From assembly GCA_017417465.1 (NCBI GenBank), contig JAFPZD010000141.1:1-64000 (forward strand): a stretch of DNA of 64,000 nucleotides. Reading direction: 5' to 3'. A program made the translations under genes and the position numbers. This document shows positions 1 through 64,000 of the stretch, piece by piece (positions within the stretch are counted from its first letter, which is position 1; every line of letters starts with the position of its first letter). The notes under the pieces were generated by a model. That model had not been told where the DNA came from. It saw only the letters and a list, made by a program, of their open reading frames with translations, and ran no database searches. This stretch comes from Prevotella sp. (GTDB taxonomy: Bacteria > Bacteroidota > Bacteroidia > Bacteroidales > Bacteroidaceae).

Positions 1-515
1 CCCCGTGCCAGCCCGTTGGCTCGATAGAGCCAGTTTCAGAGAGAATGGGTATGATACACTGGCCCTTGACGGGCCAACGTGCTGGCACGGGGCCGCCCCT
101 ACACTGGCGGCATCGCCTGTACCTTGACACTGGCCCTTGACGGGCCATCGGGCTGGCACAAGGCCTGCCCCTACACTGGCGGCATCGCCTGTGCCTTGAC
201 ACTGGCGGCATCGCCTGTACCTTGACACTGGCCCTTGACGGGCCAATGGGCTGGCACGGGGCCTGCCCCTACACTGGCGGCATTGGCACTACTCCTACAC
301 TGGCGGCATTGGCACTGGCGAGCATGCCGGCCCTGTCTGTTGTTTTCACACCTTAAGAATCCATTCACCAAAACCAGCTGTTATACAAATACTTAGCACC
401 AAAGTGAAGGGTTGGAAGAAAACAGCATTTATTCCAAATAGGTCATAAGAAAGTAAGCATTCGATAAACTACAGGTAGTTGCACCTATATATTGTAGTAA
501 CAACAGCTACAACAA
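1..515 (-). repeat. Long non-coding repeat, copy 1 (tandem hairpin units plus conserved 200-nt module)
   Basis: This gene-free stretch holds several copies of a unit of roughly 70-80 nt carrying the hairpin GGCCC-TTGAC-GGGCC and the phrase CCCCTACACTGGCGGCAT (positions 1-325). A non-repetitive module follows (about 326-515) and ends just before the GH25 gene. Read on the minus strand, the whole block matches 24641-25045 on the plus strand, including the unique module, with many point differences and more tandem units here. The short ORF inside it (171-371) is repeat translation. The element may continue left of the window. Function is unknown. It could be a non-autonomous mobile element, a structured RNA or a recombination substrate. 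Confidence 0.85.
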
Positions 516-537
516 ATGATGAAAAGATGCCGGTGGG

Positions 538-1425
538 CTAATCCCGGTAGGCATCGACACCAATGGTTTCCTGACTGCCGATGGTAAGCTGTCGCAGGTC
601 GTAGTAGGAGCCATTGTAGATGTCGAGGTCTACTTCGCCCTTGATGCCTGGCAGTCGTCCGGAGTCGGTGTGCTGCCAGAACTTCCAGGGGCCACGATAG
701 GCTACGCTGTCGACGTAGTAGTGGGCTATCCAGTAGGGGTACTGGTTGAACACCGTGTCGTTGAGATAGTCGAGCTTGAAGCGGTAGTAGGTATAGAGAA
801 TGGGCTTTACGTGGTAGTGTGCCTCGACAATCTGGAGCCACTCGAGGACGTCGCGCTGGAACTCGCGCAAAGGCTTGTCTTGAGGCTTCACCTCGACGTC
901 GAGCACTGGCGGCAGATCGCCCTTGCGCAGCTCTACCTGCCGAAGGAAGAAGTCAGCCTGGTCGCGAGGTGACGACAGGTTGCTGTAGTAGTGGTAGGCG
1001 CCACGCGTAAACCCATATTCGTAGGCCTGCTGGAAATTGTACTCAAAGCAGGGGTCCACGCGGTTGGCACCCTCGGTGGCCTTGATCATGACGAAGCGCA
1101 AGGGGCACTCGTCGATGGTGGCACGGTTGCGCAGCAGCTCCCAGTCGATGCGCCCTTGATGGTGAGAGACGTCGATGCCGTGGATGTCGTAACCAGCGGG
1201 ACAGCTCACTTCACCATAGAGGGCCTTCCAGCGGAAGCCGTAAGGCGAGACGAAGAAATAGTAGAAGAGCCACACATAGAGTGAGACGACGAGGACGGCT
1301 CCCCCCCATCGTGCCCATCGGGGCAGCGACAAGTGGAAAGAAGCGAGCCACCCGCCACGTTTCTTACGTTGGCTGGCAGCTCGCGTGTTCTTCCGCTTTT
1401 GTGGCGTCGTCTTACGTTTAGGCAT
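538..1425 (-). CDS. GH25 family lysozyme (muramidase), membrane-anchored
   Basis: Glycoside hydrolase family 25 enzymes cleave the MurNAc-GlcNAc bond of peptidoglycan. The 295-aa protein starts with a Lys/Arg-rich cytoplasmic tail (1-25), then one membrane segment (about 38-60), then a GH25 barrel from about residue 80. Family motifs are visible: GIDVSHHQG (Asp85), LDVEV around 175-179 with the expected acidic catalytic residues, and the closing QHTDSGRLPGIKGEVDLDIY. The anchor suggests it works on the periplasmic face. It lies 33 nt downstream of the pfp gene on the same strand and has no promoter of its own that I can see. It could be a house-keeping wall hydrolase or a remnant phage-type lysozyme; the anchor favours the first. 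Confidence 0.9.
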   Translation of the reverse strand: MPKRKTTPQKRKNTRAASQRKKRGGWLASFHLSLPRWARWGGAVLVVSLYVWLFYYFFVSPYGFRWKALYGEVSCPAGYDIHGIDVSHHQGRIDWELLRNRATIDECPLRFVMIKATEGANRVDPCFEYNFQQAYEYGFTRGAYHYYSNLSSPRDQADFFLRQVELRKGDLPPVLDVEVKPQDKPLREFQRDVLEWLQIVEAHYHVKPILYTYYRFKLDYLNDTVFNQYPYWIAHYYVDSVAYRGPWKFWQHTDSGRLPGIKGEVDLDIYNGSYYDLRQLTIGSQETIGVDAYRD

Positions 1426-1458
1426 CGGGGTGTTGGTCGCGATGTCAAGTGAAGCGTG

Positions 1459-3102
1459 TTACTTGCTCTGCTCCAGAGCCAGCGTCTTGGATGGACGGTC
1501 GCAGACCTCAGTGGGTCCCCAGTACTGGATAGGACCGGGATAGAGGTAAGCCGTCTCGTGAGCCCAGCGGTTGCGCTGTGCAGCAAACGTCTTGAAGGGC
1601 TTGCCGTTCAGGTCGACGAGGGCCTTGCGAATGACGGGCTTCATCTTACCAGCACGGCGCTCCATGTTCATCATCATCGTGATGGGCACACCACCGGCAA
1701 TCCATTCATCGGCAGGAGCCGTGGTGTTCTTCACGATGGCCATGTAGCCAGTCTTGCCAGCAGCAATGAGCTGTGCAGCACTGTTACCAAGGGCGTAGCA
1801 GTAGTCGGCATCGAAGTTCGACGGAGCTGCGCAGCGTCCCTCATAGCCAAAGAAGTGGGTCTGCGTGGCGAAGTTGCCATTGTACTTGCCCCAGCGCTTG
1901 TATTTCTCGACGCGCTGTGCCACCATCGTAGCCAGCAGCTTCTCGGTCTCGATCTGGCTCACCTGCACGTTGCCGTGGGGGTCGCGGTCGAAGGCCAGCT
2001 GACGGGCAACGTTCATCGGCAGTGCGTTGAACACCAGCAGGTTCTCGTCGTCGAGCTGACTCTTGATGAAGTCGATAAGGTCGTTGCGCGACATCGACAG
2101 GTTCTGGCTCTCAGGCATCGAGAGCACGTCGTTCATCTGGGCAATGAGGCGCTTGATGTGGGGAATGAACTCGATGATGCCTTCGGGGATGATGACGGTA
2201 CCGAAGTTGTTGCCATCGGCTGAGCGGCGCAGCACGGAGTCGGCGATGTAGTCGACGACGTCGTTGAGCGACATGTTCTGCTGCTCAATCTCCTCGGAGA
2301 TAAGGCAGACGTTGGGCTGGGTCTGCAGTGCACACTCCAGTGCAATATGGCTGGCCGAGCGGCCCATCACCTTGATGAAATGCCAGTACTTGCGGGCCGA
2401 GTTGCAGTCGCGCTCGATGTTGCCGATAAGCTCGCTGTAGACCTTGCAAGCAGTGTCGAAGCCGAACGATGTCTCAATCTGGTCGTTCTTCAGGTCGCCG
2501 TCGATAGTCTTCGGGCAGCCGATGACCTGCACACCGTAGTTCTTGGCAGCATAGTATTCGGCCAGCACGCAGGCATTGGTGTTCGAGTCGTCGCCACCAA
2601 TGATGACAATAGCCTTGATGTTCAGCTCGCGGATAATCTCCAGACCCTTCTCGAACTGCTCTTCCTTCTCCAGCTTCGTACGTCCGGAGCCAATCATATC
2701 GAAGCCACCGGTGTTGCGGTACTCATCGATGATATCCTTGGTCAGCTCCATGTAGTTGTGCTCAACGAGGCCGCTGGGACCCATCAGGAAGCCATAGAGA
2801 CGACTCTCGGGATTCAGGCGCTTCACGGCATCGAAGAGACCCGTGATGACGTTGTGGCCGCCAGGAGCCTGTCCGCCACTGAGGATGATACCCACGTTCA
2901 TGGGCTCATGCTTCGTCTCATCGCCCGGAACGAACTCGACGAGGGGCATGCCGTAGGTGTTAGGGAAGAGACGCTTGATGTCTTCCTGATTGTCTACACT
3001 CTGGGTGGGAGCGCCCTCCTTCACCTTCACAGCACCTTTCAACCCAACGGGAAGTTTGGGCTGATAGGCGGCTCTTGCAATCTGCAATGCACTTTTTTCC
3101 AT
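1459..3102 (-). CDS. pfp: Pyrophosphate-dependent 6-phosphofructokinase
   Basis: It catalyses the reversible phosphorylation of fructose 6-phosphate with PPi as donor (diphosphate--fructose-6-phosphate 1-phosphotransferase) in cytosolic glycolysis and gluconeogenesis. The 547-aa length matches the long PFP subfamily. The phosphate-binding loop ILSGGQAPGG is at about 73-82. The donor-selective residues are of PPi type: GGDDS (169-173, Asp where ATP enzymes have Gly) and PKTIDGDL (197-204, Lys where ATP enzymes have Gly). MGRSASH follows. It is transcribed from a -7 box at 3148-3156, diverging from the plus-strand operon, and is followed by the GH25 gene. An ATP-type PFK is encoded at 10576-11553 and a membrane pyrophosphatase at 32977-35169. 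Confidence 0.96.
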   Translation of the reverse strand: MEKSALQIARAAYQPKLPVGLKGAVKVKEGAPTQSVDNQEDIKRLFPNTYGMPLVEFVPGDETKHEPMNVGIILSGGQAPGGHNVITGLFDAVKRLNPESRLYGFLMGPSGLVEHNYMELTKDIIDEYRNTGGFDMIGSGRTKLEKEEQFEKGLEIIRELNIKAIVIIGGDDSNTNACVLAEYYAAKNYGVQVIGCPKTIDGDLKNDQIETSFGFDTACKVYSELIGNIERDCNSARKYWHFIKVMGRSASHIALECALQTQPNVCLISEEIEQQNMSLNDVVDYIADSVLRRSADGNNFGTVIIPEGIIEFIPHIKRLIAQMNDVLSMPESQNLSMSRNDLIDFIKSQLDDENLLVFNALPMNVARQLAFDRDPHGNVQVSQIETEKLLATMVAQRVEKYKRWGKYNGNFATQTHFFGYEGRCAAPSNFDADYCYALGNSAAQLIAAGKTGYMAIVKNTTAPADEWIAGGVPITMMMNMERRAGKMKPVIRKALVDLNGKPFKTFAAQRNRWAHETAYLYPGPIQYWGPTEVCDRPSKTLALEQSK

Positions 3103-3147
3103 AATCTTTTTACGCTTGGTATTTATTGAATAAAACGGTTTCGGGAT

Positions 3148-3156
3148 GCAAAGGTA
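3148..3156 (-). promoter_or_regulatory. Bacteroidetes -7 box for pfp
   Basis: On the minus strand this reads TACCTTTGC, the Bacteroidetes primary sigma -7 consensus TAnnTTTGC, 46 nt upstream of the pfp start codon. Confidence 0.7.
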
Positions 3157-3231
3157 AGGCTTTTTCTGCTAAATTTCACATAAAAAAAAGATTTTTTTCG
3201 AAGAAATGATGGCCGTTTCATTTTTTTTTGC

Positions 3232-3240
3232 TATCTTTGC
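3232..3240 (+). promoter_or_regulatory. Bacteroidetes -7 box for the 3270-9985 operon
   Basis: TATCTTTGC fits TAnnTTTGC and lies 30 nt upstream of the ATG at 3270. It is preceded by a T-rich stretch. It is probably the main promoter of the six-gene run that follows. Confidence 0.75.
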
Positions 3241-3269
3241 CCTTTGAAGTAACTTTTTGTGAAACAGAC

Positions 3270-3539
3270 ATGGCAAACAAGAGAACATTGAAGCAGGCAA
3301 TCAACCTGATTTCTGAAGAGTTGTTCGTAGAGTGTGTGGCCGCTTCACTCTATGGCAACGAGAAGCATCCCGAGAACACCGAAGCGCTACTGTCGTCAAT
3401 CATCAAGATGCAGGCTGACTACATTTCCCGCGTGTCACACCCCGAGCCGGGCATGAAAGCCAGTCAGTATTTTAACAATCTGCGCGAAAGCTTCACGAAA
3501 CAAGTGAGCGAAATCGTAGACCAAATCAATAATTTGTAA
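3270..3539 (+). CDS. Conserved small hypothetical protein
   Basis: An 89-aa soluble, mainly helical protein beginning MANKRTLKQAINLISEELF. I do not recognise a named domain. I chose the ATG at 3270 because an upstream TTG (3228) would place the promoter -7 box inside the coding region. The stop codon is followed with no gap by the ATG of the acyltransferase at 3540, so translation is probably coupled. It is the first gene of a tightly packed operon. Length, charge pattern and position suggest a conserved Bacteroidales protein, but its function is unknown. Confidence 0.75.
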   Translation: MANKRTLKQAINLISEELFVECVAASLYGNEKHPENTEALLSSIIKMQADYISRVSHPEPGMKASQYFNNLRESFTKQVSEIVDQINNL

Positions 3540-4094
3540 ATGTGGAAACGAATCTGTAGCTGGCTGTTGTTCAAGCGTTGGAGATTCAAGGTCGAGGTGG
3601 ACCAGCTCCATCCCGACAAGTACATCATTTGTCTGGCGCCGCACACCAGCAACTGGGACTTCGTTGTTGGCCAGCTTTACAACACGGCGTGTGGCCTGCA
3701 CAGCAACTTCATGATGAAGAAGGAGTGGTTCTTTTGGCCACTCGGCCCGTTGTTCCGCCGCATGGGTGGCATACCCGTGGAGCGCAGTCGTCACACCAGC
3801 ATGACTGACAGCATTGCTGCTGCTGCCAGGCAAGCCGACACGTTCTGCCTCTGCATCACGCCTGAAGGCACACGGTCGCGGGTCGAGGAGTGGAAGAAAG
3901 GCTTCTATTTTATAGCCCTGAAGGCCGAGCTGCCCATCCTGCTCTACGGCCTGGACTATGAGCGTCGCCTTATCCAGTGCACCAAGACCATCATCCCCTC
4001 TGGTAACCTCGATGAAGACATGCGCCAGATCAAGCTCTACTTCAAGGACTTCAAGGGCCGACGACCCGAAAACTTCAGCATCGGAAATGTATAG
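3540..4094 (+). CDS. 1-acyl-sn-glycerol-3-phosphate acyltransferase-like protein (PlsC family)
   Basis: A 184-aa lysophospholipid-acyltransferase-fold protein. The catalytic HX4D motif is HTSNWD (about residues 36-41) and the glycerophosphate-binding motif is PEGTRS (about 110-115), both in the expected order. It is short for a true PlsC and lacks an obvious N-terminal membrane helix. This matches the small PlsC-like acyltransferases common in Bacteroidetes, whose acceptor is often not known. Its ATG abuts the stop codon of the 3270 gene, and its own last 8 nt overlap the start of the large secreted protein (4087). Likely role: membrane lipid acylation at the cytoplasmic face. The exact substrate is uncertain. 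Confidence 0.85.
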   Translation: MWKRICSWLLFKRWRFKVEVDQLHPDKYIICLAPHTSNWDFVVGQLYNTACGLHSNFMMKKEWFFWPLGPLFRRMGGIPVERSRHTSMTDSIAAAARQADTFCLCITPEGTRSRVEEWKKGFYFIALKAELPILLYGLDYERRLIQCTKTIIPSGNLDEDMRQIKLYFKDFKGRRPENFSIGNV

Positions 4095-6723
4095 GAGAAA
4101 CGTCTTTGCCCTGAGCAGTCACAAGATGCCCATAGCCCTCGTGGCTGTGTTGGCATCTGTTCTTTCTTTTGCCATAAAAAGCCACGCCCAGGTCACCTCA
4201 TGGGGCAACATTGACTACAAGGGTGAGCCGTGGGTGAAGAACGTGTCACGCCCCTACTCCATCGACCGTGGACTCGACGGACGCCACCTCGCCCTCTGGG
4301 CCAGCCACGGGCGCTACTACGACCAGGGCAAGGGACATTGGAAATGGCAGCGACCCGCCCTCTTCTGCACCAACGAGGACTTGTTCACGCAGACCATCGT
4401 CGTGCCCTACCTCATTCCCATGCTCGAGCGTGCCGGTGCCGTAGTGTTCACACCCCGTGAGCGCGATTGGCAGCGCCATGAGGTGATTGTCGACAACGAC
4501 GATGCACAGGGGCTCATCAACTACCGTGAAACGAACTACCAGCACCAGTGGTCACAGACCGGCCCTGGCTTTGCCCATCGGCAGGAGCTCTACCACGACG
4601 GTGAAAACCCGTTTACCAGCGGCACCGCCCGCAAGGCCGAGACCACCCGCAGCCACAACCGCGTCAGCACCGTCAGCTATCAGCCACTGCTGCCTGAGAG
4701 TGGGCGCTATGCCGTCTACGTCAGCTACCTCACCGTGCCTGGCAGCATCGACGACGCCTGCTACACCGTGTGGCACAAAGGGCAGGCCACAGAGTTTCGC
4801 GTCAACCAGCAGATGGGCGGTTCGACGTGGGTCTACCTTGGCACCTTCGACTTCGATGCAGGCTGTAACGAGCAGAACCGTGTGGAGTTAACCAACCAGA
4901 GCAGTCACCGCAACGGTATCGTTACAACCGACGCCGTGCGCTTTGGGGGCGGCATGGGCAACATTGTGCGCGGGGGTACTACCAGCGGACTGCCACGCTG
5001 CCTCGAAGGGGCACGCTACTACGCCCAGTGGGCAGGCATGCCCTACAACATCTATAGCGGCAAGCAGGGGCTGAACGACTATAGCGACGACATCAATGTT
5101 AGATCGCTGATGACCAACCTGCTTTGCGGCGGTTCCTGCTTTGCTCCCGACTCGGCTGGTCGCGGCGTACCCATCGAGCTATCGCTGGCTGTCCATAGCG
5201 ATGCAGGCTTTACGGAGACAGGCGAGGGCGTCTTTGGCACGCTCTCCATCTGCACCACGCAGAAGGGCGACAGCCTGTTGGCGGCAGGTCTCTCACGCAA
5301 GGCCTCCCTCGAGCTGGCCACGGATCTTCTTGAGAACACCACACGCGACATGGAATACCGTTACGGCACGTGGACCAAGCGTAAGATCTACGACCGCAAC
5401 TACTCTGAGACCCGACTGCCCATCGTGCCCAGCGCCATCCTCGAAACCATGTCCCACCAGAACTTCGGCGATATGCGCTACGGCCAGGATCCCAACTTCC
5501 GCTTCATGCTGGCTCGCTCTATTTACAAGACCCTGCTGCGCTACGTCTCGCTACGCCATGACAAGCGCTGCGCCGTGCAGCCCCTGCCACCCGACAACTT
5601 CCACATTGAGTTTACGCGCAAGCAGGGAGAAATCAAGATTAACTGGCAGGGTGTCATCGACGGCCAGGAGTCTTCATCAGAGCCGACAGGCTATGTCCTC
5701 TACATGTCAATCGGCAATGGCGGTTACGACAATGGCACACTGCTGCGTGGCACGTCGTGCACCGTCAAACTCGTACCCGGCTTGCTCTATCACTTCCGCA
5801 TCACTGCCGTCAACGAGGGTGGCGAGAGCTTCCCAACTGAGGAATTATCGGCCTACTATCAGCCTCGCTCTCATCGGAAGATATTGGTCGTCAACGGATT
5901 CCACCGCCTATCGTCACCGGCCGTCAGCCGTTATGGACAAGGGTTCGACCTCGACGAGGACGCTGGCGTCAGCTATGGTCGAACGGCAGGACTGCTGGGG
6001 CGCCAGCTCGTCTTTGACCCACGGCAGATAGGCATCGAGGACTCCACCGGACTGGGCTACAGCAGCGATGAGCTAGCTGGACACTTTATCGCCGGCAACG
6101 AGTTCAACAACGTGCGCACCCATGCCGAGGCAATCAGTGCCACGGGGCGCTTCAGCATTGTCAGTTGCTCGGCACAGGCATTGGAGGGCGGGCACATCAA
6201 TCTGGGTGAGTTCGACGTCGTCGACCTTCTGCTCGGACTTGAGAAAGACGATGGTCACAGCCTCGTGCCCTACAAGACTTTCAAGCCCGCTATGCAGACA
6301 GCCCTGCGGGCCTACACCTCCATTGGCGGGCGACTGCTGGTCAGCGGTGCATTCGTAGGCAGCGACCAAACGACCGCCGCCGACCGTGCTTTCATCAACG
6401 ACGTGCTCAAGACTGAGTACGCTGGCACCAACAGTCTCCCTGACGGCACCATCCGTGGACTGAACCTCAACTTCGGCATCTGGCGACAGCTCAACGAGCA
6501 ACACTATGCCGCCACACATACTGACATACTGATGCCTGTGGCCACCACCTCGGCAGCCTTCCCTGCCATGCTCTACGCCAACAACCAAACCAGTGCAGGC
6601 GTGGCCTACGACGGCAACGACTACAAATCCTTCGTCATGGGTTTCCCCTTCGAGTGTATCACCGACCGCAGGGCTCGCGAAGGACTTATGATCGGAATAC
6701 TCAATTTTCTAACAACCAAATGA
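4087..6723 (+). CDS. Secreted amidase-like / golvesin-domain / FN3 protein (often annotated 'xanthan lyase')
   Basis: An 878-aa exported protein. A signal peptide is visible at 1-35 (basic start, hydrophobic core, SHAQ). A golvesin-C-like beta domain follows at about 178-288, containing LLPESGRYAVYVSY. It appears inserted in an N-acetylmuramoyl-L-alanine-amidase-like fold (LSLAVHSDAGF near 362, ILETMSHQNFGD near 452). Then come a fibronectin type III domain (about 500-595) and a C-terminal alpha/beta domain resembling class I glutamine-amidotransferase-like folds. The start is the ATG at 4087, overlapping the acyltransferase stop; longer in-frame starts would lie deep in that gene and spoil the signal peptide. 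Proteins of this build are annotated as xanthan lyase in Bacteroides without biochemical proof; a peptidoglycan or polysaccharide target is equally plausible. Confidence 0.8.
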   Translation: MYRRNVFALSSHKMPIALVAVLASVLSFAIKSHAQVTSWGNIDYKGEPWVKNVSRPYSIDRGLDGRHLALWASHGRYYDQGKGHWKWQRPALFCTNEDLFTQTIVVPYLIPMLERAGAVVFTPRERDWQRHEVIVDNDDAQGLINYRETNYQHQWSQTGPGFAHRQELYHDGENPFTSGTARKAETTRSHNRVSTVSYQPLLPESGRYAVYVSYLTVPGSIDDACYTVWHKGQATEFRVNQQMGGSTWVYLGTFDFDAGCNEQNRVELTNQSSHRNGIVTTDAVRFGGGMGNIVRGGTTSGLPRCLEGARYYAQWAGMPYNIYSGKQGLNDYSDDINVRSLMTNLLCGGSCFAPDSAGRGVPIELSLAVHSDAGFTETGEGVFGTLSICTTQKGDSLLAAGLSRKASLELATDLLENTTRDMEYRYGTWTKRKIYDRNYSETRLPIVPSAILETMSHQNFGDMRYGQDPNFRFMLARSIYKTLLRYVSLRHDKRCAVQPLPPDNFHIEFTRKQGEIKINWQGVIDGQESSSEPTGYVLYMSIGNGGYDNGTLLRGTSCTVKLVPGLLYHFRITAVNEGGESFPTEELSAYYQPRSHRKILVVNGFHRLSSPAVSRYGQGFDLDEDAGVSYGRTAGLLGRQLVFDPRQIGIEDSTGLGYSSDELAGHFIAGNEFNNVRTHAEAISATGRFSIVSCSAQALEGGHINLGEFDVVDLLLGLEKDDGHSLVPYKTFKPAMQTALRAYTSIGGRLLVSGAFVGSDQTTAADRAFINDVLKTEYAGTNSLPDGTIRGLNLNFGIWRQLNEQHYAATHTDILMPVATTSAAFPAMLYANNQTSAGVAYDGNDYKSFVMGFPFECITDRRAREGLMIGILNFLTTK

Positions 6724-7034
6724 TTATGGCAAAAATACAAACAAACGCTTCGGGTTCACGTAGCATCGAGATTACTGAACAACATCTCATTACCATCGAC
6801 CGCTATCAGCTGCTTAACGGACTGATAGACTCCAATGGTATCGTCGACGAGACAGTGCTCGACAAGCTGAAGTTCAACATCCGCTCACTGCTCGAATCAG
6901 AGCTGGGCAAGGACAAGGAACTGCTCGACCTCTGCCTCGACGTCGTCTATCACGCCAATATGAAAGCGCTGGGCCTGCAGAACCTCATTGCCCTCTACAA
7001 CGACTGGAAGACCAATGGAGTACAGGCTGACTGA
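6720..7034 (+). CDS. Small conserved hypothetical protein
   Basis: About 104 aa, hydrophilic and helical, with no motif I can name. It starts by an ATGA overlap with the stop of the preceding secreted-protein gene; the second in-frame ATG at 6726 (Met-Ala-Lys) is an equally good start. Its 3' end overlaps the start of ygiQ by 20 nt. It is translated within the 3270-9985 operon. The overlaps on both sides argue that it is a real gene, probably translationally coupled to its neighbours. Confidence 0.7.
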   Translation: MIMAKIQTNASGSRSIEITEQHLITIDRYQLLNGLIDSNGIVDETVLDKLKFNIRSLLESELGKDKELLDLCLDVVYHANMKALGLQNLIALYNDWKTNGVQAD

Positions 7035-9060
7035 CTTTCTCCCCACTACCAAGAAAGAAATGGAGCTGCGGGGATGGGACGTTGCCGACGTCATCCTCTT
7101 CTCAGGCGATGCGTACGTCGACCACCCCTCCTTCGGTGCTGCGGTCATTGGGCGAACCCTCGAGGCCGCCGGCTACCGAGTGGCCATCGTTCCACAGCCC
7201 GACTGGCACGGCGACTATCGTGACTTCCGCAAACTCGGACGGCCACGCCTCTTCTTCGGCATCGCCCCAGGTTGCATGGACTCGATGGTCAACAAGTACA
7301 CTGCCGCTCGCCGTCTGCGCTCCGAGGATGCCTACTCACCCGATGGGCGCCACGACATGCGTCCCGAGTACCCCACCATCGTCTATACCAAAATTCTCAA
7401 GCAGCTTTTCCCCGACGTACCCGTCGTCCTCGGCGGCATTGAGGCATCGCTGCGCCGCCTCACCCATTACGACTACTGGCAGGACCGCCTACGCCCTTGC
7501 ATACTCTGCGATTCAGGAGCCGACCTCATCGTCTACGGTATGGGCGAGAAGCCCATCACCGAACTGGCTCACCGCCTGGCTACAGGTGCGAATATCAAAG
7601 ACATCGATTGCCTGCCACAAACTGTTTGTCTGCAACCAGCAGACTATGTGTTTGCAAGCGACAAGACCATCGTTCTCCACTCCCATGAGGAATGCCTGCA
7701 AAACAAGCGCGCCGAGGCCGAGAACTATCGCCACATCGAAGAGCAGTCGAACATGATGCACGCCCAGACGCTGGTACAGCAGGTGGGCAACCAGTACGTT
7801 GTCGTCAATCCGCCCTACCCGCCCATGACGACGGAAGAGCTCGACGCCACCTACGACCTGCCCTATACGCGCCAGCCACACCCCAAGTATAAGGGCAAGC
7901 GCATACCGGCTTACGACATGATCAAGCACTCGGTGAACATCCATCGCGGGTGCTTCGGCGGCTGCGCTTTCTGCACCATCTCAGCTCACCAGGGCAAGTT
8001 CATCAGTTGCCGCTCAAAGGAGAGCATCCTGCGTGAGGTGAGCCAGGTGTGCCAGATGCCCGACTTCAAGGGCTACCTCAGCGATCTCGGCGGACCTTCG
8101 GCCAACATGTACGGCATGCACGGGCGTAATCTGAAAGCCTGCGAGCACTGCCGGCGTCCCAGCTGCATCAACCCGCAGGTCTGTCCCAACCTCGACACCA
8201 GCCACCAGCGGCTCCTCGACATCTACCATGCCGTCGATGCCCTGCCCGAGGTGAAAAAGAGCTTTATCGGCAGCGGCGTGCGCTACGACCTCTTATTATA
8301 TAGGGGCAGCGACGAGGCTGCCAACCGCTCTGCTGAGCAATACACCCGCGAGCTCATCTGCCATCACGTCAGCGGGCGCCTCAAAGTGGCTCCCGAGCAC
8401 ACCAGCGACCGCGTGCTGCAGCTCATGCGCAAACCCTCCTTTAGCCAGTTCGTACAGTTCAAGCGCATCTTCGACCGCATCAACCGAGAGGAGCACCTGC
8501 GCCAGCAAATCATCCCCTACTTCATCTCGTCGCACCCTGGATGCCACGAGGAAGACATGGCTGAGCTGGCCGTCCTCACCAAAGACATGGACTTTCAATT
8601 AGAGCAGGTGCAGGACTTCACACCAACGCCCATGACCATTGCCACCGAGACATGGTACACGGGCTACGACCCCTACACCCTGGAGCCTGTCTATTCAGCT
8701 CGCACTCCTCGCGAAAAAATTGCCCAGCGGCAGTATTTCTTCTGGTACAAGCCCGAGGAGCAACGGGGCATTGAGCAGAGTCTGCGCCGCATTGGGCGCA
8801 CCGACCTCATTCAGGAGCTTTGCCCGTCAAAGCTCAGAAAACCCAGAGAACCCGAATTATCCGGATTATCCGGAAAAACCGGAAATCCCGGAAATCCCGG
8901 AAAAACCGGAGAATCCGGACAATCCGGAAAACCCGGAAAATCCGGAAACCCCGGAAAGCCCGGCACATCTTCCCCATCCCGCCATGCAAATCATCGAACA
9001 GGCACTCATACCGAAAAGCCCGACAAAGAAATGCGAGGACGGCATCGTCGTCACCCCTGA
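7015..9060 (+). CDS. ygiQ: YgiQ family radical SAM protein with collagen-like C-terminal tail
   Basis: A 681-aa radical SAM protein of the YgiQ family (UPF0313), whose substrate is not established. The N-terminus [18 protein letters not shown] and the [11 protein letters not shown] motif are family hallmarks. The 4Fe-4S cluster motif CX3CX2C is Cys313, Cys317 and Cys320 (CFGGCAFC). I chose the ATG at 7015 because the family starts there. The catalytic part ends near residue 605. The tail (about 615-650) is twelve Gly-X-Y triplets ([12 protein letters not shown] and so on), encoded by a 9-bp tandem repeat, then a basic Ser/Arg/His-rich end. The tail is not typical of the family. The last 77 nt overlap the next gene in another frame. 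Confidence 0.93.
8856..8963 (+). repeat. 9-bp minisatellite (NNNNNCCGG) x12 within ygiQ
   Basis: Twelve contiguous 9-bp units, each five variable bases then CCGG (first ATTATCCGG, last AAAGCCCGG). In the ygiQ frame they encode Gly-X-Y triplets. In the frame of the next gene, upstream of its chosen start, they encode a Pro/Glu/Asn-rich stretch. Because the unit is 9 bp, copy-number change would not shift the frame. Confidence 0.95.
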
Positions 9061-9985
9061 CTTCATAGCCGTCATCGACGGCTCCACATCGAAGGCCACC
9101 CATCGCCATAGCTTTGTCCGCAGCAATGGCCGCTACGCCATGCAGCTGACGGCGCGCTACATCAGTCACATGCCGAAAACCACCACCTGCCACCAGTTCT
9201 GCACAGGGGTAACGGCCTACATCCACAAGCACTACCGACGCGCGTTGCTCCCACTGCTTGCCTCGCACCCCGAGGAGCGCCTCACCGCCTCCGCCATCAT
9301 CTTCAGCCGTCTCTGCTGCGAGATATGGCTCATCGGCGACTGCCACTGTCTTGTCACCCCGCTCCTTCCACTTCCCTCCGATTCCTCCCATTCCCCCCAT
9401 CCTTCCCATCCTTCCCATCCTTCCCATCCCTCCCATTCCTCCCCTCTTTCTCATTCCTCCCCTCTTTCCCATTCCTCCTCTCTCCCTTCTCCTCCCCCGC
9501 TTCCATTGTCGGGTGGGCCGGCATATTTGCCGGCATATTTGCCGGCCTCTTCCCCTCTTCCCTCCACCTACTATGACAACCCCAAGCCCTACGAGCAGGA
9601 GCTGGCCGAGCGCCGCGCTGCCATCATCGCCGCCTCCCCTGAGCCTCACGACCACTACCTCGACAACGACACCGCTCGCCAGGGCATCATCCCCCGCATG
9701 CTCGAGACCATGCAGCAGCAGAACAAGACCTACGCCGTCATCGATGGATTCCCCATCGCCGAGCAGCATGTCCGGATTGTCACACTCAATTTCCAACCCT
9801 GGGAGATCGTTCTCGCCTCCGACGGCTACCCTTTCCTCTGCCCTACGCTCGACGACTCCGAGAAACGTCTCTCCCACCAGCGCGCTACGGACCCGCTCAA
9901 CATCGGCACTTTCAAGGCCACCAAAGCTTTCGCTCGTGGCAACAACTCCTTCGACGACCGCGCCTATATACGCTTCCGGGTATAA
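8984..9985 (+). CDS. PP2C-like phosphatase-fold protein with low-complexity insertion
   Basis: A 333-aa protein with PP2C/PPM-like signatures: VIDGSTSK (about 27-34), the GDC strand motif in [10 protein letters not shown] (about 115-124) and a late VLASDGYP. This is the order of metal-binding motifs in PPM phosphatases, although the match is weak and activity is unproven. Between GDC and the conserved [13 protein letters not shown] lies about 65 aa of Ser/His/Pro-rich sequence (133-196), encoded by a 9-bp tandem repeat. I chose ATG 8984 because the in-frame sequence upstream is repeat translation. It overlaps the ygiQ end by 77 nt and is the last gene of the operon. Proteins of this kind in Bacteroidales are usually labelled hypothetical. 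Confidence 0.7.
9381..9488 (+). repeat. 9-bp pyrimidine minisatellite x12 within the PP2C-like gene
   Basis: Twelve 9-bp units of the types ATTCCTCCC, ATCCTTCCC and CTCTTTCCC, translated in frame as SHP/SHS/PLS triplets. A second short repeat with CGGCATATTTGC at about 9521-9547 follows. The plus strand is almost purely C and T. Confidence 0.95.
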
Positions 9986-9993
9986 CAACGAAA

Positions 9994-10088
9994 AAGCCTC
10001 CCCCAACTTCTCCGAAGCAAGAGGATAAGTTAAACCTTCCACGAAGGAGGTAGCTTATCCCCTCTTTTGGAGGAGTTGGGGGAGGCCC
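9994..10088. terminator. Long imperfect palindrome between convergent genes
   Basis: The left arm begins AAGCCTCCCCCAACTTCTCC and the right arm ends GGAGTTGGGGGAGGC, with a second matched pair inside (GGATAAG with CTTATCC). It lies between the stops of the PP2C-like (+) and TRL (-) genes, so it may serve as a bidirectional terminator. The CCCCCAAC-type arms resemble dispersed palindromic repeats, so mobility is also possible. Confidence 0.6.
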
Positions 10089-10107
10089 TTCTTACACTAA
10101 TTGGGCT

Positions 10108-10407
10108 TTACTCGCCGTAGACGCGGGTGGTGTGCTTGATAAAGAGTCCAAAGAAGACGCTCTGGTCGATGTACTCCACCTGGGTCACCTTCTTGATGCC
10201 GCCATTCTCAGCAGCCTTCTTAATGTTATTCTGCTCACCCTGAGATGACCAGAGGCCAAGGAAATAGGTTGACTGGGCTTCACCTACCTTCGGACCGATG
10301 GGGCCTTTCTCGGTGAGGGCAGCGCCGCTATTGATGGTTGCACAACTGGTCAGCATGCTGACTACAAGGGCTGCTGAAGCAGCAAGGGTCATGATGTTCT
10401 TTTTCAT
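10108..10407 (-). CDS. TRL-like family lipoprotein
   Basis: A 99-aa exported lipoprotein. The signal sequence MKKNIMTLAASAALVVSMLTSC carries a lipobox ending at Cys22. The mature part shows the TRL-family pattern: GLW..QG, repeated AAENGGIKKV and a final VEYIDQSVFFGLFIKHTTRVYG. TRL proteins were named from a tRNA-associated locus; their role is not known. It probably sits in a membrane facing the periplasm. It lies 168 nt downstream of pfkA on the same strand, separated by a repeat-filled spacer that contains one arm of an 89-bp inverted repeat. Confidence 0.85.
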   Translation of the reverse strand: MKKNIMTLAASAALVVSMLTSCATINSGAALTEKGPIGPKVGEAQSTYFLGLWSSQGEQNNIKKAAENGGIKKVTQVEYIDQSVFFGLFIKHTTRVYGE

Positions 10408-10448
10408 TTTGTTTTTATGATTAGGTTACTAAACTATCTAAAGTTGAG

Positions 10449-10537
10449 TAGTAAGAAGTAGTAAAAAGGAGTTAGAAGTAGTTAGAAGTCGATAGACTTG
10501 ACGCTACGATAAACCTGAGAGGGCTATACTAATGACT
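10449..10537 (-). repeat. 89-bp inverted repeat, copy A
   Basis: It matches 13046-13134 in reverse orientation with about four mismatches by eye. It consists of a purine-rich AGTAGTAAGAAG-type array and a unique 50-nt core containing GTCGATAGACTTGACGCTA. The two copies flank pfkA-nhaD. A shorter related stretch occurs at about 15573-15605. The rest of the 10408-10575 spacer holds further TACTACT/AGTAGTA arrays able to fold on each other. Confidence 0.95.
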
Positions 10538-10575
10538 ACTTTTTACTACATTTTACTACTTCTTACTACTTCTAA

Positions 10576-11553
10576 TCAGATGCTCAGCTCATCGAGCACC
10601 TTGATAAGCTTCTTGTCGAACGGCTTGTCGGTACGGATGCACTCTGAGAAGGGCACGTAGACCACCTCGTTGTTTCGCACGCCGACCATGACGTTGCGCT
10701 GTCCCTGCTTGATGGCTTCGATAGCTCCCACACCTGTGCGGCTGGCCAGAATACGGTCATGAGCCGAAGGTGTTCCGCCACGCTGCAGGTGTCCGAGAAT
10801 ACTGACACGCACATCGAACCCGGGGAATTCCTTTTTCACACGGTCGGCATAGAAAAGGGCACCACACTTAGGACTCTCAGAGACAATGACGATACACGAT
10901 TTCTTCGACTTGCGGATGCCACGAGCCATAAAGTGTGCCAGCTGGTCCTCGTCGGTCATTTCCTCGGGAATGATGGCAGCCTCAGCACCGGCAGCAATGG
11001 CTGAGTTCTGAGCCAGGAAGCCGGCATCGCGGCCCATGACCTCGATAAAGAAGATGCGCTCGTGGGAGTTAGCCGTGTCGCGGATGCGGTCGACGCACTC
11101 CATGATAGTGTTCATCGTGGTGTCGTAGCCAATAGTAGAGTCAGTGCCATAAAGGTCGTTGTCGATGGTGCCCGGCAGGCCAATGCAGGGGAAGTCGAAC
11201 TCCATGCCGAAGTTACGTGCGCCGGTCAGCGAGCCGTTGCCGCCAATGACCACCAGTGCGTCGATCTCTTCCTTCTGACATGTCTCGTAGGCCTTCTGCA
11301 TGCCCTCCGGTGTCATAAACTCCTTCGAGCGGGCCGTCTTTAGGATGGTGCCGCCACGGTTGATGATACCGCTGACATTCTCAGTGGTGAATGCCATCAC
11401 CTCGCCTTTGATCAGGCCGTCGTAGCCACGATAGATACCCTTGATGTTAAAGCCGTTGTAAATGCCGGCACGGGTGACGGCACGGATGGCGGCGTTCATT
11501 CCCGGCGCGTCGCCTCCTGAGGTGAGCACGCCAATAGTTTTTACCTTCGACAT
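10576..11553 (-). CDS. pfkA: ATP-dependent 6-phosphofructokinase
   Basis: It phosphorylates fructose 6-phosphate to the 1,6-bisphosphate with ATP, the committed glycolytic step. The 325-aa size fits bacterial Pfk[13 protein letters not shown] is the N-terminal phosphate loop. Donor-site residues are ATP-type: GGNGS (Gly, not Asp, at the deciding site) and PGTIDND (Gly, not Lys). MGRDAGFLA follows. I chose the start at 11553 because upstream codons translate the end of nhaD in another frame. The start is only 7 nt after the nhaD stop, so the two are probably cotranscribed. The genome therefore carries both ATP- and PPi-type enzymes. Confidence 0.96.
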
Positions 11554-11560
11554 AGTACTT

Positions 11561-12931
11561 TTATATAAAATAGATTTCCAGCCACAAGATTCCAAGTCCG
11601 AGAAGCCAGCCCAGCAGGACCTTCCCAGAGATATTCCTAAAGTACCAACCCAGATGGATGTGTTCCATCTGCATGAGCACCAGCCCGCTTGCAGACCCGA
11701 CGGAGAGCAGACAGCCACCGACGGCAGTGCAGTAGGCTATCACCTTCCAATAGGCACCGTTCTGGGCATAGTCGCCCGCATTCCACACATCGTAGAGGGC
11801 GATGTTGGTGACAGCGATGACAAAGGCGTCGACCAAGCTGCTGAGCAATCCTGAGACGATGCCGACAATCCACAGGTTGCCAACGTTCACATCGATCCAG
11901 TCGGCCACAGCGCCCAGCACGCCCGTCTCCACGACAACGCCCATGCCCAGCATGACGCCCATCACGAAGAGCATCTGCTGAATGGCGCTGTACTGGATGG
12001 CCCTGGGAATGCGGCGTTGCGACATTTGGTCGGCCACCATCAGCTTACGGTTGAAAGCCTCGTTGACCACCCATAGCACCGACAGCACACACAGTGCACC
12101 CAGAAATGCCGGCAGGCGCGTAATGCTCAGGAATGTGGGGACAAACCAGAGGCCACCAATGCCGACGACGAGCATCATGAACCGCTGCCAGCGGTTCAGG
12201 CGTGTGTCGTCACCACGATAAGGCGCCACAAACCACTCGATATCAAGCCGACTGGGCAGCTGACGGCTGATAAGTGCCGTGGGCACCACCCACGCCACGA
12301 TGGCAGGCAGGGCCAGATAGGCCGAGAACTGGGTGGCAGTGACGGCCTCGTCGCCCCAGAGGATGAGTCCCGTGGGGTCGCCAATCACCGTGAAGCAGCC
12401 GCCACAGGTGGCAGCGAGCACGATGGCTGCACCAACCTCCATGCGCTGGCGTCGGCTCTTCACAATCTGATGCATAATGACCAGCATGACGATGGTCGTC
12501 GTCACGTTGTCGAGGTTCGCCGAAAGAATGAAGGTAGCCAGTGTGATGGTCCACAGCAGTCGGTTGGGGTTACGTGTGCGTATCCACTCACTAATGAAGT
12601 CGAAGCAGCCGTTGTTGTTCAGAATCTCGATGATCGACATCGTTGCCAGCAGGTACATCACGATGGCAGCAGCCTTGCCGACGTACTTCAGGAAAATGGT
12701 GTCGTAGATAAAGTTCTTCACCGTACGTCCCGTGCTCTCAGTGTCGCCCAGGAACTCATGATAGCTGCCCTCATGGAAACGCATTACGAAGTCAGTGCCC
12801 CACGAGATATAGACCACCCACCCCACCGCTGCAAGGAAGATGGCGATGGCAGCCTTGTTCACACCCGTCAGATGGCTTGTACCAATCAGCAGGTAGGTGA
12901 AAAGCAGGAGCAGTACGATGATGAGTGTCAT
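11561..12931 (-). CDS. nhaD: Sodium:proton antiporter, NhaD type
   Basis: A 456-aa polytopic membrane protein of the NhaD/ArsB (ion transporter) superfamily. It exchanges Na+ (or Li+) for H+ and supports pH and salt homeostasis. About 11-13 hydrophobic segments are visible. Diagnostic stretches include [16 protein letters not shown] and the [12 protein letters not shown] loop, both conserved in NhaD. It is upstream of pfkA with a 7-nt gap. The spacer before it (12932-13170) is filled with repeats and shows no clear TAnnTTTGC box, so transcription may come from the skp side. Confidence 0.92.
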
Positions 12932-12939
12932 TGGTGATG

Positions 12940-13045
12940 AGTTAGGAGGGAGGAGTTAGGAGTTAGGAGGGAGGAGTTAGGAGTTAGGAGTTCTTGCGTC
13001 CCTTTGGTAGCAAGCGAGCAGAGCTCGAACGAGGAGGATTTAGAA
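12940..13045. repeat. GTTAGGAG spacer array plus 30-bp dispersed motif
   Basis: Positions 12945-12990 are iterations of GTTAGGAG/GGAGGAG. Positions 12990-13019 are a 30-bp sequence (core TTGCGTCCCTTTGGTAGCAA) that recurs exactly, inverted, at 15630-15659 and with one mismatch over 27 bp at 25587-25613. No gene is present. Confidence 0.9.
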
Positions 13046-13134
13046 GTCATTAGTATAGTTCTCTCAGGTGTATCATAGCGTCAAGTCTATCGACTTCTAA
13101 CTACTTCTAACTCCTTTTTACTACTTCTTACTAC
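13046..13134 (+). repeat. 89-bp inverted repeat, copy B
   Basis: Inverted partner of 10449-10537, including the unique core and the TACTACTTC array. The array continues to about 13200 and enters the end of the skp gene. Confidence 0.95.
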
Positions 13135-13170
13135 TTTTAAAAACTACTTCTTACTCCTTTTTACTACTTC

Positions 13171-13797
13171 TTACTCCTTTTTACTACTTTTACTACTCAC
13201 CTTTGCCGGGGCTTCGGCCTTTGCACCGTCCTTCTTGTAGCGCTTATTCAGCCCGTTGATGACGTCCTGCGTGATGTCATACTTCTGGTCAGCGAAGAGC
13301 ACGGCAGCCTTGTTCACGATCATGTCGTACTTCTTGTCGGCATTATAGACGGTGAGGAAGTTATCAAGACTGTCCTGAAGGGCTTTCAGGAACTTGGCCT
13401 GCTCACCGGCAAGCTCGTTCTCCAAGCGGGCCTGCAGAGCCGTCAGGTTGTTCTGCTCGCGCTGAAGGGCGGCCTGTGCATTCTCAAACTGCTCGCGACT
13501 GGTGAACCCATTGTTCTGAACCTTCTGCTGGAAGTTGGCGTAGCTCGACTCAAACTCCTTGCCCTTGCGGGTCAGGGTGTTCGTCAGGTTGGCACGCTTT
13601 TTCTCAAGCGAGTCGTTCATCAGCTTGGCATACTCATACTGCGAGGTCAGCGAGTCAATCTCGACAAAAGCGATACGCATGCCTGCAGGCTCGTCACCGG
13701 CGGGCGAGGCATCCATTTTGGGACTCTGGTTGTTGCACGAAGCCATCAGTGCGCCCACGGCAGCTACTGACAGTACACGGAAAACGTTCTTTTTCAT
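13171..13797 (-). CDS. skp: OmpH/Skp family periplasmic chaperone, lipoprotein-like signal
   Basis: A 208-aa exported protein. The signal peptide at 1-21 ends in MASC, which could act as a lipobox. The body has the OmpH/Skp plan: IAFVEIDSLTSQY strand, long coiled-coil-like helices rich in Gln/Asn/Glu (about 60-140), then DNFLTVYNADKKYDMIVN. Skp-like proteins hold unfolded outer-membrane proteins in the periplasm. The final residues SSKSSKKE and the TAA stop are encoded by the flanking AGTAGTAAAAAGG repeat array, so the native C-terminus was probably replaced or extended. It lies downstream of the small membrane protein at 13836. Confidence 0.9.
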   Translation of the reverse strand: MKKNVFRVLSVAAVGALMASCNNQSPKMDASPAGDEPAGMRIAFVEIDSLTSQYEYAKLMNDSLEKKRANLTNTLTRKGKEFESSYANFQQKVQNNGFTSREQFENAQAALQREQNNLTALQARLENELAGEQAKFLKALQDSLDNFLTVYNADKKYDMIVNKAAVLFADQKYDITQDVINGLNKRYKKDGAKAEAPAKVSSKSSKKE

Positions 13798-13821
13798 TTC
13801 TTGTTGGTTTGACTATATTTT

Positions 13822-13853
13822 AGCTTTTTACTTTTTTACCTTTTTACTCTTTC
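13822..13853 (-). repeat. GTAAAAAG-type spacer array containing a stop codon
   Basis: On the minus strand this reads as iterations of GTAAAAAG/GGTAAAAAA. It supplies the last codons (RVKR) and TAA stop of the 13836 gene and most of the spacer before skp. Confidence 0.85.
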
Positions 13854-14051
13854 TTTAACTGCCAACGGACTGCGCTGCCGCATCTCACGGTCCTGGTCAA
13901 TCACGCAGTGAATGCCACGCTCGCGCATCGCCTCAGAGTCGTGAATATGCTGAGAAGAGAAGCATCCATTCTTGCGAAAAATGACTTTTACGCACAAAAA
14001 TGCTACCCCAATAGCAATTATTAACGCACCAATGACAATTATCTCAATCAT
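13836..14051 (-). CDS. Small conserved membrane protein
   Basis: A 71-aa protein with one N-terminal membrane helix (MIEIIVIGALIIAIGVAFLCVKVIF), then a soluble part with Cys and His residues (NGCFSSQHIHDSEAMRERGIHC). I recognise it as a conserved Bacteroidales protein type without a known function. I chose the start at 14051 because the longer in-frame start at 14084 would place the -7 box inside the gene. The C-terminal RVKR and stop lie in a repeat array. Confidence 0.8.
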   Translation of the reverse strand: MIEIIVIGALIIAIGVAFLCVKVIFRKNGCFSSQHIHDSEAMRERGIHCVIDQDREMRQRSPLAVKERVKR

Positions 14052-14057
14052 TTTTTG

Positions 14058-14066
14058 TACTTTTGC
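14058..14066 (+). promoter_or_regulatory. -7 box for pepD
   Basis: TACTTTTGC fits TAnnTTTGC, 54 nt upstream of the pepD ATG. It is only 5 bp from the opposing -7 box at 14071-14079, so the two divergent promoters overlap and may compete for polymerase. Confidence 0.7.
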
Positions 14067-14070
14067 GGGT

Positions 14071-14079
14071 GCAAAGTTA
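14071..14079 (-). promoter_or_regulatory. -7 box for the 14051 gene
   Basis: The minus strand reads TAACTTTGC, a match to TAnnTTTGC, 20 nt upstream of the ATG at 14051, implying a very short leader. Confidence 0.65.
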
Positions 14080-14119
14080 ATCATTAAAACTTAAACAACC
14101 TATAAACCAAACATTAAAA

Positions 14120-15571
14120 ATGAATAAAACAGCGTTAAATCCTGCTTCCGTGTTCGAGCAGTTTGCAAAGATTAACACAATCCCACGTCCTTCGAAGCGT
14201 GAAGAGAAGATGATTGAGTACCTGCAGCAGTGGGGAAAAGACCACAATCTGGACACCCGTGTTGACGAAACGGGCAACGTCATCATCCGCAAGCCGGCCA
14301 CACCAGGATTCGAGAACCGTAAGACGGTTATCCTTCAGAGTCACATGGACATGGTATGTGACAAGCTCGTCGACATTGAGTTCGACTTCGACAAGGACGC
14401 CATTCAGACCTATGTCGACGGCGAGTGGCTGAAGGCCAAAGGCACCACGCTGGGCGCCGACGACGGCATTGGCTGCGCCATCGAGCTGGCTATCCTGGAA
14501 GCTAACGACATCGAGCACGGTCCCTTGGAGTGCGTCTTCACGCGCGACGAGGAGACAGGACTGAGTGGTGCCGAGGGCATGAAGTCTGGATTTATGACGG
14601 GCGACTACCTCATCAACCTCGATTCCGAGGACGAGGGCGAGATCTTCGTCAGCTGCGCTGGTGGCCGCAACACGCAGGCCAAGTTCACGTTCGCTCGCGA
14701 AGAGGCACCTGCCGGCTCGTTCTTCCTGCGTGGGCAGCTCAAGGGTCTGACGGGTGGCCACTCTGGCGACGACATCAACAAGAAGCGCGCCAACGCCATT
14801 AAGATTCTGGGCCGTTTCCTGTTCCAGACCATGAACCGCTATGAGGGCGTGCGCCTGGCTCAGTTCCACAGCGGCAAGCTTCACAATGCTATTCCGCGCG
14901 ATGGCATGTTCGTCATTGCCGTGCCCAGTGCTGTGAAAGAGAACGTGAAGGCCGACTGGAACGTCTTCAGCGCTCAGGTCGAGGACGAGTTCCATGTCAC
15001 TGACACCCAGATGGTTTGGACCATGGAGTCGGCCGACCCCGAAACGGTCATCGAGCCCGCCGTCGCCCGCAACTTCGTGTGGGCCATTCAGGCTGTCGAC
15101 AATGGCATCTATGCCATCTGCCAGGATCCCGAGCTGAACGGCATGGTCGAGACGTCGAGCAACATCGCTGCCATCCACTCCTCGGAGACGGAACTCAGCA
15201 TTCTCTCGTCGCAGCGCAGCAATGTGATGTCGAACCTCGACAACATGTGCGCCACCATCGTCGCCACCTTCCAGCTGGCAGGCGCCGAGACCCATTCCTC
15301 CGACGGCTATCCCGCATGGAAGATGCGCGCTGAGAGCCACCTGCGCGACACCGTCGTCGACTGCTACAAGGAACTCTTCGGTAAGGAGCCCATCGTGCGT
15401 GGCATCCACGCCGGACTGGAGTGCGGACTGTTCTCCGAGCGCTATCCGCAACTCGACATGGTCAGCTTTGGCCCCACCCTCCGCGACGTCCACACGCCCG
15501 ACGAGCGTCTGCTCATCCCCACCGTCCAGATGGTCTGGGATCACCTGCTGCTTGTTCTGAAGCGACTGTAG
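14120..15571 (+). CDS. pepD: Aminoacyl-histidine dipeptidase (M20 family)
   Basis: A 483-aa cytosolic zinc dipeptidase of the M20 family (cytosol non-specific dipeptidase) that hydrolyses Xaa-His and other dipeptides. Metal-binding and catalytic motifs are in order: SHMDMVCD (His and Asp), GADDGIG (bridging Asp) and TRDEETGLSGA (general base Glu and ligand Glu). The lid domain follows, and a late HAGLECGLF supplies the last metal-site region. The length is standard. It has its own -7 box at 14058. Downstream lies a repeat-filled spacer before uvrA. Confidence 0.96.
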   Translation: MNKTALNPASVFEQFAKINTIPRPSKREEKMIEYLQQWGKDHNLDTRVDETGNVIIRKPATPGFENRKTVILQSHMDMVCDKLVDIEFDFDKDAIQTYVDGEWLKAKGTTLGADDGIGCAIELAILEANDIEHGPLECVFTRDEETGLSGAEGMKSGFMTGDYLINLDSEDEGEIFVSCAGGRNTQAKFTFAREEAPAGSFFLRGQLKGLTGGHSGDDINKKRANAIKILGRFLFQTMNRYEGVRLAQFHSGKLHNAIPRDGMFVIAVPSAVKENVKADWNVFSAQVEDEFHVTDTQMVWTMESADPETVIEPAVARNFVWAIQAVDNGIYAICQDPELNGMVETSSNIAAIHSSETELSILSSQRSNVMSNLDNMCATIVATFQLAGAETHSSDGYPAWKMRAESHLRDTVVDCYKELFGKEPIVRGIHAGLECGLFSERYPQLDMVSFGPTLRDVHTPDERLLIPTVQMVWDHLLLVLKRL

Positions 15572-15575
15572 CTAT

Positions 15576-15699
15576 ACTATAAGTTGAGTAGTAAGAAGTA
15601 GTACCTCTAACTACTTCTCGCTCGAGCTTGCTCGCTTGCTACCAAAGGGACGCAAGAACTACAGAAATTCTTCGCAGAGCGAAGCGGCAAAGCCGAGCG
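15576..15699. repeat. Composite spacer repeat after pepD
   Basis: It contains an AGTAGTAAGAAG array (15584-15605) related to the 89-bp element, the 30-bp dispersed motif (15630-15659, inverted relative to 12990-13019), and a 26-bp motif (15674-15699, with AGCGGCAAAGCCGAGCG) that recurs at 30032-30057 with one mismatch. No gene is present in 15572-15862. Confidence 0.9.
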
Positions 15700-15862
15700 G
15701 AGCGAATGCGAAACTTGTATATAATTATTGTACGCAAACATATTTTATATAATAGTGGACGTCCATCCGCGGCATGGACATCACCTACAGATGGCTATCG
15801 GCTGGCAAGTCAGGTGCTTCAGTCCTGAAACCACGTCAACACCATTTGGTTAAACAACAAGC

Positions 15863-18760
15863 ATGAAGTCGAATCAAGAGTATATTGAAATCAAGGGCGC
15901 GCGCGTCAACAACCTGAAGAACGTTGACGTGCGCCTGCCCCGCAACAAGTTCATCGTCATTGCCGGCGTCAGCGGCAGCGGCAAGTCGTCGCTGGCCTTC
16001 GACACGCTCTATGCCGAAGGACAACGGCGTTACGTAGAGAGTCTGTCGAGCTATGCACGACAATTCCTCGGACGCATGAACAAGCCCGACTGCGACTTCA
16101 TCCGTGGCATCCCCCCAGCCATTGCCATCGAACAAAAAGTTATTGCACGAAACCCACGAAGCACCGTAGGCACTTCAACCGAGATTTATGAGTACCTACG
16201 GCTGCTCTTCGCCCGTGTGGGTCACACCTTCTCGCCCATCAGCGGTCAGGAGGTGAAGAAGCACTCCACCGAAGACGTGGTCCAGAAGATGCTGGAGTTC
16301 TCCAGCGGCACGAAGTTCGTCGTACTGGCTCCACTCGTTGTCCCTGATGGCAGAACGGTGGAACAACAGCTGAAAGCCAGCATCCTACAGGGGTACAGCA
16401 GGATATTGGCCCCCGATGCCTCCCCTTCTGCCCCCGAGGGGGCTACGATAGTTTCTTCCCCATCATTTGAGGGAGCCACTATAGTTCGTATCGAGGACTA
16501 TCTTCATGAAATCGAGAACAATTCTCAATTCACAAATCTCAATTCTCAAATCTTTATTGTCATCGACCGCTTGTCGGCCTCCAACGACAAAGAGACCATT
16601 GCCCGTCTTGTCGACTCTGCCGAGACGGCCTTCTACGAGGGACAGGGCGAGCTGCGCCTGATGGTCCTCCCCTCAGGCCTGCACTACGACTTCTCGACCC
16701 GCTTCGAGGCCGACGGCATCACGTTCGAGGAGCCTACCGACCAGCTCTTCTCGTTCAACTCACCCGCCGGCGCCTGCCCTGAGTGCCAAGGCTTCGGGCG
16801 CATCATCGGCATCGACGAGCACCTCGTCATTCCCGATCCTTCGCTCTCAGTCTACGATGGCTGCGTCGTCTGCTGGCACGGCGAGAAGATGAGCGAGTGG
16901 AAAAACTGGTTCATCCAGCATGCTGCCAAGGACGACTTCCCCATCTTCGAGCCTTATTACAACCTGACACAACAGCAGCGAGACTGGCTGTGGCACGGAC
17001 TGCCCTCCGACCGACACCTGCCGACCCGCGAAAAGCCCTGCATCGACGCCTTCTTCGAGATGGTGAAGGAGAACCAATACAAGATTCAGTACCGTGTCAT
17101 GATGAGCCGCTATCGTGGAAAGACCACCTGCCCCGTCTGCCATGGCACGCGCCTGAAGCCAGAGGCTGACTACGTGAAAATCGATGGGCACAGCATCACC
17201 GACCTTGTACAGATGCCCGTCGTCAGGCTAAAGGAATGGTTCGACCGACTGAAGCTCACCGACCATGAGGCCGACATTGCGCGTCGGTTGCTCACCGAGA
17301 TCACCTCACGCCTGCAGTTCCTCCTCGACGTTGGGCTGGGCTACCTCACCCTCAACCGTCTCTCCAACACGCTCAGTGGCGGTGAGAGCCAGCGCATCAA
17401 TCTCTGTACATCGCTCGGCAGCTCGCTCGTCGGCTCCCTCTACATCCTCGACGAGCCCAGCATCGGACTGCACACGCGCGACACCGACCGCCTCATCAAG
17501 GTGCTCAAGGAGCTACAGGCACTGGGCAACACCGTCGTCGTCGTCGAGCACGACGAGGAAATCATTCGCGCCGCTGACTACCTCATCGATGTGGGACCCG
17601 ATGCAGGACGCCTCGGAGGCGAAATCGTCTACAGTGGTGAGCTGCCCGACGACGCCCAACTGCCTGCGCTCAGCACCAAGTTCCCCCACAGCTACACCCT
17701 GCGCTACCTCCTCGGACTCGATGCCATCGCAATGCCATCGGGGGCCTCCCTGCGCCGTCCCTGGAACCAGCACATCGACATCCGCTCTGCGCGCATGAAC
17801 AACCTGCGAGGCATCACCGTACAGATACCACTCAACGTCATGACCGTCGTCACGGGCGTGTCAGGCAGCGGTAAGTCGAGTCTTATCAGGGGCATCCTCT
17901 ACCCTGCCCTTAAGCGCCATCTCGGCGAGCCCTACGACCTGCCTGGCGAATACAGCGGGCTCGGGGGCGACATCGACGCCATACAGCATATCGAGTTCGT
18001 CGACCAGAACCCCATCGGCAAGTCCACGCGCTCGAACCCTGCCACCTACGTCAAAGCCTACGATGCCATTCGCGACCTCTTTGCAGAGCAGCCACTGGCC
18101 AAGCAGATGGGCTTCACGTCGCAGTATTTCTCGTTCAATGCCGACGGCGGGCGTTGCGACGAGTGCAAGGGCGCAGGCACCATCACCGTCGAGATGCAGT
18201 TCATGGCCGACCTCGTCCTCGAGTGTGAGGCTTGCCATGGCCACCGCTTCAAGCAGGACATCCTCGATGTGCGCTACAATGGCAAGAACATCGACGACGT
18301 GCTCAACATGACCATCAGCGAGGCCATCGAGTTCTTTAGCAGCGAGCCCACCATCGTCCGACGCCTCAAGCCCCTCCAGGATGTGGGCCTCGGTTACATC
18401 AAGCTCGGCCAGAACTCATCGTCGCTCTCAGGCGGTGAGAACCAGCGTGTAAAGCTTGCCTACTTCATAGGCCTTGAACGCCAGGAGCCAACCATGTTCA
18501 TCTTCGATGAACCAACCACGGGCCTCCATTTCCACGACATCAGCCGACTGCTCACATCACTCAATGCGCTCATCGACCGTGGGCACACCATCGTCATCAT
18601 CGAGCACAACATGGACGTCATACGCCAGGCCGACTACGTCATCGACCTCGGTCCCGACGGTGGCGACCGTGGCGGCAACCTTGTCGTCGCCGGCACACCA
18701 GAGGTTGTGGCCGCATGCCCCGACAGCATCACTGGCCAATACCTGAAGAAAAAACTCTGA
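15863..18760 (+). CDS. uvrA: Excinuclease ABC subunit A
   Basis: UvrA is the ATPase that finds bulky DNA lesions and loads UvrB in nucleotide excision repair. Both ABC modules are visible in 965 aa: Walker A GVSGSGKSSL twice, signatures LSGGESQRI and LSGGENQRV, Walker B LYILDEPSIGLH and FIFDEPTTGLHF. Zinc sites show CPECQGFG with CPVCHGTRL, and CDECKGAG with CEACHGHRF. The protein is somewhat longer than usual because the region between the first Walker A and the first zinc site carries two extra stretches: a duplicated EGATIV peptide (about 185-205) and NNSQFTNLNSQI, encoded by a 7-bp array at 16520. Reading frame is kept. It is probably functional because the insertions lie in a variable region. 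Confidence 0.96.
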   Translation: MKSNQEYIEIKGARVNNLKNVDVRLPRNKFIVIAGVSGSGKSSLAFDTLYAEGQRRYVESLSSYARQFLGRMNKPDCDFIRGIPPAIAIEQKVIARNPRSTVGTSTEIYEYLRLLFARVGHTFSPISGQEVKKHSTEDVVQKMLEFSSGTKFVVLAPLVVPDGRTVEQQLKASILQGYSRILAPDASPSAPEGATIVSSPSFEGATIVRIEDYLHEIENNSQFTNLNSQIFIVIDRLSASNDKETIARLVDSAETAFYEGQGELRLMVLPSGLHYDFSTRFEADGITFEEPTDQLFSFNSPAGACPECQGFGRIIGIDEHLVIPDPSLSVYDGCVVCWHGEKMSEWKNWFIQHAAKDDFPIFEPYYNLTQQQRDWLWHGLPSDRHLPTREKPCIDAFFEMVKENQYKIQYRVMMSRYRGKTTCPVCHGTRLKPEADYVKIDGHSITDLVQMPVVRLKEWFDRLKLTDHEADIARRLLTEITSRLQFLLDVGLGYLTLNRLSNTLSGGESQRINLCTSLGSSLVGSLYILDEPSIGLHTRDTDRLIKVLKELQALGNTVVVVEHDEEIIRAADYLIDVGPDAGRLGGEIVYSGELPDDAQLPALSTKFPHSYTLRYLLGLDAIAMPSGASLRRPWNQHIDIRSARMNNLRGITVQIPLNVMTVVTGVSGSGKSSLIRGILYPALKRHLGEPYDLPGEYSGLGGDIDAIQHIEFVDQNPIGKSTRSNPATYVKAYDAIRDLFAEQPLAKQMGFTSQYFSFNADGGRCDECKGAGTITVEMQFMADLVLECEACHGHRFKQDILDVRYNGKNIDDVLNMTISEAIEFFSSEPTIVRRLKPLQDVGLGYIKLGQNSSSLSGGENQRVKLAYFIGLERQEPTMFIFDEPTTGLHFHDISRLLTSLNALIDRGHTIVIIEHNMDVIRQADYVIDLGPDGGDRGGNLVVAGTPEVVAACPDSITGQYLKKKL
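16520..16554 (+). repeat. 7-bp AATTCNC array x5 inside uvrA
   Basis: Five 7-bp units (AATTCTC, AATTCAC, AAATCTC, AATTCTC, AAATCTT). The same unit forms the 14-copy array in the U32 peptidase gene at 55720. About 40-110 nt upstream in uvrA are two diverged direct repeats (GAGGGGGCTACGATAGTTTC-like). Confidence 0.9.
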
Positions 18761-18801
18761 AGCCCAATAGCGACTATCCATTTCCACCAATAACAACGAC
18801 A

Positions 18802-19275
18802 ATGAAACCACTTAACCTGAAACTGACCATCTCCGAGTGCCAACTCGAAGAGCTAAAACCCACCGAACAGCAGTTGGTGGAACTGGCCATCGAAGGCACC
18901 AGCCGCTCCTATGCCCCACACTCCCACTTCCATGTGGGAGCCGCCATCGAGCTGGCGAACGGCGTGCAGCTCATCGGCTGCAACCAGGAGAACGCTGCCT
19001 TCCCCGCTGGCATCTGCGCTGAGCGGTCGGCCATCTTTGCGGCTGGCGCCCAGTATCCCGACACGCCTGTCACGACACTCGCCATCGCCGCACGCGACAC
19101 CGCCGGCGAGCTTACCGATGAGCCCGTCACCCCCTGTGGCACATGCCGTCAAGTACTCATCGAAACCGAGAAGCGCTTCGGCCGTCCCGTGCGCATCATC
19201 CTCTACGGGCGACGCCGTGTCTTCATCATGGATGGCATACGCCACCTTATGCCCCTGTCGTTCACGGAATTCTAA
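18802..19275 (+). CDS. cdd: Cytidine deaminase
   Basis: A 157-aa enzyme that deaminates cytidine or deoxycytidine to uridine in pyrimidine salvage. The zinc site is complete: CAERSAI supplies the first Cys and catalytic Glu, and PCGTCRQ supplies the other two Cys. HFHVGAAIEL is the usual substrate-side motif. I chose ATG 18802 because the longer upstream extension is only translated uvrA end and spacer. It is 41 nt downstream of uvrA and probably cotranscribed. A strong hairpin follows at 19311. Confidence 0.95.
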   Translation: MKPLNLKLTISECQLEELKPTEQQLVELAIEGTSRSYAPHSHFHVGAAIELANGVQLIGCNQENAAFPAGICAERSAIFAAGAQYPDTPVTTLAIAARDTAGELTDEPVTPCGTCRQVLIETEKRFGRPVRIILYGRRRVFIMDGIRHLMPLSFTEF

Positions 19276-19310
19276 ACCGGCGACATGAACGAAAAGAGAG
19301 GCGGAGTAAC

Positions 19311-19357
19311 ATATCAGTTGGCCCAAGACACTTTTAGCGTCTTGGGCCAACTGATAT
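19311..19357 (+). terminator. Perfect 19-bp hairpin after cdd
   Basis: Arms 19311-19329 and 19339-19357 are perfectly complementary (ATATCAGTTGGCCCAAGAC) with a 9-nt loop. There is no clear U-tract, so it may act as a bidirectional or processing hairpin rather than a classical terminator. Confidence 0.7.
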
Positions 19358-19441
19358 CGGTTTCATCTTATCTGCCGTTTCCTTCTCGTAACTATGGCAT
19401 TTACATCTCAAATGCATATTATTTGAATTCATCGTGATTTG

Positions 19442-19469
19442 GCAGAGCAGGAGCGAACTCCTGCTCTGC
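19442..19469. terminator. 12-bp hairpin between convergent genes
   Basis: GCAGAGCAGGAG and CTCCTGCTCTGC pair around a CGAA loop. It lies just past the restored end of the decayed surface-protein gene on the minus strand and is followed on the plus strand by TCTTTCT. Confidence 0.7.
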
Positions 19470-19482
19470 TCTTTCTGCCACG

Positions 19483-21166
19483 TCATTTGATGATGATACG
19501 TTTATTGCTAATATAGATGCCGCGCTGCGTAGGCTTGCTGCTGAGCCGGCGACCATCGAGTGTGATCCAAGAATACGGGGTCCTTGATTGGGTTGTCATT
19601 TTCATCCCACTTCACGATATAGGGCTTTCCGGCCTCGATAGACGTAACTGGTTCGAAGTAGAGGAAGAACGTGCCGGACGAGGCTTCGAACGATGACCGT
19701 TGGAGCGTCATGACGGTGGCATCGGCAAGCGGTGTTCCGCTGAAGTCGGCCAAATTAAAAGGCAGGCAGAGCGTGTTCCAAGAATAGTCCCTGTAAAGCA
19801 AACGACCAAATATCAAAACATCGCTTGTGACACCGTGGTTTTTCACAATTTTGTAGCCATTCTGTGAGTGGTCAAACAATTGCAATGCCACGAGCGACAG
19901 GAGGTATTCGTCCTGCTGCTCATCGGTCGAGTAGAAATAGGCGCGGAAAGGAGGAATCTTGTCGCCTTCCTTTCGCCAGGTCTTGTCGCTCAGCAACACG
20001 TAGGCATCCTTCGTGACGAATTCTTGATCTGATATAATTATCGTCCTGTTGCGTTTGGTTGTGATATCCGTTCCCTCGAAGATGTATTTACCCGTTACGA
20101 TGGCAATATGCGGATTGGGCGTTAGCGTGACATGCTCATCCGTACTGAGCGAGACGAAATCAGCATCTACGAGAGCATAATAAGGTTTCCATGCCTCTGC
20201 TACGCCGTCCTCTTTCTCGTTGAACGATATGCTCAGTCCGTTGTCGTACATCCTAACCGTAGTCGCAGGTTCATAGAGATGGAGGCCATTGGTGAACGTC
20301 AGTTCGTATGGCAGGCAGAAGCAGTAGGGCGTGGGCTGATAGACGGTTTCTTCCACCGTCGTTGTCTCACCCGTCGGGATGCGTTGTCCATTATCGTCGA
20401 GCACTATGGTGCCGTCTTCATCTGTCTGATAGACAGGCGATATGATGGTCCGAGTGCCATTCTCGGGAGCCGTGAGCGTGCGGTCGTAGCGCACGCCATT
20501 GGCACACTCGATGGTGGCCGTGCCGATGGGAAGCTGCTCGCTGTATCCAGAGTTTAGGTTGTCGTCAATCCAGAGCGACGAGGCCTTGAAGCTGGCATTG
20601 CGGTAGTTGCCCACGTGCCAATCTTCGGCGCTGGGCTTTGTTGTAAATGACAAGGCGTTGGGCCGTGGTGTAGTGAGCGTGGCGGGACGCAGGCTGAACT
20701 TGTTCACCTCCACTGGGTAGAGGTCCTCGAAGCAGTCGGGCAACGGGTATTCGCCGATGCAATAGACCCAGTCATCGATACCCAGAATAGGTGGAAGAAC
20801 TAAAAAGTTTTTTACTAGCGCCCCTTCTGCCTTTTGGAATTTCTTAACCTGTGGGAGCCAGAGTTCCTGTCCGGTTACCACCACATGCTCTCCATGCGTA
20901 TAACCGTTAGCACTGGATGGAGCAAAATCTTTGTACTGCTCAGCATCGGTATAGCAGTAATCAATGCTTGGGCCTGATTCGCCGCGCCCCACAAATGGTC
21001 CCTTGACACACAGATCAGATTCGGAGGTGGGTGTTCTTGTTCCAATCACCGCGCAATTCGTAACCTTTGCGCTTGATCCCTGCGAAAGACCTACCAGACC
21101 TCCGTTTCCCCAGCTAGCATAGCCACTTCCCCATGTCGTGAATGCATTTTTTGGTTCAAACGACAT
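19483..21166 (-). pseudogene. Decayed Prevotella-type surface protein: 5'-truncated and frameshifted at the end
   Basis: The open frame runs from 21166 to 19508 (552 aa) but begins MSFEPKNAF with no signal peptide and a stop codon closely upstream, starting within a GLUG-like repeat (GGLVGLSQGSSAKVTN). This suggests loss of the 5' part. The body is Thr- and aromatic-rich and extracellular in style. In the +1-shifted frame, downstream of a GGGG run at 19577-19580, the sequence encodes LDGRRLSSKPTQRGIYI and ends in a lysine plus stop at 19483. That is the usual end of large secreted Prevotella proteins. One base too many in the run explains the break. It is either a real frameshift or a sequencing error; the missing N-terminus still argues for decay. 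No specific function is assignable. Confidence 0.8.
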
Positions 21167-21289
21167 TTTAAGTAAAACAATAGCTGTTTAGGGGTATTTT
21201 AGAGGGGTTGACACCAATTTGTTGTGGGCACTTTTTGCTCAAAAGCATAATAATCTGTCAGTTTATTTGGTAGTTTGGAGGGAAAATGT

Positions 21290-21298
21290 TATTTTTGC
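21290..21298 (+). promoter_or_regulatory. -7 box for the sulfatase gene
   Basis: TATTTTTGC fits TAnnTTTGC. About 58 nt around it (from the TTTATTTGG stretch through GCAGACGAATT) is nearly identical to the promoter of the sugar kinase at 22904, suggesting a shared regulator. Confidence 0.75.
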
Positions 21299-21310
21299 AG
21301 ACGAATTGTT

Positions 21311-21350
21311 GAAGTAGTAAGAAGTAGTAAGAAGTAGTAAGAAGTAGTGA
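21311..21350 (+). repeat. 10-bp GAAGTAGTAA array x4 at the sulfatase start
   Basis: Four units of GAAGTAGTAA; the last is GAAGTAGTGA, and its GTG (21347) is the only plausible start codon of the sulfatase. The same unit occurs in the 10449 and 15584 repeats. Confidence 0.95.
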
Positions 21351-22855
21351 AACATACATTATTACTGGCCTCACTGTCAACACTGTCTGTCGCAGCACAG
21401 CAGCGGCCGAACGTGATACTGATCGTCGCCGACGACCTGGGCTATGGCGATGTGAGTGCCTACGGGCAGACCACAGTACAGACGCCAGCCATCGACCGTC
21501 TGGCACACGGTGGCGTATGTTTCACTGATGGCCACGCCACCTCGGCAACCTCTACCCCATCGCGCTACGGTCTCTTCACAGGCATGTACCCTTGGAAGAA
21601 GGAGGGCACGCACATCCTGCCAGGCGATGCGCCACTGCTCATTTCCCCTGAGCAGTTCACCATGCCCAGGATGTTCCAGCAGGCGGGCTACCACACGGCC
21701 GCCATCGGAAAATGGCACCTCGGAATGGGCTACGGCAAGATAGACTGGAACCATCGCATCAAGCCTGCCGCCAATGCCATCGGCTTCGACTACACCTGCG
21801 TCATCGCTGCCACGGTGGATCGCGTGCCAACAGTGTATGTGGAGGACGGACTGGTGGAAGGCCTGGATCCCGACGACCCCATCGAGGTCAGCTATGAGCA
21901 GAACTTCGAGGGCGAACCCACGGCACTCACAAACCCTGAGATGGTGAAGATGCAGTGGAGCCACGGCCACAACAACAGCGTCGTCAACGGCATTCCTCGC
22001 ATAGGCTTTATGAAAGGCGGCCGCGCGGCTCGTTGGAAGGACGACGAGATGGCCGAGTACTTGTTGAATAAGGTGTTCCGCTACATTGACCAGCGCACAG
22101 CGAGCGAGCAGCCTTTCTTCCTCTATTACGGTCTGCACCAGCCACATGTGCCGCGCACGCCCGACACGCGCTTTGCTGGCCGTACGCCCCTGGGGCCTCG
22201 TGGCGACGTCATTGCCGAAATGGACTGGTGCGTGGGGCAGCTGCTACAGAAGCTGGAAGAGAATGGGCTGATGGAGCACACGCTTATCATCTTCTCGAGC
22301 GACAACGGCCCCGTCCTTGACGACGGCTACGTGGATGGCGCACGTGAATCGGCCCCACTACACGACCCACGAGGCGGACTTCGCGGCGGCAAATACAGTC
22401 TCTACGACGCGGGCACGCGCGTTCCTTTCTTTATCTATTGGCAAGGGCACATTCACCCCGTCGTGAACCATGAGCTGGTGTCACAGCAGGACCTCGTGGC
22501 CTCACTCGGCAAGCTCATCGGACAACAAGTGCCCGACTCTTTAGACTCGCGCGAGATGCTCGACACCTTCTTAGGCAAGCGCAAAAGCGGACGACACGAT
22601 ATGGTGGTAGAAGCCCAAGGGCGACTGGCCTTCCGCAGCGGACGCTACGCCCTCATCCCTCCCTATAAAGGCCCACAGCGCAACGAAACCGATAATGAAC
22701 TGGGCAATGTCGACAACTGGACGCTCTACGACCTTCAGGCCGACCCTTCACAAGCCACCGACATCACCGCCACACATCCACGCCTGCTACGCAAACTCAT
22801 TCGACAGTTCAAGCAGGCCACGAAAATTTGCGATTTTGCGGTCTATAAACATTAA
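21347..22855 (+). CDS. Secreted sulfatase, serine-type active site
   Basis: A 502-aa type I sulfatase that hydrolyses sulfate esters, probably on host or plant-derived glycans, in the periplasm or at the surface. The signal peptide is MKHTLLLASLSTLSVAAQ. NVILIVADDLGYGD gives the first metal ligands. The formylglycine motif is STPSR, with Ser in place of Cys, so activation would need a radical-SAM sulfatase maturase (anSME). GKWHLG and IIFSSDNGP are also typical. The start codon is GTG at 21347, inside a repeat array, so the native 5' end may have been altered. The specific substrate cannot be read from sequence. The kinase downstream shares its promoter sequence. Confidence 0.93.
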   Translation: MKHTLLLASLSTLSVAAQQRPNVILIVADDLGYGDVSAYGQTTVQTPAIDRLAHGGVCFTDGHATSATSTPSRYGLFTGMYPWKKEGTHILPGDAPLLISPEQFTMPRMFQQAGYHTAAIGKWHLGMGYGKIDWNHRIKPAANAIGFDYTCVIAATVDRVPTVYVEDGLVEGLDPDDPIEVSYEQNFEGEPTALTNPEMVKMQWSHGHNNSVVNGIPRIGFMKGGRAARWKDDEMAEYLLNKVFRYIDQRTASEQPFFLYYGLHQPHVPRTPDTRFAGRTPLGPRGDVIAEMDWCVGQLLQKLEENGLMEHTLIIFSSDNGPVLDDGYVDGARESAPLHDPRGGLRGGKYSLYDAGTRVPFFIYWQGHIHPVVNHELVSQQDLVASLGKLIGQQVPDSLDSREMLDTFLGKRKSGRHDMVVEAQGRLAFRSGRYALIPPYKGPQRNETDNELGNVDNWTLYDLQADPSQATDITATHPRLLRKLIRQFKQATKICDFAVYKH

Positions 22856-22903
22856 GATTTTCAATTATCAGTCAGATTATTTGGCGGTTTGAAGGAAAAT
22901 TGC

Positions 22904-22912
22904 TATTTTTGC
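22904..22912 (+). promoter_or_regulatory. -7 box for the FGGY kinase gene
   Basis: TATTTTTGC, 49 nt upstream of the ATG, within a stretch nearly identical to 21255-21310. Both have GGCGG/GGTAGTTTG-like sequence about 20 nt upstream. Confidence 0.75.
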
Positions 22913-22960
22913 AGACGAATTACAAATCAAATACAGCATCACACTAAAAATCATTCAACA

Positions 22961-24550
22961 ATGACCGCAAAACAAACTATTGAGGCTGGAAAAGCCATTC
23001 TCGGAATTGAATTTGGTTCAACACGTATCAAGGCCGTCCTGATTGACGAGGACAACAAGCCCATTGCCCAAGGCTCGCACGAATGGGAGAACCAGCTCGT
23101 CGACGGACTGTGGACCTACTCGACTGAGGCCGTATGGTACGGCTTGCAGGACTGCTATGCCGACCTGCGCAAGGACGTGCAAAAGCAGTATGACTGCGAG
23201 ATAGAGTCACTGGCCGCCATCGGCTTCTCGGCCATGATGCACGGCTACATGGCTTTCAACAAGGACGAGCAGATCCTTGTGCCCTTCCGCACCTGGCGTA
23301 ACACCAACACAGGCAAGGCTGCCGCTGAGCTGTCGCAGCTCTTCAACTACAACATCCCGCTGCGCTGGAGCATCTCACACCTCTATCAGTGCATCCTCGA
23401 CAACGAGGAGCATGTCCACGACATCAAGTTCCTGACCACGCTGGCAGGCTATGTGCACTGGCAGGTGACAGGTCAGTTTGTACTGGGCGTGGGCGATGCC
23501 TCAGGCATGATTCCCGTCGACCCCGCCACGAAGACCTACGATGCCGAAATGGTGCGCAAGTTTGACGAACTGATTGCGCCGAAGGGCTTCTCGTGGAAGC
23601 TGCTCGACATCCTGCCGAAGTCGCTGAATGCTGGCGAGAACGCAGGCTTCCTCACCCCTGAGGGTGCCAAGAAGCTCGACGTCTCTGGCCACCTGAAGGC
23701 TGGCATTCCTGTATGTCCTCCTGAGGGTGATGCCGGCACGGGTATGGTAGCCACCAATGCTGTGAAGCAGCGCACGGGTAACGTCTCGGCAGGCACATCG
23801 TCGTTCTCGATGATCGTGCTGGAGAAGCCGCTGTCGAAGCCCTACGAGATGATCGACATGGTGACCACGCCTGACGGCAGCCTCGTGGCAATGGTGCACT
23901 GCAACAACTGCACCTCGGACATCAACGCTTGGGTGGGCTTGTTCAAGGAGTACCAACAGCTGCTCGGCGTGCCCGTCGACATGAACGAGCTCTATGGCAA
24001 ACTGTTCAATAAGGCCCTCGAAGGCGATACCGACTGTGGCGGACTGATGGCCTACAATTACGTCAGCGGCGAGCCTGTGACGGGGCTTGCCGAGGGTCGA
24101 CCGATGTTCGTTCGTTCGGCTAACGACAAGTTCAACTTGGCAAACTTCATGCGTGCCCACCTCTACGGTGCCATCGGCGTGCTGAAGATTGGCAACGACA
24201 TCCTGTTCAAGGAAGAGCAAATCAAGGTTGACCGCATCACTGGCCATGGCGGCTACTTCAAGACTGCTGGCGTGGGACAGCGCATGCTCGCTGCTGCCCT
24301 CAACTCGCCCATCAGCGTCATGGAGACTGCAGGCGAAGGTGGCGCATGGGGCATTGCCTTGCTGGCTGGCTTCGTGGTGAACAACCCTGACAAGCTGAAC
24401 CTCGCCGACTACCTCGAGAACGTCGTCTTTGCAGGCAACACGGGCGTCTCTATCGCCCCCACCCCAGAGGACGTCGAAGGCTTCGAGCGCTATATCGAGA
24501 ACTACAAGCGCTGCCTACCCATTGAACAGGCTGCCGTGGAATGCAAGTAG
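22961..24550 (+). CDS. FGGY-family carbohydrate kinase (xylulokinase/ribulokinase-like)
   Basis: A 529-aa sugar kinase. The N-terminal ATPase motif is [30 protein letters not shown] and [11 protein letters not shown] lie mid-protein, and the C-terminal adenosine region is [22 protein letters not shown]. In Bacteroides such proteins are annotated as xylulose kinase and occur near arabinose or xylose genes; the exact pentulose or hexulose is not clear from sequence. I chose ATG 22961 because the promoter lies upstream. It follows the sulfatase and has its own near-duplicate promoter, which suggests a common signal. Confidence 0.88.
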
Positions 24551-24552
24551 AG

Positions 24553-24599
24553 TTTACACCAGTAGAATAAGAAGCTTCTATTGATAGAGGAAATCGGTC
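24553..24599 (-). repeat. 47-bp dispersed repeat, copy 1
   Basis: The reverse complement matches 60584-60630 with about five mismatches (shared ends GACCGATTTCCTCTAT and TTATTCTACTGGTGTAAA). Both copies lie just after the stop of a plus-strand gene, next to a strong hairpin. Confidence 0.9.
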
Positions 24600-24619
24600 A
24601 ATAAAACGATATTCATAAC

Positions 24620-24656
24620 AACAGCAGCTATAACTTGATTTGTTGTAGCTGCTGTT
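24620..24656 (+). terminator. 15-bp hairpin after the sugar kinase
   Basis: AACAGCAGCTATAAC pairs with GTTGTAGCTGCTGTT around a 7-nt loop. There is no U-tract. The right arm is the first part of the long repeat that follows; copy 1 of the repeat at 493-515 keeps a related arm only. Confidence 0.65.
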
Positions 24657-25045
24657 ACTATATTATAGAGGTGCAACTACCTGTGGTTTATCGAATGCTT
24701 ACGTTTCTTATGACCTATGTGGAATAAATGCTGTTTTCTTCCAACCCTTCACTCTGGTGCTAAGTGATTGTATAACAGTTAGTTTCGGTGAATGGTTTCT
24801 TAAAGTGTTTAAACGACAGACAGAGCCGGCATGCTCGCCAGTGTTGAGAGGGGCCAATGCCGCCAGTGTAGGGGCAGGCCTTGTGCCAGCCCGATGGCCC
24901 GTCAAGGGCCAGTGTCAAGGTACAGGCGATGCCGCCAGTGTAGGGGCAGGCCCCGTGCCAGCCCGTTGGCCCGTCAAGGGCCAGTGTATCATAACCATTC
25001 TCTCTGACACTGGCTCTATCGAGCCAACGGGCTGGCACAAAGGCT
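24641..25045 (+). repeat. Long non-coding repeat, copy 2
   Basis: It matches 1-515 in inverted orientation. It has a unique module (24641-24845, with AATAAATGCTGTTTTCTTCC) followed by fewer tandem GGCCC-GTCAA-GGGCC units than copy 1. The remaining non-coding sequence to 25637 holds the 22-bp hairpin array, a 10-bp-stem hairpin and a repeat near 25587. I see no credible gene in 24551-25637. Confidence 0.9.
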
Positions 25046-25163
25046 ACGGGTAGGCGAGCGCAGCTCGGGAATGGGCCTGCCCCTACACTGGCGGACTGCC
25101 ATCGCGTCGAACTCGGTTCAGTTATTTCCTCCGATTGAATCGTCTTGAAACGCAGGAAAAAGC

Positions 25164-25295
25164 TTTGCTGACCTTCGTCAGCAGATTTGCTGACCTTCGT
25201 CAGCAGATTTGCCGACCTTCGTCAGCAGATTTGCTGACCTTCGTCAGCAGATTTGCCGACCTTCGGCAGCAGATTTGCCGACCTTCGTCAGCAAC
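25164..25295. repeat. 22-bp tandem hairpin array x6
   Basis: Six contiguous 22-bp units, each carrying GCTGAC-CTTC-GTCAGC or GCCGAC variants separated by AGATTT. Every unit can form a small stem-loop. There are no spacers, so it is not CRISPR. The 62-aa ORF across it is repeat translation. Confidence 0.95.
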
Positions 25296-25365
25296 AATTA
25301 GATTCGCTATTTGGGACAATTGAATTGGGATAGCGGTTCATCAAAAATAAGGGCAAGCTGCAGCG

Positions 25366-25398
25366 GCCGATAATTACATGAATCGTACAATTATCGGC
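25366..25398. other. Isolated 10-bp-stem hairpin
   Basis: GCCGATAATT and AATTATCGGC pair around a 13-nt loop. It lies in gene-free sequence between the 22-bp array and the Crp gene. Its role is unknown. Confidence 0.6.
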
Positions 25399-25586
25399 TT
25401 CGTGTGCACTTATTCGCGCTTTATCCCAAGCCTCTGTCTTTGCATTCTCAGTCTTTTACAGGAACCCTTCACCATAACATACTCGTAATGAGGCGTTTAT
25501 TGGAAATGTGAATGGTTGTGAGGTTACTGCATATAGAAATACAGCAGCCCTACTCTACCTCCTCATCTCCCCCGCTCGGCCGAAGG

Positions 25587-25613
25587 ACGCTTGCTACCAA
25601 CGGGACGCAAGAA
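25587..25613 (+). repeat. Third copy of the 30-bp dispersed spacer motif (27 bp, one mismatch)
   Basis: Shares CGCTTGCTACCAA and GGGACGCAAGAAC with 15630-15659 and, inverted, 12990-13019. Confidence 0.85.
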
Positions 25614-25637
25614 CTCCTCGTCTCCTCTCTCTCAACA

Positions 25638-26234
25638 TCAGTCAATCAGCACCGAAGTGCGCACACGACTCAGCGTCTCAGGCGTCATCTGCAGATAGCT
25701 GGCGATGTAGACCAACGGTGCACGGAGGATGAGCTGGGGTTGCGTCTTCACCAAACGGCGATAGCGATCCTGGGCACTCTCGAAGCGTAGCATGTCGGCA
25801 TGGCGCTGGCTGATGATGAGCGACTCCTCAAGAATCTTTCGATAGAGCATCTGGATGTTGACACTCTTCATGGCAGCTGCCTCCAGGGCGTGCATCGGAA
25901 GGGCAAAGATGATGGTGGGCTCTAAGGCTTGTATGATCTGGTGCGAAGGTTCCTCCTTAAACAGACTTTCGATGCTCATGCAGATGGTGTTCTCAGTGGC
26001 CATATATTCGGTCAGCTCTTTCTTGTTCTTATAGTAGAATTGGCGCACCAACCCCTTTACCACCCAGTAGATGTCGCGACAGATATCGCCCTCGTGCAGG
26101 ATGATTTCTCCTTTTGCAAACTTCATTGGCACCAGGATTTCCTCGAGCATGTCGAGTTCTTCGTGCGTCATTGTACTATATCTGCGGGCCAGTTCGCGGG
26201 CCACATCGCGTGGAACAAAGGATATTGCAGGCAT
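25638..26234 (-). CDS. Crp/Fnr family transcriptional regulator
   Basis: A 198-aa regulator with an N-terminal cyclic-nucleotide-binding-like beta barrel (about 20-125: FAKGEIILHEGDICRDIYWV, VVKGLVRQFYY) and a C-terminal helix-turn-helix (IASYLQMTPETLSRVRTS). There are no Cys residues positioned for an Fe-S or haem sensor of FNR type, so the signal is unknown. It lies 61 nt downstream of lepA on the same strand, probably in the same transcript. Confidence 0.9.
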   Translation of the reverse strand: MPAISFVPRDVARELARRYSTMTHEELDMLEEILVPMKFAKGEIILHEGDICRDIYWVVKGLVRQFYYKNKKELTEYMATENTICMSIESLFKEEPSHQIIQALEPTIIFALPMHALEAAAMKSVNIQMLYRKILEESLIISQRHADMLRFESAQDRYRRLVKTQPQLILRAPLVYIASYLQMTPETLSRVRTSVLID

Positions 26235-26295
26235 GGCTTGAATTGTGGGTTAGTAGATGGTTGTTTGTTGTTAGTTTGAGGTCAGTTTTATGTCA

Positions 26296-28098
26296 TCAGT
26301 CAAGTTTCAGCACGGCGAGGAAGGCCTTCTGGGGCACCTCCACATTGCCAATCTGCTTCATGCGTTTCTTACCGCGTTTCTGCTTCTCAAGGAGTTTGCG
26401 CTTACGAGTGACGTCACCGCCATAGCATTTCGCCAGCACGTCCTTGCGCACCTGCTTCACCGTCTCGCGGGCAATGATTTTCGCACCAATGGCCGCCTGG
26501 ATTGCGATGTCGAACTGCTGTCGTGGGATAAGCTCCTTCAGCTTCTCGCACATGCGGCGTCCGAAGCTGACGGCGTTGTCCTGGTGGGTCAGTGTCGAGA
26601 GTGCGTCAACCGGCTCACCGTTGAGCAGGATGTCAAGCTTGACAAGCTTCGAGGGACGGAAGCCATCGATGTGGTAATCGAACGAGGCATAGCCCTTCGA
26701 TATGCTCTTCAGCTTGTCGTAGAAGTCGATGACGATCTCGCCCAAAGGCAACATGAAGTTCAGCTCCATGCGGTTGCCACTGACATACTGCTGGTTGATG
26801 AGCTCGCCACGCTTGTCGAGACACAGCGTCATGATGGGCCCGATGTAAGCCGAGGCGGTGATGACCGATGCCCGTATGTATGGCTCCTCAATGTGGTCGA
26901 TGAGCGTCTGGTCGGGCAGTCCCGACGGGTTGTGCACCTCCTTCACCTCGCCCTGCTTCGTGTAGCACATATAGCTGACGTTAGGCACGGTGGTGATGAC
27001 GTCCATGTCGAACTCACGGTCGAGACGCTCCTGCACAATCTCCATATGCAGCAGTCCCAGGAAGCCACACCGGAAACCGAAGCCCAATGCCACCGACGAC
27101 TCTGGCGTGAACGTCAGCGAAGCGTCGTTCAGCTGTAGTTTCTCCAGCGATGCCCGCAGGTTCTCGTAGTCCGTGGGGTCGATGGGATAGACACCAGCGA
27201 ACACCATCGGCTTCACCTCCTGGAAGCCCTCGATGGCAGCCGCACAGGGACGTGCGACGTGGGTGATGGTGTCGCCCACCTTCACCTCGCGTGAGTTCTT
27301 AATACCACTTATAATATAACCCACGTCGCCTGTACGCAGCTCCTGCCGTGGTATCATGTCCATCTTCAGCACGCCCACCTCGTCGGCATCGTACTCCATG
27401 CCAGTGTTGAAGAACTTCACATGGTCGCCCTTGCGGATGACGCCGTTCACAATCTTGAAGTAGGCGATGATACCCCGGAACGAGTTGAACACTGAGTCGA
27501 AGATGAGAGCCTGCAGCGGAGCCTGCTCGTCGCCCTCTGGAGCAGGTATGCGCTCCACGACGGCGTTGAGGATGTCGTCGACGCCCTCGCCCGTCTTGCC
27601 AGAGGCACGGATGATGTCGCTGCGGTCGCAGCCTATCAGGTCTACGATCTCGTCCTCCACCTCGTCGGGCATGGCGCTGGGCATGTCGATCTTGTTGATG
27701 ACGGGAATAATCTCCAGGTTGTTGTCGATGGCCAGATAGAGGTTCGAGATGGTCTGTGCCTGTACGCCCTGCGTGGCGTCGACCACGAGCAGCGCGCCCT
27801 CGCAGGCGGCTATCGAGCGTGACACCTCGTACGAGAAGTCCACGTGTCCTGGCGTGTCGATAAGGTTCAGTACAAACTTCTGACCTTTCAGATCTGGCCT
27901 CTCACCATTGTAGGTATACTCCATCTGAATGGCGTGGCTCTTGATGGTGATGCCACGCTCACGCTCCAGGTCCATGTCGTCGAGCATCTGCCCCTCAGTG
28001 ACCTGAATAGTATTGGTGCGCTCCAGCAGGCGGTCGGCGAGTGTCGACTTTCCGTGGTCGATATGCGCTATGATGCAGAAGTTTCTGATGTGCTTCAT
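26296..28098 (-). CDS. lepA: Elongation factor 4 (LepA)
   Basis: A 600-aa translational GTPase that acts on stalled or mispositioned ribosomes. The G1 motif is AHIDHGKST, then DTPGHVDF (G3) and NKIDMPSA (G4). Domains II, III/V and the LepA-specific C-terminal domain follow, with [15 protein letters not shown] and the closing [19 protein letters not shown]. Length is exactly that of the family. A -7 box is at 28122. The Crp-family gene follows. Confidence 0.98.
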
Positions 28099-28121
28099 TG
28101 CCTATATTCGTGCTTTAAGGT

Positions 28122-28130
28122 GCAAAATTA
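28122..28130 (-). promoter_or_regulatory. -7 box for lepA
   Basis: The minus strand reads TAATTTTGC, 24 nt before the lepA start. Confidence 0.65.
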
Positions 28131-28172
28131 CAAAATAAATCGGAGAAAAACGGCTTTTTAAGTTTTTTTTTG

Positions 28173-28181
28173 TAACTTTGC
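28173..28181 (+). promoter_or_regulatory. -7 box for the 28213 lipoprotein
   Basis: TAACTTTGC, preceded by a T-rich tract, 32 nt upstream of the ATG. Confidence 0.75.
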
Positions 28182-28212
28182 ACCCAAAAAATAACGATTC
28201 TAAAGAGAAAGG

Positions 28213-28611
28213 ATGAAAAAGAACATCGTTTACGGGGTCCTAATAGCGGCCTTGACGCTTACCACCGCCTGCCAAAAATCGTTAGAGGAGCAGGCCGCCA
28301 ATGAGGCAAGACAGTACACTGCGAAGAACTGTCCTGCGAAGCTCGAAGATGGGTTGGTCATCGACAGCATGACGTTCGATGCCGGCAGCCACACTTTCGC
28401 CTACCACTACACCCTCTCGGGCGTGCTCGACAACGACACCATCGTCAGCAGTGAAACGGTGAGCCAGGCCCTCCTCGAGAGCCTTCGCAACACCACCAGC
28501 ATGCGGGCCTATAAGGAGCGTGGCTATAATTTCCGCTACGTCTACCGTTCGGCCACCAATCCTGACAAGGTGCTCCACGACCTGCTGTTCACCCAGGAGG
28601 ACTATCGCTAA
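28213..28611 (+). CDS. Small lipoprotein, unknown function
   Basis: 132 aa. The signal peptide MKKNIVYGVLIAALTLTTAC has a lipobox ending at Cys20, so the mature protein is probably lipid-anchored in the cell envelope. The mature part is mixed alpha/beta with no motif I can name. It is monocistronic: it diverges from lepA and is followed by a repeat-rich spacer. Confidence 0.8.
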   Translation: MKKNIVYGVLIAALTLTTACQKSLEEQAANEARQYTAKNCPAKLEDGLVIDSMTFDAGSHTFAYHYTLSGVLDNDTIVSSETVSQALLESLRNTTSMRAYKERGYNFRYVYRSATNPDKVLHDLLFTQEDYR

Positions 28612-28639
28612 TTGGTTATGAGGCACTGAAGGAGGAAGG

Positions 28640-28849
28640 AGGAGTTAGGAGTTAGGAGTTAGGAGTTTTCGGGGGTGCGAGGGTACGTGGGTACGGAGGT
28701 ACGAGGATAGAGTTTTCGGGGGTACGTGGGTACGGAGGTACGAGGATAGACCTTGCGCAGCCTCCGTGTCCTCCGTGACTCTGTGTGAGATACTCTTAAC
28801 TCCTAACTCCTAACTCTTAACTCTTAACTCCTAACTCCTAACTCTTAAC
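28640..28849. repeat. Repeat-filled spacer (GTTAGGAG arrays and 39-bp-period direct repeat)
   Basis: GTTAGGAG iterations (28643-28668) and their inverse, CTCCTAAC/CTCTTAAC (28798-28849), flank two identical 31-bp units at 28681-28711 and 28720-28750 (core TACGTGGGTACGGAGGTACG). No gene is visible in 28612-28944. Confidence 0.9.
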
Positions 28850-28861
28850 ATTCTCCCACGC

Positions 28862-28891
28862 AAAGGGCTGGCCATTTCGGGCCAGCCCTTT
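28862..28891 (-). terminator. 12-bp hairpin downstream of the TSCPD gene
   Basis: AAAGGGCTGGCC and GGCCAGCCCTTT pair around a 6-nt loop, 54 nt past the stop of the TSCPD gene. The symmetrical A/T ends suit bidirectional termination. Confidence 0.75.
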
Positions 28892-28944
28892 GTGTGTATG
28901 GAAGACACGGAGAGCAGCAACACTGCTCCTTTATAGTCTGCGTG

Positions 28945-29220
28945 TTACGCCTCCGTAGCGGGTGCTTGCTTCAGCTGTTCCAATGCACGGCACAGCTGGT
29001 CAGGACACGACGTGCGCTTGGTGCCACAGCGTATGCCGTCGAGACGACGAATGACGTCGTCGATCTTCTGGCCACGCACCAAGGTGCTGATACCCTGCAG
29101 ATTACCGTTACAGCCTCCAAGGAAGAACACCTGCTGAATGACGTCGTTCTCGTCGGCAGTGACGTCGATCATCTGCGAGCAGGTGCCCTGCGTCTTGTAC
29201 ATGATGTGCTTTGTTGCCAT
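28945..29220 (-). CDS. TSCPD domain protein (TIGR03905 family)
   Basis: A 91-aa small protein with the TSCPD signature (RTSCPDQL) and conserved Cys residues (GTCSQ, GGCNGN, IRCG). TSCPD domains resemble the C-terminal zinc-binding part of B12-dependent ribonucleotide reductase, but the stand-alone protein has no proven function. Its start codon overlaps the yebC stop by one nucleotide, so translation is coupled. A hairpin terminator follows. Confidence 0.9.
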   Translation of the reverse strand: MATKHIMYKTQGTCSQMIDVTADENDVIQQVFFLGGCNGNLQGISTLVRGQKIDDVIRRLDGIRCGTKRTSCPDQLCRALEQLKQAPATEA

Positions 29221-29951
29221 TACTCTTCAGCGGGCTTCATGTTGGTGTAGACCGTCTGCACATCGTCGAAGTCCTCGAGCTTCTCGACCATCTTGTCGAT
29301 AGCCTCACGCTGCTCGGGGGTGACGTCCTTCAGGTCGTTGGGGATGCGGGTGAACTCAGCGCCCGTCACCTCGTAGCCCTCAGCCTCCAGGTGCTTCTGG
29401 ATAGCGCTGAAGCTGCTGGGATCGCCGTAGATGGTGATCTCGCCCGTCTCCTCATCCTCGTCGAACTCATCCTCGACGCCGTAGTCGATGAGGTCGAGAA
29501 TCATCTCGTCCATGTCGAGCCCGTCCTTCTTCTTGAAGGTGAAGACGGCCTTGTGGTCGAAGAGGAACGACAGCGAGCCCTGTGTGCCGAGGTTGCCGCT
29601 GAACTTGTTGAACACCGAGCGCACGTCGCCGACGGTGCGTGTGGTGTTGTCAGTCAGCGTCTCAACGAAGATGGCCACGCCGTGGGGGCCATAGCCCTCG
29701 TAGGACACCTCCTTGTAGTCGCTCTGGTCCTTGCCCATGGCGTTCTTGATGGCACGCTCGATGTTGTCCTTCGGCATGTTCTCACGCTTGGCATTGGCAA
29801 TGATGGCGCGCAGTGCAGGGTTGTTCTCAGGCTCCGGACCGCCAGCCTTTACGGCAATGGCTATCTGCTTGCCAATCTTGGTGAATGTCTTGGCCATGTG
29901 GCCCCATCTCTTCAGCTTTGTAGCTTTACGGTATTCAAATGCTCTTCCCAT
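29220..29951 (-). CDS. yebC: YebC/PmpR family DNA-binding or translation-associated regulator
   Basis: A 243-aa protein of the TACO1/YebC family. The N-terminal MGRAFEYRKATKLKRWGHMAKTF is the Bacteroidetes form, and NPALRAIIANAKRENMPKDNIERAI and YEGYGPHGVAIFVE are universal family motifs. Members are described as transcriptional regulators and, in more recent work, as factors helping ribosomes through proline stretches; which applies here is unknown. It follows pheT on the same strand after a 249-nt spacer and is coupled to the TSCPD gene. Confidence 0.95.
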   Translation of the reverse strand: MGRAFEYRKATKLKRWGHMAKTFTKIGKQIAIAVKAGGPEPENNPALRAIIANAKRENMPKDNIERAIKNAMGKDQSDYKEVSYEGYGPHGVAIFVETLTDNTTRTVGDVRSVFNKFSGNLGTQGSLSFLFDHKAVFTFKKKDGLDMDEMILDLIDYGVEDEFDEDEETGEITIYGDPSSFSAIQKHLEAEGYEVTGAEFTRIPNDLKDVTPEQREAIDKMVEKLEDFDDVQTVYTNMKPAEE

Positions 29952-29965
29952 TTTGATTGCACGAG

Positions 29966-30057
29966 CCCCCTGAGTCAGGGGGTTGGGGGTCTGAACAAGC
30001 GTTTTTCCCGCCTTAGCCCTCTAACATCTTGGCAGAGCCAAGCGGCAAAGCCGAGCG
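29966..30057. repeat. Palindromic spacer element between pheT and yebC
   Basis: CCCCCTGAGTCAGGGGG (29966-29982) is an almost perfect palindrome followed by GTTGGGGG. Positions 30032-30057 repeat the 26-bp motif at 15674-15699. No gene is visible in 29952-30200. Confidence 0.75.
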
Positions 30058-30175
30058 AGAGGGTTGGAGGTATGAACCGTGTTCATTAGCACCTTTTAAA
30101 TTGTTAATACTTTGATTTATTTTTTTTTAGCTTTTACCAATCATAGCGGAGGACTGTTCGTCTGTTCAGTCCCCC

Positions 30176-30194
30176 CCCCCTTAAGCTTAGGGGG
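30176..30194 (-). terminator. G/C hairpin after pheT with an adjoining C10 run
   Basis: CCCCC and GGGGG flank TTAAGCTTA, 7 nt past the pheT stop. Positions 30171-30180 are ten consecutive C, a homopolymer prone to length error or variation. Confidence 0.55.
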
Positions 30195-30200
30195 CTAAAG

Positions 30201-32684
30201 TTATCTCAGTTCTGCGTTCAGCTGCTTCTTCAGCTGTGCGATGAGCTTCTGCATCACGGCGTCGATCTGCTTGTCGTTCATCGTGCGTTCCTCATCCTGA
30301 AGGATGAAGTTCACGGCATACGACTTCTTGCCCTGTGGCAGGCTCTTACCCTCGTAGACATCGAACAGTTCGACGCGCTTCAGCAGTTTCTTCTCCGTCT
30401 GGCGTGCTATCTGCTCTATCTGGGCGAACTCCACAGCCTTGTCGACGAGCAGTGCCAAGTCGCGGCTGACAGCCGGCTGACGTGGAATGTCAGTGTATTT
30501 CACCTCGTTCTTCTTGGTGGCCTTCATCAGCTGCGTCCAGTTCAGCTCTGCGAAGTAGACGGGCTGCTGCAGGTCGAACTGCTTCAGCAGCTTCTTTGAC
30601 AGGATGCCCATCTCGATCAGCTTCTTGCCACCACGGTTCTCAATGGTCAAGCCTGCCGAGAACCAGGGATTCTCCGACTTCTTCGTCACCATCAGGCCGG
30701 CCTTCATGCCGATACGCTGCAGAATGTTCTGCACGTATGCCGACAGTTCGTAGTAGGTGCTGTCCTCGTCGGGGTGTGCCCACGAGCCTTCCACGCGCTT
30801 ACCCGTCACCCAGATGCCCAGGTAGTTTTCCTCCTTATAGGCCTGCATGGGATTGTCGTCGTTGGCTTTCTCAGGATCGAAGAAATAGCAGTTGCCAAAC
30901 TCGAAGAATCTGAGGTTCTGCGCCTTGCGCTTCACATTGTGCTCGATACTCTCCAGTCCGCCGTAGAGCAGTGTCTGGCGCATCACGCCAAGGTCGCTGC
31001 TGAGCGGGTTCATGATTCTCACGACCTGAGGTTTGATCGTTGGGGCCTGAGACTTGTCGTCAGTCGCAGGCTCAGTGTAGTAGGCCACCTTCGTCAGCGA
31101 GTTGTTCAGTATTTCGTTGAAGCCTGCACCAACCAGCTGTTCCGACACGAGGTCCTGCAGCCTGTGCTTACGGTCCTCGTCACCCTTGATGACGAGCGAC
31201 GACTTCAGCTGGGTCGGAATCTCCACATTATTATATCCATAGATGCGCAGGATGTCCTCCACAACGTCGCAGGGACGGGTGACGTCCACACGATAGGCAG
31301 GCACCTTCAGCACCATGCCGCTGTCGTCTTCCGAGAGAATCGCCATGTCAAGCGTGTGGCAGATGCTGCGAATGGTGTCGGCGGGAATCACCTTACCTAT
31401 CAGGCGGTTCACATAGTCGTACTTCAAAGTCACGACAACGTCCTCAATCGGCTCAGGATAGACGTCGCGAATCTCCATCGACACCTTGCCGCCAGCCAGC
31501 TCCTTGCAGAGCATGGCGGCCTGCTTCAGGGCATAGACGGTGCCGTTGGGGTCGACGCCACGCTCAAAGCGGAAGCTGGCATCGGTGCTCAGCCCATGAC
31601 GGCGTGCCGACTTGCGAATCCACGTCGGATGGAAGTAAGCACTCTCAAGCACGACGTTACGCGTCGTCTCATACGTGCCACTGCCACGACCGCCAAACAC
31701 GCCGGCGATGCACATCGGTGCTTCGGCATTGCAGATGGCCAGGTCGCGCTCCGACAGCTGATGGTCTACACCGTCGAGTGTCTGGAAAGGTGTGCCATCG
31801 GGCAGTGTCTTCACCACAATCTTGTGGCCCGTCACCATGTCGGCGTCGAACGTGTGGAGCGGCTGTCCGTAAGCCATCATCACATAGTTCGTGATGTCGA
31901 CAATATTGTTGATAGGCCGCAGGCCGACGGTCGTCAGCCGCTGTTTCAGCCATTCGGGCGACTCCTTCACCTCACAGTCGGTGATGCTCACGCAGGCATA
32001 GCGGCGGCAAGCCTCCGTGTTCTCGATCACCACTTCGATGTCGAGGTCGTGGTTGTCCACCGTGAAGCCCTCGTCCGACGGACGGTGAAGGGCTGTCTTG
32101 TAGCCGTTCTGCACCAGCCAGGCATGCAGGTCGCGGGCCACGCCCCAGTGGCTCAGGCCGTCGGCACGGTTGGCCGTGATGTCGACCTCGATGAGCCAGT
32201 CGCTCTCCATGTGGAAGTATTCGGCGGCAGGCATGCCCACGGGCGTGTCGTCAGGCAGCACCATGATGCCGGCATGGCTCGTACCCACGCCTATCTCGTC
32301 CTCAGCACAGATCATGCCACACGACTCCACGCCACGCAGCTTCGACTTCTTGATGACAAACTCCTTGTCACCATCGTAGAGCACGCAGCCCAGATCGGCC
32401 ACGATGACCTTCTGGCCGGCAGCGACGTTAGGCGCGCCACAAACAATCTGACTCGGCTCGCCACGACCCAGGTCAACGGTCGTCACGTGCAGGTGGTCGC
32501 TGTCAGGATGCTGCTCGCACGTGAGCACATGGCCCACGTAGAGTCCTTTCAGTCCACCACGTATCGACTGCACCTCTTCCAGGGCGTCGACCTCAAGTCC
32601 TGTTGAAGTCAGCGCGTCGCAGACCTGCTGCGGCGTCAGGTCGAAGTCTACATACTCCTTCAGCCATTTATAAGAAATGTTCAT
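30201..32684 (-). CDS. pheT: Phenylalanyl-tRNA synthetase beta subunit
   Basis: An 827-aa beta chain of the alpha2-beta2 synthetase that charges tRNA-Phe. Domains in order: tRNA-binding OB fold near 40-150 (VGHVLTCEQHPDSDHLHVTTVD), B3/B4 editing domain (PINNIVDITNYVMMAYGQP), B5, the catalytic-like core, and a C-terminal FDX-ACB anticodon-binding domain ending EERTMNDKQIDAVMQKL. The length is that of the family. The alpha gene is not adjacent here, which is usual in Bacteroidetes. A -7 box is at 32795. Confidence 0.98.
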   Translation of the reverse strand: MNISYKWLKEYVDFDLTPQQVCDALTSTGLEVDALEEVQSIRGGLKGLYVGHVLTCEQHPDSDHLHVTTVDLGRGEPSQIVCGAPNVAAGQKVIVADLGCVLYDGDKEFVIKKSKLRGVESCGMICAEDEIGVGTSHAGIMVLPDDTPVGMPAAEYFHMESDWLIEVDITANRADGLSHWGVARDLHAWLVQNGYKTALHRPSDEGFTVDNHDLDIEVVIENTEACRRYACVSITDCEVKESPEWLKQRLTTVGLRPINNIVDITNYVMMAYGQPLHTFDADMVTGHKIVVKTLPDGTPFQTLDGVDHQLSERDLAICNAEAPMCIAGVFGGRGSGTYETTRNVVLESAYFHPTWIRKSARRHGLSTDASFRFERGVDPNGTVYALKQAAMLCKELAGGKVSMEIRDVYPEPIEDVVVTLKYDYVNRLIGKVIPADTIRSICHTLDMAILSEDDSGMVLKVPAYRVDVTRPCDVVEDILRIYGYNNVEIPTQLKSSLVIKGDEDRKHRLQDLVSEQLVGAGFNEILNNSLTKVAYYTEPATDDKSQAPTIKPQVVRIMNPLSSDLGVMRQTLLYGGLESIEHNVKRKAQNLRFFEFGNCYFFDPEKANDDNPMQAYKEENYLGIWVTGKRVEGSWAHPDEDSTYYELSAYVQNILQRIGMKAGLMVTKKSENPWFSAGLTIENRGGKKLIEMGILSKKLLKQFDLQQPVYFAELNWTQLMKATKKNEVKYTDIPRQPAVSRDLALLVDKAVEFAQIEQIARQTEKKLLKRVELFDVYEGKSLPQGKKSYAVNFILQDEERTMNDKQIDAVMQKLIAQLKKQLNAELR

Positions 32685-32794
32685 AGATTTTCGTTTTCTA
32701 TTTTAGCGATATACTTTTCTTCTTACCCGTCTGTGGAGGACCATTCGGCACTTGCTTTTGCCTTGTAGTCCTTACACTTTTCTCAAAATCGGGT

Positions 32795-32803
32795 GCAAAG
32801 GTA
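32795..32803 (-). promoter_or_regulatory. -7 box for pheT
   Basis: The minus strand reads TACCTTTGC, about 110 nt upstream of the pheT start, leaving a fairly long leader. Confidence 0.65.
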
Positions 32804-32877
32804 ATGCTTTTCTTGCAAAATAGCGAAAAAAACGGCTAAAAGTTTTGCATTTTTAGAATAAAAGCCGTAACTTTGCA

Positions 32878-32886
32878 GACAATTTG
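32878..32886 (+). promoter_or_regulatory. -7 box for hppA
   Basis: TAACTTTGC, 91 nt upstream of the hppA ATG. Confidence 0.7.
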
Positions 32887-32976
32887 CAAGAATCGGCGAG
32901 ATTTGCGCAACGAAACAATCACAGGAGAAAGCATTTCAAACACATTATTATTATTATTTAAACTCAAAAACTCAAC

Positions 32977-35169
<2,193 letters not shown>

Positions 35170-35209
35170 CCCTCTGTCACGCAGGGCTGTACCCTGCACA
35201 GCGAATAAT

Positions 35210-35246
35210 ATGCGGACATGTGGAGCACTTTTCCACATGTCCGCAT
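35210..35246 (+). terminator. 15-bp hairpin after hppA
   Basis: ATGCGGACATGTGGA and TCCACATGTCCGCAT pair perfectly around a 7-nt loop, followed by TGCTTTGTTG. It probably terminates hppA. Confidence 0.8.
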
Positions 35247-35289
35247 TGCTTTGTTGTGGTAAGGGCGCCGAGCGGAATGCCACTTTGCG

Positions 35290-35355
35290 CCGAGAAGTCT
35301 GCTACTCTTCTCCGAGAAGTCTGCCACTCTTCTCCGAGAGGACTCTTACTTAGCT
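35290..35355 (+). repeat. 22-bp direct repeat x3 before uxuA
   Basis: Three 22-bp units beginning CCGAGA (CCGAGAAGTCTGCTACTCTT twice with one change, then a diverged copy). Each contains AGAAG/CTTCT self-complementarity. Apart from this and the hairpin, the 35170-35540 spacer holds only the uxuA promoter. Confidence 0.9.
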
Positions 35356-35498
35356 CCGAGCAAAGTAGGAGTCTCGCAATTTAGATAACCTCCAAAACGC
35401 CGACCCCTGACATGATTTCCGAGGCGCCAATGACGAGAGATGTACAGGCGAATTGCGTTAATTTTCTAAAAAAACGATCATATTCGGCATTTTTTTTG

Positions 35499-35507
35499 TA
35501 TCTTTGC
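35499..35507 (+). promoter_or_regulatory. -7 box for uxuA
   Basis: TATCTTTGC behind a T8 tract, 34 nt upstream of the ATG. Confidence 0.75.
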
Positions 35508-35540
35508 AGCACTATTCTACAAACAAAACGTAAAAGATTT

Positions 35541-36827
35541 ATGGAAAGAACATGGAGATGGTTTGGCAAGAAGGACAAGATCACACTTGCCATGTTGCGA
35601 CAGATTGGCGTTGAGGGCATCGTCACCGCCCTGCACGACGTGCCCTTAGGCGAGGTGTGGACACGCGAGAAGATTCGTGAGCTGCGCGAGTATATCGAAA
35701 GCTACGGCATGCGCTGGAGCGTCGTCGAGAGCCTGCCCGTGGTGGAGACAATCAAATATGGCGGTCCTGACCGCGACCACCAGATAGAGGTCTACAAGGA
35801 GTCGTTGCGTAACCTGGGGGCTGAGGGCATCCACTGCATCTGCTACAACTTCATGCCTGTGCTCGACTGGGCGCGTACGGACCTGTTCCACAACAACCCC
35901 AACGGCGCTACGAACCTCTACTTCAACTATGCCGAGTTCGCCTACTTCGACATCTACATCCTGAAGCGCGAGGGTGCTCGTGAGGAGTGGGCCGGCTTCA
36001 AGTTCCCCGATGGATGGGGCGAGGGGCGCAACGTGCTGGCTGAGGCCGACGCGCTGGCGAAAACAATGACGCCTGAAAAAGACCACAAGCTGGTGGAGAA
36101 CATTGTCATCAAGACGCAGGGCTTCGTCAGTGGTAACTTCAGTGAGAACGATGAGGCGCCCGTGCAGAAGTTCCGTGAGTTCCTCGAGCTTTATAAGGGC
36201 ATCGACAAGAAGCAGTTACGTGAGAACATGAAATACTTTCTCGAAGCTATCATGCCCACATGTGAGGAGTACAATATGAACATGTGCGTACACCCCGACG
36301 ACCCACCCATCGAGATTCTGGGACTGCCACGCATCGTGCGCACGGAGGAGGATATCCAGTGGTTCCTCGATGCTGTTCCCAACAAGCACAACGGCCTGAC
36401 ATTCTGTGCGGGAAGCCTCTCGGCAGGCGCCTATAACAACGTGGTGGAGTTGGCACGTAAGTTTGCGTCGCGCACTCACTTCGTACACCTGCGCTCGTGC
36501 CACATCTTCCCCAACGGCGACTTCACGGAGGCCAGCCACCTGGGTGGGCGTGCCGACCTGATTGAGCTGTGCCGCATCTTCGAAAAGCTACGGGTAGGCG
36601 ACGGTACGTCGGGAATGAAAGAGAACCAACAGCTGCCCATGCGCGTAGACCACGGCATGACCTTCACCGACGAGCCTGGCGGCATCATGGACGAGTCTTC
36701 CCATGGCCACAATGCCGGCTACACCCTCCTCGGCCGCATGTTCGCCCTCGGACAGGTGCAGGGCATCCTCGCCACCGTCGACCGTGAGCTTGGCCTTGAA
36801 TATAAACAGCCCGGATTCTTTGACTAA
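35541..36827 (+). CDS. uxuA: Mannonate dehydratase
   Basis: A 428-aa enzyme converting D-mannonate to 2-keto-3-deoxygluconate in the glucuronate branch of hexuronate breakdown. The N-terminal MERTWRWFGKKDKITLAMLRQ, YNFMPVLDWARTDL, MCVHPDDPP and the late HLRSC and VDHGMTF motifs are UxuA features; the Cys, His and Asp residues are likely metal ligands. I chose ATG 35541 because a longer reading frame would include the promoter. The fructuronate reductase gene follows after 178 nt, completing the two uxu steps. Confidence 0.95.
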   Translation: MERTWRWFGKKDKITLAMLRQIGVEGIVTALHDVPLGEVWTREKIRELREYIESYGMRWSVVESLPVVETIKYGGPDRDHQIEVYKESLRNLGAEGIHCICYNFMPVLDWARTDLFHNNPNGATNLYFNYAEFAYFDIYILKREGAREEWAGFKFPDGWGEGRNVLAEADALAKTMTPEKDHKLVENIVIKTQGFVSGNFSENDEAPVQKFREFLELYKGIDKKQLRENMKYFLEAIMPTCEEYNMNMCVHPDDPPIEILGLPRIVRTEEDIQWFLDAVPNKHNGLTFCAGSLSAGAYNNVVELARKFASRTHFVHLRSCHIFPNGDFTEASHLGGRADLIELCRIFEKLRVGDGTSGMKENQQLPMRVDHGMTFTDEPGGIMDESSHGHNAGYTLLGRMFALGQVQGILATVDRELGLEYKQPGFFD

Positions 36828-37005
36828 CGTAACTCGGCGGCCAACAATGGGTACGCAGATGTCCCACCTGCGACAACCCACAAGTGAGACGCTTGCGTAC
36901 CTACTCCAAGAAGGTCGGTACGAACTGGTGGACTATCCAGATTAAGTCGCTTAGCCGAATTGGTTCCTGACATGTACTAAAAGATGATTAATCATTATCC
37001 AAATT

Positions 37006-38592
37006 ATGAAACTAACTGACATACTGAGCGGCCAGCTGAATGCCGCAGAGTGGGAAGCGAAAGGCTATGAGCTGCCCAAGTTTGACATTGCCAAAGTGCG
37101 CGAGAAGACGGCGAAGGAGCCCACATGGGTACACTTCGGCGGTGGTAACATCTTCAGGGCGTTCCCTGCAGCAATCCTGAACGATGCGCTGAACACGGGA
37201 AAGTACGACCGTGGCGTCATCGTCGCAGAGACGTTCGACTACGAGGTCATCGACAAGGCCTACGCGCCCTATCAGAACCTGTCGTTGGCCGTGTCGCTTT
37301 GTTCCGATGGCACCATCGAGAAGAAGGTCATCGCCAGCGTCACGGAGGCACTGAAGGCCGACCCGCAGTTCGCCGACTGGCAGCGGCTGGTCGAGGTGTT
37401 CCGCAGTCCCAGTCTTCAGATGGTCTCGTTCACCATCACTGAGAAGGGCTACACATGGAACGAGGCCGACCTGGCTCGCGGCTTGAAGCCCGTCTTCGCC
37501 ATGGGCAAGGTGTGCGCCCTGCTGCTGGAGCGCTATCAGGCAGGCGAACTGCCTGTCACCGTGCAGTCGATGGACAACTGCTCGCACAATGGCGACCGCG
37601 TAAAGGCTGGCGTCATGGCCTATGCTGAGCGCTGGCTAAACGACGGCTTGGTAACGCAGGGATTCGTGGACTACCTGAAGGACAAGACGAAGGTGACGTT
37701 CCCCTGGTCGATGATCGACAAGATTACGCCACGCCCACACGAGAAAGTGAAAGAGCTGCTTGCGGCCGACGGCTTCGAGGACAACAACTACATCGAGACC
37801 GAGCGCCACACGTTTACGGCGCCCTTCGTCAATGCTGAGGAGGTGCAGTACCTGGTCATCGAGGACAACTACACCAATGGCCGGCCCCCACTCCACCTCG
37901 GCGGCGCGCTCTACACCACCCGCGAGACCGTCGACAAGGTGGAGACGATGAAGGTGACCACCTGTCTGAACCCACTGCACACGGCGATGAGCATCTACGG
38001 CTGCATGCTGGGTTACACGCTCATCTCTGCTGAGATGGCCGACGACGACCTGCGCCCCTTCGTTCAGAAGCTGGGCTACATCGAGGCCATGCCCGTGGTG
38101 GTCGACCCAGGCGTGCTGAACCCCTACGAGTTCATCGGTGCCGTCATCAACCGCCGACTGCCCAACCCCTTCATGCCCGACGCCCCTCAGCGCATCGCCA
38201 TGGACACCTCGCAGAAGTTGCCCATCCGCTTCGGCGAGACCATCAAGAAGTACATCGCACGGAGCCTTGACATGTCGAATCTGGTGCTCATCCCACTGAC
38301 GCTGGCCGGCTATGCTCGCTACCTAAAGGGCATTAAGGACGATGGCACGCCCTTCGAACCATCGCCCGACCCCATGTTGAGCGAACTGCAGACCATAGTC
38401 GCCCCACTCGAGATTGGCAAGGCCGATCAGGACTGGAGCTGCCTGCACAAGCTCTATAGCCGCAACGACATTTTCGGTCTGGACCTCTACGAGGCTGGCC
38501 TTGGCGAGCAGATCGAAGGCATGGTGCGTGAGCTTTTCGCTGGCAAGGGCGCCGTTCGCCAGACGCTGCATAAGTACGTGGCAGCACGATAA
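37006..38592 (+). CDS. uxuB: Mannitol dehydrogenase family protein, probable fructuronate reductase
   Basis: A 528-aa polyol-type dehydrogenase. It would reduce D-fructuronate to D-mannonate with NADH, the step before UxuA. It shows the family's N-terminal Rossmann region (WVHFGGGNIFRAFPAAILN), MVSFTITEKGY, a conserved SMDNCSHNGDRVK, and the Lys/Asn-containing TCLNPLHTAMSIYGCMLGY near the active site. Substrate preference within the family is assigned from its position after uxuA. The ATG has no visible promoter close by, so it is probably cotranscribed with uxuA. A strong bidirectional hairpin follows. Confidence 0.92.
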   Translation: MKLTDILSGQLNAAEWEAKGYELPKFDIAKVREKTAKEPTWVHFGGGNIFRAFPAAILNDALNTGKYDRGVIVAETFDYEVIDKAYAPYQNLSLAVSLCSDGTIEKKVIASVTEALKADPQFADWQRLVEVFRSPSLQMVSFTITEKGYTWNEADLARGLKPVFAMGKVCALLLERYQAGELPVTVQSMDNCSHNGDRVKAGVMAYAERWLNDGLVTQGFVDYLKDKTKVTFPWSMIDKITPRPHEKVKELLAADGFEDNNYIETERHTFTAPFVNAEEVQYLVIEDNYTNGRPPLHLGGALYTTRETVDKVETMKVTTCLNPLHTAMSIYGCMLGYTLISAEMADDDLRPFVQKLGYIEAMPVVVDPGVLNPYEFIGAVINRRLPNPFMPDAPQRIAMDTSQKLPIRFGETIKKYIARSLDMSNLVLIPLTLAGYARYLKGIKDDGTPFEPSPDPMLSELQTIVAPLEIGKADQDWSCLHKLYSRNDIFGLDLYEAGLGEQIEGMVRELFAGKGAVRQTLHKYVAAR

Positions 38593-38615
38593 CACGACGA
38601 CCACTGCATCAACAA

Positions 38616-38655
38616 ACGTAGCGCTTCCACAACACATGCTGTGGAAGCGCTACGT
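38616..38655. terminator. 16-bp hairpin between uxuB and the tRNA operon
   Basis: ACGTAGCGCTTCCACA and TGTGGAAGCGCTACGT pair perfectly around an 8-nt loop. It separates convergent transcription units. Confidence 0.8.
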
Positions 38656-38676
38656 GTTACGTCGGAAAACGCGTTG

Positions 38677-38749
38677 AGCGGAATACGGGACTCGAACCCG
38701 CGACCCTCGGCTTGGGAAGCCAATGCTCTACCAACTGAGCTAATTCCGC
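38677..38749 (-). tRNA. tRNA-Gly (CCC)
   Basis: A 73-nt cloverleaf on the minus strand: acceptor GCGGAAT/ATTCCGC, D-arm GCTCAGTTGGTAGAGC, anticodon stem TTGGC/GCCGA with loop TTCCCAA (anticodon CCC), T-arm GGTTCGAACC-type. CCA is not encoded. Confidence 0.93.
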
Positions 38750-38805
38750 AACAGGTAAGAAAACGAAAAAACGGAGGCTACCTGCTTGTCGCCCCCGCTT
38801 TTGTG

Positions 38806-38878
<73 letters not shown>

Positions 38879-38899
38879 CTGGCATTCCGTTTCTTTCTG

Positions 38900-38972
38900 T
38901 ACACCCTCAGGGGCTCGAACCCTGGACACCCTGATTAAGAGTCAGGTGCTCTACCAACTGAGCTAAGGGTGC
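38900..38972 (-). tRNA. tRNA-Lys (CTT)
   Basis: 73 nt: acceptor GCACCCT/AGGGTGT (G-U first pair), anticodon stem CCTGA/TCAGG with loop CTCTTAA (anticodon CTT), T-loop GTTCGAG. It is first in the three-tRNA transcript from the -7 box at 39006. Confidence 0.92.
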
Positions 38973-39005
38973 GTCCGCTCTCGGAGCCTTTCTTGTTTTG
39001 CGGGT

Positions 39006-39014
39006 GCAAAGGTA
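39006..39014 (-). promoter_or_regulatory. -7 box for the tRNA cluster
   Basis: The minus strand reads TACCTTTGC, about 34 nt upstream of tRNA-Lys. Confidence 0.7.
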
Positions 39015-39151
39015 GTCTTTTTTTTTGGATCTAGCAAATTTTGAGCCATCTTTTTTATCAGAAGGCACGTTTTTTTTGACCAGACCCCTGTTTTAACCAG
39101 CCAGCAAAGGCGTTGACCATGGTTTTACGCAGAAGAATGGCATGCAGGGGC

Positions 39152-39616
39152 TCAGTCGATGGGCTGGTAGTTCAGCAGTCGCTGTTCGGCCATCTGCTCG
39201 TACTTGGTGCCTGGACGACCATAGTTAGCATAGGGGTAGATGCTGATGCCACCACGTGGCGTGAAGCGTCCAATGACCTCGATGTACTTGGGGGCCATCA
39301 GTCGGACAAGGTCCTTCATAATGGTGTTGACGCAGTCCTCGTGGAAATCGCCATGGTTACGGAACGAAAAGAGGTAAAGCTTCAGGCTCTTACTCTCGAC
39401 CATCCGCTCGCCAGGGAGGTAGAGGATGGTGATGGTGGCAAAGTCGGGCTGCCCAGTAATGGGACAGAGCGAAGTGAACTCAGGGCAGTTGAACTGCACC
39501 CAGTAGTCGTTGTCGGGATGGCGGTTCTCGAAAGTTTCGAGCACCTGAGGACTGTAGTCGGTCGCGTATTGTGTCTTTTTGCCTAACAGTTGTAGGCCTT
39601 CGTCTGATCGGGACAT
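39152..39616 (-). CDS. queF: NADPH-dependent preQ0 (7-cyano-7-deazaguanine) reductase
   Basis: A 154-aa enzyme reducing preQ0 to preQ1 in queuosine biosynthesis, of the short (type I, YkvM) class in the tunnelling-fold superfamily. The catalytic Cys lies in [13 protein letters not shown], the substrate Glu/His region is [18 protein letters not shown], and the C-terminal [12 protein letters not shown] is typical. It is preceded by the CaCA exchanger gene and a 7-bp repeat spacer. Other queuosine genes are not in the window. Confidence 0.96.
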
Positions 39617-39663
39617 GGAGGAAGATGGAGATGAAAGATGAAAGATGAAAAATGATAGATGAG
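39617..39663 (-). repeat. 7-bp GATGAAA spacer array
   Basis: About six 7-bp units of GATGAAA/GATGAGA type fill the whole spacer between the CaCA stop and the queF start. Confidence 0.85.
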
Positions 39664-39665
39664 AT

Positions 39666-40658
39666 TTACAGTTGGTAGAAGAGCCAGGCGGCGTAGGCTA
39701 TGTAGGCGGCAGTGAGCACACAGCCCTCCCAGCGTGCGACAGTGAGTTTCGTATAGCAGAAGAACCATACGACGAGCATCGAGACGAGCATCGTGGAGAG
39801 GTCGACGAGGGTGATGCCACCAATCTGCATGGGACAGATGACGGCCGTCAAGCCAAGAATCATGAGGATGTTGAAGACGTTAGAGCCAATGACATTGCCA
39901 ATGGCCATGGCCGAACGTCCCTTGCGAGCAGCAACGACACTAGTGGCCAGCTCAGGCAGCGACGTGCCGCCAGCAACGATGGTAAGGCCAATGATGCTGT
40001 CGCTGACGTTCAGCTGACGAGCCACGAACGAGGCTGCGTCGACGAAGACGTTACTACCCAGCACAAGGCAGGCCAAACCGATGGCTACCCACCCTAAGCT
40101 AACCCAGGGAGCAGGAGCGGCTGCAGCTGAGGCTTGTGCGATGTCAGTGACGGGCGCCATCTCTCCCCCACTCTTTCTGGCTAAGCGCAGGGTGTAGGTC
40201 ATAAAGGCGGCGAAGGCTGCCAGCAGAATGAAGCCGTCAAGACGACTGATGGTGTTGCCAGCAAGGACCAACGAGCCGAAGGCATCGAGGCAGAGCACGA
40301 TGAGCAGCAAGGAGGCACCAACGGTGAAGGGGATGTCCTTACGGACGGTGGCTGGCGCAATGGCCATCGGAGCCACCATGGCAGTGACGCCCACGATGAG
40401 CAGCGTGTTCATGATGTTCGAGCCGACGACATTACCCACGGCGAGGTCAGGGGCACCCTTCAGAGCCGAAGCCACGCTGACAAAGAGCTCGGGTGCCGAT
40501 GTGCCAGCAGCGACAATGGTGAGGCCGATGATCATTTCTGGGATACGCATACGACGTGCCAGCGACGAGGCACCGTCGGTGAGTCGGTCGGCTCCCCAGA
40601 GTACCATCGTTACACCTATTATTATATAAAGGACGTTCAAAAGCAGTTCAAAGGTCAT
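39666..40658 (-). CDS. Calcium/sodium antiporter (CaCA family, YrbG-like)
   Basis: A 330-aa inner-membrane exchanger with about ten hydrophobic segments. It has the two inverted alpha-repeats of the CaCA superfamily: first [15 protein letters not shown] with [10 protein letters not shown], second [15 protein letters not shown] with [10 protein letters not shown]. The paired Glu residues bind the ions. It would move Ca2+ out against Na+ (or H+); specificity is inferred from family. It lies between hslR and queF, separated from each by repeat-filled spacers. Confidence 0.93.
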
Positions 40659-40659
40659 T

Positions 40660-40897
40660 GGAGTTAGGAGTTAGGAGGTGTGAAGTTGAGGAGGTGAGAA
40701 GTTGTGGAGGTGTGGAGGTGAGGAGGTGTGGAGGTGAGGAGGTGTGGAGGTGAGGAGTTGTGGAGGTGTGGAGGTGTGGAGTTGAGGAGTTGTGGAGGTA
40801 AAAGTAGAATAGACCTATTCCCCAATCATTGCGCTCGAAAGGAGTGGAGGGCAAACTCCTAACTCCTAATTCCTAACTCCTAACTCTTCCAACTCTC
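40660..40897 (-). repeat. GAGGTGTG / CTCCTAAC spacer array (about 240 bp)
   Basis: Two blocks: 40661-40800 of 8-bp GTGGAGGT/GAGGTGAG units, and 40858-40897 of CTCCTAAC/CTCTCCTAAC units. The second block contains the TAG stop of the upstream hslR gene. Confidence 0.9.
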
Positions 40898-41317
40898 CTA
40901 ACTCTCCTCCTCGTCCCAGCTGTCGAAGTCAAAGCCCTCGAAGGCTGGTGTCGTGAAGGCATCAATCTGTCGACGGTCCTTTTTGGTGGGTCGCCCAGTG
41001 CCTCGTGCACGACCGGCAAAACCACCGATGCGGATCATCTCGAGCAGTTCGTACTGGTCAGGGGTGGTGACATTCTCGTAGATTTCGGGCAGCAGCTTGG
41101 CACCCACGCGCTGTTCAATGGTCTTGAGCACCTTGAAGGTGTAGGTCACTGGCGGTTTGCGTACACCCACCTCATCGCCCACCTTCACCATACGCGAGGG
41201 CTTGACGTTGACCCCGTTCACGGCGATGCGCCCGTTCTTACAGGCATCGGCAGCGATGGTGCGCGTCTTAAAGATGCGGGCAGCCCACAGCCACTTGTCT
41301 ATTCGTGCTTCACTCAT
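40898..41317 (-). CDS. hslR: S4-domain RNA-binding protein (Hsp15/HslR-like)
   Basis: 139 aa. The N-terminal S4 domain (about 3-65: ARIDKWLWAARIFKTRTIA, GRIAVNGVNVKPSRMVKVGD) resembles Hsp15, which binds stalled 50S subunits carrying a peptidyl-tRNA. A basic linker (GRPTKKDRRQI) and acidic tail (WDEEES) follow. The final EES and the stop are in the repeat array. It overlaps the pth gene by 8 nt, a functionally apt pairing with another peptidyl-tRNA quality-control factor. Confidence 0.92.
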   Translation of the reverse strand: MSEARIDKWLWAARIFKTRTIAADACKNGRIAVNGVNVKPSRMVKVGDEVGVRKPPVTYTFKVLKTIEQRVGAKLLPEIYENVTTPDQYELLEMIRIGGFAGRARGTGRPTKKDRRQIDAFTTPAFEGFDFDSWDEEES

Positions 41318-41918
41318 GCGGTTGCTGATTTGTCTGTTCTCCCTTTGCCCTTTTCCCCAGTCTGTTATACTGGTTCATGGTGATGTCGATGCCAGCAAGC
41401 ACAAAGCTGCGCACGACGTCGACAGCCACGTCGATAGCAGGCTGCAGCACCTGCAACTCGTCGGGCGTGAAGCGCCCCAGCACGAAGTCGACCTGTGCGC
41501 CGTGGGGAAACTCGTTGCCGATGCCCATCCGCAGACGGGCATACTGCTGGCCAATGAGCTGCTGGATATGCCCCAGCCCATTGTGACCGCCATTCGAGCC
41601 ACTGGCTTTCAGACGGAAGTCGCCCAGGGGCAGTGCCACCTCGTCGCTGACGACGAGCAGCCGCTGCTGGTCGATGTTCTCCTTGTTGAGCCAGTAACGC
41701 ACGGCATTGCCGCTGAGGTTCATGTAGGTGGATGGCTTCAGGAGGAACACCTTACGCCCCTTCAGACTCACCTCGGCGACAAAACCGTAACGGCGGTCGT
41801 CAAAAACGACATTGGATGCCTTCGCAAAGGCATCCAACACCATGAATCCTGCATTGTGGCGGGTTCCGACGTACTCTTGTCCGACGTTGCCCAGACCAAC
41901 AATTAAGTACTTGTCCAT
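41310..41918 (-). CDS. pth: Peptidyl-tRNA hydrolase
   Basis: A 202-aa Pth1 enzyme that frees tRNA from prematurely released peptidyl-tRNA. Motifs: YLIVGLGNVGQEYVGTRHNAGF (catalytic His in HNAG), KPSTYMNLSGNAV, VSDEVALPLGDFRLKASGSNGGHNGL and FPHGAQVDFVLGRF. The order rplY-pth-hslR on one strand is common in Bacteroidetes. The spacer to rplY is repetitive. Confidence 0.97.
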   Translation of the reverse strand: MDKYLIVGLGNVGQEYVGTRHNAGFMVLDAFAKASNVVFDDRRYGFVAEVSLKGRKVFLLKPSTYMNLSGNAVRYWLNKENIDQQRLLVVSDEVALPLGDFRLKASGSNGGHNGLGHIQQLIGQQYARLRMGIGNEFPHGAQVDFVLGRFTPDELQVLQPAIDVAVDVVRSFVLAGIDITMNQYNRLGKRAKGEQTNQQPHE

Positions 41919-41924
41919 TTAGGA

Positions 41925-41990
41925 TAGCTGAAATCTGAATCTTGAATCTTAAACTTCAAAAATTCTCAATTTCTTAATGTCTCAATTTCA
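41925..41990 (-). repeat. Degenerate 7-bp spacer array (rplY to pth)
   Basis: Contains TGAATCT/TTGAATC units and TTCTCAATT stretches like those in uvrA and the U32 gene. It runs from the rplY stop nearly to the pth start. Confidence 0.75.
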
Positions 41991-42593
41991 TTATCCTTCA
42001 GCCTCAGCAGCAGCGGCAGCCGACTTGGAGGCGCGTGTCTCCTTCACCGAGCAGACAACCACCTGTGCAGGCGTAGCCAGCTCAAGACCCTCGAAGCTCA
42101 GGTCAGCGACCTTGATGCTCTTACCAAGACCCAGGTTGGTGACATCGATCTCGAGCACCTCAGGAATCTGCTTGTAAGGAGCCTTCACGTCAATCTTGCG
42201 GATGGAAAGGTTCAGCTTACCACCATCGCGGACACCCTGTGCCAGACCGTTCAGCTTCACAGGAATACCGACGGTGATGTCCTTCTGTGCGTTCACCTCG
42301 AAGAAGTCGGCATGCAGCAGGGCATCGGTTGTGGGGTGGAACTGCAACTCCTTCATAATGGCCAGGTGCTGCTCGCCGTCGATGTCGAGGTTGACGACAT
42401 AGACATGAGGCGTGTAGACGGCCTTGCGGAGCTCGGTCATAGGAGCTGCAAACGACAATGCCTCGGGCAGACCTTTCTCGTTCTTCTTCTCACCATAGAG
42501 GTTGCAGGGTACCAGACCCTCCTTGCGCAGCTGCTTTGAGGCTTTCTTGCCTGTGGTCTCGCGCTTCTGACCTTTCACATTGATTTCTTTCAT
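41991..42593 (-). CDS. rplY: 50S ribosomal protein L25/Ctc
   Basis: A 200-aa long-form L25 (general stress protein Ctc type) that binds 5S rRNA. The N-terminal L25 fold has KGQKRETTGKKASKQLRKEGLVPCNLYG; the C-terminal beta domain (TL5-like) spans about 100-185 and ends in an Ala/Glu tail. It has its own -7 box at 42672 and leads the rplY-pth-hslR transcript. Confidence 0.96.
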   Translation of the reverse strand: MKEINVKGQKRETTGKKASKQLRKEGLVPCNLYGEKKNEKGLPEALSFAAPMTELRKAVYTPHVYVVNLDIDGEQHLAIMKELQFHPTTDALLHADFFEVNAQKDITVGIPVKLNGLAQGVRDGGKLNLSIRKIDVKAPYKQIPEVLEIDVTNLGLGKSIKVADLSFEGLELATPAQVVVCSVKETRASKSAAAAAEAEG

Positions 42594-42671
42594 AACTTTG
42601 TGTTACTCTAAATTAAGTTGTTAATACTGTTGTTTATTGCACTTAATTCGCCATCACACGAAAAAAGCGGT

Positions 42672-42680
42672 GCAAAGGTA
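42672..42680 (-). promoter_or_regulatory. -7 box for rplY
   Basis: The minus strand reads TACCTTTGC, about 79 nt before the rplY start. Confidence 0.7.
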
Positions 42681-42750
42681 CGAATAAAATTGATAAATGA
42701 TAATTTTTCAAAAAAAACGTGTTTTTCTTGCGCAATAGCAGAAAAAAGCG

Positions 42751-42759
42751 TAAATTTGC
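42751..42759 (+). promoter_or_regulatory. -7 box for nusB
   Basis: TAAATTTGC, 25 nt upstream of the nusB ATG. Confidence 0.75.
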
Positions 42760-42783
42760 ACTCGATAAAACCATAAACCCGAC

Positions 42784-43734
42784 ATGATTAACAGAGAAAT
42801 CATAAGAATTAAGATTGTTCAGTTAACCTACGCGTACTATCAAAACGGTAACAAGAACATCGATACGGCAGAAAAAGAGCTCTTCTTCAGCCTCTCGAAA
42901 GCATACGACATGTACAACCAGCTGCTGGCGCTCATCGTGGCCGTCACCAAGGAGGCACGACGCAGGCTGGAGGTGCTTCAGGCCAAGGCGCACCGTGAGG
43001 GACTGCCTGAGCCGTCGCAAAAGTTCGTATTCAACCGCTTTGCCATTCAGCTCGAGAACAACCGTCAGCTGAACGATTTCATGGAGACACAGAAGCACAA
43101 GTGGTCTGACGAGCCAGAGTTCGTAGGACGACTGCTGGAACTCATCGAGCAGTGCCAGCCTTACAAGGACTACATGGCCGAGACCGAGGACGACAACTAC
43201 GCCGCCGACCGCGAGCTGTGGCGCCGACTCTACAAGCTGGCCATTCAGGAGAATGAAGATCTCGACGCCGTGCTCGAGGAGCAGAGCCTCTACTGGAACG
43301 ACGACAAGGAAGTGGTCGACACCTTCGTGCTGAAGACCATCAAGCGCTTCGAGGAGAAGAACGGCGCCAACCAGGAGCTGCTGGCCGAGTACGACAGCGA
43401 CGAGGAGCGCGACTACGCCCGCAAGCTGTTCCGTGCCACTATCCTGAATGCCGACGACTACCAGCGCCTGATGAGCGAGTCGTCGCGTAACTGGGACTTC
43501 AGCCGCCTGGCCTACATGGACATCATCATCATGCAGATAGCCATTGCCGAGATGCTGACCTTCCCATCCATCCCCGTCAGCGTCACCATCAACGAGTTTG
43601 TCGAGATTGCCAAGTGCTACTCCACCCCACGCAGTGGCTCCTACATCAACGGCATGCTCGACGCCATCGCACGCCATCTGGTGAGCACAGGGCGAATGAT
43701 GAAGCAGGTCAGGAAGCAGCCGACGGAAGAGTAG
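42784..43734 (+). CDS. nusB: Transcription antitermination protein NusB (long form)
   Basis: A 316-aa NusB. The all-helical NusB domain is at the C-terminus (about 200-305: SSRNWDFSRLAYMDIIIMQIAIAEML, SVTINEFVEIAKCYSTPRSGSYINGMLDAI). The N-terminal half is the Bacteroidetes-specific helical extension. NusB with NusE (S10) binds boxA RNA in rRNA antitermination. It heads a plus-strand run: yajC, YbbR-like, coaE, DUF5606, serS. Confidence 0.95.
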   Translation: MINREIIRIKIVQLTYAYYQNGNKNIDTAEKELFFSLSKAYDMYNQLLALIVAVTKEARRRLEVLQAKAHREGLPEPSQKFVFNRFAIQLENNRQLNDFMETQKHKWSDEPEFVGRLLELIEQCQPYKDYMAETEDDNYAADRELWRRLYKLAIQENEDLDAVLEEQSLYWNDDKEVVDTFVLKTIKRFEEKNGANQELLAEYDSDEERDYARKLFRATILNADDYQRLMSESSRNWDFSRLAYMDIIIMQIAIAEMLTFPSIPVSVTINEFVEIAKCYSTPRSGSYINGMLDAIARHLVSTGRMMKQVRKQPTEE

Positions 43735-43807
43735 TAACCACACTCGCGTCGACTGACCATTTTACATGCCAACAACAGTCTAACAACATCAAAACAAAAA
43801 CCCAAGT

Positions 43808-44134
43808 ATGACAACCATTTTCTTAGCTGCCCAGGCAGCACAAGGCGGTGGCGGCAGCATGATGAGCTTCTGGCTCATGATCATCGGTATGTTCGCCATC
43901 ATGTACTTCTTCATGATTCTTCCACAGCGCAAGAAGCAGAAGGAAATCCAGAAATTCCAGAACGAGCTCGCAGAAGGCACACAGGTGGTCACAGGCGGTG
44001 GCATCTATGGCACCGTGAAGAGCATCGACCTGACAAAGAACACCGTCGACGTGAAAATTGCCCGCGACGTGGTCATCACCGTCGACCGCAGCTACGTGTT
44101 CAAGGACATGGCCAACACCAACCTGCAGAAGTAA
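43808..44134 (+). CDS. yajC: Preprotein translocase accessory subunit YajC
   Basis: A 108-aa single-span protein of the SecDF-YajC complex. The membrane helix is at about 19-41 (FWLMIIGMFAIMYFFMILPQ), then the basic motif RKKQKEIQKFQNELAEGTQVVTGGGIYG. The length is typical. It sits 73 nt after nusB and 27 nt before the YbbR-like gene. Confidence 0.96.
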   Translation: MTTIFLAAQAAQGGGGSMMSFWLMIIGMFAIMYFFMILPQRKKQKEIQKFQNELAEGTQVVTGGGIYGTVKSIDLTKNTVDVKIARDVVITVDRSYVFKDMANTNLQK

Positions 44135-44161
44135 CTATAGAGAGAGGAGACGCCACAACTC

Positions 44162-45139
44162 ATGACGCTTAGTGAAGCCATGCGCAATATCGGGAGATTC
44201 CTGTTCAGCCGAGCTAACAAGGAATTCCTGATCTTCCTCTTCTTCTTTGCCATTGCCGGCGTGTTCTGGCTGCTCGAATCGCTCAACGAGAGCTACGAGC
44301 AGGAACTGAAAATCATGCTCAACTATCGGAACGTGCCCAAGAATGCGGTGCTCACCTCGCTTGAGACCGACACCCTGCACGTCACCGTCACCGACAAGGG
44401 CATCAATCTTATACCTTATTTATATAATAAGGAGAAGAAGACCGTCACCATCGACTTCCAGGCCTATGCCCACAACGGCACGGGCACCGTCCCTATGGCC
44501 GACCTGCGCAAGAAGCTCGACGAGCTGTTCACCGCTTCGACAAGGATCACGGCCGTTAAGCCCGAAAAGTTCACCTTCACCTACAACAACGGTGAGTGGA
44601 AACGTGTACCCGTGAAGCTCATGGGACAGGTGGCCACCGACGAGCTCTACTTCCTGGCCGAGACGCGCATCAGGCCCGACAGCGTCACTGTCTATGCACA
44701 AAAGCAGGTACTCGACACCATCGCCTTCATCGCCACGGAGCCCGTCAACGTCAAGGGGCTGCACGACACTCTGACCATTGCCACGCGGCTGGAGCAGCGC
44801 ACTGGTCTGAAGACTGTGCCTTCAGAAGTCAACGTCAGGTTCGTCACCGACATCCTCACCGAGGGAAGCCTTAGTGGCATTCCCATCGTCGGCATCAACA
44901 TGCCAGAAGGCAAGGTGCTGCGCACGTTCCCCTCAAAAGTCGAGGTCTATTTCGTCACTGGCATGAAGACCTACCAGACCCTCAAGCCTCGCGACTTCCT
45001 CGTCGTGGCCGACTACAACGAGATTGCCCGTAACCAGCTGCCCAAGTGCAACATCTACCTACGCCAGCAGCCAAAGGGCATCAAGAACGTACGGCTGTCG
45101 GCTCAGCAGATCGACTATCTCATAGAGGACCGCCCATGA
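44162..45139 (+). CDS. YbbR-like domain membrane protein
   Basis: 325 aa with one N-terminal membrane helix (about 19-40: FLIFLFFFAIAGVFWLLESL) and extracytoplasmic YbbR-like beta repeats (DTLHVTVTDKGINL, VTVYAQKQVLDTI, VEVYFVTGMKTYQ). In Firmicutes the relative CdaR modulates a diadenylate cyclase; whether that applies here is unknown, since no cyclase gene is adjacent. Its stop overlaps the coaE start (ATGA), so translation is coupled. Confidence 0.88.
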   Translation: MTLSEAMRNIGRFLFSRANKEFLIFLFFFAIAGVFWLLESLNESYEQELKIMLNYRNVPKNAVLTSLETDTLHVTVTDKGINLIPYLYNKEKKTVTIDFQAYAHNGTGTVPMADLRKKLDELFTASTRITAVKPEKFTFTYNNGEWKRVPVKLMGQVATDELYFLAETRIRPDSVTVYAQKQVLDTIAFIATEPVNVKGLHDTLTIATRLEQRTGLKTVPSEVNVRFVTDILTEGSLSGIPIVGINMPEGKVLRTFPSKVEVYFVTGMKTYQTLKPRDFLVVADYNEIARNQLPKCNIYLRQQPKGIKNVRLSAQQIDYLIEDRP

Positions 45140-45714
45140 CGAAAACGGCCATCACCGGAGGAATAGGAAGCGGCAAGAGCTACGTCTGCAACCTGATGAG
45201 GCAGATGTACGGCGTCAGCATCTACGACTGCGATGCAGCTGCAAAGCGGCTCATGCGAACATCGCCCACACTGCGCCACCAGCTGACGGCACTCATTGGG
45301 CCCGACACCTACCTGCTCGCCGACGACGGCACATGGGTGCTCAACAAGGCTGCCGTCGCGCAGTTCCTGCTGGCATCCGAAAGCAATGCCAAGGCCATCG
45401 ATGACATCGTCCATCCGGCCGTCGCCGACGACTTCATCCAAAGTGGCAAGCAGTGGATGGAGTGCGCCATCCTCTACGAGTCAGGGTTCGACCGCTTGGT
45501 CGACCGTGTCATTGCCGTCGTCGCTGACGACGATGTGCGCATCCGACGCATCATTCGACGCGACGACATCACTGCCGACAAGGCACGTCAGTGGATTGCG
45601 CACCAGTGGCCGCAGCAAGATGTCGCCAGCCGTGCCGACTTCGTGGTAAGCAACAACGACGGCGACGACATCGTCCAGCAACTCAGAAACATCATTGAGA
45701 CAAACATATTATAA
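45136..45714 (+). CDS. coaE: Dephospho-CoA kinase
   Basis: A 192-aa enzyme for the last step of coenzyme A synthesis (phosphorylation of the 3'-OH of dephospho-CoA). The P-loop is GGIGSGKS (about 8-15), the acceptor motif YDCDAAAKRL, and IDDIVHPAV is the conserved nucleotide/CoA-side helix. I chose ATG 45136 by the ATGA overlap with the YbbR-like gene; a longer frame would run back into that gene. The length fits. Confidence 0.95.
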   Translation: MTKTAITGGIGSGKSYVCNLMRQMYGVSIYDCDAAAKRLMRTSPTLRHQLTALIGPDTYLLADDGTWVLNKAAVAQFLLASESNAKAIDDIVHPAVADDFIQSGKQWMECAILYESGFDRLVDRVIAVVADDDVRIRRIIRRDDITADKARQWIAHQWPQQDVASRADFVVSNNDGDDIVQQLRNIIETNIL

Positions 45715-45725
45715 AACAGAAAACA

Positions 45726-46166
45726 ATGCAACAAACCATTTTAGCCATTGCCGGCAAGCCCGGCCTCTACAAACTCATCACGCGTGGTAAGAACAACCTC
45801 ATCGTCGAAGCCCTCGACAGCACGCATAAACGCATACCCGCATTCAGCACCGACCGCATCACCTCGCTGGCCGACATCGCCATGTTCACCGATACCGACG
45901 ACGTGCCCCTGATGGACGTGCTCGACAGCCTCAAGACCATTGAGGAGGGAAAGACTGCCTCACTCGACCCCAAGAAAGCCGATGGCGACGAACTGCGTGA
46001 ATTCTTCGCACGCGTGCTGCCCAACTACGACCGTGAGCGCGTACACACCAGCGACATCAAGAAGCTGCTGCAATGGTACAACATCCTCGTGGCTAACGGC
46101 ATCACCGACTTCAAAGAGGAGATGAAACCCACCGAAGGCGACAACATCGATGACAGAAAAGCGTGA
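45726..46166 (+). CDS. DUF5606 domain protein
   Basis: A 146-aa conserved Bacteroidetes protein. The N-terminal ILAIAGKPGLYKLITRGKNNLIVEAL and KRIPAFSTDRITSLADIAMF are the DUF5606 signature. The C-terminal half has acidic helices (VLPNYDRERVHTSDIKKLLQWYNIL). It is soluble and of unknown role; members often lie near coaE, as here. Its stop codon TGA is inside the first unit of an 8-bp repeat array that fills the whole gap to serS. Confidence 0.9.
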   Translation: MQQTILAIAGKPGLYKLITRGKNNLIVEALDSTHKRIPAFSTDRITSLADIAMFTDTDDVPLMDVLDSLKTIEEGKTASLDPKKADGDELREFFARVLPNYDRERVHTSDIKKLLQWYNILVANGITDFKEEMKPTEGDNIDDRKA

Positions 46167-46226
46167 AATCGCCAAATAGTCCAATCGTGGAATAGTGAAA
46201 TCGTGAAATAGTCAAATCGTCAAATA
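46163..46226 (+). repeat. 8-bp spacer array x8 between DUF5606 and serS
   Basis: Eight exact-length 8-bp units (GTGAAATC, GCCAAATA, GTCCAATC, GTGGAATA, GTGAAATC, GTGAAATA, GTCAAATC, GTCAAATA), alternating ...ATC and ...ATA. The TGA stop of the upstream gene is at 46164-46166; serS starts 5 nt after the array. Confidence 0.95.
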
Positions 46227-46231
46227 TCAAG

Positions 46232-47551
46232 ATGTTAACACTCAAACTCATTACCGAGGAGACAGAACGCGTCATTCGCGGTCTGGAGAAGAAGCACTTC
46301 AAGGGTGCTAAGGAAGCCATCGACCAGGTCATGGCCATCGACAAGCAACGCCGTGAAGCCCAGCAGCAGCTCGACCAAAACCTGAGCGAAGCCAAGAAGC
46401 TGGCTGCCGAGATTGGCAGTCTGATGAAGGCTGGCAAGCGCGACGAGGCCGAGGCCGTGAAGGCTCGTGTGTCGCAGATGAAGGAGACCAACAAGCAGCT
46501 CGACGAGCAGATGTCGAATGCTCAGGAAGAGCTGACACGCCTGCTCTGCCAAATCCCTAACATCCCCTACGACGAGGTGCCCGAGGGTGCTGCCGCAGAG
46601 GACAACCACGTGGTGAAGAGCAATCTGAAGGAATGCACTGCCGACGACACCGTCGGCAACTGGACCGTCAACCCCTCGCTGGGCATCGACAATCCTCTGC
46701 CCCACTGGGAACTAGCTAAGAAGTACAACCTCATCGACTTCGATCTTGGCGTCAAAATCACTGGCGCCGGCTTCCCCGTCTACATCGGCAAGGGTGCACA
46801 GCTTCAGCGTGCACTCATCAACTTCTTCCTCGCCGAGGCCAACAAGGCGGGCTACACCGAAATCATGCCTCCCACAGTCGTCAACGCTGCCTCCGGCTAC
46901 GGCACTGGCCAGCTGCCCGACAAGGAAGGACAAATGTACCACTGCGAGGTCGACGACTTCTATCTTATCCCCACAGCCGAAGTGCCTGTCACCAACATCT
47001 ACCGCGACGTCATCCTCGACGAGCGCCAGCTCCCCATCAAGAACTGCGCCTACACAGAGTGCTTCCGCCGCGAGGCTGGCTCCTATGGCAAGGACGTGCG
47101 TGGCCTCAACCGCCTGCATGAGTTCTCGAAGATTGAAATTGTGCGCATCGATACGCCAGAACATTCCAAAGAGAGCCATCGCGAGATGTTGGCCCACGTT
47201 GAGGGCCTGCTGCAGAAGCTGGAACTGCCCTACCGCATCCTGCTGCTCTGTGGTGGCGACCAGTCGTTTACCAGCGCCATCTGCTACGACTTCGAGGTCT
47301 ACAGCGAGGCTCAAGGCCGCTGGCTCGAAGTGTCGTCAGTCAGTAACTTCGACACCTATCAGGCCAACCGTCTGAAATGCCGCTACCGTCGCGAGGACAC
47401 TAAGAAGACCGAGCTCTGCCACACCCTGAACGGCTCAGCCCTGGCCCTGCCCCGCATCGTAGCCGCCCTCCTCGAGAACAACCAGACGCCCGAAGGCATC
47501 CGCATCCCCAAGGCCCTGCAGCCCTACACCGGTTTCGATATCATCAGCTAA
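46232..47551 (+). CDS. serS: Seryl-tRNA synthetase
   Basis: A 439-aa class II synthetase charging tRNA-Ser (and tRNA-Sec where present). The N-terminal two-helix coiled-coil arm spans about 28-110. Motif 2 is CFRREAGSYGKDVRGLNRLHEF and motif 3 is LNGSALALPRIVAALLENNQ; TAEVPVTNIYRDVI is also typical. The length is standard. The start follows the 8-bp array. A hairpin terminator follows. Confidence 0.98.
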   Translation: MLTLKLITEETERVIRGLEKKHFKGAKEAIDQVMAIDKQRREAQQQLDQNLSEAKKLAAEIGSLMKAGKRDEAEAVKARVSQMKETNKQLDEQMSNAQEELTRLLCQIPNIPYDEVPEGAAAEDNHVVKSNLKECTADDTVGNWTVNPSLGIDNPLPHWELAKKYNLIDFDLGVKITGAGFPVYIGKGAQLQRALINFFLAEANKAGYTEIMPPTVVNAASGYGTGQLPDKEGQMYHCEVDDFYLIPTAEVPVTNIYRDVILDERQLPIKNCAYTECFRREAGSYGKDVRGLNRLHEFSKIEIVRIDTPEHSKESHREMLAHVEGLLQKLELPYRILLLCGGDQSFTSAICYDFEVYSEAQGRWLEVSSVSNFDTYQANRLKCRYRREDTKKTELCHTLNGSALALPRIVAALLENNQTPEGIRIPKALQPYTGFDIIS

Positions 47552-47578
47552 ACTGAACCGTTTGAAACCCCAACTCTC

Positions 47579-47621
47579 AACGCACTTCCCAGACCCGTTT
47601 TTCAGGTGTGAGAAGTGCGTT
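47579..47621 (+). terminator. Terminator after serS
   Basis: AACGCACTTC pairs with GAAGTGCGTT around a long partly paired loop, followed by TTCTTTT. Confidence 0.75.
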
Positions 47622-47690
47622 TCTTTTAATGGCTTATAAAAAAGATGAAGAATCTAAAGCAGTTATTCGTTATTTCTCAAAAATTGTCAC

Positions 47691-47699
47691 TATCTTTGC
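47691..47699 (+). promoter_or_regulatory. -7 box for the pRiA4b-type gene
   Basis: TATCTTTGC, 61 nt upstream of the ATG. Confidence 0.75.
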
Positions 47700-47759
47700 A
47701 GCGTCATTTCGACATCATGCAACAAAGGTTAGAATTAACAACTATATGGAATAGCACTC

Positions 47760-48815
47760 ATGGCAAAAACTAAAAAACCGAATCTTTCAGCCAACAACGA
47801 TAAACAGGAAGAATCGTTACTCTTTGATGAAATTATCGCTTCGCTTCCGTCAGATGTAAGAAAAGTAGTTGATAAAGCTGGTATAAAGAGTTTGGACGAT
47901 GTGTTTTGTTCAATGCTTTTACATGGCGTGGACCCCTTAAAGATGAGCCGCCTCCCGATAGAAAAACTCGAGAGTGGCGACTTCAGCTTTAATGAGGTGA
48001 TGCTTGACGAGAAATCTATTGATGACCTCTTTGACGATGAAGAGGACTATGACGACGATGAAGACTATGACGACGATGAAGACTATGACGATGAAGAGGA
48101 CTATGACGAGGACGAGGAAGACGATGACGACCAAAAGGGATTCGATGATGAAAGCTACTTGTTAGGGTTAAAGTTTCCCAGGCAGAAGTTCATAGGCCCA
48201 TCTACAAAAGAGTTTCATATTCACATCAAGCTGAACAAGGCGCCAGTCAGCATCTGGCGCGAACTCGTCGTTCCATCCAACATTACTTTGGAGCTGTTGG
48301 CATACGTACTAATTGAAGCGATGGGCTGGGAACATGAACACATGTATCATTTCATCGGACAAGACAATGTATTCTATGTGAACGGCCATGAAATAAAAGA
48401 GTATGAAAACAACTTCATGGGGTTCCTATTTTCGGCACAGCGAAAGAACAGCGAAAAGACTTCACTCGAGATGGTCCTGCAACCGAAAGGCGAAAGGTTG
48501 GAGTTCGAGTACGACTTTGGCGATTCCTGGTCACACGAGCTGTGGGTAAAAGGCGAACGCAACTATGCCAAAGGAGAAGAACCTGTCATCAAGCTGCTGA
48601 AAGCACAAGGCGAGTGTCCTCCTGAAGACTGTGGGGGCGTATATGGATATGCTGAACTGCTTAGAATAAACAAAAAGCAACGAAAGTCTGCCGATGACAA
48701 GGAACGCCTGGAATGGTTCGACATCCCAAAGAATTACGATCCAGAGGACTGCGACCTGGAATGGCTACAAGACAACGTGGAGGCCCTGTGGATGAGGATT
48801 AAGAACGACCTCTGA
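47760..48815 (+). CDS. Plasmid pRiA4b ORF-3-like protein with acidic repeat
   Basis: 351 aa. The C-terminal half (about 160-340) has the pRiA4b ORF-3 (MM3350/IS1096 TnpR-like) fold motifs: FHIHIKLNKAPVSIWRELVVP, LIEAMGWEHEHMYHF, FEYDFGDSWSHEL, CPPEDCGGVYGY. Its function is unknown; the family is linked to mobile DNA by name only. A highly acidic Asp/Glu/Tyr repeat (DDDEDYDDDEDYD-like, about 91-122) lies before it. The codons are more A+T-rich than in neighbouring genes, hinting at later acquisition. It has its own promoter and stands alone between serS and the rplT operon. No terminal inverted repeats or transposase are visible. Confidence 0.85.
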   Translation: MAKTKKPNLSANNDKQEESLLFDEIIASLPSDVRKVVDKAGIKSLDDVFCSMLLHGVDPLKMSRLPIEKLESGDFSFNEVMLDEKSIDDLFDDEEDYDDDEDYDDDEDYDDEEDYDEDEEDDDDQKGFDDESYLLGLKFPRQKFIGPSTKEFHIHIKLNKAPVSIWRELVVPSNITLELLAYVLIEAMGWEHEHMYHFIGQDNVFYVNGHEIKEYENNFMGFLFSAQRKNSEKTSLEMVLQPKGERLEFEYDFGDSWSHELWVKGERNYAKGEEPVIKLLKAQGECPPEDCGGVYGYAELLRINKKQRKSADDKERLEWFDIPKNYDPEDCDLEWLQDNVEALWMRIKNDL

Positions 48816-48894
48816 CAATCACCACAATCTTGACAAGAAGAATTATTCTCTATTCACCCTCACGGCTGCAAGCAGCCACACGTCACAATACTAA

Positions 48895-48927
48895 AAAGGC
48901 TGCGCACCTTTGCGATACGCAGCCTTT
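48895..48927 (-). terminator. Hairpin after rplT
   Basis: AAAGGCTGCG and CGCAGCCTTT pair around a 13-nt loop, 27 nt past the rplT stop. It may act in both directions. Confidence 0.75.
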
Positions 48928-48953
48928 CTATGGTCTCAATAATTCACTTTCAC

Positions 48954-49298
48954 TTACTTCACCTTCTCGACGATGGCCTTGAAAGCCTCGGGATTGTTCA
49001 TGGCGAGGTCAGCGAGCACCTTGCGGTTGATCTCGATGCCAGCCTTGGTGAGAGCACCCATCAGCTTCGAGTAGCTCATACCCTCGAGACGGGCAGCAGC
49101 ATTGATACGCTGAATCCACAGTGAGCGGAAGTTGCGCTTCTTGTTACGACGGTCACGGTAGGCGTAGGTCAGACCCTTCTCCCAGGTGTTCTTGGCTACT
49201 GTCCAAACATTCTTGCGGGCTCCGAAATAGCCGCGTGTGAGCTTCAGGATTCTCTTACGTTTTGCTCTTGATGCAACGTGATTGACTGATCTTGGCAT
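48954..49298 (-). CDS. rplT: 50S ribosomal protein L20
   Basis: A 114-aa L20, an early 23S-rRNA-binding assembly protein. [32 protein letters not shown] and [21 protein letters not shown] are diagnostic. It is the last gene of the conserved infC-rpmI-rplT operon. L20 often represses this operon in other bacteria; I see no recognisable site here. Confidence 0.99.
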
Positions 49299-49331
49299 AG
49301 TTTTCTGTACTTTTAAATGTTAGACAATAGG

Positions 49332-49529
49332 TTAACGGAGACACAACAGGTCACGCACCTGCTTCATGTTGGTCTTGTCCACGATGCTGTAGCCCTGGAG
49401 GTTACGCTTCTGCTTCTTGGTCTTCTTGGTGAGAATGTGGCTGTGGTAAGCGTGATGTCTCTTAACCTTACCCGTACCGGTGAATGTGAATCTCTTCTTT
49501 GCACCGGAGTTTGTCTTTACTTTTGGCAT
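49332..49529 (-). CDS. rpmI: 50S ribosomal protein L35
   Basis: 65 aa, beginning [28 protein letters not shown], the universal L35 start. I chose 49529 over an upstream ATG because the extra 16 residues are not part of the family. It lies between infC and rplT in the same operon. Confidence 0.98.
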
Positions 49530-49642
49530 TGTTTTAATTTTTTTATGATTACTTTTGTTTATTAAAAGCGATGGCAACGCATATACCGGGCGCAGCGCAT
49601 CTTTAGTTTTCTCGATTTGTTATGAACAGCGTTCGCCGACTG

Positions 49643-50350
49643 TTACTCGGCTTCATTGCTTTCAGTGAGCTTCTTCAGCGCGTCGGCACTGATTTTGGCG
49701 TTTGCCAGAAGTCCGCCGTTTGCAGGCATTTCGACATTCGTCAGCTCCTGACCGTCAGCACGCTCCTCGCGCTTCTTTTCTACGCCATCGGCCTCACGGT
49801 CGCGTGCCTGCTGGCTCTTCTTGGCGACGCCGGCTTTCTTAGGCGCTAAATAGAGGAACATCTTCTTTCCTTCGAGCGACGGCATCGACTCCACCTTTCC
49901 AACCTCTTCGAGGTCGTTTGCGAAACGCAGTAGCAGCACTTCGCCCTGCTCCTTGAACAGGATGCTGCGTCCGCGGAAGAAGACATATGCTCTAACCTTG
50001 TTGCCCTCCTCGAGGAACTCGCGGGCGTGCTTCAGCTTGAACTGGTAGTCGTGCTCGTCGGTCTGCGGTCCGAAGCGTATCTCCTTGACTTCCACCTTCA
50101 CCTGCTTGGCTTTCAGTTCCTTTTGTCGCTTCTTCTGCTGGTAGAGGAACTTGGAGTAGTCAATAAGCCGACAGACAGGCGGCTGTGCATTGGGTGAAAT
50201 CTCCACCAGATCGACGCCCTGCTGATGTGCCAAGTCCAAGGCCTGTCGAATAGGCATGACGGTGGAGCCGTTGTCTCCAACAATACGTACTTCACGCACC
50301 CGAATCTGCTCGTTTATGCGGTACTGATTCTGCTTTTTGTCTGTCTTCAT
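49643..50350 (-). CDS. infC: Translation initiation factor IF-3
   Basis: A 235-aa IF-3 that keeps 30S subunits free and checks the start codon. The N-domain [20 protein letters not shown] and [20 protein letters not shown]-type motif and the C-domain [26 protein letters not shown] are clear. The C-terminal extension (about 180-235, Lys/Glu-rich) is longer than in E. coli. I chose the ATG at 50350 (MKTDKKQ); the longer frame includes leader sequence. The start is ordinary ATG, not the rare AUU used for autoregulation in enterobacteria. Confidence 0.97.
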
Positions 50351-50374
50351 TAACGCTTTTTTCGGAAATCGGCT

Positions 50375-50383
50375 GCAAAGGTA
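50375..50383 (-). promoter_or_regulatory. -7 box for the infC operon
   Basis: The minus strand reads TACCTTTGC, 25 nt upstream of infC. Confidence 0.7.
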
Positions 50384-50492
50384 CAATAATTCAGCGAATT
50401 AGCAAAACTTTTTCCCAACTTTTTTTTCATTTCCTCATTTTTTAGACATGAAACAAGTAGGTAAGCAGTTTTTACTACCGTAAAGTGGCCAT

Positions 50493-52145
50493 TTAACGTG
50501 CGTTACGACGCTTGAGTTCCAACCTTAGCACCAGTGAGCCGCGTGGAGGCAGGGCGATGTGGCCCTCGAACATTCCGAGGTGCTGACCCGTCAGCAGGTC
50601 GGTGGCATCATAGTCGCCCTTGGCGATGCCTAAGTACTCGAAAGCATGGTCGGGAATCGTCAACTCGAACGCTGCGGGGATGTCGTCGAAGTTTGCCACG
50701 ACGAGCAGCAGGTCACGCTGTGAGGCACAGCGCATGAACGCATACTGGTGGCTCAAGTGGCGGTTGACGTACATCAGGTCGAAGAACTTCCCCTCGGTGA
50801 TGGCCTTTTCGCTGCGGGCAATGTTGAGCAGCGTGCGATAGATTTGCGTGAGTGCCTCCGCGGCAGCGTCATGTGGCAGGAACGACCAGTAGTCGAAGAT
50901 GGTCGTTCGCCCGTCATGCCCACTGAAGCCCTCAACATCCATGCCATGCTCGCCCCACTCCTGACCTGCGTAAAGCATGAAGGGATTCTGGCGGAGCAGC
51001 GCACTGACGATGACGGCAGGCAGAGCCCGCTCGCCATTGCCAACGAGGAAGTCGCTTGCGAGGCGCAGCTCGTCGTGGTTCTCCATGAAGTAGAGCATGT
51101 GAGAGCCAATGTCGTCGGTCTGCTGCCACGCCTGTGTGATGCTGGCGATGTCGGTCCTGTGGCAGAGGACGTTGCACAGCGCGTCGTACATGCCCACCTT
51201 ATCATAGAGGTAGTCGAAGCCCGAAGCAATGTAGGTGCGGTAAAGACCAGGATTGTAGACCTCGCCGATGAACAGGATACCGGGGTGCAGCGCTTTCACC
51301 TGTGCCGTTACCCATGCCCAGAAGGCGGCAGGCACCATCTCTGCCATGTCGCAGCGGAAGCCGTCGACGCCCTTGTCGGCCCAGAAGAGCAGGATGTCGC
51401 GCATCTTCTGCCACGTGGAGCCCTGCGTCAGTTGGTCTGAGACCTGAATCGACGCGGGCGTCTGGCCTGCGTAGTAGTCCACGCCGTAGTTCAGCTTCAC
51501 CGTCTCGTACCAGTCGTTACGTCCGGGAGCATTGTCGAAGTGATCGTTGCCCGTAGCCTTCGCCGGCATTTCGTAGTACGGCTCCTTGGCCCCGTGATAG
51601 AGGTCAAAGTAGGGTGTGAAAGCCTGACCGGGACAGTAGTAGAAGTTGTTGCGAACAGGGTCGAAGCCCACCGTCGGGTCGTCGTCCTCACCCAGGTCGT
51701 GGACATCTTCCGGCTTGGCGATGCTGTGGTACTGACGGGCCACATGGTTGGGCACAAAGTCAATGATGACCTTCAGGCCAGCCCGATGTGTACGGGCGAC
51801 AAGGCGCGTAAACTCGTCCATGCGATGACGGACGTCGACAGCCAGGTCAGGGTCAATGTCATAATAATCGGTGATGGCATAGGGCGACCCTGCCCTACCC
51901 TTCACCACAGCAGGATGCTGGCTGGGGAGCCCGTAGGCTGAATAGTCGGTCGTCGTAGCGTGTCGGATGACGCCCGTGTACCAAACGTGGGTGGCCCCCA
52001 GTTCGCGTATCTGCTTCAGCACCGACGGCGTGAAGCCGTTCAGCTTGCCACAACCGTTCTCCTCGAGCGTACCATTGGGCTTCCGCGTCTGACAGCTATT
52101 GCCATACAGGCGCGGCAGCACTTGGTAGATGATCATCTTTTGCAT
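50493..52145 (-). CDS. Alpha-amylase family (GH13) protein
   Basis: A 550-aa GH13 enzyme acting on alpha-glucans. Conserved regions: DFVPNHVA (I), GFRCDMAEMVP (II, nucleophile Asp), FIGEVYN (III, acid/base Glu) and FMENHDE (IV, transition-state Asp). No signal peptide is visible (start MQKMIIYQVLPRLYG), so it is probably cytoplasmic, trimming imported or stored glucan. I chose 52145 because the longer frame enters fabD. It begins 19 nt after the fabD stop, an odd but clear operon partner. Subfamily and product are not certain. Confidence 0.92.
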   Translation of the reverse strand: MQKMIIYQVLPRLYGNSCQTRKPNGTLEENGCGKLNGFTPSVLKQIRELGATHVWYTGVIRHATTTDYSAYGLPSQHPAVVKGRAGSPYAITDYYDIDPDLAVDVRHRMDEFTRLVARTHRAGLKVIIDFVPNHVARQYHSIAKPEDVHDLGEDDDPTVGFDPVRNNFYYCPGQAFTPYFDLYHGAKEPYYEMPAKATGNDHFDNAPGRNDWYETVKLNYGVDYYAGQTPASIQVSDQLTQGSTWQKMRDILLFWADKGVDGFRCDMAEMVPAAFWAWVTAQVKALHPGILFIGEVYNPGLYRTYIASGFDYLYDKVGMYDALCNVLCHRTDIASITQAWQQTDDIGSHMLYFMENHDELRLASDFLVGNGERALPAVIVSALLRQNPFMLYAGQEWGEHGMDVEGFSGHDGRTTIFDYWSFLPHDAAAEALTQIYRTLLNIARSEKAITEGKFFDLMYVNRHLSHQYAFMRCASQRDLLLVVANFDDIPAAFELTIPDHAFEYLGIAKGDYDATDLLTGQHLGMFEGHIALPPRGSLVLRLELKRRNAR

Positions 52146-52164
52146 GATGGCGGCTCCGAAGGAA

Positions 52165-53070
52165 TCAATTCTCAATGCCGTGGACAGTGACGTCACGCGA
52201 AATCTTGACAATCATGCCCTGCAGTGCCTTGCCGGGGCCACACTCGGTGAAGTCGGTGGCGCCATCGGCAATCATCGACTGCACGCACTGCGTCCAGCGC
52301 ACGCTGGAAGTCAGCTGAGCAATGAGGTTCTGCTTGATCTCCTCGGGAGCAATGTGAGGCTTGCCGTCAACATTCTGATAGACGGGGCACATAGGCTCGC
52401 GGAACTCGGTCTGCTCGATGGCGGCCTGCAGCTCGTCCTTGGCAGGCTGCATCAGGGGCGAGTGGAAAGCACCACCCACTTTCAGCGGCAGTGCACGCTT
52501 CGCACCGGCAGCCTTCAGCTGCTCGCAGGCCTCGTTGATAGCCTCGACGTTGCCGCTGATGACCAGCTGGCCGGGGTTGTTATAGTTTGCACAGACCACC
52601 ACATGGCCTTCACGGTTGATGCCGGCACAGATCTGCTCCACCTGCTCGTCGCCAAGACCAATGATGGCAGCCATCGTCGAAGGCTGAGCCTCGCAAGCTT
52701 TCTGCATGGCCATGGCGCGGGCGTAGACCAGACGCAGGCCATCTTCAAACGACAGTGCACCTGCGACCACCAGTGCCGAGAACTCACCCAGCGAGTGGCC
52801 GGCCATCATGCCCGGCGTATTCTCGGGTGTGCCATCGAAAGTTGTACCACAAATGGCCGAGATCACCGAGTGGAGGAACACGGCGGGCTGTGTCACCTTC
52901 GTCTGTTTCAGGTCCTCGTCGGTACCCTCGAACATGATGTCCGTAATACGATAACCAAGGATGTCGTTAGCCTTCTCAAACAATTCTTTTGCCTTTGCGT
53001 TGTTGTCGTAGAGGTCCTTACCCATGCCTACGAACTGTGCCCCTTGTCCGGGGAAAACGAATGCTTTCAT
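52165..53070 (-). CDS. fabD: Malonyl-CoA:ACP transacylase
   Basis: A 301-aa enzyme that moves malonyl groups to acyl carrier protein in fatty acid synthesis. FVFPGQGAQFVGMG is the N-terminal motif, GHSLGEFSALVVAG holds the nucleophilic Ser, and VGGAFHSPLM holds the catalytic His. It has a -7 box at 53105 and is followed by the GH13 gene. Confidence 0.98.
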   Translation of the reverse strand: MKAFVFPGQGAQFVGMGKDLYDNNAKAKELFEKANDILGYRITDIMFEGTDEDLKQTKVTQPAVFLHSVISAICGTTFDGTPENTPGMMAGHSLGEFSALVVAGALSFEDGLRLVYARAMAMQKACEAQPSTMAAIIGLGDEQVEQICAGINREGHVVVCANYNNPGQLVISGNVEAINEACEQLKAAGAKRALPLKVGGAFHSPLMQPAKDELQAAIEQTEFREPMCPVYQNVDGKPHIAPEEIKQNLIAQLTSSVRWTQCVQSMIADGATDFTECGPGKALQGMIVKISRDVTVHGIEN

Positions 53071-53104
53071 ACTTAATGCTTATCTTTATGTCTTCTAAGA
53101 GCGT

Positions 53105-53113
53105 GCAAAGGTA
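53105..53113 (-). promoter_or_regulatory. -7 box for fabD
   Basis: The minus strand reads TACCTTTGC, 35 nt upstream of fabD. Confidence 0.7.
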
Positions 53114-53194
53114 CATCTTTTCAGTGGAAAACACGCCATCCCACACCGTTTTTTAATGTTTATTAGCGTAACCAACTTATCGAATAACAGCCGA

Positions 53195-53917
53195 TTAACG
53201 CGTCAGGAACCGTGTGCTGAGGTAGCGCTGAAATGCCTCTTTATAGAGGTCGCCTATCGGGAGGTAGGTGTCGGCATCCATGATGACGCGGTTCTTGTTC
53301 ACCTCTTTTATTTTGGTAAGGTTGATGATATAGGAGCGGTGGATGCGCATGAAATAGGAGGGGAGGCGCTCCTCCATCTTCTTCATTGAAAGGAAGGTGA
53401 CGATGGGCTTAGGCTGGCTGTCGAGCCACACCTTCAGGTACTCGCTCATAGCCTCGACATAGCGAATATCGGGGATGTTCACATTGACAATGCGGTAGTC
53501 GGTCTTGAGGAAGAGCGTGTCCGTATCGGGGACGGGGACTTCGTCTGCCGGACGGGTCCCCTCTAACCTTTCTTGTAACCGCTGTGCGGCCCGCTGGAAC
53601 TCCTGCAGTCCGAAGGGCTTCAGCAGATAGTCGACGGCATTCACACGGAACCCCTCGACGGCATACTCAGAATAGGCGGTGGTGAAGACGACGAGGGGCG
53701 GCACGGCGAGCGACTTCACGAAGTCCATGCCGCTAAGGTCGGGCATGTTGATGTCGCAGAAGATGGCATCGACGGTGTCGTTTTCCAGGAACGTGCGGGC
53801 CTCGACGGCACTCTGGCACTGGGCGGCAAGTTCGAGAAACGGCACTTTGCCGATATAGGCCACAAGCTGCTTCAGCGCTAACGGCTCATCATCGATGGCA
53901 AGACAACGGATTTTCAT
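53195..53917 (-). CDS. LytTR-family response regulator
   Basis: A 240-aa two-component response regulator. The receiver domain (about 1-120) has the acidic pocket IDDEP, phospho-acceptor Asp in FCDINMPDLSGMDF, and the switch Thr/Ser and Lys in VVFTTAY and LLKPFGL. The LytTR DNA-binding domain follows (about 140-240: RYVEAMSEYLKVWL, FMRIHRSYIINLTKI). It is cognate to the histidine kinase encoded upstream. Target genes are unknown; envelope or carbohydrate functions are common for this type. Confidence 0.95.
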   Translation of the reverse strand: MKIRCLAIDDEPLALKQLVAYIGKVPFLELAAQCQSAVEARTFLENDTVDAIFCDINMPDLSGMDFVKSLAVPPLVVFTTAYSEYAVEGFRVNAVDYLLKPFGLQEFQRAAQRLQERLEGTRPADEVPVPDTDTLFLKTDYRIVNVNIPDIRYVEAMSEYLKVWLDSQPKPIVTFLSMKKMEERLPSYFMRIHRSYIINLTKIKEVNKNRVIMDADTYLPIGDLYKEAFQRYLSTRFLTR

Positions 53918-53975
53918 TTACAATTTGACAATTTACTATTTACGATTTATTGACGATTTGACGATTTACGATTTA
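53918..53975 (-). repeat. TTTACGA/TTTGACGA spacer array (kinase to regulator)
   Basis: Degenerate units of 7, 8 and 11 bp starting TTT on the plus strand fill the gap. The kinase gene's last codons and TAA stop fall inside the array, which then runs to the regulator's ATG. Confidence 0.85.
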
Positions 53976-55180
53976 TTCATGATTTCACGGTTTCCGAGGG
54001 GTATGACGAGTTCCACCTGATAGACGTCGGCGGCATCGTCGATGGTGAGCGTGTAGTTGCTGCCGTAGAGCAGGTCAAGGCGCTTGCGGACATTGGCGAG
54101 CCCTACGCCACCATGCTCGTCGATGGATTGGTCGGCCTTCGAGTTACAGCACTTAAAGCGCAGCGTGTCGCCTTTCAGGCTGACGGTCATGTCGACGAAC
54201 GATTCGTGCTGATAGCTGATGCCGTGCTTAAAAGCATTCTCGATGAAGGTGATAAGGATCAGTGGCGGAATGTGGCTGTCGGATGTTTCCTGCGGCAGGG
54301 CGAGGCTTATCCTCACTTTCTCCGTATAGCGCAGCTGCATCAGTGCGACATAGTGGCGGATGAATTCGAGCTCACGGGCAAGTGGTACGCTCTGCTTGTT
54401 GCCCTCGTAGAGCACGTACCGCATCATTTTCGACAATTCCACGATGGTGCCCTTTGCCTGTTCAGGGTCGATGTCGACGAGGGCGTGGATGTTGTTGAGC
54501 GTGTTCATGAAGAAGTGGGGATTGATCTGATAGCGCAGATACTCCATCTGCTGCTCCAGGTTCTCACGCTCCAGCTCAGCTAGCCGCTTGCGATCGTCGC
54601 GACTACGGAAGTAGCCCTTGATGCCGAGGTTGGCACCGAACATCAGTATCACCACCAGGACGGAGAGAATATCGCGCTCACCAACGATGGGAGGCGGTGA
54701 GTCGGCCCGATGCATCCTGCGGAGCGGACGCTCGTCGGGACGCTCGTCAGGGCGTGGTGACGCCTCGTCAGGCATGGGCGGACGCTGCTCATCGAATGCC
54801 ATTGGCTCGTCGCCAAAGGGCGGCTGATGGAGGTCGGCCCGCTCCATGTGCGGTCCGTGGCCTCTGCGTTCGGGCTTGTTTGAACACTTGTAGACGGTGA
54901 ACACCGCCAGCAACGTGACGACGGCCGCACAATACAGCATGCGCTTGTGCCGGTGAACCAGTAGCGGAGCCAGAAGGAAATTATGAACGAGGAACAACAG
55001 CAGATAAACGGCAAAGTGACGCCACACGACGAACACCTCGTTCCAGTTGAACGCGACGTTCGCATCGCTGACGGTTCGCACATAAAGGCTCAGCACCGGC
55101 GCTGCAAAGAGTAAGCCCCATGCTGCCACGTAGACCAGGTTTTCCTGCCGTGATTGCTTCATCCAGAATCTGTTTGTCAT
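53966..55180 (-). CDS. LytS-type sensor histidine kinase
   Basis: 404 aa. Four hydrophobic segments (about 16-36, 53-72, 79-95, 168-185), then a coiled coil and a His_kinase domain: phospho-His in YQINPHFFMNTLNNIHAL and N-box LITFIENAFKHGI, with a G-box near GGVGLANVRKRL. Between segments 3 and 4 is a long charged loop rich in Pro, Arg, Asp and Glu with repeated DERP, unusual for the family. I chose the start at 55180 (MTNRFWMKQSRQ) because the longer frame is leader. It pairs with the regulator at 53195; its signal is unknown. Confidence 0.92.
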   Translation of the reverse strand: MTNRFWMKQSRQENLVYVAAWGLLFAAPVLSLYVRTVSDANVAFNWNEVFVVWRHFAVYLLLFLVHNFLLAPLLVHRHKRMLYCAAVVTLLAVFTVYKCSNKPERRGHGPHMERADLHQPPFGDEPMAFDEQRPPMPDEASPRPDERPDERPLRRMHRADSPPPIVGERDILSVLVVILMFGANLGIKGYFRSRDDRKRLAELERENLEQQMEYLRYQINPHFFMNTLNNIHALVDIDPEQAKGTIVELSKMMRYVLYEGNKQSVPLARELEFIRHYVALMQLRYTEKVRISLALPQETSDSHIPPLILITFIENAFKHGISYQHESFVDMTVSLKGDTLRFKCCNSKADQSIDEHGGVGLANVRKRLDLLYGSNYTLTIDDAADVYQVELVIPLGNREIMNKS

Positions 55181-55410
55181 ATTCAATAACGTGAGAAAAC
55201 CGTGTTTATTGTCGCCGTCGACGTCAAGCCGACAGCCTCTGAGCATGTCATTCGCATCATCGAGATCGTTGTAAACTGGCACAAAATTACGACACCTTCG
55301 CCACAACAGGAAAAAAGTTCAGCGAAATGTGCGATTCTTTCAGTGAAAAAACTGCCGAAGGCAATAATCAGGGCGATGCATACGTTCTAAGTATAGAAAG
55401 AGAACAAGAT

Positions 55411-57306
55411 ATGAGAAAGCTGGAACTGCTGGCACCCGCCAAAGACCTGGCATGCGGCATGGCGGCCATCGACCATGGCGCCGATGCCGTCTACATCGGT
55501 GCGCAACGTTTCGGAGCACGTGCGGCGGCAGGCAATAGCACCGCCGACATTGCCCGTCTGTGCGACTATGCCCACCAGTTTGGAGCCCGTGTCTACGTCA
55601 CGGTGAACACCATCATCTACGACGACGAGCTGGCCGACACCCAGCGCCTGCTGGAAGAACTGGCAGAGGCACAGGCCGACGCCATTCTGGTGCAGGACAT
55701 GGGATTAGTTTCTATTTACAATTCACAATTCTCAATTCACAATTCACAATTCTCAATTCACAATTCACAATTCCCAATTCTCAATTCACAATTCTCAATT
55801 CATAATTCTCAATTCACCCTCCACGCTTCCACCCAGACCGACAACCGCACGGCCGACAAGGTGCGATGGCTGTGGCAGCAAGGCTTCAGCCGTGTGGTGC
55901 TGGCTCGCGAGCTGAGCATCGATGAGATTGCCGAAATCCACCGTCAGGTGCCTGATGTGGAGCTTGAGGTCTTCGTCCACGGTGCGCTGTGCGTCAGCTA
56001 CAGCGGGCTGTGCTACGCCTCGCAGCAGTGCTTTGGGCGTTCGGCCAACCGCGGTGCGTGTGCACAGTTCTGCCGAATGAAGTTCGATCTTATCGATGCC
56101 GACGGTCAGGTCATAGAGCACAGCCGCCACCTGCTGTCACTGAAAGACCTGAACCAAAGTGGCAATCTGGAGCGCCTCGCCGAGGCTGGTGCCACGTCGT
56201 TCAAGATTGAGGGTCGCCTGAAGGATATCGGCTATGTGAAGAATGTCACCGCCGCCTACAGCGAGCTGCTGAACCAGCTCGTCGCCCGCCATCCCGACCG
56301 CTACGAGCGGGCCTCGCTGGGCCATTGTCGCTACACCTTCCATCCCGACCTGCGCAAGACGTTCAACCGCGGCTATACCACCTACTTTGCCAATGGCCGA
56401 CAGGCTGACATTGCCTCGTTCGACACGCCAAAGGCGATGGGCGAGTTTGTGGGCACGGTGAAGGAGCTGCGCGGCCCATCGTTCAATGTGGCAGGCACGG
56501 CAAGCTTCGCCAACGGCGATGGCCTCTGCTTCCTGAATGCCGACCGTGAACTGGAGGGATTCCGTGTCAACCGCGTCGAGGGCAACCGCCTGTTCCCGCA
56601 AAAGATGCCGCATAACCTGCACCCCGGCCTGCGCCTCTATCGCAACAACGACCAGCAACTGGAGCGCCTGCTCGCCAAGCCGAGCGCCGAGCGCAAGATA
56701 CCCGTCGCGATGAGCCTCCGTGCCACCGACGACGGCTTTGCCCTCACCATGGGCGGTGTCACGGTGACCATGCCGGCAGAGCATCGGCAGGCCGAGAAGC
56801 CTCAGCGCGAGAACATCGTGCGCCAACTGACGAAGCTGGGCGGCACGCCCTTCGAATGTGCGACGGTCGACATGGCTGCCGACTTCGACTACTTCATACC
56901 CAGCAGCCATCTCAGTGAGCTGCGGCGCAGGGCAACGGAAGCCCTGCTGAAAAGCCTGTGCCACCGCGCTGACACATCGTCAGCACCTCAGCAGCACGAC
57001 GGTGACGCGGCACCCCCACTCTATCGCGTACCTTATTTATATAATGTGAGCAACCATCTGGCACGACAGTTCTACGAGCGTCAAGGCGTGGAGGTCGGTG
57101 ACGCTTTCGAGCTGCGACAACCTGCCGACGACGCGCTACTGATGCAGTGCCGTCACTGCCTGCGCTACAGCCTGGGCTATTGCGTGCGGCGTGGCGGACA
57201 GCGTCCCCCCTGGCGCGAACCACTCTCATTGGTGCTTGGCGACGGGCGGCGATTCCGCCTTGCGTTCGACTGCAAGAACTGCCAGATGAACATCTTTGAA
57301 AGTTAA
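55411..57306 (+). CDS. U32 family peptidase with heptapeptide-repeat insertion
   Basis: A 631-aa protein of the U32 (collagenase-like/YegQ) family; E. coli relatives act in tRNA or small-molecule modification, so peptidase activity is doubtful. LLAPAKDLACGMAAIDHGADAVYIG and the ELEVFVHGALCVSYSGLCYASQ region with Cys residues (SCYxxQ, CAQFCR) are typical. After VQDMGL, where homologues go directly to LHASTQ, there is an insertion of NSQFSIH-type heptapeptides (about residues 104-136) from a 7-bp array. I chose ATG 55411 because upstream in-frame codons lack family character. It is divergent from the kinase gene; no promoter box stands out in 55181-55410. Confidence 0.9.
   Translation: MRKLELLAPAKDLACGMAAIDHGADAVYIGAQRFGARAAAGNSTADIARLCDYAHQFGARVYVTVNTIIYDDELADTQRLLEELAEAQADAILVQDMGLVSIYNSQFSIHNSQFSIHNSQFPILNSQFSIHNSQFTLHASTQTDNRTADKVRWLWQQGFSRVVLARELSIDEIAEIHRQVPDVELEVFVHGALCVSYSGLCYASQQCFGRSANRGACAQFCRMKFDLIDADGQVIEHSRHLLSLKDLNQSGNLERLAEAGATSFKIEGRLKDIGYVKNVTAAYSELLNQLVARHPDRYERASLGHCRYTFHPDLRKTFNRGYTTYFANGRQADIASFDTPKAMGEFVGTVKELRGPSFNVAGTASFANGDGLCFLNADRELEGFRVNRVEGNRLFPQKMPHNLHPGLRLYRNNDQQLERLLAKPSAERKIPVAMSLRATDDGFALTMGGVTVTMPAEHRQAEKPQRENIVRQLTKLGGTPFECATVDMAADFDYFIPSSHLSELRRRATEALLKSLCHRADTSSAPQQHDGDAAPPLYRVPYLYNVSNHLARQFYERQGVEVGDAFELRQPADDALLMQCRHCLRYSLGYCVRRGGQRPPWREPLSLVLGDGRRFRLAFDCKNCQMNIFES
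55720..55817 (+). repeat. 7-bp AATTCNC array x14 inside the U32 peptidase gene
   Basis: Fourteen contiguous 7-bp units (AATTCAC, AATTCTC, with one AATTCCC and one AATTCAT). Every three units encode seven residues. Fourteen units are in frame with the rest of the gene as it stands; gain or loss of one or two would shift the frame. Confidence 0.97.
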
Positions 57307-57320
57307 AAAGCGGAAAAGGC

Positions 57321-58376
57321 ATGACACCACAACTCAGGCATAGCGTAAAAAGACGCTGCCCAGTCAGAAGCTGGCGCAGCGTGTCCCAGCTTTGCTGTTT
57401 ACCATTTTGCCTTCTTGCCCTTTTACTCGTCCTCACCGCCTGCTACCACCGGCCATCGGCAACCTCCGACGCATGGATTCCCACACCCGAGCAGCAGGAC
57501 TCTATCTCATTCTACACCACCCACCACTACACCCAGGACTACGAGTTTCTCGTCACCGCCGACTCGCTGCAGCTGGTGCGCCAGCAGCCTGCCGAAGTGC
57601 TCAATGGCATGCTCGTCGACACGCTGAGCGTCGGCGAGGGCAGCCACTTGGTGGTGGCCGACATTATGATGATGCCCACCGACACCATCGACAGCGTGTG
57701 GGTGCAGGTGGCACGCGACATGGAGACCATCGGATGGGTGCGCGAGAGCGAGATGCTGACAGCCGTGTCGCCCGATAACCCCATCTCGCTGTTCATCGAC
57801 TTCTTCTCCGACACCCACCTGCTGCTGATGCTCGCCTTCGTGGTGCTCGTAGGTGCCCTCTACCTGATACGGCGCCTCTACCGCAAGAATGCCAAGGTGG
57901 TACACTTCAACGACATCGGCTCGTTCTACCCCGCCCTGCTCGCCCTGCTCGTGGCAGCGACGGCCGTGTTCTACAACACCATCCAGATTGTGAACCCCGA
58001 CTCGTGGCGGCACTACTACTATCACCCCACGCTCAACCCCTTTGCCGTGCCCTTGCACTTAGGACTCTTCCTCGCCTCCGTGTGGGCACTGGTCGTGGTG
58101 GGCATGGCCGCCCTCGACGACGTGCGCCGCCACCTGTCGCCCTCCGAGACCTTCTTCTACTCGCTCGGACTAGCGGCTGTCTGCGCCGTCAACTACATCG
58201 TCTTCAGCCTCACAACGCTCTATCATTACCTGGGCTACCCACTGCTGGTGGCTTACGCCGTCTTTGCCGTCTACCGCTACCTGCGAGGCAGCCGTGCCCG
58301 CTTCCACTGCGGCAGCTGCGGTGAGCCCATTCGCGAAAAAGGCCCCTGCCCACATTGCGGTGCCATGAACGTGTGA
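57321..58376 (+). CDS. Membrane protein with SH3-like lipoprotein domain and C-terminal zinc ribbon
   Basis: A 351-aa protein I cannot assign to a named family. The N-terminus has a hydrophobic signal or anchor ending in LTAC (about 26-41), a possible lipobox. Then an exported part with an SH3-like look (SDAWIPTPEQQ to VRESEMLTA), four to five hydrophobic segments (about 165-310), and a C-terminal zinc ribbon, CGSCGEP with CPHCGAMNV. It starts 15 nt after the U32 gene and 37 nt before the LRR gene. The mix of envelope domains and a cytoplasmic zinc ribbon suggests an envelope sensor or assembly role, which is inference. Confidence 0.75.
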   Translation: MTPQLRHSVKRRCPVRSWRSVSQLCCLPFCLLALLLVLTACYHRPSATSDAWIPTPEQQDSISFYTTHHYTQDYEFLVTADSLQLVRQQPAEVLNGMLVDTLSVGEGSHLVVADIMMMPTDTIDSVWVQVARDMETIGWVRESEMLTAVSPDNPISLFIDFFSDTHLLLMLAFVVLVGALYLIRRLYRKNAKVVHFNDIGSFYPALLALLVAATAVFYNTIQIVNPDSWRHYYYHPTLNPFAVPLHLGLFLASVWALVVVGMAALDDVRRHLSPSETFFYSLGLAAVCAVNYIVFSLTTLYHYLGYPLLVAYAVFAVYRYLRGSRARFHCGSCGEPIREKGPCPHCGAMNV

Positions 58377-58413
58377 GGCCACAGTTTTACAGATTATCAA
58401 ACAAAAAGCCAAG

Positions 58414-60474
58414 ATGAATAAGTCAGAAAAGAGAATGTCAGTGGCCAGAAGCCTCGTTCTGGTCGCAATGGTTTGGCTCGCACAGACGGTGTGCGCCGAG
58501 AGTTACAACCTGTGGGTGTGCGGCACACAAGTGACCGACGCTAATGCTTCGAACCTCGCCACCATCAGCGGTGTGGAGGGAACCGTCAGCTACGATGCGG
58601 GAAGCAAGACGCTCACCCTGAGAAACGCCACCCTCAGCACGACAGGCGGGAACAATTATAGCATCAGAGTGAAAGGCATCGACGGTTTCACACTCCATGT
58701 CGAGGGTACGAACACGGTGACGTCGGAGGACGCGGGAATCTATTTCGACAAATCGCAGAGCATCGTCATCGAGGGCGGTGGCACACTCAACGTCATCGCA
58801 ACCTCGGAGGTCTACAGCTGCTACGACATCTTTTACGCTGGTCCCTTGACCAACGCCACACTGACCATTCGTGACTGTACGGTCAACCTGCTTGGCGGTG
58901 GCGGACTGGACAACAATGGCGACAATGACGAGAAGCTCATCATCGACCATGCCGACTTCTTCACCAAGGCTGGTAGCCACTCAGGGCTATGCATGATGGA
59001 GCTGGAGATGATTGGCTGCACGCAGGTGATGCCATCGCCCGATGAGTATGTCTGGAAGGGCTTGTTCTTCTACAAGGATGGCTGGACCACGCAGTGGATG
59101 GGCGACATCAGCATCGTCGGCGGCACGCCCGTGCCCATCGATGCCACCCGCTTCCCCGACGACAACTTCCGCAACCACCTGCTCGCTCAGGACTATGGAC
59201 GCGACGGCGTCCTCAGCGACCGCGAGCTGGACGCCACCCTCAGCATGAGGGTCTCGTCGAAGGGCATCAAGTCGCTCGAAGGCCTTCAGACCTTCCGCCG
59301 CCTGTGGGGCCTGGAGTGCAACAAGAACGAGCTCACCTCGCTCGACGTGCTGGAACAGATGAACGTGCAAACCCTGAAATGCAGCGACAACCAGCTGACA
59401 GGGCTCCCCACAAAGGTCACAAAAAGAATCAACACCCTGGAGTGCCGGAACAACAAGATAACGGCGCTCGACGTGGCGGGCAACCAAAATCTGGCCACCC
59501 TCCTATGCAACGGCAACCAGCTGACAACACTGGACCTCACCAACATGCCGAACCTCAGCTGGCTCGATTGTGCCGACAACCAGCTGACGTCGCTCTCCGT
59601 GAGCGAGATACCGCTGCTGAGTTACCTGTGGTGCCAGGGCAATCAGCTGACGTCGCTCGACGTCTCGGGGCACACGCCACTACAGGTGGTCGACATGTCG
59701 CACAACCCCTTAACGACAGCCAACCTCAGCGGATGCACCAGACTGACTGAGGTGAACTGCTCGCGGTGCAAACTAACGGGCGATGGCAGGGATGCGTTCT
59801 TCGACAACCTGCCAGCTGTCACCAACGGCGCACTGAAATACCTCTACGAAACCGAGGGCGACGAGGGCAACACCATCAACCAGGCCTGCATCAACAAGGC
59901 CAAGCGCCAAGGCTGGAAGGTGATGTATGGCAATTGGTGGGACGACTGGCACGAGCTGACCCAAACGCCCAACTACATCGCCATCGACGCCCAGCATTTC
60001 CCCGACGCCCAGCTGCGCAACTGGATGCTGCAGCAGTGGTTCGGCACCGACGGGCAACTCTCGGAGATGGAACTGCCCACCATCCGTTCGATTGACGTTA
60101 CAGGGCTCGGCATCACCGACATGACGGGCATCGAGTTGTTCACCAACCTGTACGAGCTGTACTGTTCGGTGAACAGCATACGCGGCGACCAGATGGAGAA
60201 CCTTGTGTTCGGACTGCCGGAAGCATATCGCGGCGAGCTGTATGTCTACGACGCCACCAACGATGCCGAGCATAACCTATGCAGCTCCACCCTGGTGCGC
60301 CTTGCCACCACGAAGGGCTGGATCGTCTACTGTCGGACTGCTGACGGATGGACTCGGTATTACGGTGAGAAGCTGAGCTATGGCATCAAGGGCGACGTCA
60401 ACGACGACGGACAGGTCGGCATCGGCGACATCGTGAGCATCACCAACATCATGGCAGGTAAGTCGGAAGAATAG
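58414..60474 (+). CDS. Secreted leucine-rich-repeat protein with dockerin-like C-terminus
   Basis: 686 aa, exported (signal peptide about 1-28, ending TVCAES). An N-terminal beta-sandwich carbohydrate-binding-like domain (about 29-220) is followed by a short acidic EF-type linker, then leucine-rich repeats of the LECNKNELTSLDVLEQ / LTGLPT / LSWLDCADNQLTSL type (about 290-450), a spacer, a second LRR-like part, and a final DVNDDGQVGIGDIVSITNIMAG, a dockerin type I repeat. Such LRR-dockerin surface proteins occur in Prevotella and are thought to bind polysaccharide or host ligands. No partner cohesin is visible. It ends a plus-strand run and is followed by a 32-nt palindrome. Confidence 0.88.
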   Translation: MNKSEKRMSVARSLVLVAMVWLAQTVCAESYNLWVCGTQVTDANASNLATISGVEGTVSYDAGSKTLTLRNATLSTTGGNNYSIRVKGIDGFTLHVEGTNTVTSEDAGIYFDKSQSIVIEGGGTLNVIATSEVYSCYDIFYAGPLTNATLTIRDCTVNLLGGGGLDNNGDNDEKLIIDHADFFTKAGSHSGLCMMELEMIGCTQVMPSPDEYVWKGLFFYKDGWTTQWMGDISIVGGTPVPIDATRFPDDNFRNHLLAQDYGRDGVLSDRELDATLSMRVSSKGIKSLEGLQTFRRLWGLECNKNELTSLDVLEQMNVQTLKCSDNQLTGLPTKVTKRINTLECRNNKITALDVAGNQNLATLLCNGNQLTTLDLTNMPNLSWLDCADNQLTSLSVSEIPLLSYLWCQGNQLTSLDVSGHTPLQVVDMSHNPLTTANLSGCTRLTEVNCSRCKLTGDGRDAFFDNLPAVTNGALKYLYETEGDEGNTINQACINKAKRQGWKVMYGNWWDDWHELTQTPNYIAIDAQHFPDAQLRNWMLQQWFGTDGQLSEMELPTIRSIDVTGLGITDMTGIELFTNLYELYCSVNSIRGDQMENLVFGLPEAYRGELYVYDATNDAEHNLCSSTLVRLATTKGWIVYCRTADGWTRYYGEKLSYGIKGDVNDDGQVGIGDIVSITNIMAGKSEE

Positions 60475-60559
60475 CACACCCCCGCTATCCCGAGATTCAG
60501 CACTGAATAAGCGGAGCCCGAAAGTGGAGGATGAAAAAAAATGGCAAAGCTTAAACCTG

Positions 60560-60591
60560 AATCGGTCGTTAGCACGTGCTAACGACCGATT
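60560..60591. terminator. Perfect 32-nt palindrome
   Basis: AATCGGTCGTTAGCAC followed by its exact complement GTGCTAACGACCGATT with no loop. It lies between convergent genes and is joined to the 47-bp dispersed repeat. As RNA it would form a hairpin with a tight loop; as DNA it could be a cruciform or protein site. Confidence 0.75.
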
Positions 60592-60630
60592 TCCTCTATA
60601 AATAGCAACTTTTTATTCTACTGGTGTAAA
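60584..60630 (+). repeat. 47-bp dispersed repeat, copy 2
   Basis: Inverted partner of 24553-24599, with about five mismatches in 47. Confidence 0.9.
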
Positions 60631-60667
60631 GGAAATGCTTTATATGTGTTTGGGTTTAATAGACTTT

Positions 60668-63600
60668 TTATTCCATTGGTTTGATCATCGACTCGATGAA
60701 CTGGATTTCCTCCTCCGTCAGGTTGTACTTGGCATAGAGTTCTGCATCCGTCCAAGGTTTGCTGAAATCTTGGAGAGGAATAAGTTGGAATTTGTCTTTT
60801 GCAATGTTTTGAGTAAGTAAAATTGTAGATAAAAGGAAACGAGCAAATTTAGACTTCATATATATTACAAGATTTTCCGCTTCCTCCTTATTGTCAAAAG
60901 CACTTAATATTAAGTATGATTCTGAACAAATCTCATTTGGCGACAAGACGGCTATACGCGAAATAACTCGCTTCATTCCATTGCTATCTGATTGGCCTGC
61001 ATGTTCTGCTCCAGTTTTTGACATCATTGTCTTCCACTTTCCAATAATGTTCACATTTGAGGTTACATCATTTTTATCTACATAAGTCCATCCCTTGCTT
61101 GTATACATATGCAAAGAATTTGGGAATGGATTTGGAGTCCCTTCCCGATTACTTGTAAATCCAAATGGATTACGACTATATACGGCAGAAGACATGTTCG
61201 CCTCTTTATGAGCTTTTATCTTCTCAATAATCTTCAAAGCACCAATTTCTCGAATAAAAACAGAAGAATCGCTTAAATCTCTTGACTGACTGGTTCTAAT
61301 GCCTGCTTTTATGCTAACGAATGTACATAGCCCTTTATATGAGGAATTCCATCCTATATAACAAATACCACCTGCTATGTCTGCAGTTGGGAACAGTTCT
61401 CTTGAATCATCAAAGTCAGCAATGAGAGTTATTCTTTTATCATTAAGCATCTCTTCTCTAAAGTCGTCAAGACCTTTACCGCCAGTATACCATTTGGCTG
61501 GCATAATCATTGAAATATATAACGGTTTTACTTTCTTTGCAAGTGCCATAAATTTCTGATAGACAGGTATTGCACTACTGCCAGTACCTCCTCCATCCAT
61601 CACCTGATATGGCGGATTTCCTACTATAGCGTCTAACTTCATATTCTCATCTTGGTTTATTTTCCAGAAGCGCTTGCCGTCACGGAAGGTATTGACGACA
61701 GCGTCTGGACGTTCTGAAATGTTTTGGATTAAGTCTGGGTAATACTGGGCATTCACGCGGGTATTGCGGAAACCGGCGAGGGTGCGACGGGTGATGCTGC
61801 GGGCCATGGGAGTCTTGCAGACCACGAGGATGTTCTCTTCGATGGTGGCATCCCATAGGTTCATGGCAAAGCCGTGACTGACCTCACCATACTTTGCTCT
61901 GGCAGCCTCTACGCGAGAGCGGTAGATGTTGTATGCCACATACAGCGGATAGAGACCGCTTTTGGAGTTGATTTCCAACACATGTGAATCGGGACGGAAC
62001 ACATCTGCCGTAACCTTCCCTTGAGTGACATAGCGAGGGGTGGAAAGAGGCTGCTTGAACGCTTCGTCATAGAAGCACCAGCCTCCGAGACAGTCGCTCA
62101 TGTGCATATTCACCACTCGCCACGGGGTCAGCACCGTTTCCTTGTCTGGATTGCGGAAGGTGTTGAAGATGGCAGAGATGCGCTCAATGCGTTCCTCGAT
62201 GGTGAACTTATCAGCAGCTCGGGCCATTTCGCGGATGCGCTTGCCAGCCTCACGGAAGATGTCGGGGTCGTAGTATTTCTTGAACTTCTCGAACTTTTCC
62301 TTATCTACGCCCTTGGGCATAAACTCCTCCCATGACTGGTCATCAATTAGTGAGGCAAAGTTTTGGATGGTAATTTCCTCATCCTCACTCTTTAGTTGAC
62401 CTTCGGTCGACTTCTGTCGCGACTCGGCAGAGTCGGAACAAGTTCCACTCTGCTCTCGCTGCTCCTTCAGTTCAGCTCCATATATCAATAGCGGCATACG
62501 AATGGAGATGCCACGTAGGATGCTGATGGCGTTGCGTCGCTGGTTACTCATGGCTTTCAGTTCGTCAAGCCTTGCTTGCTCCTCTGGCGTGCGCTCCTTC
62601 TTGGGTTTCTTCTCCAGTTTCTCCTTTTCTTCGTATTGCTCGTTGGTGAATCCCTGATTGTTGACGTCAATATCGCCAGACTTTGCCATCGCCTTCGTTG
62701 CACCAATGGTTTTCTTCAGCTCGTCAAAGTCGCGCAGCTCTACATCCGTCAGCTTCAGCAGTTCGTCGTTGTAGAGAGCACCATCCTCGAAGCCGCATTG
62801 CACCACCTTCTCTATCTGGGCCTTCTTCAACTGCCCCATCATCTTGTTTACGTCGTAGGGTTTCATCTGACTGCCGTCGATGCTGATGATAGGACAGAAG
62901 TTCAAGAAGTCGCCGAGTATGCGGCGGTCTTCCTCTGTCTGCTTACCAGCCTTGGCACTCACCTTGGCCGTCTCTGCCAACACGCGAAGCGTCCGGTCGG
63001 GCGCAAAGTCGAAGGCATAGCATTGCTCCTTCATACGACCATGACAAGTGAATGGAGTCTGCACACGGAAGATGGTCTGCATATACTGGGCAGCGGAGGT
63101 GCTGAACGAACCTGCCATCATGAAGACAGCCGTCCACGGCTTGATGCTGACACCCGTCGTCAATCTGCCGCACGAAAGCGTGATGGTGTAAGTCTCGTCA
63201 GGGTCTTCGCCGATGGCCTTGTTCACCATCTGCAGGGCCTCAGCATTCTCTTCGTCCTCATCGCCATTACCTGCCACATTGACTATCTGGAACATGCCAA
63301 AGACGGGGTGCGTCTTTAACTTGGCACTCAATGCGCGTGCCGACTTCACACCAGGCACCAGCCACAGCGTATGGCGGAAGATGCGGCGGAAGATGTCATT
63401 GCTGTAGGGGTAGAGGCTGTCCTTATCGTCCTTGCAAAGCAAATTCAAGAAGCGGTCAACGTCTGCATCATGTATAAAAGAGCAATCACTCCCCTCTCCC
63501 ATCGGAGAGGGGTCGGGGGTGAGGCTTTTCGTACGGAAGAACTCACGGAAGTTGAAAGCCTTTTCATCCTCCACGTATTCCGACATCAGCGTACCGAGGT

Positions 63601-64000
63601 CGTAGGTGTAGATGTTGATAGCTGGCAATGATGCGTATGGATTAGGCTCGTAGGGATTATCCACGGTCCATGCCGCCTTGGCCTTCTGCTCCATCACGTA
63701 GTCCCAAGTGAAGATTTCCTCTTCCGAATAGTCATCGAAGAGGTTGAAGGGCGTTCCAGAGAGTTGCAGCATTTTGGTCGCAGGCTTGATGAGCTCTTTC
63801 AGCACATTCTGTCCCAGTTCTGTTTTCGTTCCCTCGTGCGCCTCGTCGACGATGACGAAGTCCCATGCTGTGCGGAAGAGCTCGTTGTTCTTGTCGAACT
63901 TCCCGCCCACTTGCTCTGAGCCGCGAAGGTCTTGCATAGAAGCGAAGTAGACGTACTTCGAGCCAGCCTTGACTTGTCTTTCCAACACGGCAAACTCCTC
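60668..64000 (-). CDS. Single-chain restriction-modification protein (helicase + Eco57I-type methylase), partial
   Basis: The last 1110 aa are in the window; the 5' part lies beyond 64000. Domains in order: SF2 helicase C-part (DEAH box VIVDEAHEGTK, LSGTPF, later QTIFRVQ), a coupler region, then a gamma-class N6-adenine methyltransferase with a divergent motif I (HVLEINSKSGLYPLYV) and a normal motif IV NPPY (VGNPPYQVMDGG), then a target-recognition-type C-terminus. This order matches Type ISP (LlaGI/LlaBIII-like) enzymes, where a nuclease domain precedes the helicase. Two in-frame insertions are visible: SLTPDPSPMGEG (near 63500) from a palindromic repeat, and a Ser/Glu-rich SDSAESRQKSTEG (near 62430) from a hairpin repeat. 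Codons are more A+T-rich toward the C-terminus. Confidence 0.85.
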   Translation of the reverse strand, partial: EEFAVLERQVKAGSKYVYFASMQDLRGSEQVGGKFDKNNELFRTAWDFVIVDEAHEGTKTELGQNVLKELIKPATKMLQLSGTPFNLFDDYSEEEIFTWDYVMEQKAKAAWTVDNPYEPNPYASLPAINIYTYDLGTLMSEYVEDEKAFNFREFFRTKSLTPDPSPMGEGSDCSFIHDADVDRFLNLLCKDDKDSLYPYSNDIFRRIFRHTLWLVPGVKSARALSAKLKTHPVFGMFQIVNVAGNGDEDEENAEALQMVNKAIGEDPDETYTITLSCGRLTTGVSIKPWTAVFMMAGSFSTSAAQYMQTIFRVQTPFTCHGRMKEQCYAFDFAPDRTLRVLAETAKVSAKAGKQTEEDRRILGDFLNFCPIISIDGSQMKPYDVNKMMGQLKKAQIEKVVQCGFEDGALYNDELLKLTDVELRDFDELKKTIGATKAMAKSGDIDVNNQGFTNEQYEEKEKLEKKPKKERTPEEQARLDELKAMSNQRRNAISILRGISIRMPLLIYGAELKEQREQSGTCSDSAESRQKSTEGQLKSEDEEITIQNFASLIDDQSWEEFMPKGVDKEKFEKFKKYYDPDIFREAGKRIREMARAADKFTIEERIERISAIFNTFRNPDKETVLTPWRVVNMHMSDCLGGWCFYDEAFKQPLSTPRYVTQGKVTADVFRPDSHVLEINSKSGLYPLYVAYNIYRSRVEAARAKYGEVSHGFAMNLWDATIEENILVVCKTPMARSITRRTLAGFRNTRVNAQYYPDLIQNISERPDAVVNTFRDGKRFWKINQDENMKLDAIVGNPPYQVMDGGGTGSSAIPVYQKFMALAKKVKPLYISMIMPAKWYTGGKGLDDFREEMLNDKRITLIADFDDSRELFPTADIAGGICYIGWNSSYKGLCTFVSIKAGIRTSQSRDLSDSSVFIREIGALKIIEKIKAHKEANMSSAVYSRNPFGFTSNREGTPNPFPNSLHMYTSKGWTYVDKNDVTSNVNIIGKWKTMMSKTGAEHAGQSDSNGMKRVISRIAVLSPNEICSESYLILSAFDNKEEAENLVIYMKSKFARFLLSTILLTQNIAKDKFQLIPLQDFSKPWTDAELYAKYNLTEEEIQFIESMIKPME
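63487..63523 (-). repeat. Palindromic repeat inserted in the restriction gene
   Basis: CCCCTCTCC and GGAGAGGGG flank a short loop, followed by TCGGGGGTGAGG. The minus-strand translation LTPDPSPMGEG is the hallmark of a dispersed palindromic repeat read through in frame. Confidence 0.85.

Follow-up and report, generated by a model that had tools for sequence, protein, structure and literature searches.

The DNA examined here, a window of 64,000 nucleotides from the genome of a rumen Prevotella, raises the question of why words of 7-10 letters are tandemly repeated in the spacers between its genes, as they are in its relatives, and why many of the arrays start at stop codons. Bacterial heptamer repeats have been the subject of scattered reports, but we know of no account of why the unit has seven letters, how it spreads or why it is placed at gene ends. 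No such arrays in Prevotella were described among the titles and abstract openings of the best-ranked open-access matches.

A first-pass annotation of the window had listed ten spacers as arrays, each site with a unit of its own. Nine of them stand out clearly in the output of Tandem Repeats Finder and in the sequence itself, while 41925-41990 was weak (Table 1). The right end of the annotated span (55714-55817) is an array as well, but it is located in the peptidase U32 open reading frame and not in a spacer. Units do vary among sites, yet some families recur: the GGAGTTA family is common to 12939, 28640 and 40660, and the AGTAGTAAGA family to 10447, 13093 and 21311. Several sites form inverted pairs, which the annotation did not mention; in the two copies of a 10-mer element, the cores at 10483-10534 and, on the opposite strand, 13048-13099 share 92% identity (blastn). 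Five stop codons had been assigned to the first unit of their arrays. All five lie within arrays, but measurement of their positions rejects a stop codon always within the first unit, the last stop base lying 1.1 (DUF5606 gene), 1.6 (S4-domain gene), 2.1 (13836 gene), 2.7 (skp/OmpH) and 4.6 (kinase) units in. The array at 10535-10571 stops 4 nt short of the phosphofructokinase stop codon (10576, minus strand), which thus remains outside it. A known RNA family was rejected as an identity for the arrays, Rfam at gathering scores giving only three tRNAs in the window.

Table 1 Repeat arrays and element cores in the 64-kb window.
Feature	Position	Strand	Context
10-mer array, AGTAGTAAGA type	10447..10489		purine-rich arm of inverted-array element, copy 1
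~50-bp core of inverted-array element, copy 1	10483..10534		located by blastn
10-mer array, ACTACTTTTT type	10535..10571		pyrimidine-rich arm, copy 1
7-mer array GAGTTAG, 21-bp higher-order unit	12939..12992		adjoins start of CitMHS-type transporter gene
Core of inverted-array element, copy 2	13048..13099		opposite orientation to copy 1
10-mer array, arm of copy 2	13093..13197		holds OmpH/skp stop codon, 27 bases (2.7 units) in
8-mer array TTTTTACT	13818..13852		holds stop of small gene 13836-14084, 2.1 units in
7-mer array CAATTCT	16518..16553	+	within UvrA-like open reading frame 15863-18760
10-mer array GAAGTAGTAA, 3.8 perfect copies	21311..21348		upstream of gene 21413-22855
7-mer array AGGAGTT	28640..28667		left arm of inverted pair
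Degenerate 8-mer array GGGTACGA	28673..28745		between arms of 28640/28792 pair
7-mer array ACTCCTA	28792..28849		right arm, inverted partner of 28640-28667
7-mer array AGATGAA	39629..39662		occupies most of QueF - Na/Ca exchanger spacer
GGAGTTA array continuing into 16-mer AGGAGGTGTGGAGGTG array	40660..40799		adjoins Na/Ca exchanger start
AACTCCT array, inverted partner by sequence	40854..40908		holds S4-domain gene stop, 1.6 units in
Degenerate AATCTTG-type spacer	41925..41990		weak: 2.9 copies, score 31 over 41932-41950
8-mer array AAATCGTC/AAATAGTG	46158..46230		DUF5606 gene stop to at most 2 nt from seryl-tRNA synthetase start
7-8-mer array ATTTACG/ATTTGACG	53916..53997		spans entire spacer and histidine-kinase gene stop
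7-mer array AATTCAC/AATTCTC, 14.9 copies	55714..55817	+	in frame within peptidase U32 gene

The arrays extend throughout the genome, a draft of 278 contigs with 5.5% estimated contamination; genes were called with a home-made caller. The loci sampled, 61 in number (769 kb), held 154 intergenic arrays with periods of 6-11, as against 0-4 in ten dinucleotide shuffles, which rejects pure chance; 22 of the 61 loci had been chosen because their contigs matched a 10-mer array, making this sample a biased one. The less biased sample, composed of the window and 38 grid-picked contig starts (382 kb), contained 76 arrays of period 7, 8, 10 or 11. Period 7 was the commonest, both in this genome (80 of 359 arrays) and in relatives (129/427), and such arrays lay mostly outside genes (68/80 and 90/129, respectively), as in the known class of mainly intergenic 7-bp tandem direct repeats. 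Arrays were present in 55 of the 80 named loci examined. Their density was highest between co-directional genes, at 2.75 per kb against 1.43 and 0.88 in the biased sample of this genome, and 1.44 against 0.60 and 0.46 in relatives.

Orthologous spacers that remain unchanged between close relatives would have spoken against an active array-building process. Instead, copy number, presence and unit all differed. Among 809 comparisons of junctions with flanks at least 90% identical, an array was confined to one partner in 140 and present in both partners in 26, of which only 5 had the unit in common; these pair comparisons re-use species, so that the statistics are non-independent. The array-bearing spacer exceeded its counterpart by more than 7 nt in 133 comparisons out of 193, the median difference being +21. 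In sister species, copy number changed in steps of 7-8 nt or of multiples thereof, as between L053 and L055 and between L109 and L111, and the alignments listed for twelve sister pairs also differed in copy number. An inverted 9-mer array occurs in L077 at a junction that is array-free in L048. Copy number thus varies between close relatives as in minisatellites, the comparison here being one of sister species. Junction comparisons and sister spacers together reject fixed, inherited arrays for the relatives. Best protein identity of the window to relatives was 69% for the exchanger and up to 75% for U32, with part of phosphofructokinase reaching 96%, and the ten best-matching named loci were 74-80% identical to it in DNA; since the comparisons reach only these relatives, turnover is demonstrated in them and not in the window's own species. 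As a caution, orthologous spacers in these genomes may be non-homologous in sequence.

Whether unit identity is tied to locus or to strain, a question raised by the first-pass annotation, was addressed with pair tests and word counts, and the answer is mostly strain, with a locus component seen in the junction comparisons. The period 6-11 arrays held 102 distinct canonical units among 215 arrays of this genome and 135 among 217 of relatives, so that no single word dominates as it does in known heptamer repeats. Three words were counted in 14 genomes. The word pair AATTCWCAATTCWC occurred 275 times in the window's genome and 1-26 times in 13 relatives, whereas for CTCACCTCTCACCTCT four genomes had 63, 47, 45 and 27 occurrences and the remaining ten had 0-18 (reversed word, 0-4). 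The other two counted words were thus most frequent in genomes other than this one; for CAACTNTCAACTNTCAACT the reversed-pattern control is invalid, because the reversed word is present in CAACTNTCAACTNTCAACT arrays too. Such genome pools could partly be due to genome-wide mutational bias. The pair tests support pools for heptamers, where an identical unit was found in 6 of 73 within-locus pairs versus 148 of 8167 between-locus pairs (p 0.003); for period 8 a within-locus excess was unclear (1/6 pairs, p 0.24). One relative, G151, carries an AATTCTC-like array in its U32 loop with only 2 genome-wide matches to AATTCWCAATTCWC, which indicates that not all arrays come from a large pool.

Taken with the turnover, these data make it probable that the arrays are degenerate heptamer-type minisatellites that are rapidly remade across the genome by slippage, seeding at gene ends, selection and a putative spread of unit copies among loci. 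Growth of the arrays would come from tandem duplication and replication slippage, and seeds would often span the stop codon, the first copy keeping the protein end intact. Units may also pass from locus to locus, partly as inverted-array (hairpin) elements; such copying would homogenise each genome's vocabulary and permit unit replacement at fixed, tolerant sites. A less likely but serious possibility is that the arrays are tiny mobile sequences, a donor being copied to new loci by a not-yet-described, Y1-independent mechanism. The donor array would then replace spacer or even protein-loop sequence, and each genome's own vocabulary would be exchanged as species diverge. With hundreds of sequenced species in the genus, arrays in 55 of 80 loci, measurable pools and site-by-site differences between sister species, array birth, copying and loss become directly testable.

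Purely local slippage, in which each array grows from its own seed and units are alike because A-rich gene ends and TAA/TGA are alike, seems unlikely as the whole explanation. The copy-number steps accord with it, as do signs of local seeds, which equally support the seeding in the minisatellite reading. In sister pairs some units match the end of the gene, AAAAAGTAA and AGAAGTAA being gene ends that occupy the sites of AAAAAGTA and AGAAGTG arrays in sisters. The unit matched the spacer of the array-free sister above control (rank at least 0.95) in 24 of 54 cases, with sense versus antisense at 41 : 6, although such seed matches may stem from short remnants of a shared array. Against it stand the genome-specific pools of CTCACCTCTCACCTCT and AATTCWCAATTCWC and an AATTC-type unit that recurs, within coding frames as well as spacers, at 17 places in the sample from this genome.

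The 10-mer arrays are the arms of a dispersed inverted element around a core of ~50 bp. With at least 37 matches in its own genome, of which at least 22 covered query positions 19-58 (best 40 of 49 candidates scored), the core had no full match in 149 other genomes, in which at most 6 candidates per genome were scored and one 26-base match was found. Neighbouring arrays were paired in inverted orientation 38 times and in direct orientation 10 times, the purine-richer arm coming first in 32 of the 38. Ends ATTCAACTTTCTCAAGTTGAG and GAAGTTGAGCGAATGCGAAACTTGAAT form imperfect inverted repeats in several element copies and are diverged or absent in others, including those in the window; the left-end pattern (up to 3 mismatches) was found at 17 places, its reversed control at none. 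An inverted repeat pair that can form a hairpin and is dispersed and extragenic is one mark of a REPIN, and it is the 10-mer element for which these properties are shown. In a REPIN-like scheme, a Y1 (RAYT/IS200-type) transposase would move inverted-array hairpins, of which single arrays would be the remains. Besides the pairing bias and the restricted core, array-free sites in sisters, strong folds in two of four elements and two Y1_Tnp genes in the same genome fit this scheme. At one of these genes (L240), the flanks hold ~75-bp arrays of other sequence and an 8-mer array. As a general explanation we consider the REPIN-like scheme improbable. Inverted pairs number 38, whereas 215 and 217 arrays of period 6-11 were counted, so that most arrays lack a detected inverted partner. 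Y1_Tnp matches occurred in 15 of 27 genomes, 13 of them above the cut-off; their absence from the other 12 makes a RAYT unlikely as the general mover. None was found in G178, which is 99% complete and in which two words had 32 and 27 matches, nor in G154, 78% complete with 99 CAACTNT matches. The former suggests that array pools persist without any Y1 gene, and Y1 transposases look unnecessary.

Folding bears on a further proposal, that the arrays are functional elements selected for translation coupling, mRNA stability or termination. Element copy 1 (10440-10580) and the heptamer inverted pair (28620-28855) fold strongly (z -5.77 and -5.84), and the higher density between co-directional genes would also be expected of such elements. 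However, two of the four elements tested have weak stems, among them the second window copy of the 10-mer element (z -2.14), and both unit and presence vary between sister species at one junction, so that we regard this proposal as quite improbable.

The excess of arrays near stop codons that the first-pass annotation had proposed to look for was present at period 7-8 relative to random placement in the same spacer. In this genome 44 of 75 arrays began within 10 nt of a stop, against a null of 31.6, and in relatives 76 of 96 did so, against 65.5; in neither case did any of 2000 simulations reach the observed count. The less biased sample gave 25 of 39 (null 17.2, p 0.001). At period 9-11 the count was 19 of 57 in this genome (null 8.9), the excess being unclear in the less biased sample (4/13, null 1.9, p 0.10) and in relatives (6/24, null 4.9, p 0.33). 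At start codons, arrays showed no excess over random placement. Begin positions in co-directional spacers (n=244) peaked at the stop codon (22 at -2, 9 at -1, 6 at -3 and 2 at 0), but 99 of the 244 arrays started more than 10 nt beyond it, and open reading frames contained a further 61 arrays with periods of 7, 8, 10 or 11. The process envisaged by the annotation is accordingly shared and genome-wide, but it also acts away from gene ends.

The strand of an array is filtered by its stop content. Sense and antisense stops per 100 nt numbered 12.3 and 4.1 in the 99 arrays over a stop, 10.4 and 5.9 in the 46 arrays starting 0-10 nt beyond it, 7.8 and 8.6 in the 99 further downstream, and 3.7 and 7.2 in the 61 coding arrays; by this test, stop-codon-specific machinery is unneeded. 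In the minisatellite reading, array borders would be set by purifying selection on coding ends, which would make arrays seem stop-directed without machinery that reads the stop codon. A stop-codon-directed or RNA-templated builder synthesising repeats at gene ends would account for the sharp begin peak and the stop-proximal excess, but is highly improbable given the arrays deep in spacers and within genes, the many templates that many units per genome would require, and a strand bias that is present near stops, lost further down and thus fits selection.

The claim that no described system predicts such arrays was too strong, as heptamers at gene ends have been published (PMC4679880, PMC4692102); precedents exist in TAACTGA repeats, Xanthomonas and Nostoc heptamers and BrickBuilt, and PMC4692102 cites heptamer repeat reports from 1999 and 2007. 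TAACTGA direct repeats occur in Beggiatoaceae, Cyanobacteria and five Bacteroidetes (MacGregor 2015, PMC4679880). As described there, they resemble the Prevotella arrays in being mostly intergenic heptamers, which in the main genome overlap the preceding stop codon for 13 ORFs, with an orientation that gives stops in spacers and the reverse one within ORFs; the Bacteroidetes, too, have close relatives with shorter, repeat-free spacers, and other heptamers adjoining. Unlike ours, they are reported as one fixed word, repeated 2-6 times per set in the main genome and as many as 43 times in some Bacteroidetes and Cyanobacteria, and as lying mostly immediately upstream of start codons, whereas the Prevotella anchor is the stop. 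Prevotella differs further in its many words, genome-specific pools, unit replacement, degenerate copies and inverted-array elements.

The GGGAATC and GGGGA(C/T)T heptamers of Xanthomonas and Nostoc (PMC4692102) are likewise intergenic, nearer the 5' neighbouring ORF and mostly between aligned ORFs, with strand bias near stop codons, some overlaps with stops, some inverted pairs, and length and sequence varying between relatives. According to that report, however, each lineage has a single G-rich word, and in two Xanthomonas species most repeats lie between the same genes, whereas in Prevotella presence and word turn over. Fixed-site heptanucleotides repeatedly swapped for another heptamer class are described in the P6b repeats of the Nostoc tRNA-Leu intron (PMC4476775), but these are limited to a single RNA site of conserved fold and to two classes. 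BrickBuilt, a MITE of Porphyromonas gingivalis (PMC4596501), is also a dispersed Bacteroidales element with a tandem array and short inverted ends (19 occurrences), but its 23-bp units are given as lying between leader and tail, whereas the 7-10-bp Prevotella arrays are inverted arms around a core, and its GAGACC-type ends are unlike the ATTCAA..TTGAAT ends in Prevotella. Tandem repeats of Borg elements are reported to have perfect units, virtually all unique per genome and divisible by three in ORFs (PMC9879509), in contrast to the short, degenerate units common to several loci in Prevotella.

In coding sequence, the peptidase U32 loop carries different heptamers in some related species. The arrays as a whole suggest that repeat DNA rewrites both gene ends and protein loops of ordinary enzymes. 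Lag-7 identity reached at least 0.45 in 15 of 30 loops of a first sample, biased because its loci were the best matches to the window protein. In a spread sample of 20 lower-ranked matches, from which L293 was dropped as having no loop-pattern match, it did so in 3 of 19 loops, with a mean of 0.302 against a null of 0.240 (sd 0.013).

Tandem Repeats Finder and the raw letters both bear out nine of the ten window spacers that the first-pass annotation had listed as arrays; the tenth was weak, and the right end of the annotated span lies within a gene (see table). Pfam supports OmpH and S4 domains in the genes whose names, skp and hslR, are taken over from that annotation. The window represents bases 1-64000 of contig 5 of a 4.42-Mb genome (278 contigs, 90.8% complete, 5.5% contamination), which we sampled in 61 stretches (769 kb): the window, 22 stretches chosen by contig match to the 10-mer array and 38 from a contig-number grid. 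Named relatives matched through phosphofructokinase were MAGs of rumen Prevotella or Prevotellaceae together with a handful of isolates of Prevotella and Xylanibacter, which places the source among rumen bacteria of the Prevotella group.

Repeat features in the window and in sampled loci (L-handles)
Sequence	Positions	Feature
Window	56-309	Nested repeats at window start
Window	8837-8963	9-mer array GAAAACCCG in the 3'-terminal part of a radical SAM gene, presumably YgiQ-type; Pfam Collagen match just below cut-off
Window	10447-10571	10-mer arms flanking ~50-bp core
Window	13093-13197	10-mer arm beside the same core, opposite orientation
Window	25164-25293; 35278-35339	22-bp tandem arrays, internal dyad symmetry (by eye)
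Window	41925-41990	Spacer, weak array
Window	48032-48130	Repeat encoding an acidic stretch (by eye), within gene 47760-48815
Window	55714-55817	Array within peptidase U32 gene
L050	16623-16782	Core between inverted arms
L057	16434-16593	The same, opposite orientation (sister locus)
L240	771-2371	Large arrays of ~75-bp unit
L240	1402-1857	Y1_Tnp (IS200-like) gene between these arrays

The own sample contained 359 merged arrays of period 6-44, most commonly of period 7 (80), then 10 (52) and 8 (47). Counting spacers alone, 154 arrays had a period of 6-11, where ten dinucleotide shuffles yielded 0-4; relatives' spacers (138 loci) held 113 against 1-6. Arrays per kb of co-directional, convergent and divergent spacer numbered 2.75, 1.43 and 0.88 in the own sample and 1.44, 0.60 and 0.46 in relatives. 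Densities of period 7/8/10/11 per 100 kb, rough because loci were picked by gene neighbourhood, were 19.9 in the window and grid stretches, 9.2 in 80 named rumen loci, 14.1 in 29 exchanger loci, 31.8 in 29 U32 loci (raised by the array inside the gene) and 5.3 in 20 loci from other genera of the order, where one genome supplied 11 of the 20 arrays; 50 kb of E. coli K-12 had zero. That genome (G466, locus L254) belongs to another family and carries 11 arrays of period 7-8 within 15 kb, so the array habit extends beyond this genus.

Orthologous spacers differed among relatives in both array presence and unit. Where flanking proteins were at least 90% identical, 809 junction comparisons, non-independent in that they re-use species, yielded 643 with no array, 140 with an array on one side and 26 with arrays on both (11.4 expected under independence); the unit was identical in five of these 26 and the period equal in 19. 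Two-sided arrays made up 86 of 2423 comparisons at 80-90% identity (38.3 expected), 28 of 1495 at 70-80% (17.8) and 25 of 881 below 70% (18.9). Across all identities, 36 of 165 two-sided comparisons had an identical unit, compared with 1.55% of random pairs, and a locus component therefore persists. In 193 comparisons, which likewise share species, the array-bearing spacer was over 7 nt longer than its array-free sister 133 times, lay within 7 nt of it 35 times and was shorter 25 times. In two locus pairs (L104 and L116; L095 and L042) the array repeats, as its unit, the end of the gene itself (AAAAAGTAA, AGAAGTAA). Units of 24 of 54 arrays matched the array-free sister's spacer at rank at least 0.95 among up to 60 control spacers, which may partly be due to shared remnants.

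Whether the unit is tied to locus or strain, a question raised by the first-pass annotation, was decided mostly in favour of the genome for heptamers, beside the locus component. Arrays at least 500 bp apart in one relative's locus had an exact heptamer unit in common in 6 of 73 pairs, versus 148 of 8167 pairs between relatives' loci (label permutation p 0.003); within-locus sharing at period 8 showed no clear effect (1 of 6 pairs, p 0.24). Identical heptamers accounted for 152 of 3138 pairs within the own genome versus 133 of 10320 pairing own arrays with relatives'. In 14 whole genomes (G-handles), counting overlapping matches singly, AATTCWCAATTCWC occurred 275 times in the own genome and 1-26 times in the others; CAACTNTCAACTNTCAACT occurred 99 times in G154, 32 in G178, 21 in G315 and 5 in the own genome; and CTCACCTCTCACCTCT 63 times in G033, 47 in G332, 45 in G293, 27 in G178, twice in the own genome and 0 times in G154. 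Reversed words of equal composition gave 0-4 per genome for AATTCWCAATTCWC and CTCACCTCTCACCTCT, except for 14 of the reversed AATTCWCAATTCWC in G050.

The loop of peptidase U32 holds 14.9 copies of AATTCAC/AATTCTC in the own genome, and best-hit orthologs often build the same loop from other heptamers, on either strand. In five of the six genomes in which loop word and genome count were compared, the loop word was frequent genome-wide (AATTCWC, own; CAACTTT, G154; CTCACCT, G332 and G293; CAACTAT, G178); the exception, G151, has an AATTCTC-like loop, yet two genome-wide matches. Lag-7 identity averaged 0.43 over 30 loci, against a codon-shuffle null of 0.288 (sd 0.011), and reached at least 0.45 in 15, but all 30 loci were best hits, a biased sample; a spread sample of lower-ranked hits averaged 0.302 versus 0.240 (sd 0.013), with clear arrays in 3 of 19. 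Loops of L183, L188, L192 and L297 hold other repeat types, including GGGGACTGTCCCC pairs and a CCCCTCCC inverted repeat, so the site looks tolerant.

The proposed excess of arrays beginning within 10 nt of a stop codon was borne out for period 7-8, and for period 9-11 in the full own sample only. Relative to random placement within the same co-directional spacers (10-nt overlap allowed), period 7-8 arrays began there in 44 of 75 own cases (31.6 by chance), 25 of 39 in a less biased own sample (17.2) and 76 of 96 in relatives (65.5). For period 9-11 the own sample gave 19 of 57 (8.9), but neither the less biased one (4 of 13; 1.9) nor relatives (6 of 24; 4.9) showed a clear excess. Far ends of period 7-8 arrays showed no excess at start codons in the own sample (32 of 75; 31.9), the less biased sample (18 of 39; 17.3) or relatives (62 of 96; 65.3). 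The peak in begin positions of 244 arrays fell within the stop codon (22 arrays at -2, 9 at -1, 6 at -3, 2 at 0), which suggests that the repeat and the stop codon's letters share one register. In arrays over the stop (n=99), the sense strand had 12.3 stops per 100 nt and the opposite strand 4.1, the former being stop-richer in 78 arrays and the latter in 10; those beginning 0-10 nt past it (n=46) had 10.4 and 5.9 (26 versus 11 arrays); those beginning farther away (n=99) showed no strand bias (7.8 and 8.6; 31 versus 41), and in coding arrays (n=61) the bias was reversed (3.7 and 7.2). Selection on reading frames accounts for this pattern, and a stop-reading machine is not required.

Solitary 7-8-mer arrays, many spanning stop-to-start gaps entirely, form a second class beside the inverted 10-mer elements. 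A 71-base core query found 37 own-genome matches at E <= 0.01, 22 of them covering query positions 19-58 (40 of 49 candidates scored); in 149 other genomes, each with up to six candidates scored, the query gave a single match, 26 bases long, where arm and core meet. Several element copies have a common end near ATTCAACTTTCTCAAGTTGAG (17 places at up to three mismatches; reversed control, 0) and a further one near GAAGTTGAGCGAATGCGAAACTTGAAT; some keep the core with the left arm switched from 10-mers to 8-mers. Neighbouring arrays of related unit were inverted in 38 cases versus direct in 10, with the purine-richer arm first in 32 of the 38. Four inverted-array spacers in the window folded more stably than shuffles, two strongly (z -5.77, -5.84) and two less so (-2.14, -1.83). 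An inverted 9-mer array, recognized by sequence rather than folding, sits at one L077 junction and is cleanly missing from the same junction of L048. The opposite cores of L050 and L057 suggest an inversion at the arms. Different dispersed elements in L119, L120 and L137 have an end like ATTCAAGTTTCGCAAGTT, as in the 10-mer element, and a small hairpin-like element (TTCTTG...CAAGCGTACTAAAGAAACGATTA) lies within heptamer arrays at two different junctions in L109 and L116.

We propose that tandem duplication and slippage would give rise to arrays, often across the stop codon, since a duplication there does no harm to the protein; a first copy would presumably be neutral, and selection would confine arrays to ends outside the coding sequence, to strands rich in stops and to loops that tolerate them. 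Units would also be carried from locus to locus, a step of which local slippage is incapable, with hairpin elements as the putative moving form. In a REPIN-like alternative the mover would be a Y1 transposase, whose domain was matched in 15 of 27 genomes (13 above cut-off); G178 (99% complete) gave no match, though it is among the genomes in which two of the words counted above are common. The Y1_Tnp gene of L240 is possibly a transposase with its own repeat family.

The assertion that no described system predicts such arrays goes too far, as most elements of the picture have published precedent. The precedents are TAACTGA heptamers (PMC4679880), heptamers of Xanthomonas and Nostoc (PMC4692102), heptanucleotide repeats of the Nostoc tRNA-Leu intron (PMC4476775), the cyanobacterial 7-bp STRR (PMC2670836), the BrickBuilt element (PMC4596501), REPINs (PMC3116915) and Borg repeats (PMC9879509), and a prokaryote satellite survey mentions heptamer-derived families (PMC6749651). 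The array class is already known; the variant with genome-specific, inter-changing heptamer pools appears new, and neither such pools nor such Prevotella arrays were found described among the top-ranked open-access matches.

Arrays of period 22 numbered 33 among the 359 of the own sample and 37 among the 427 of relatives, with differing sequences, as if these were a second array system.
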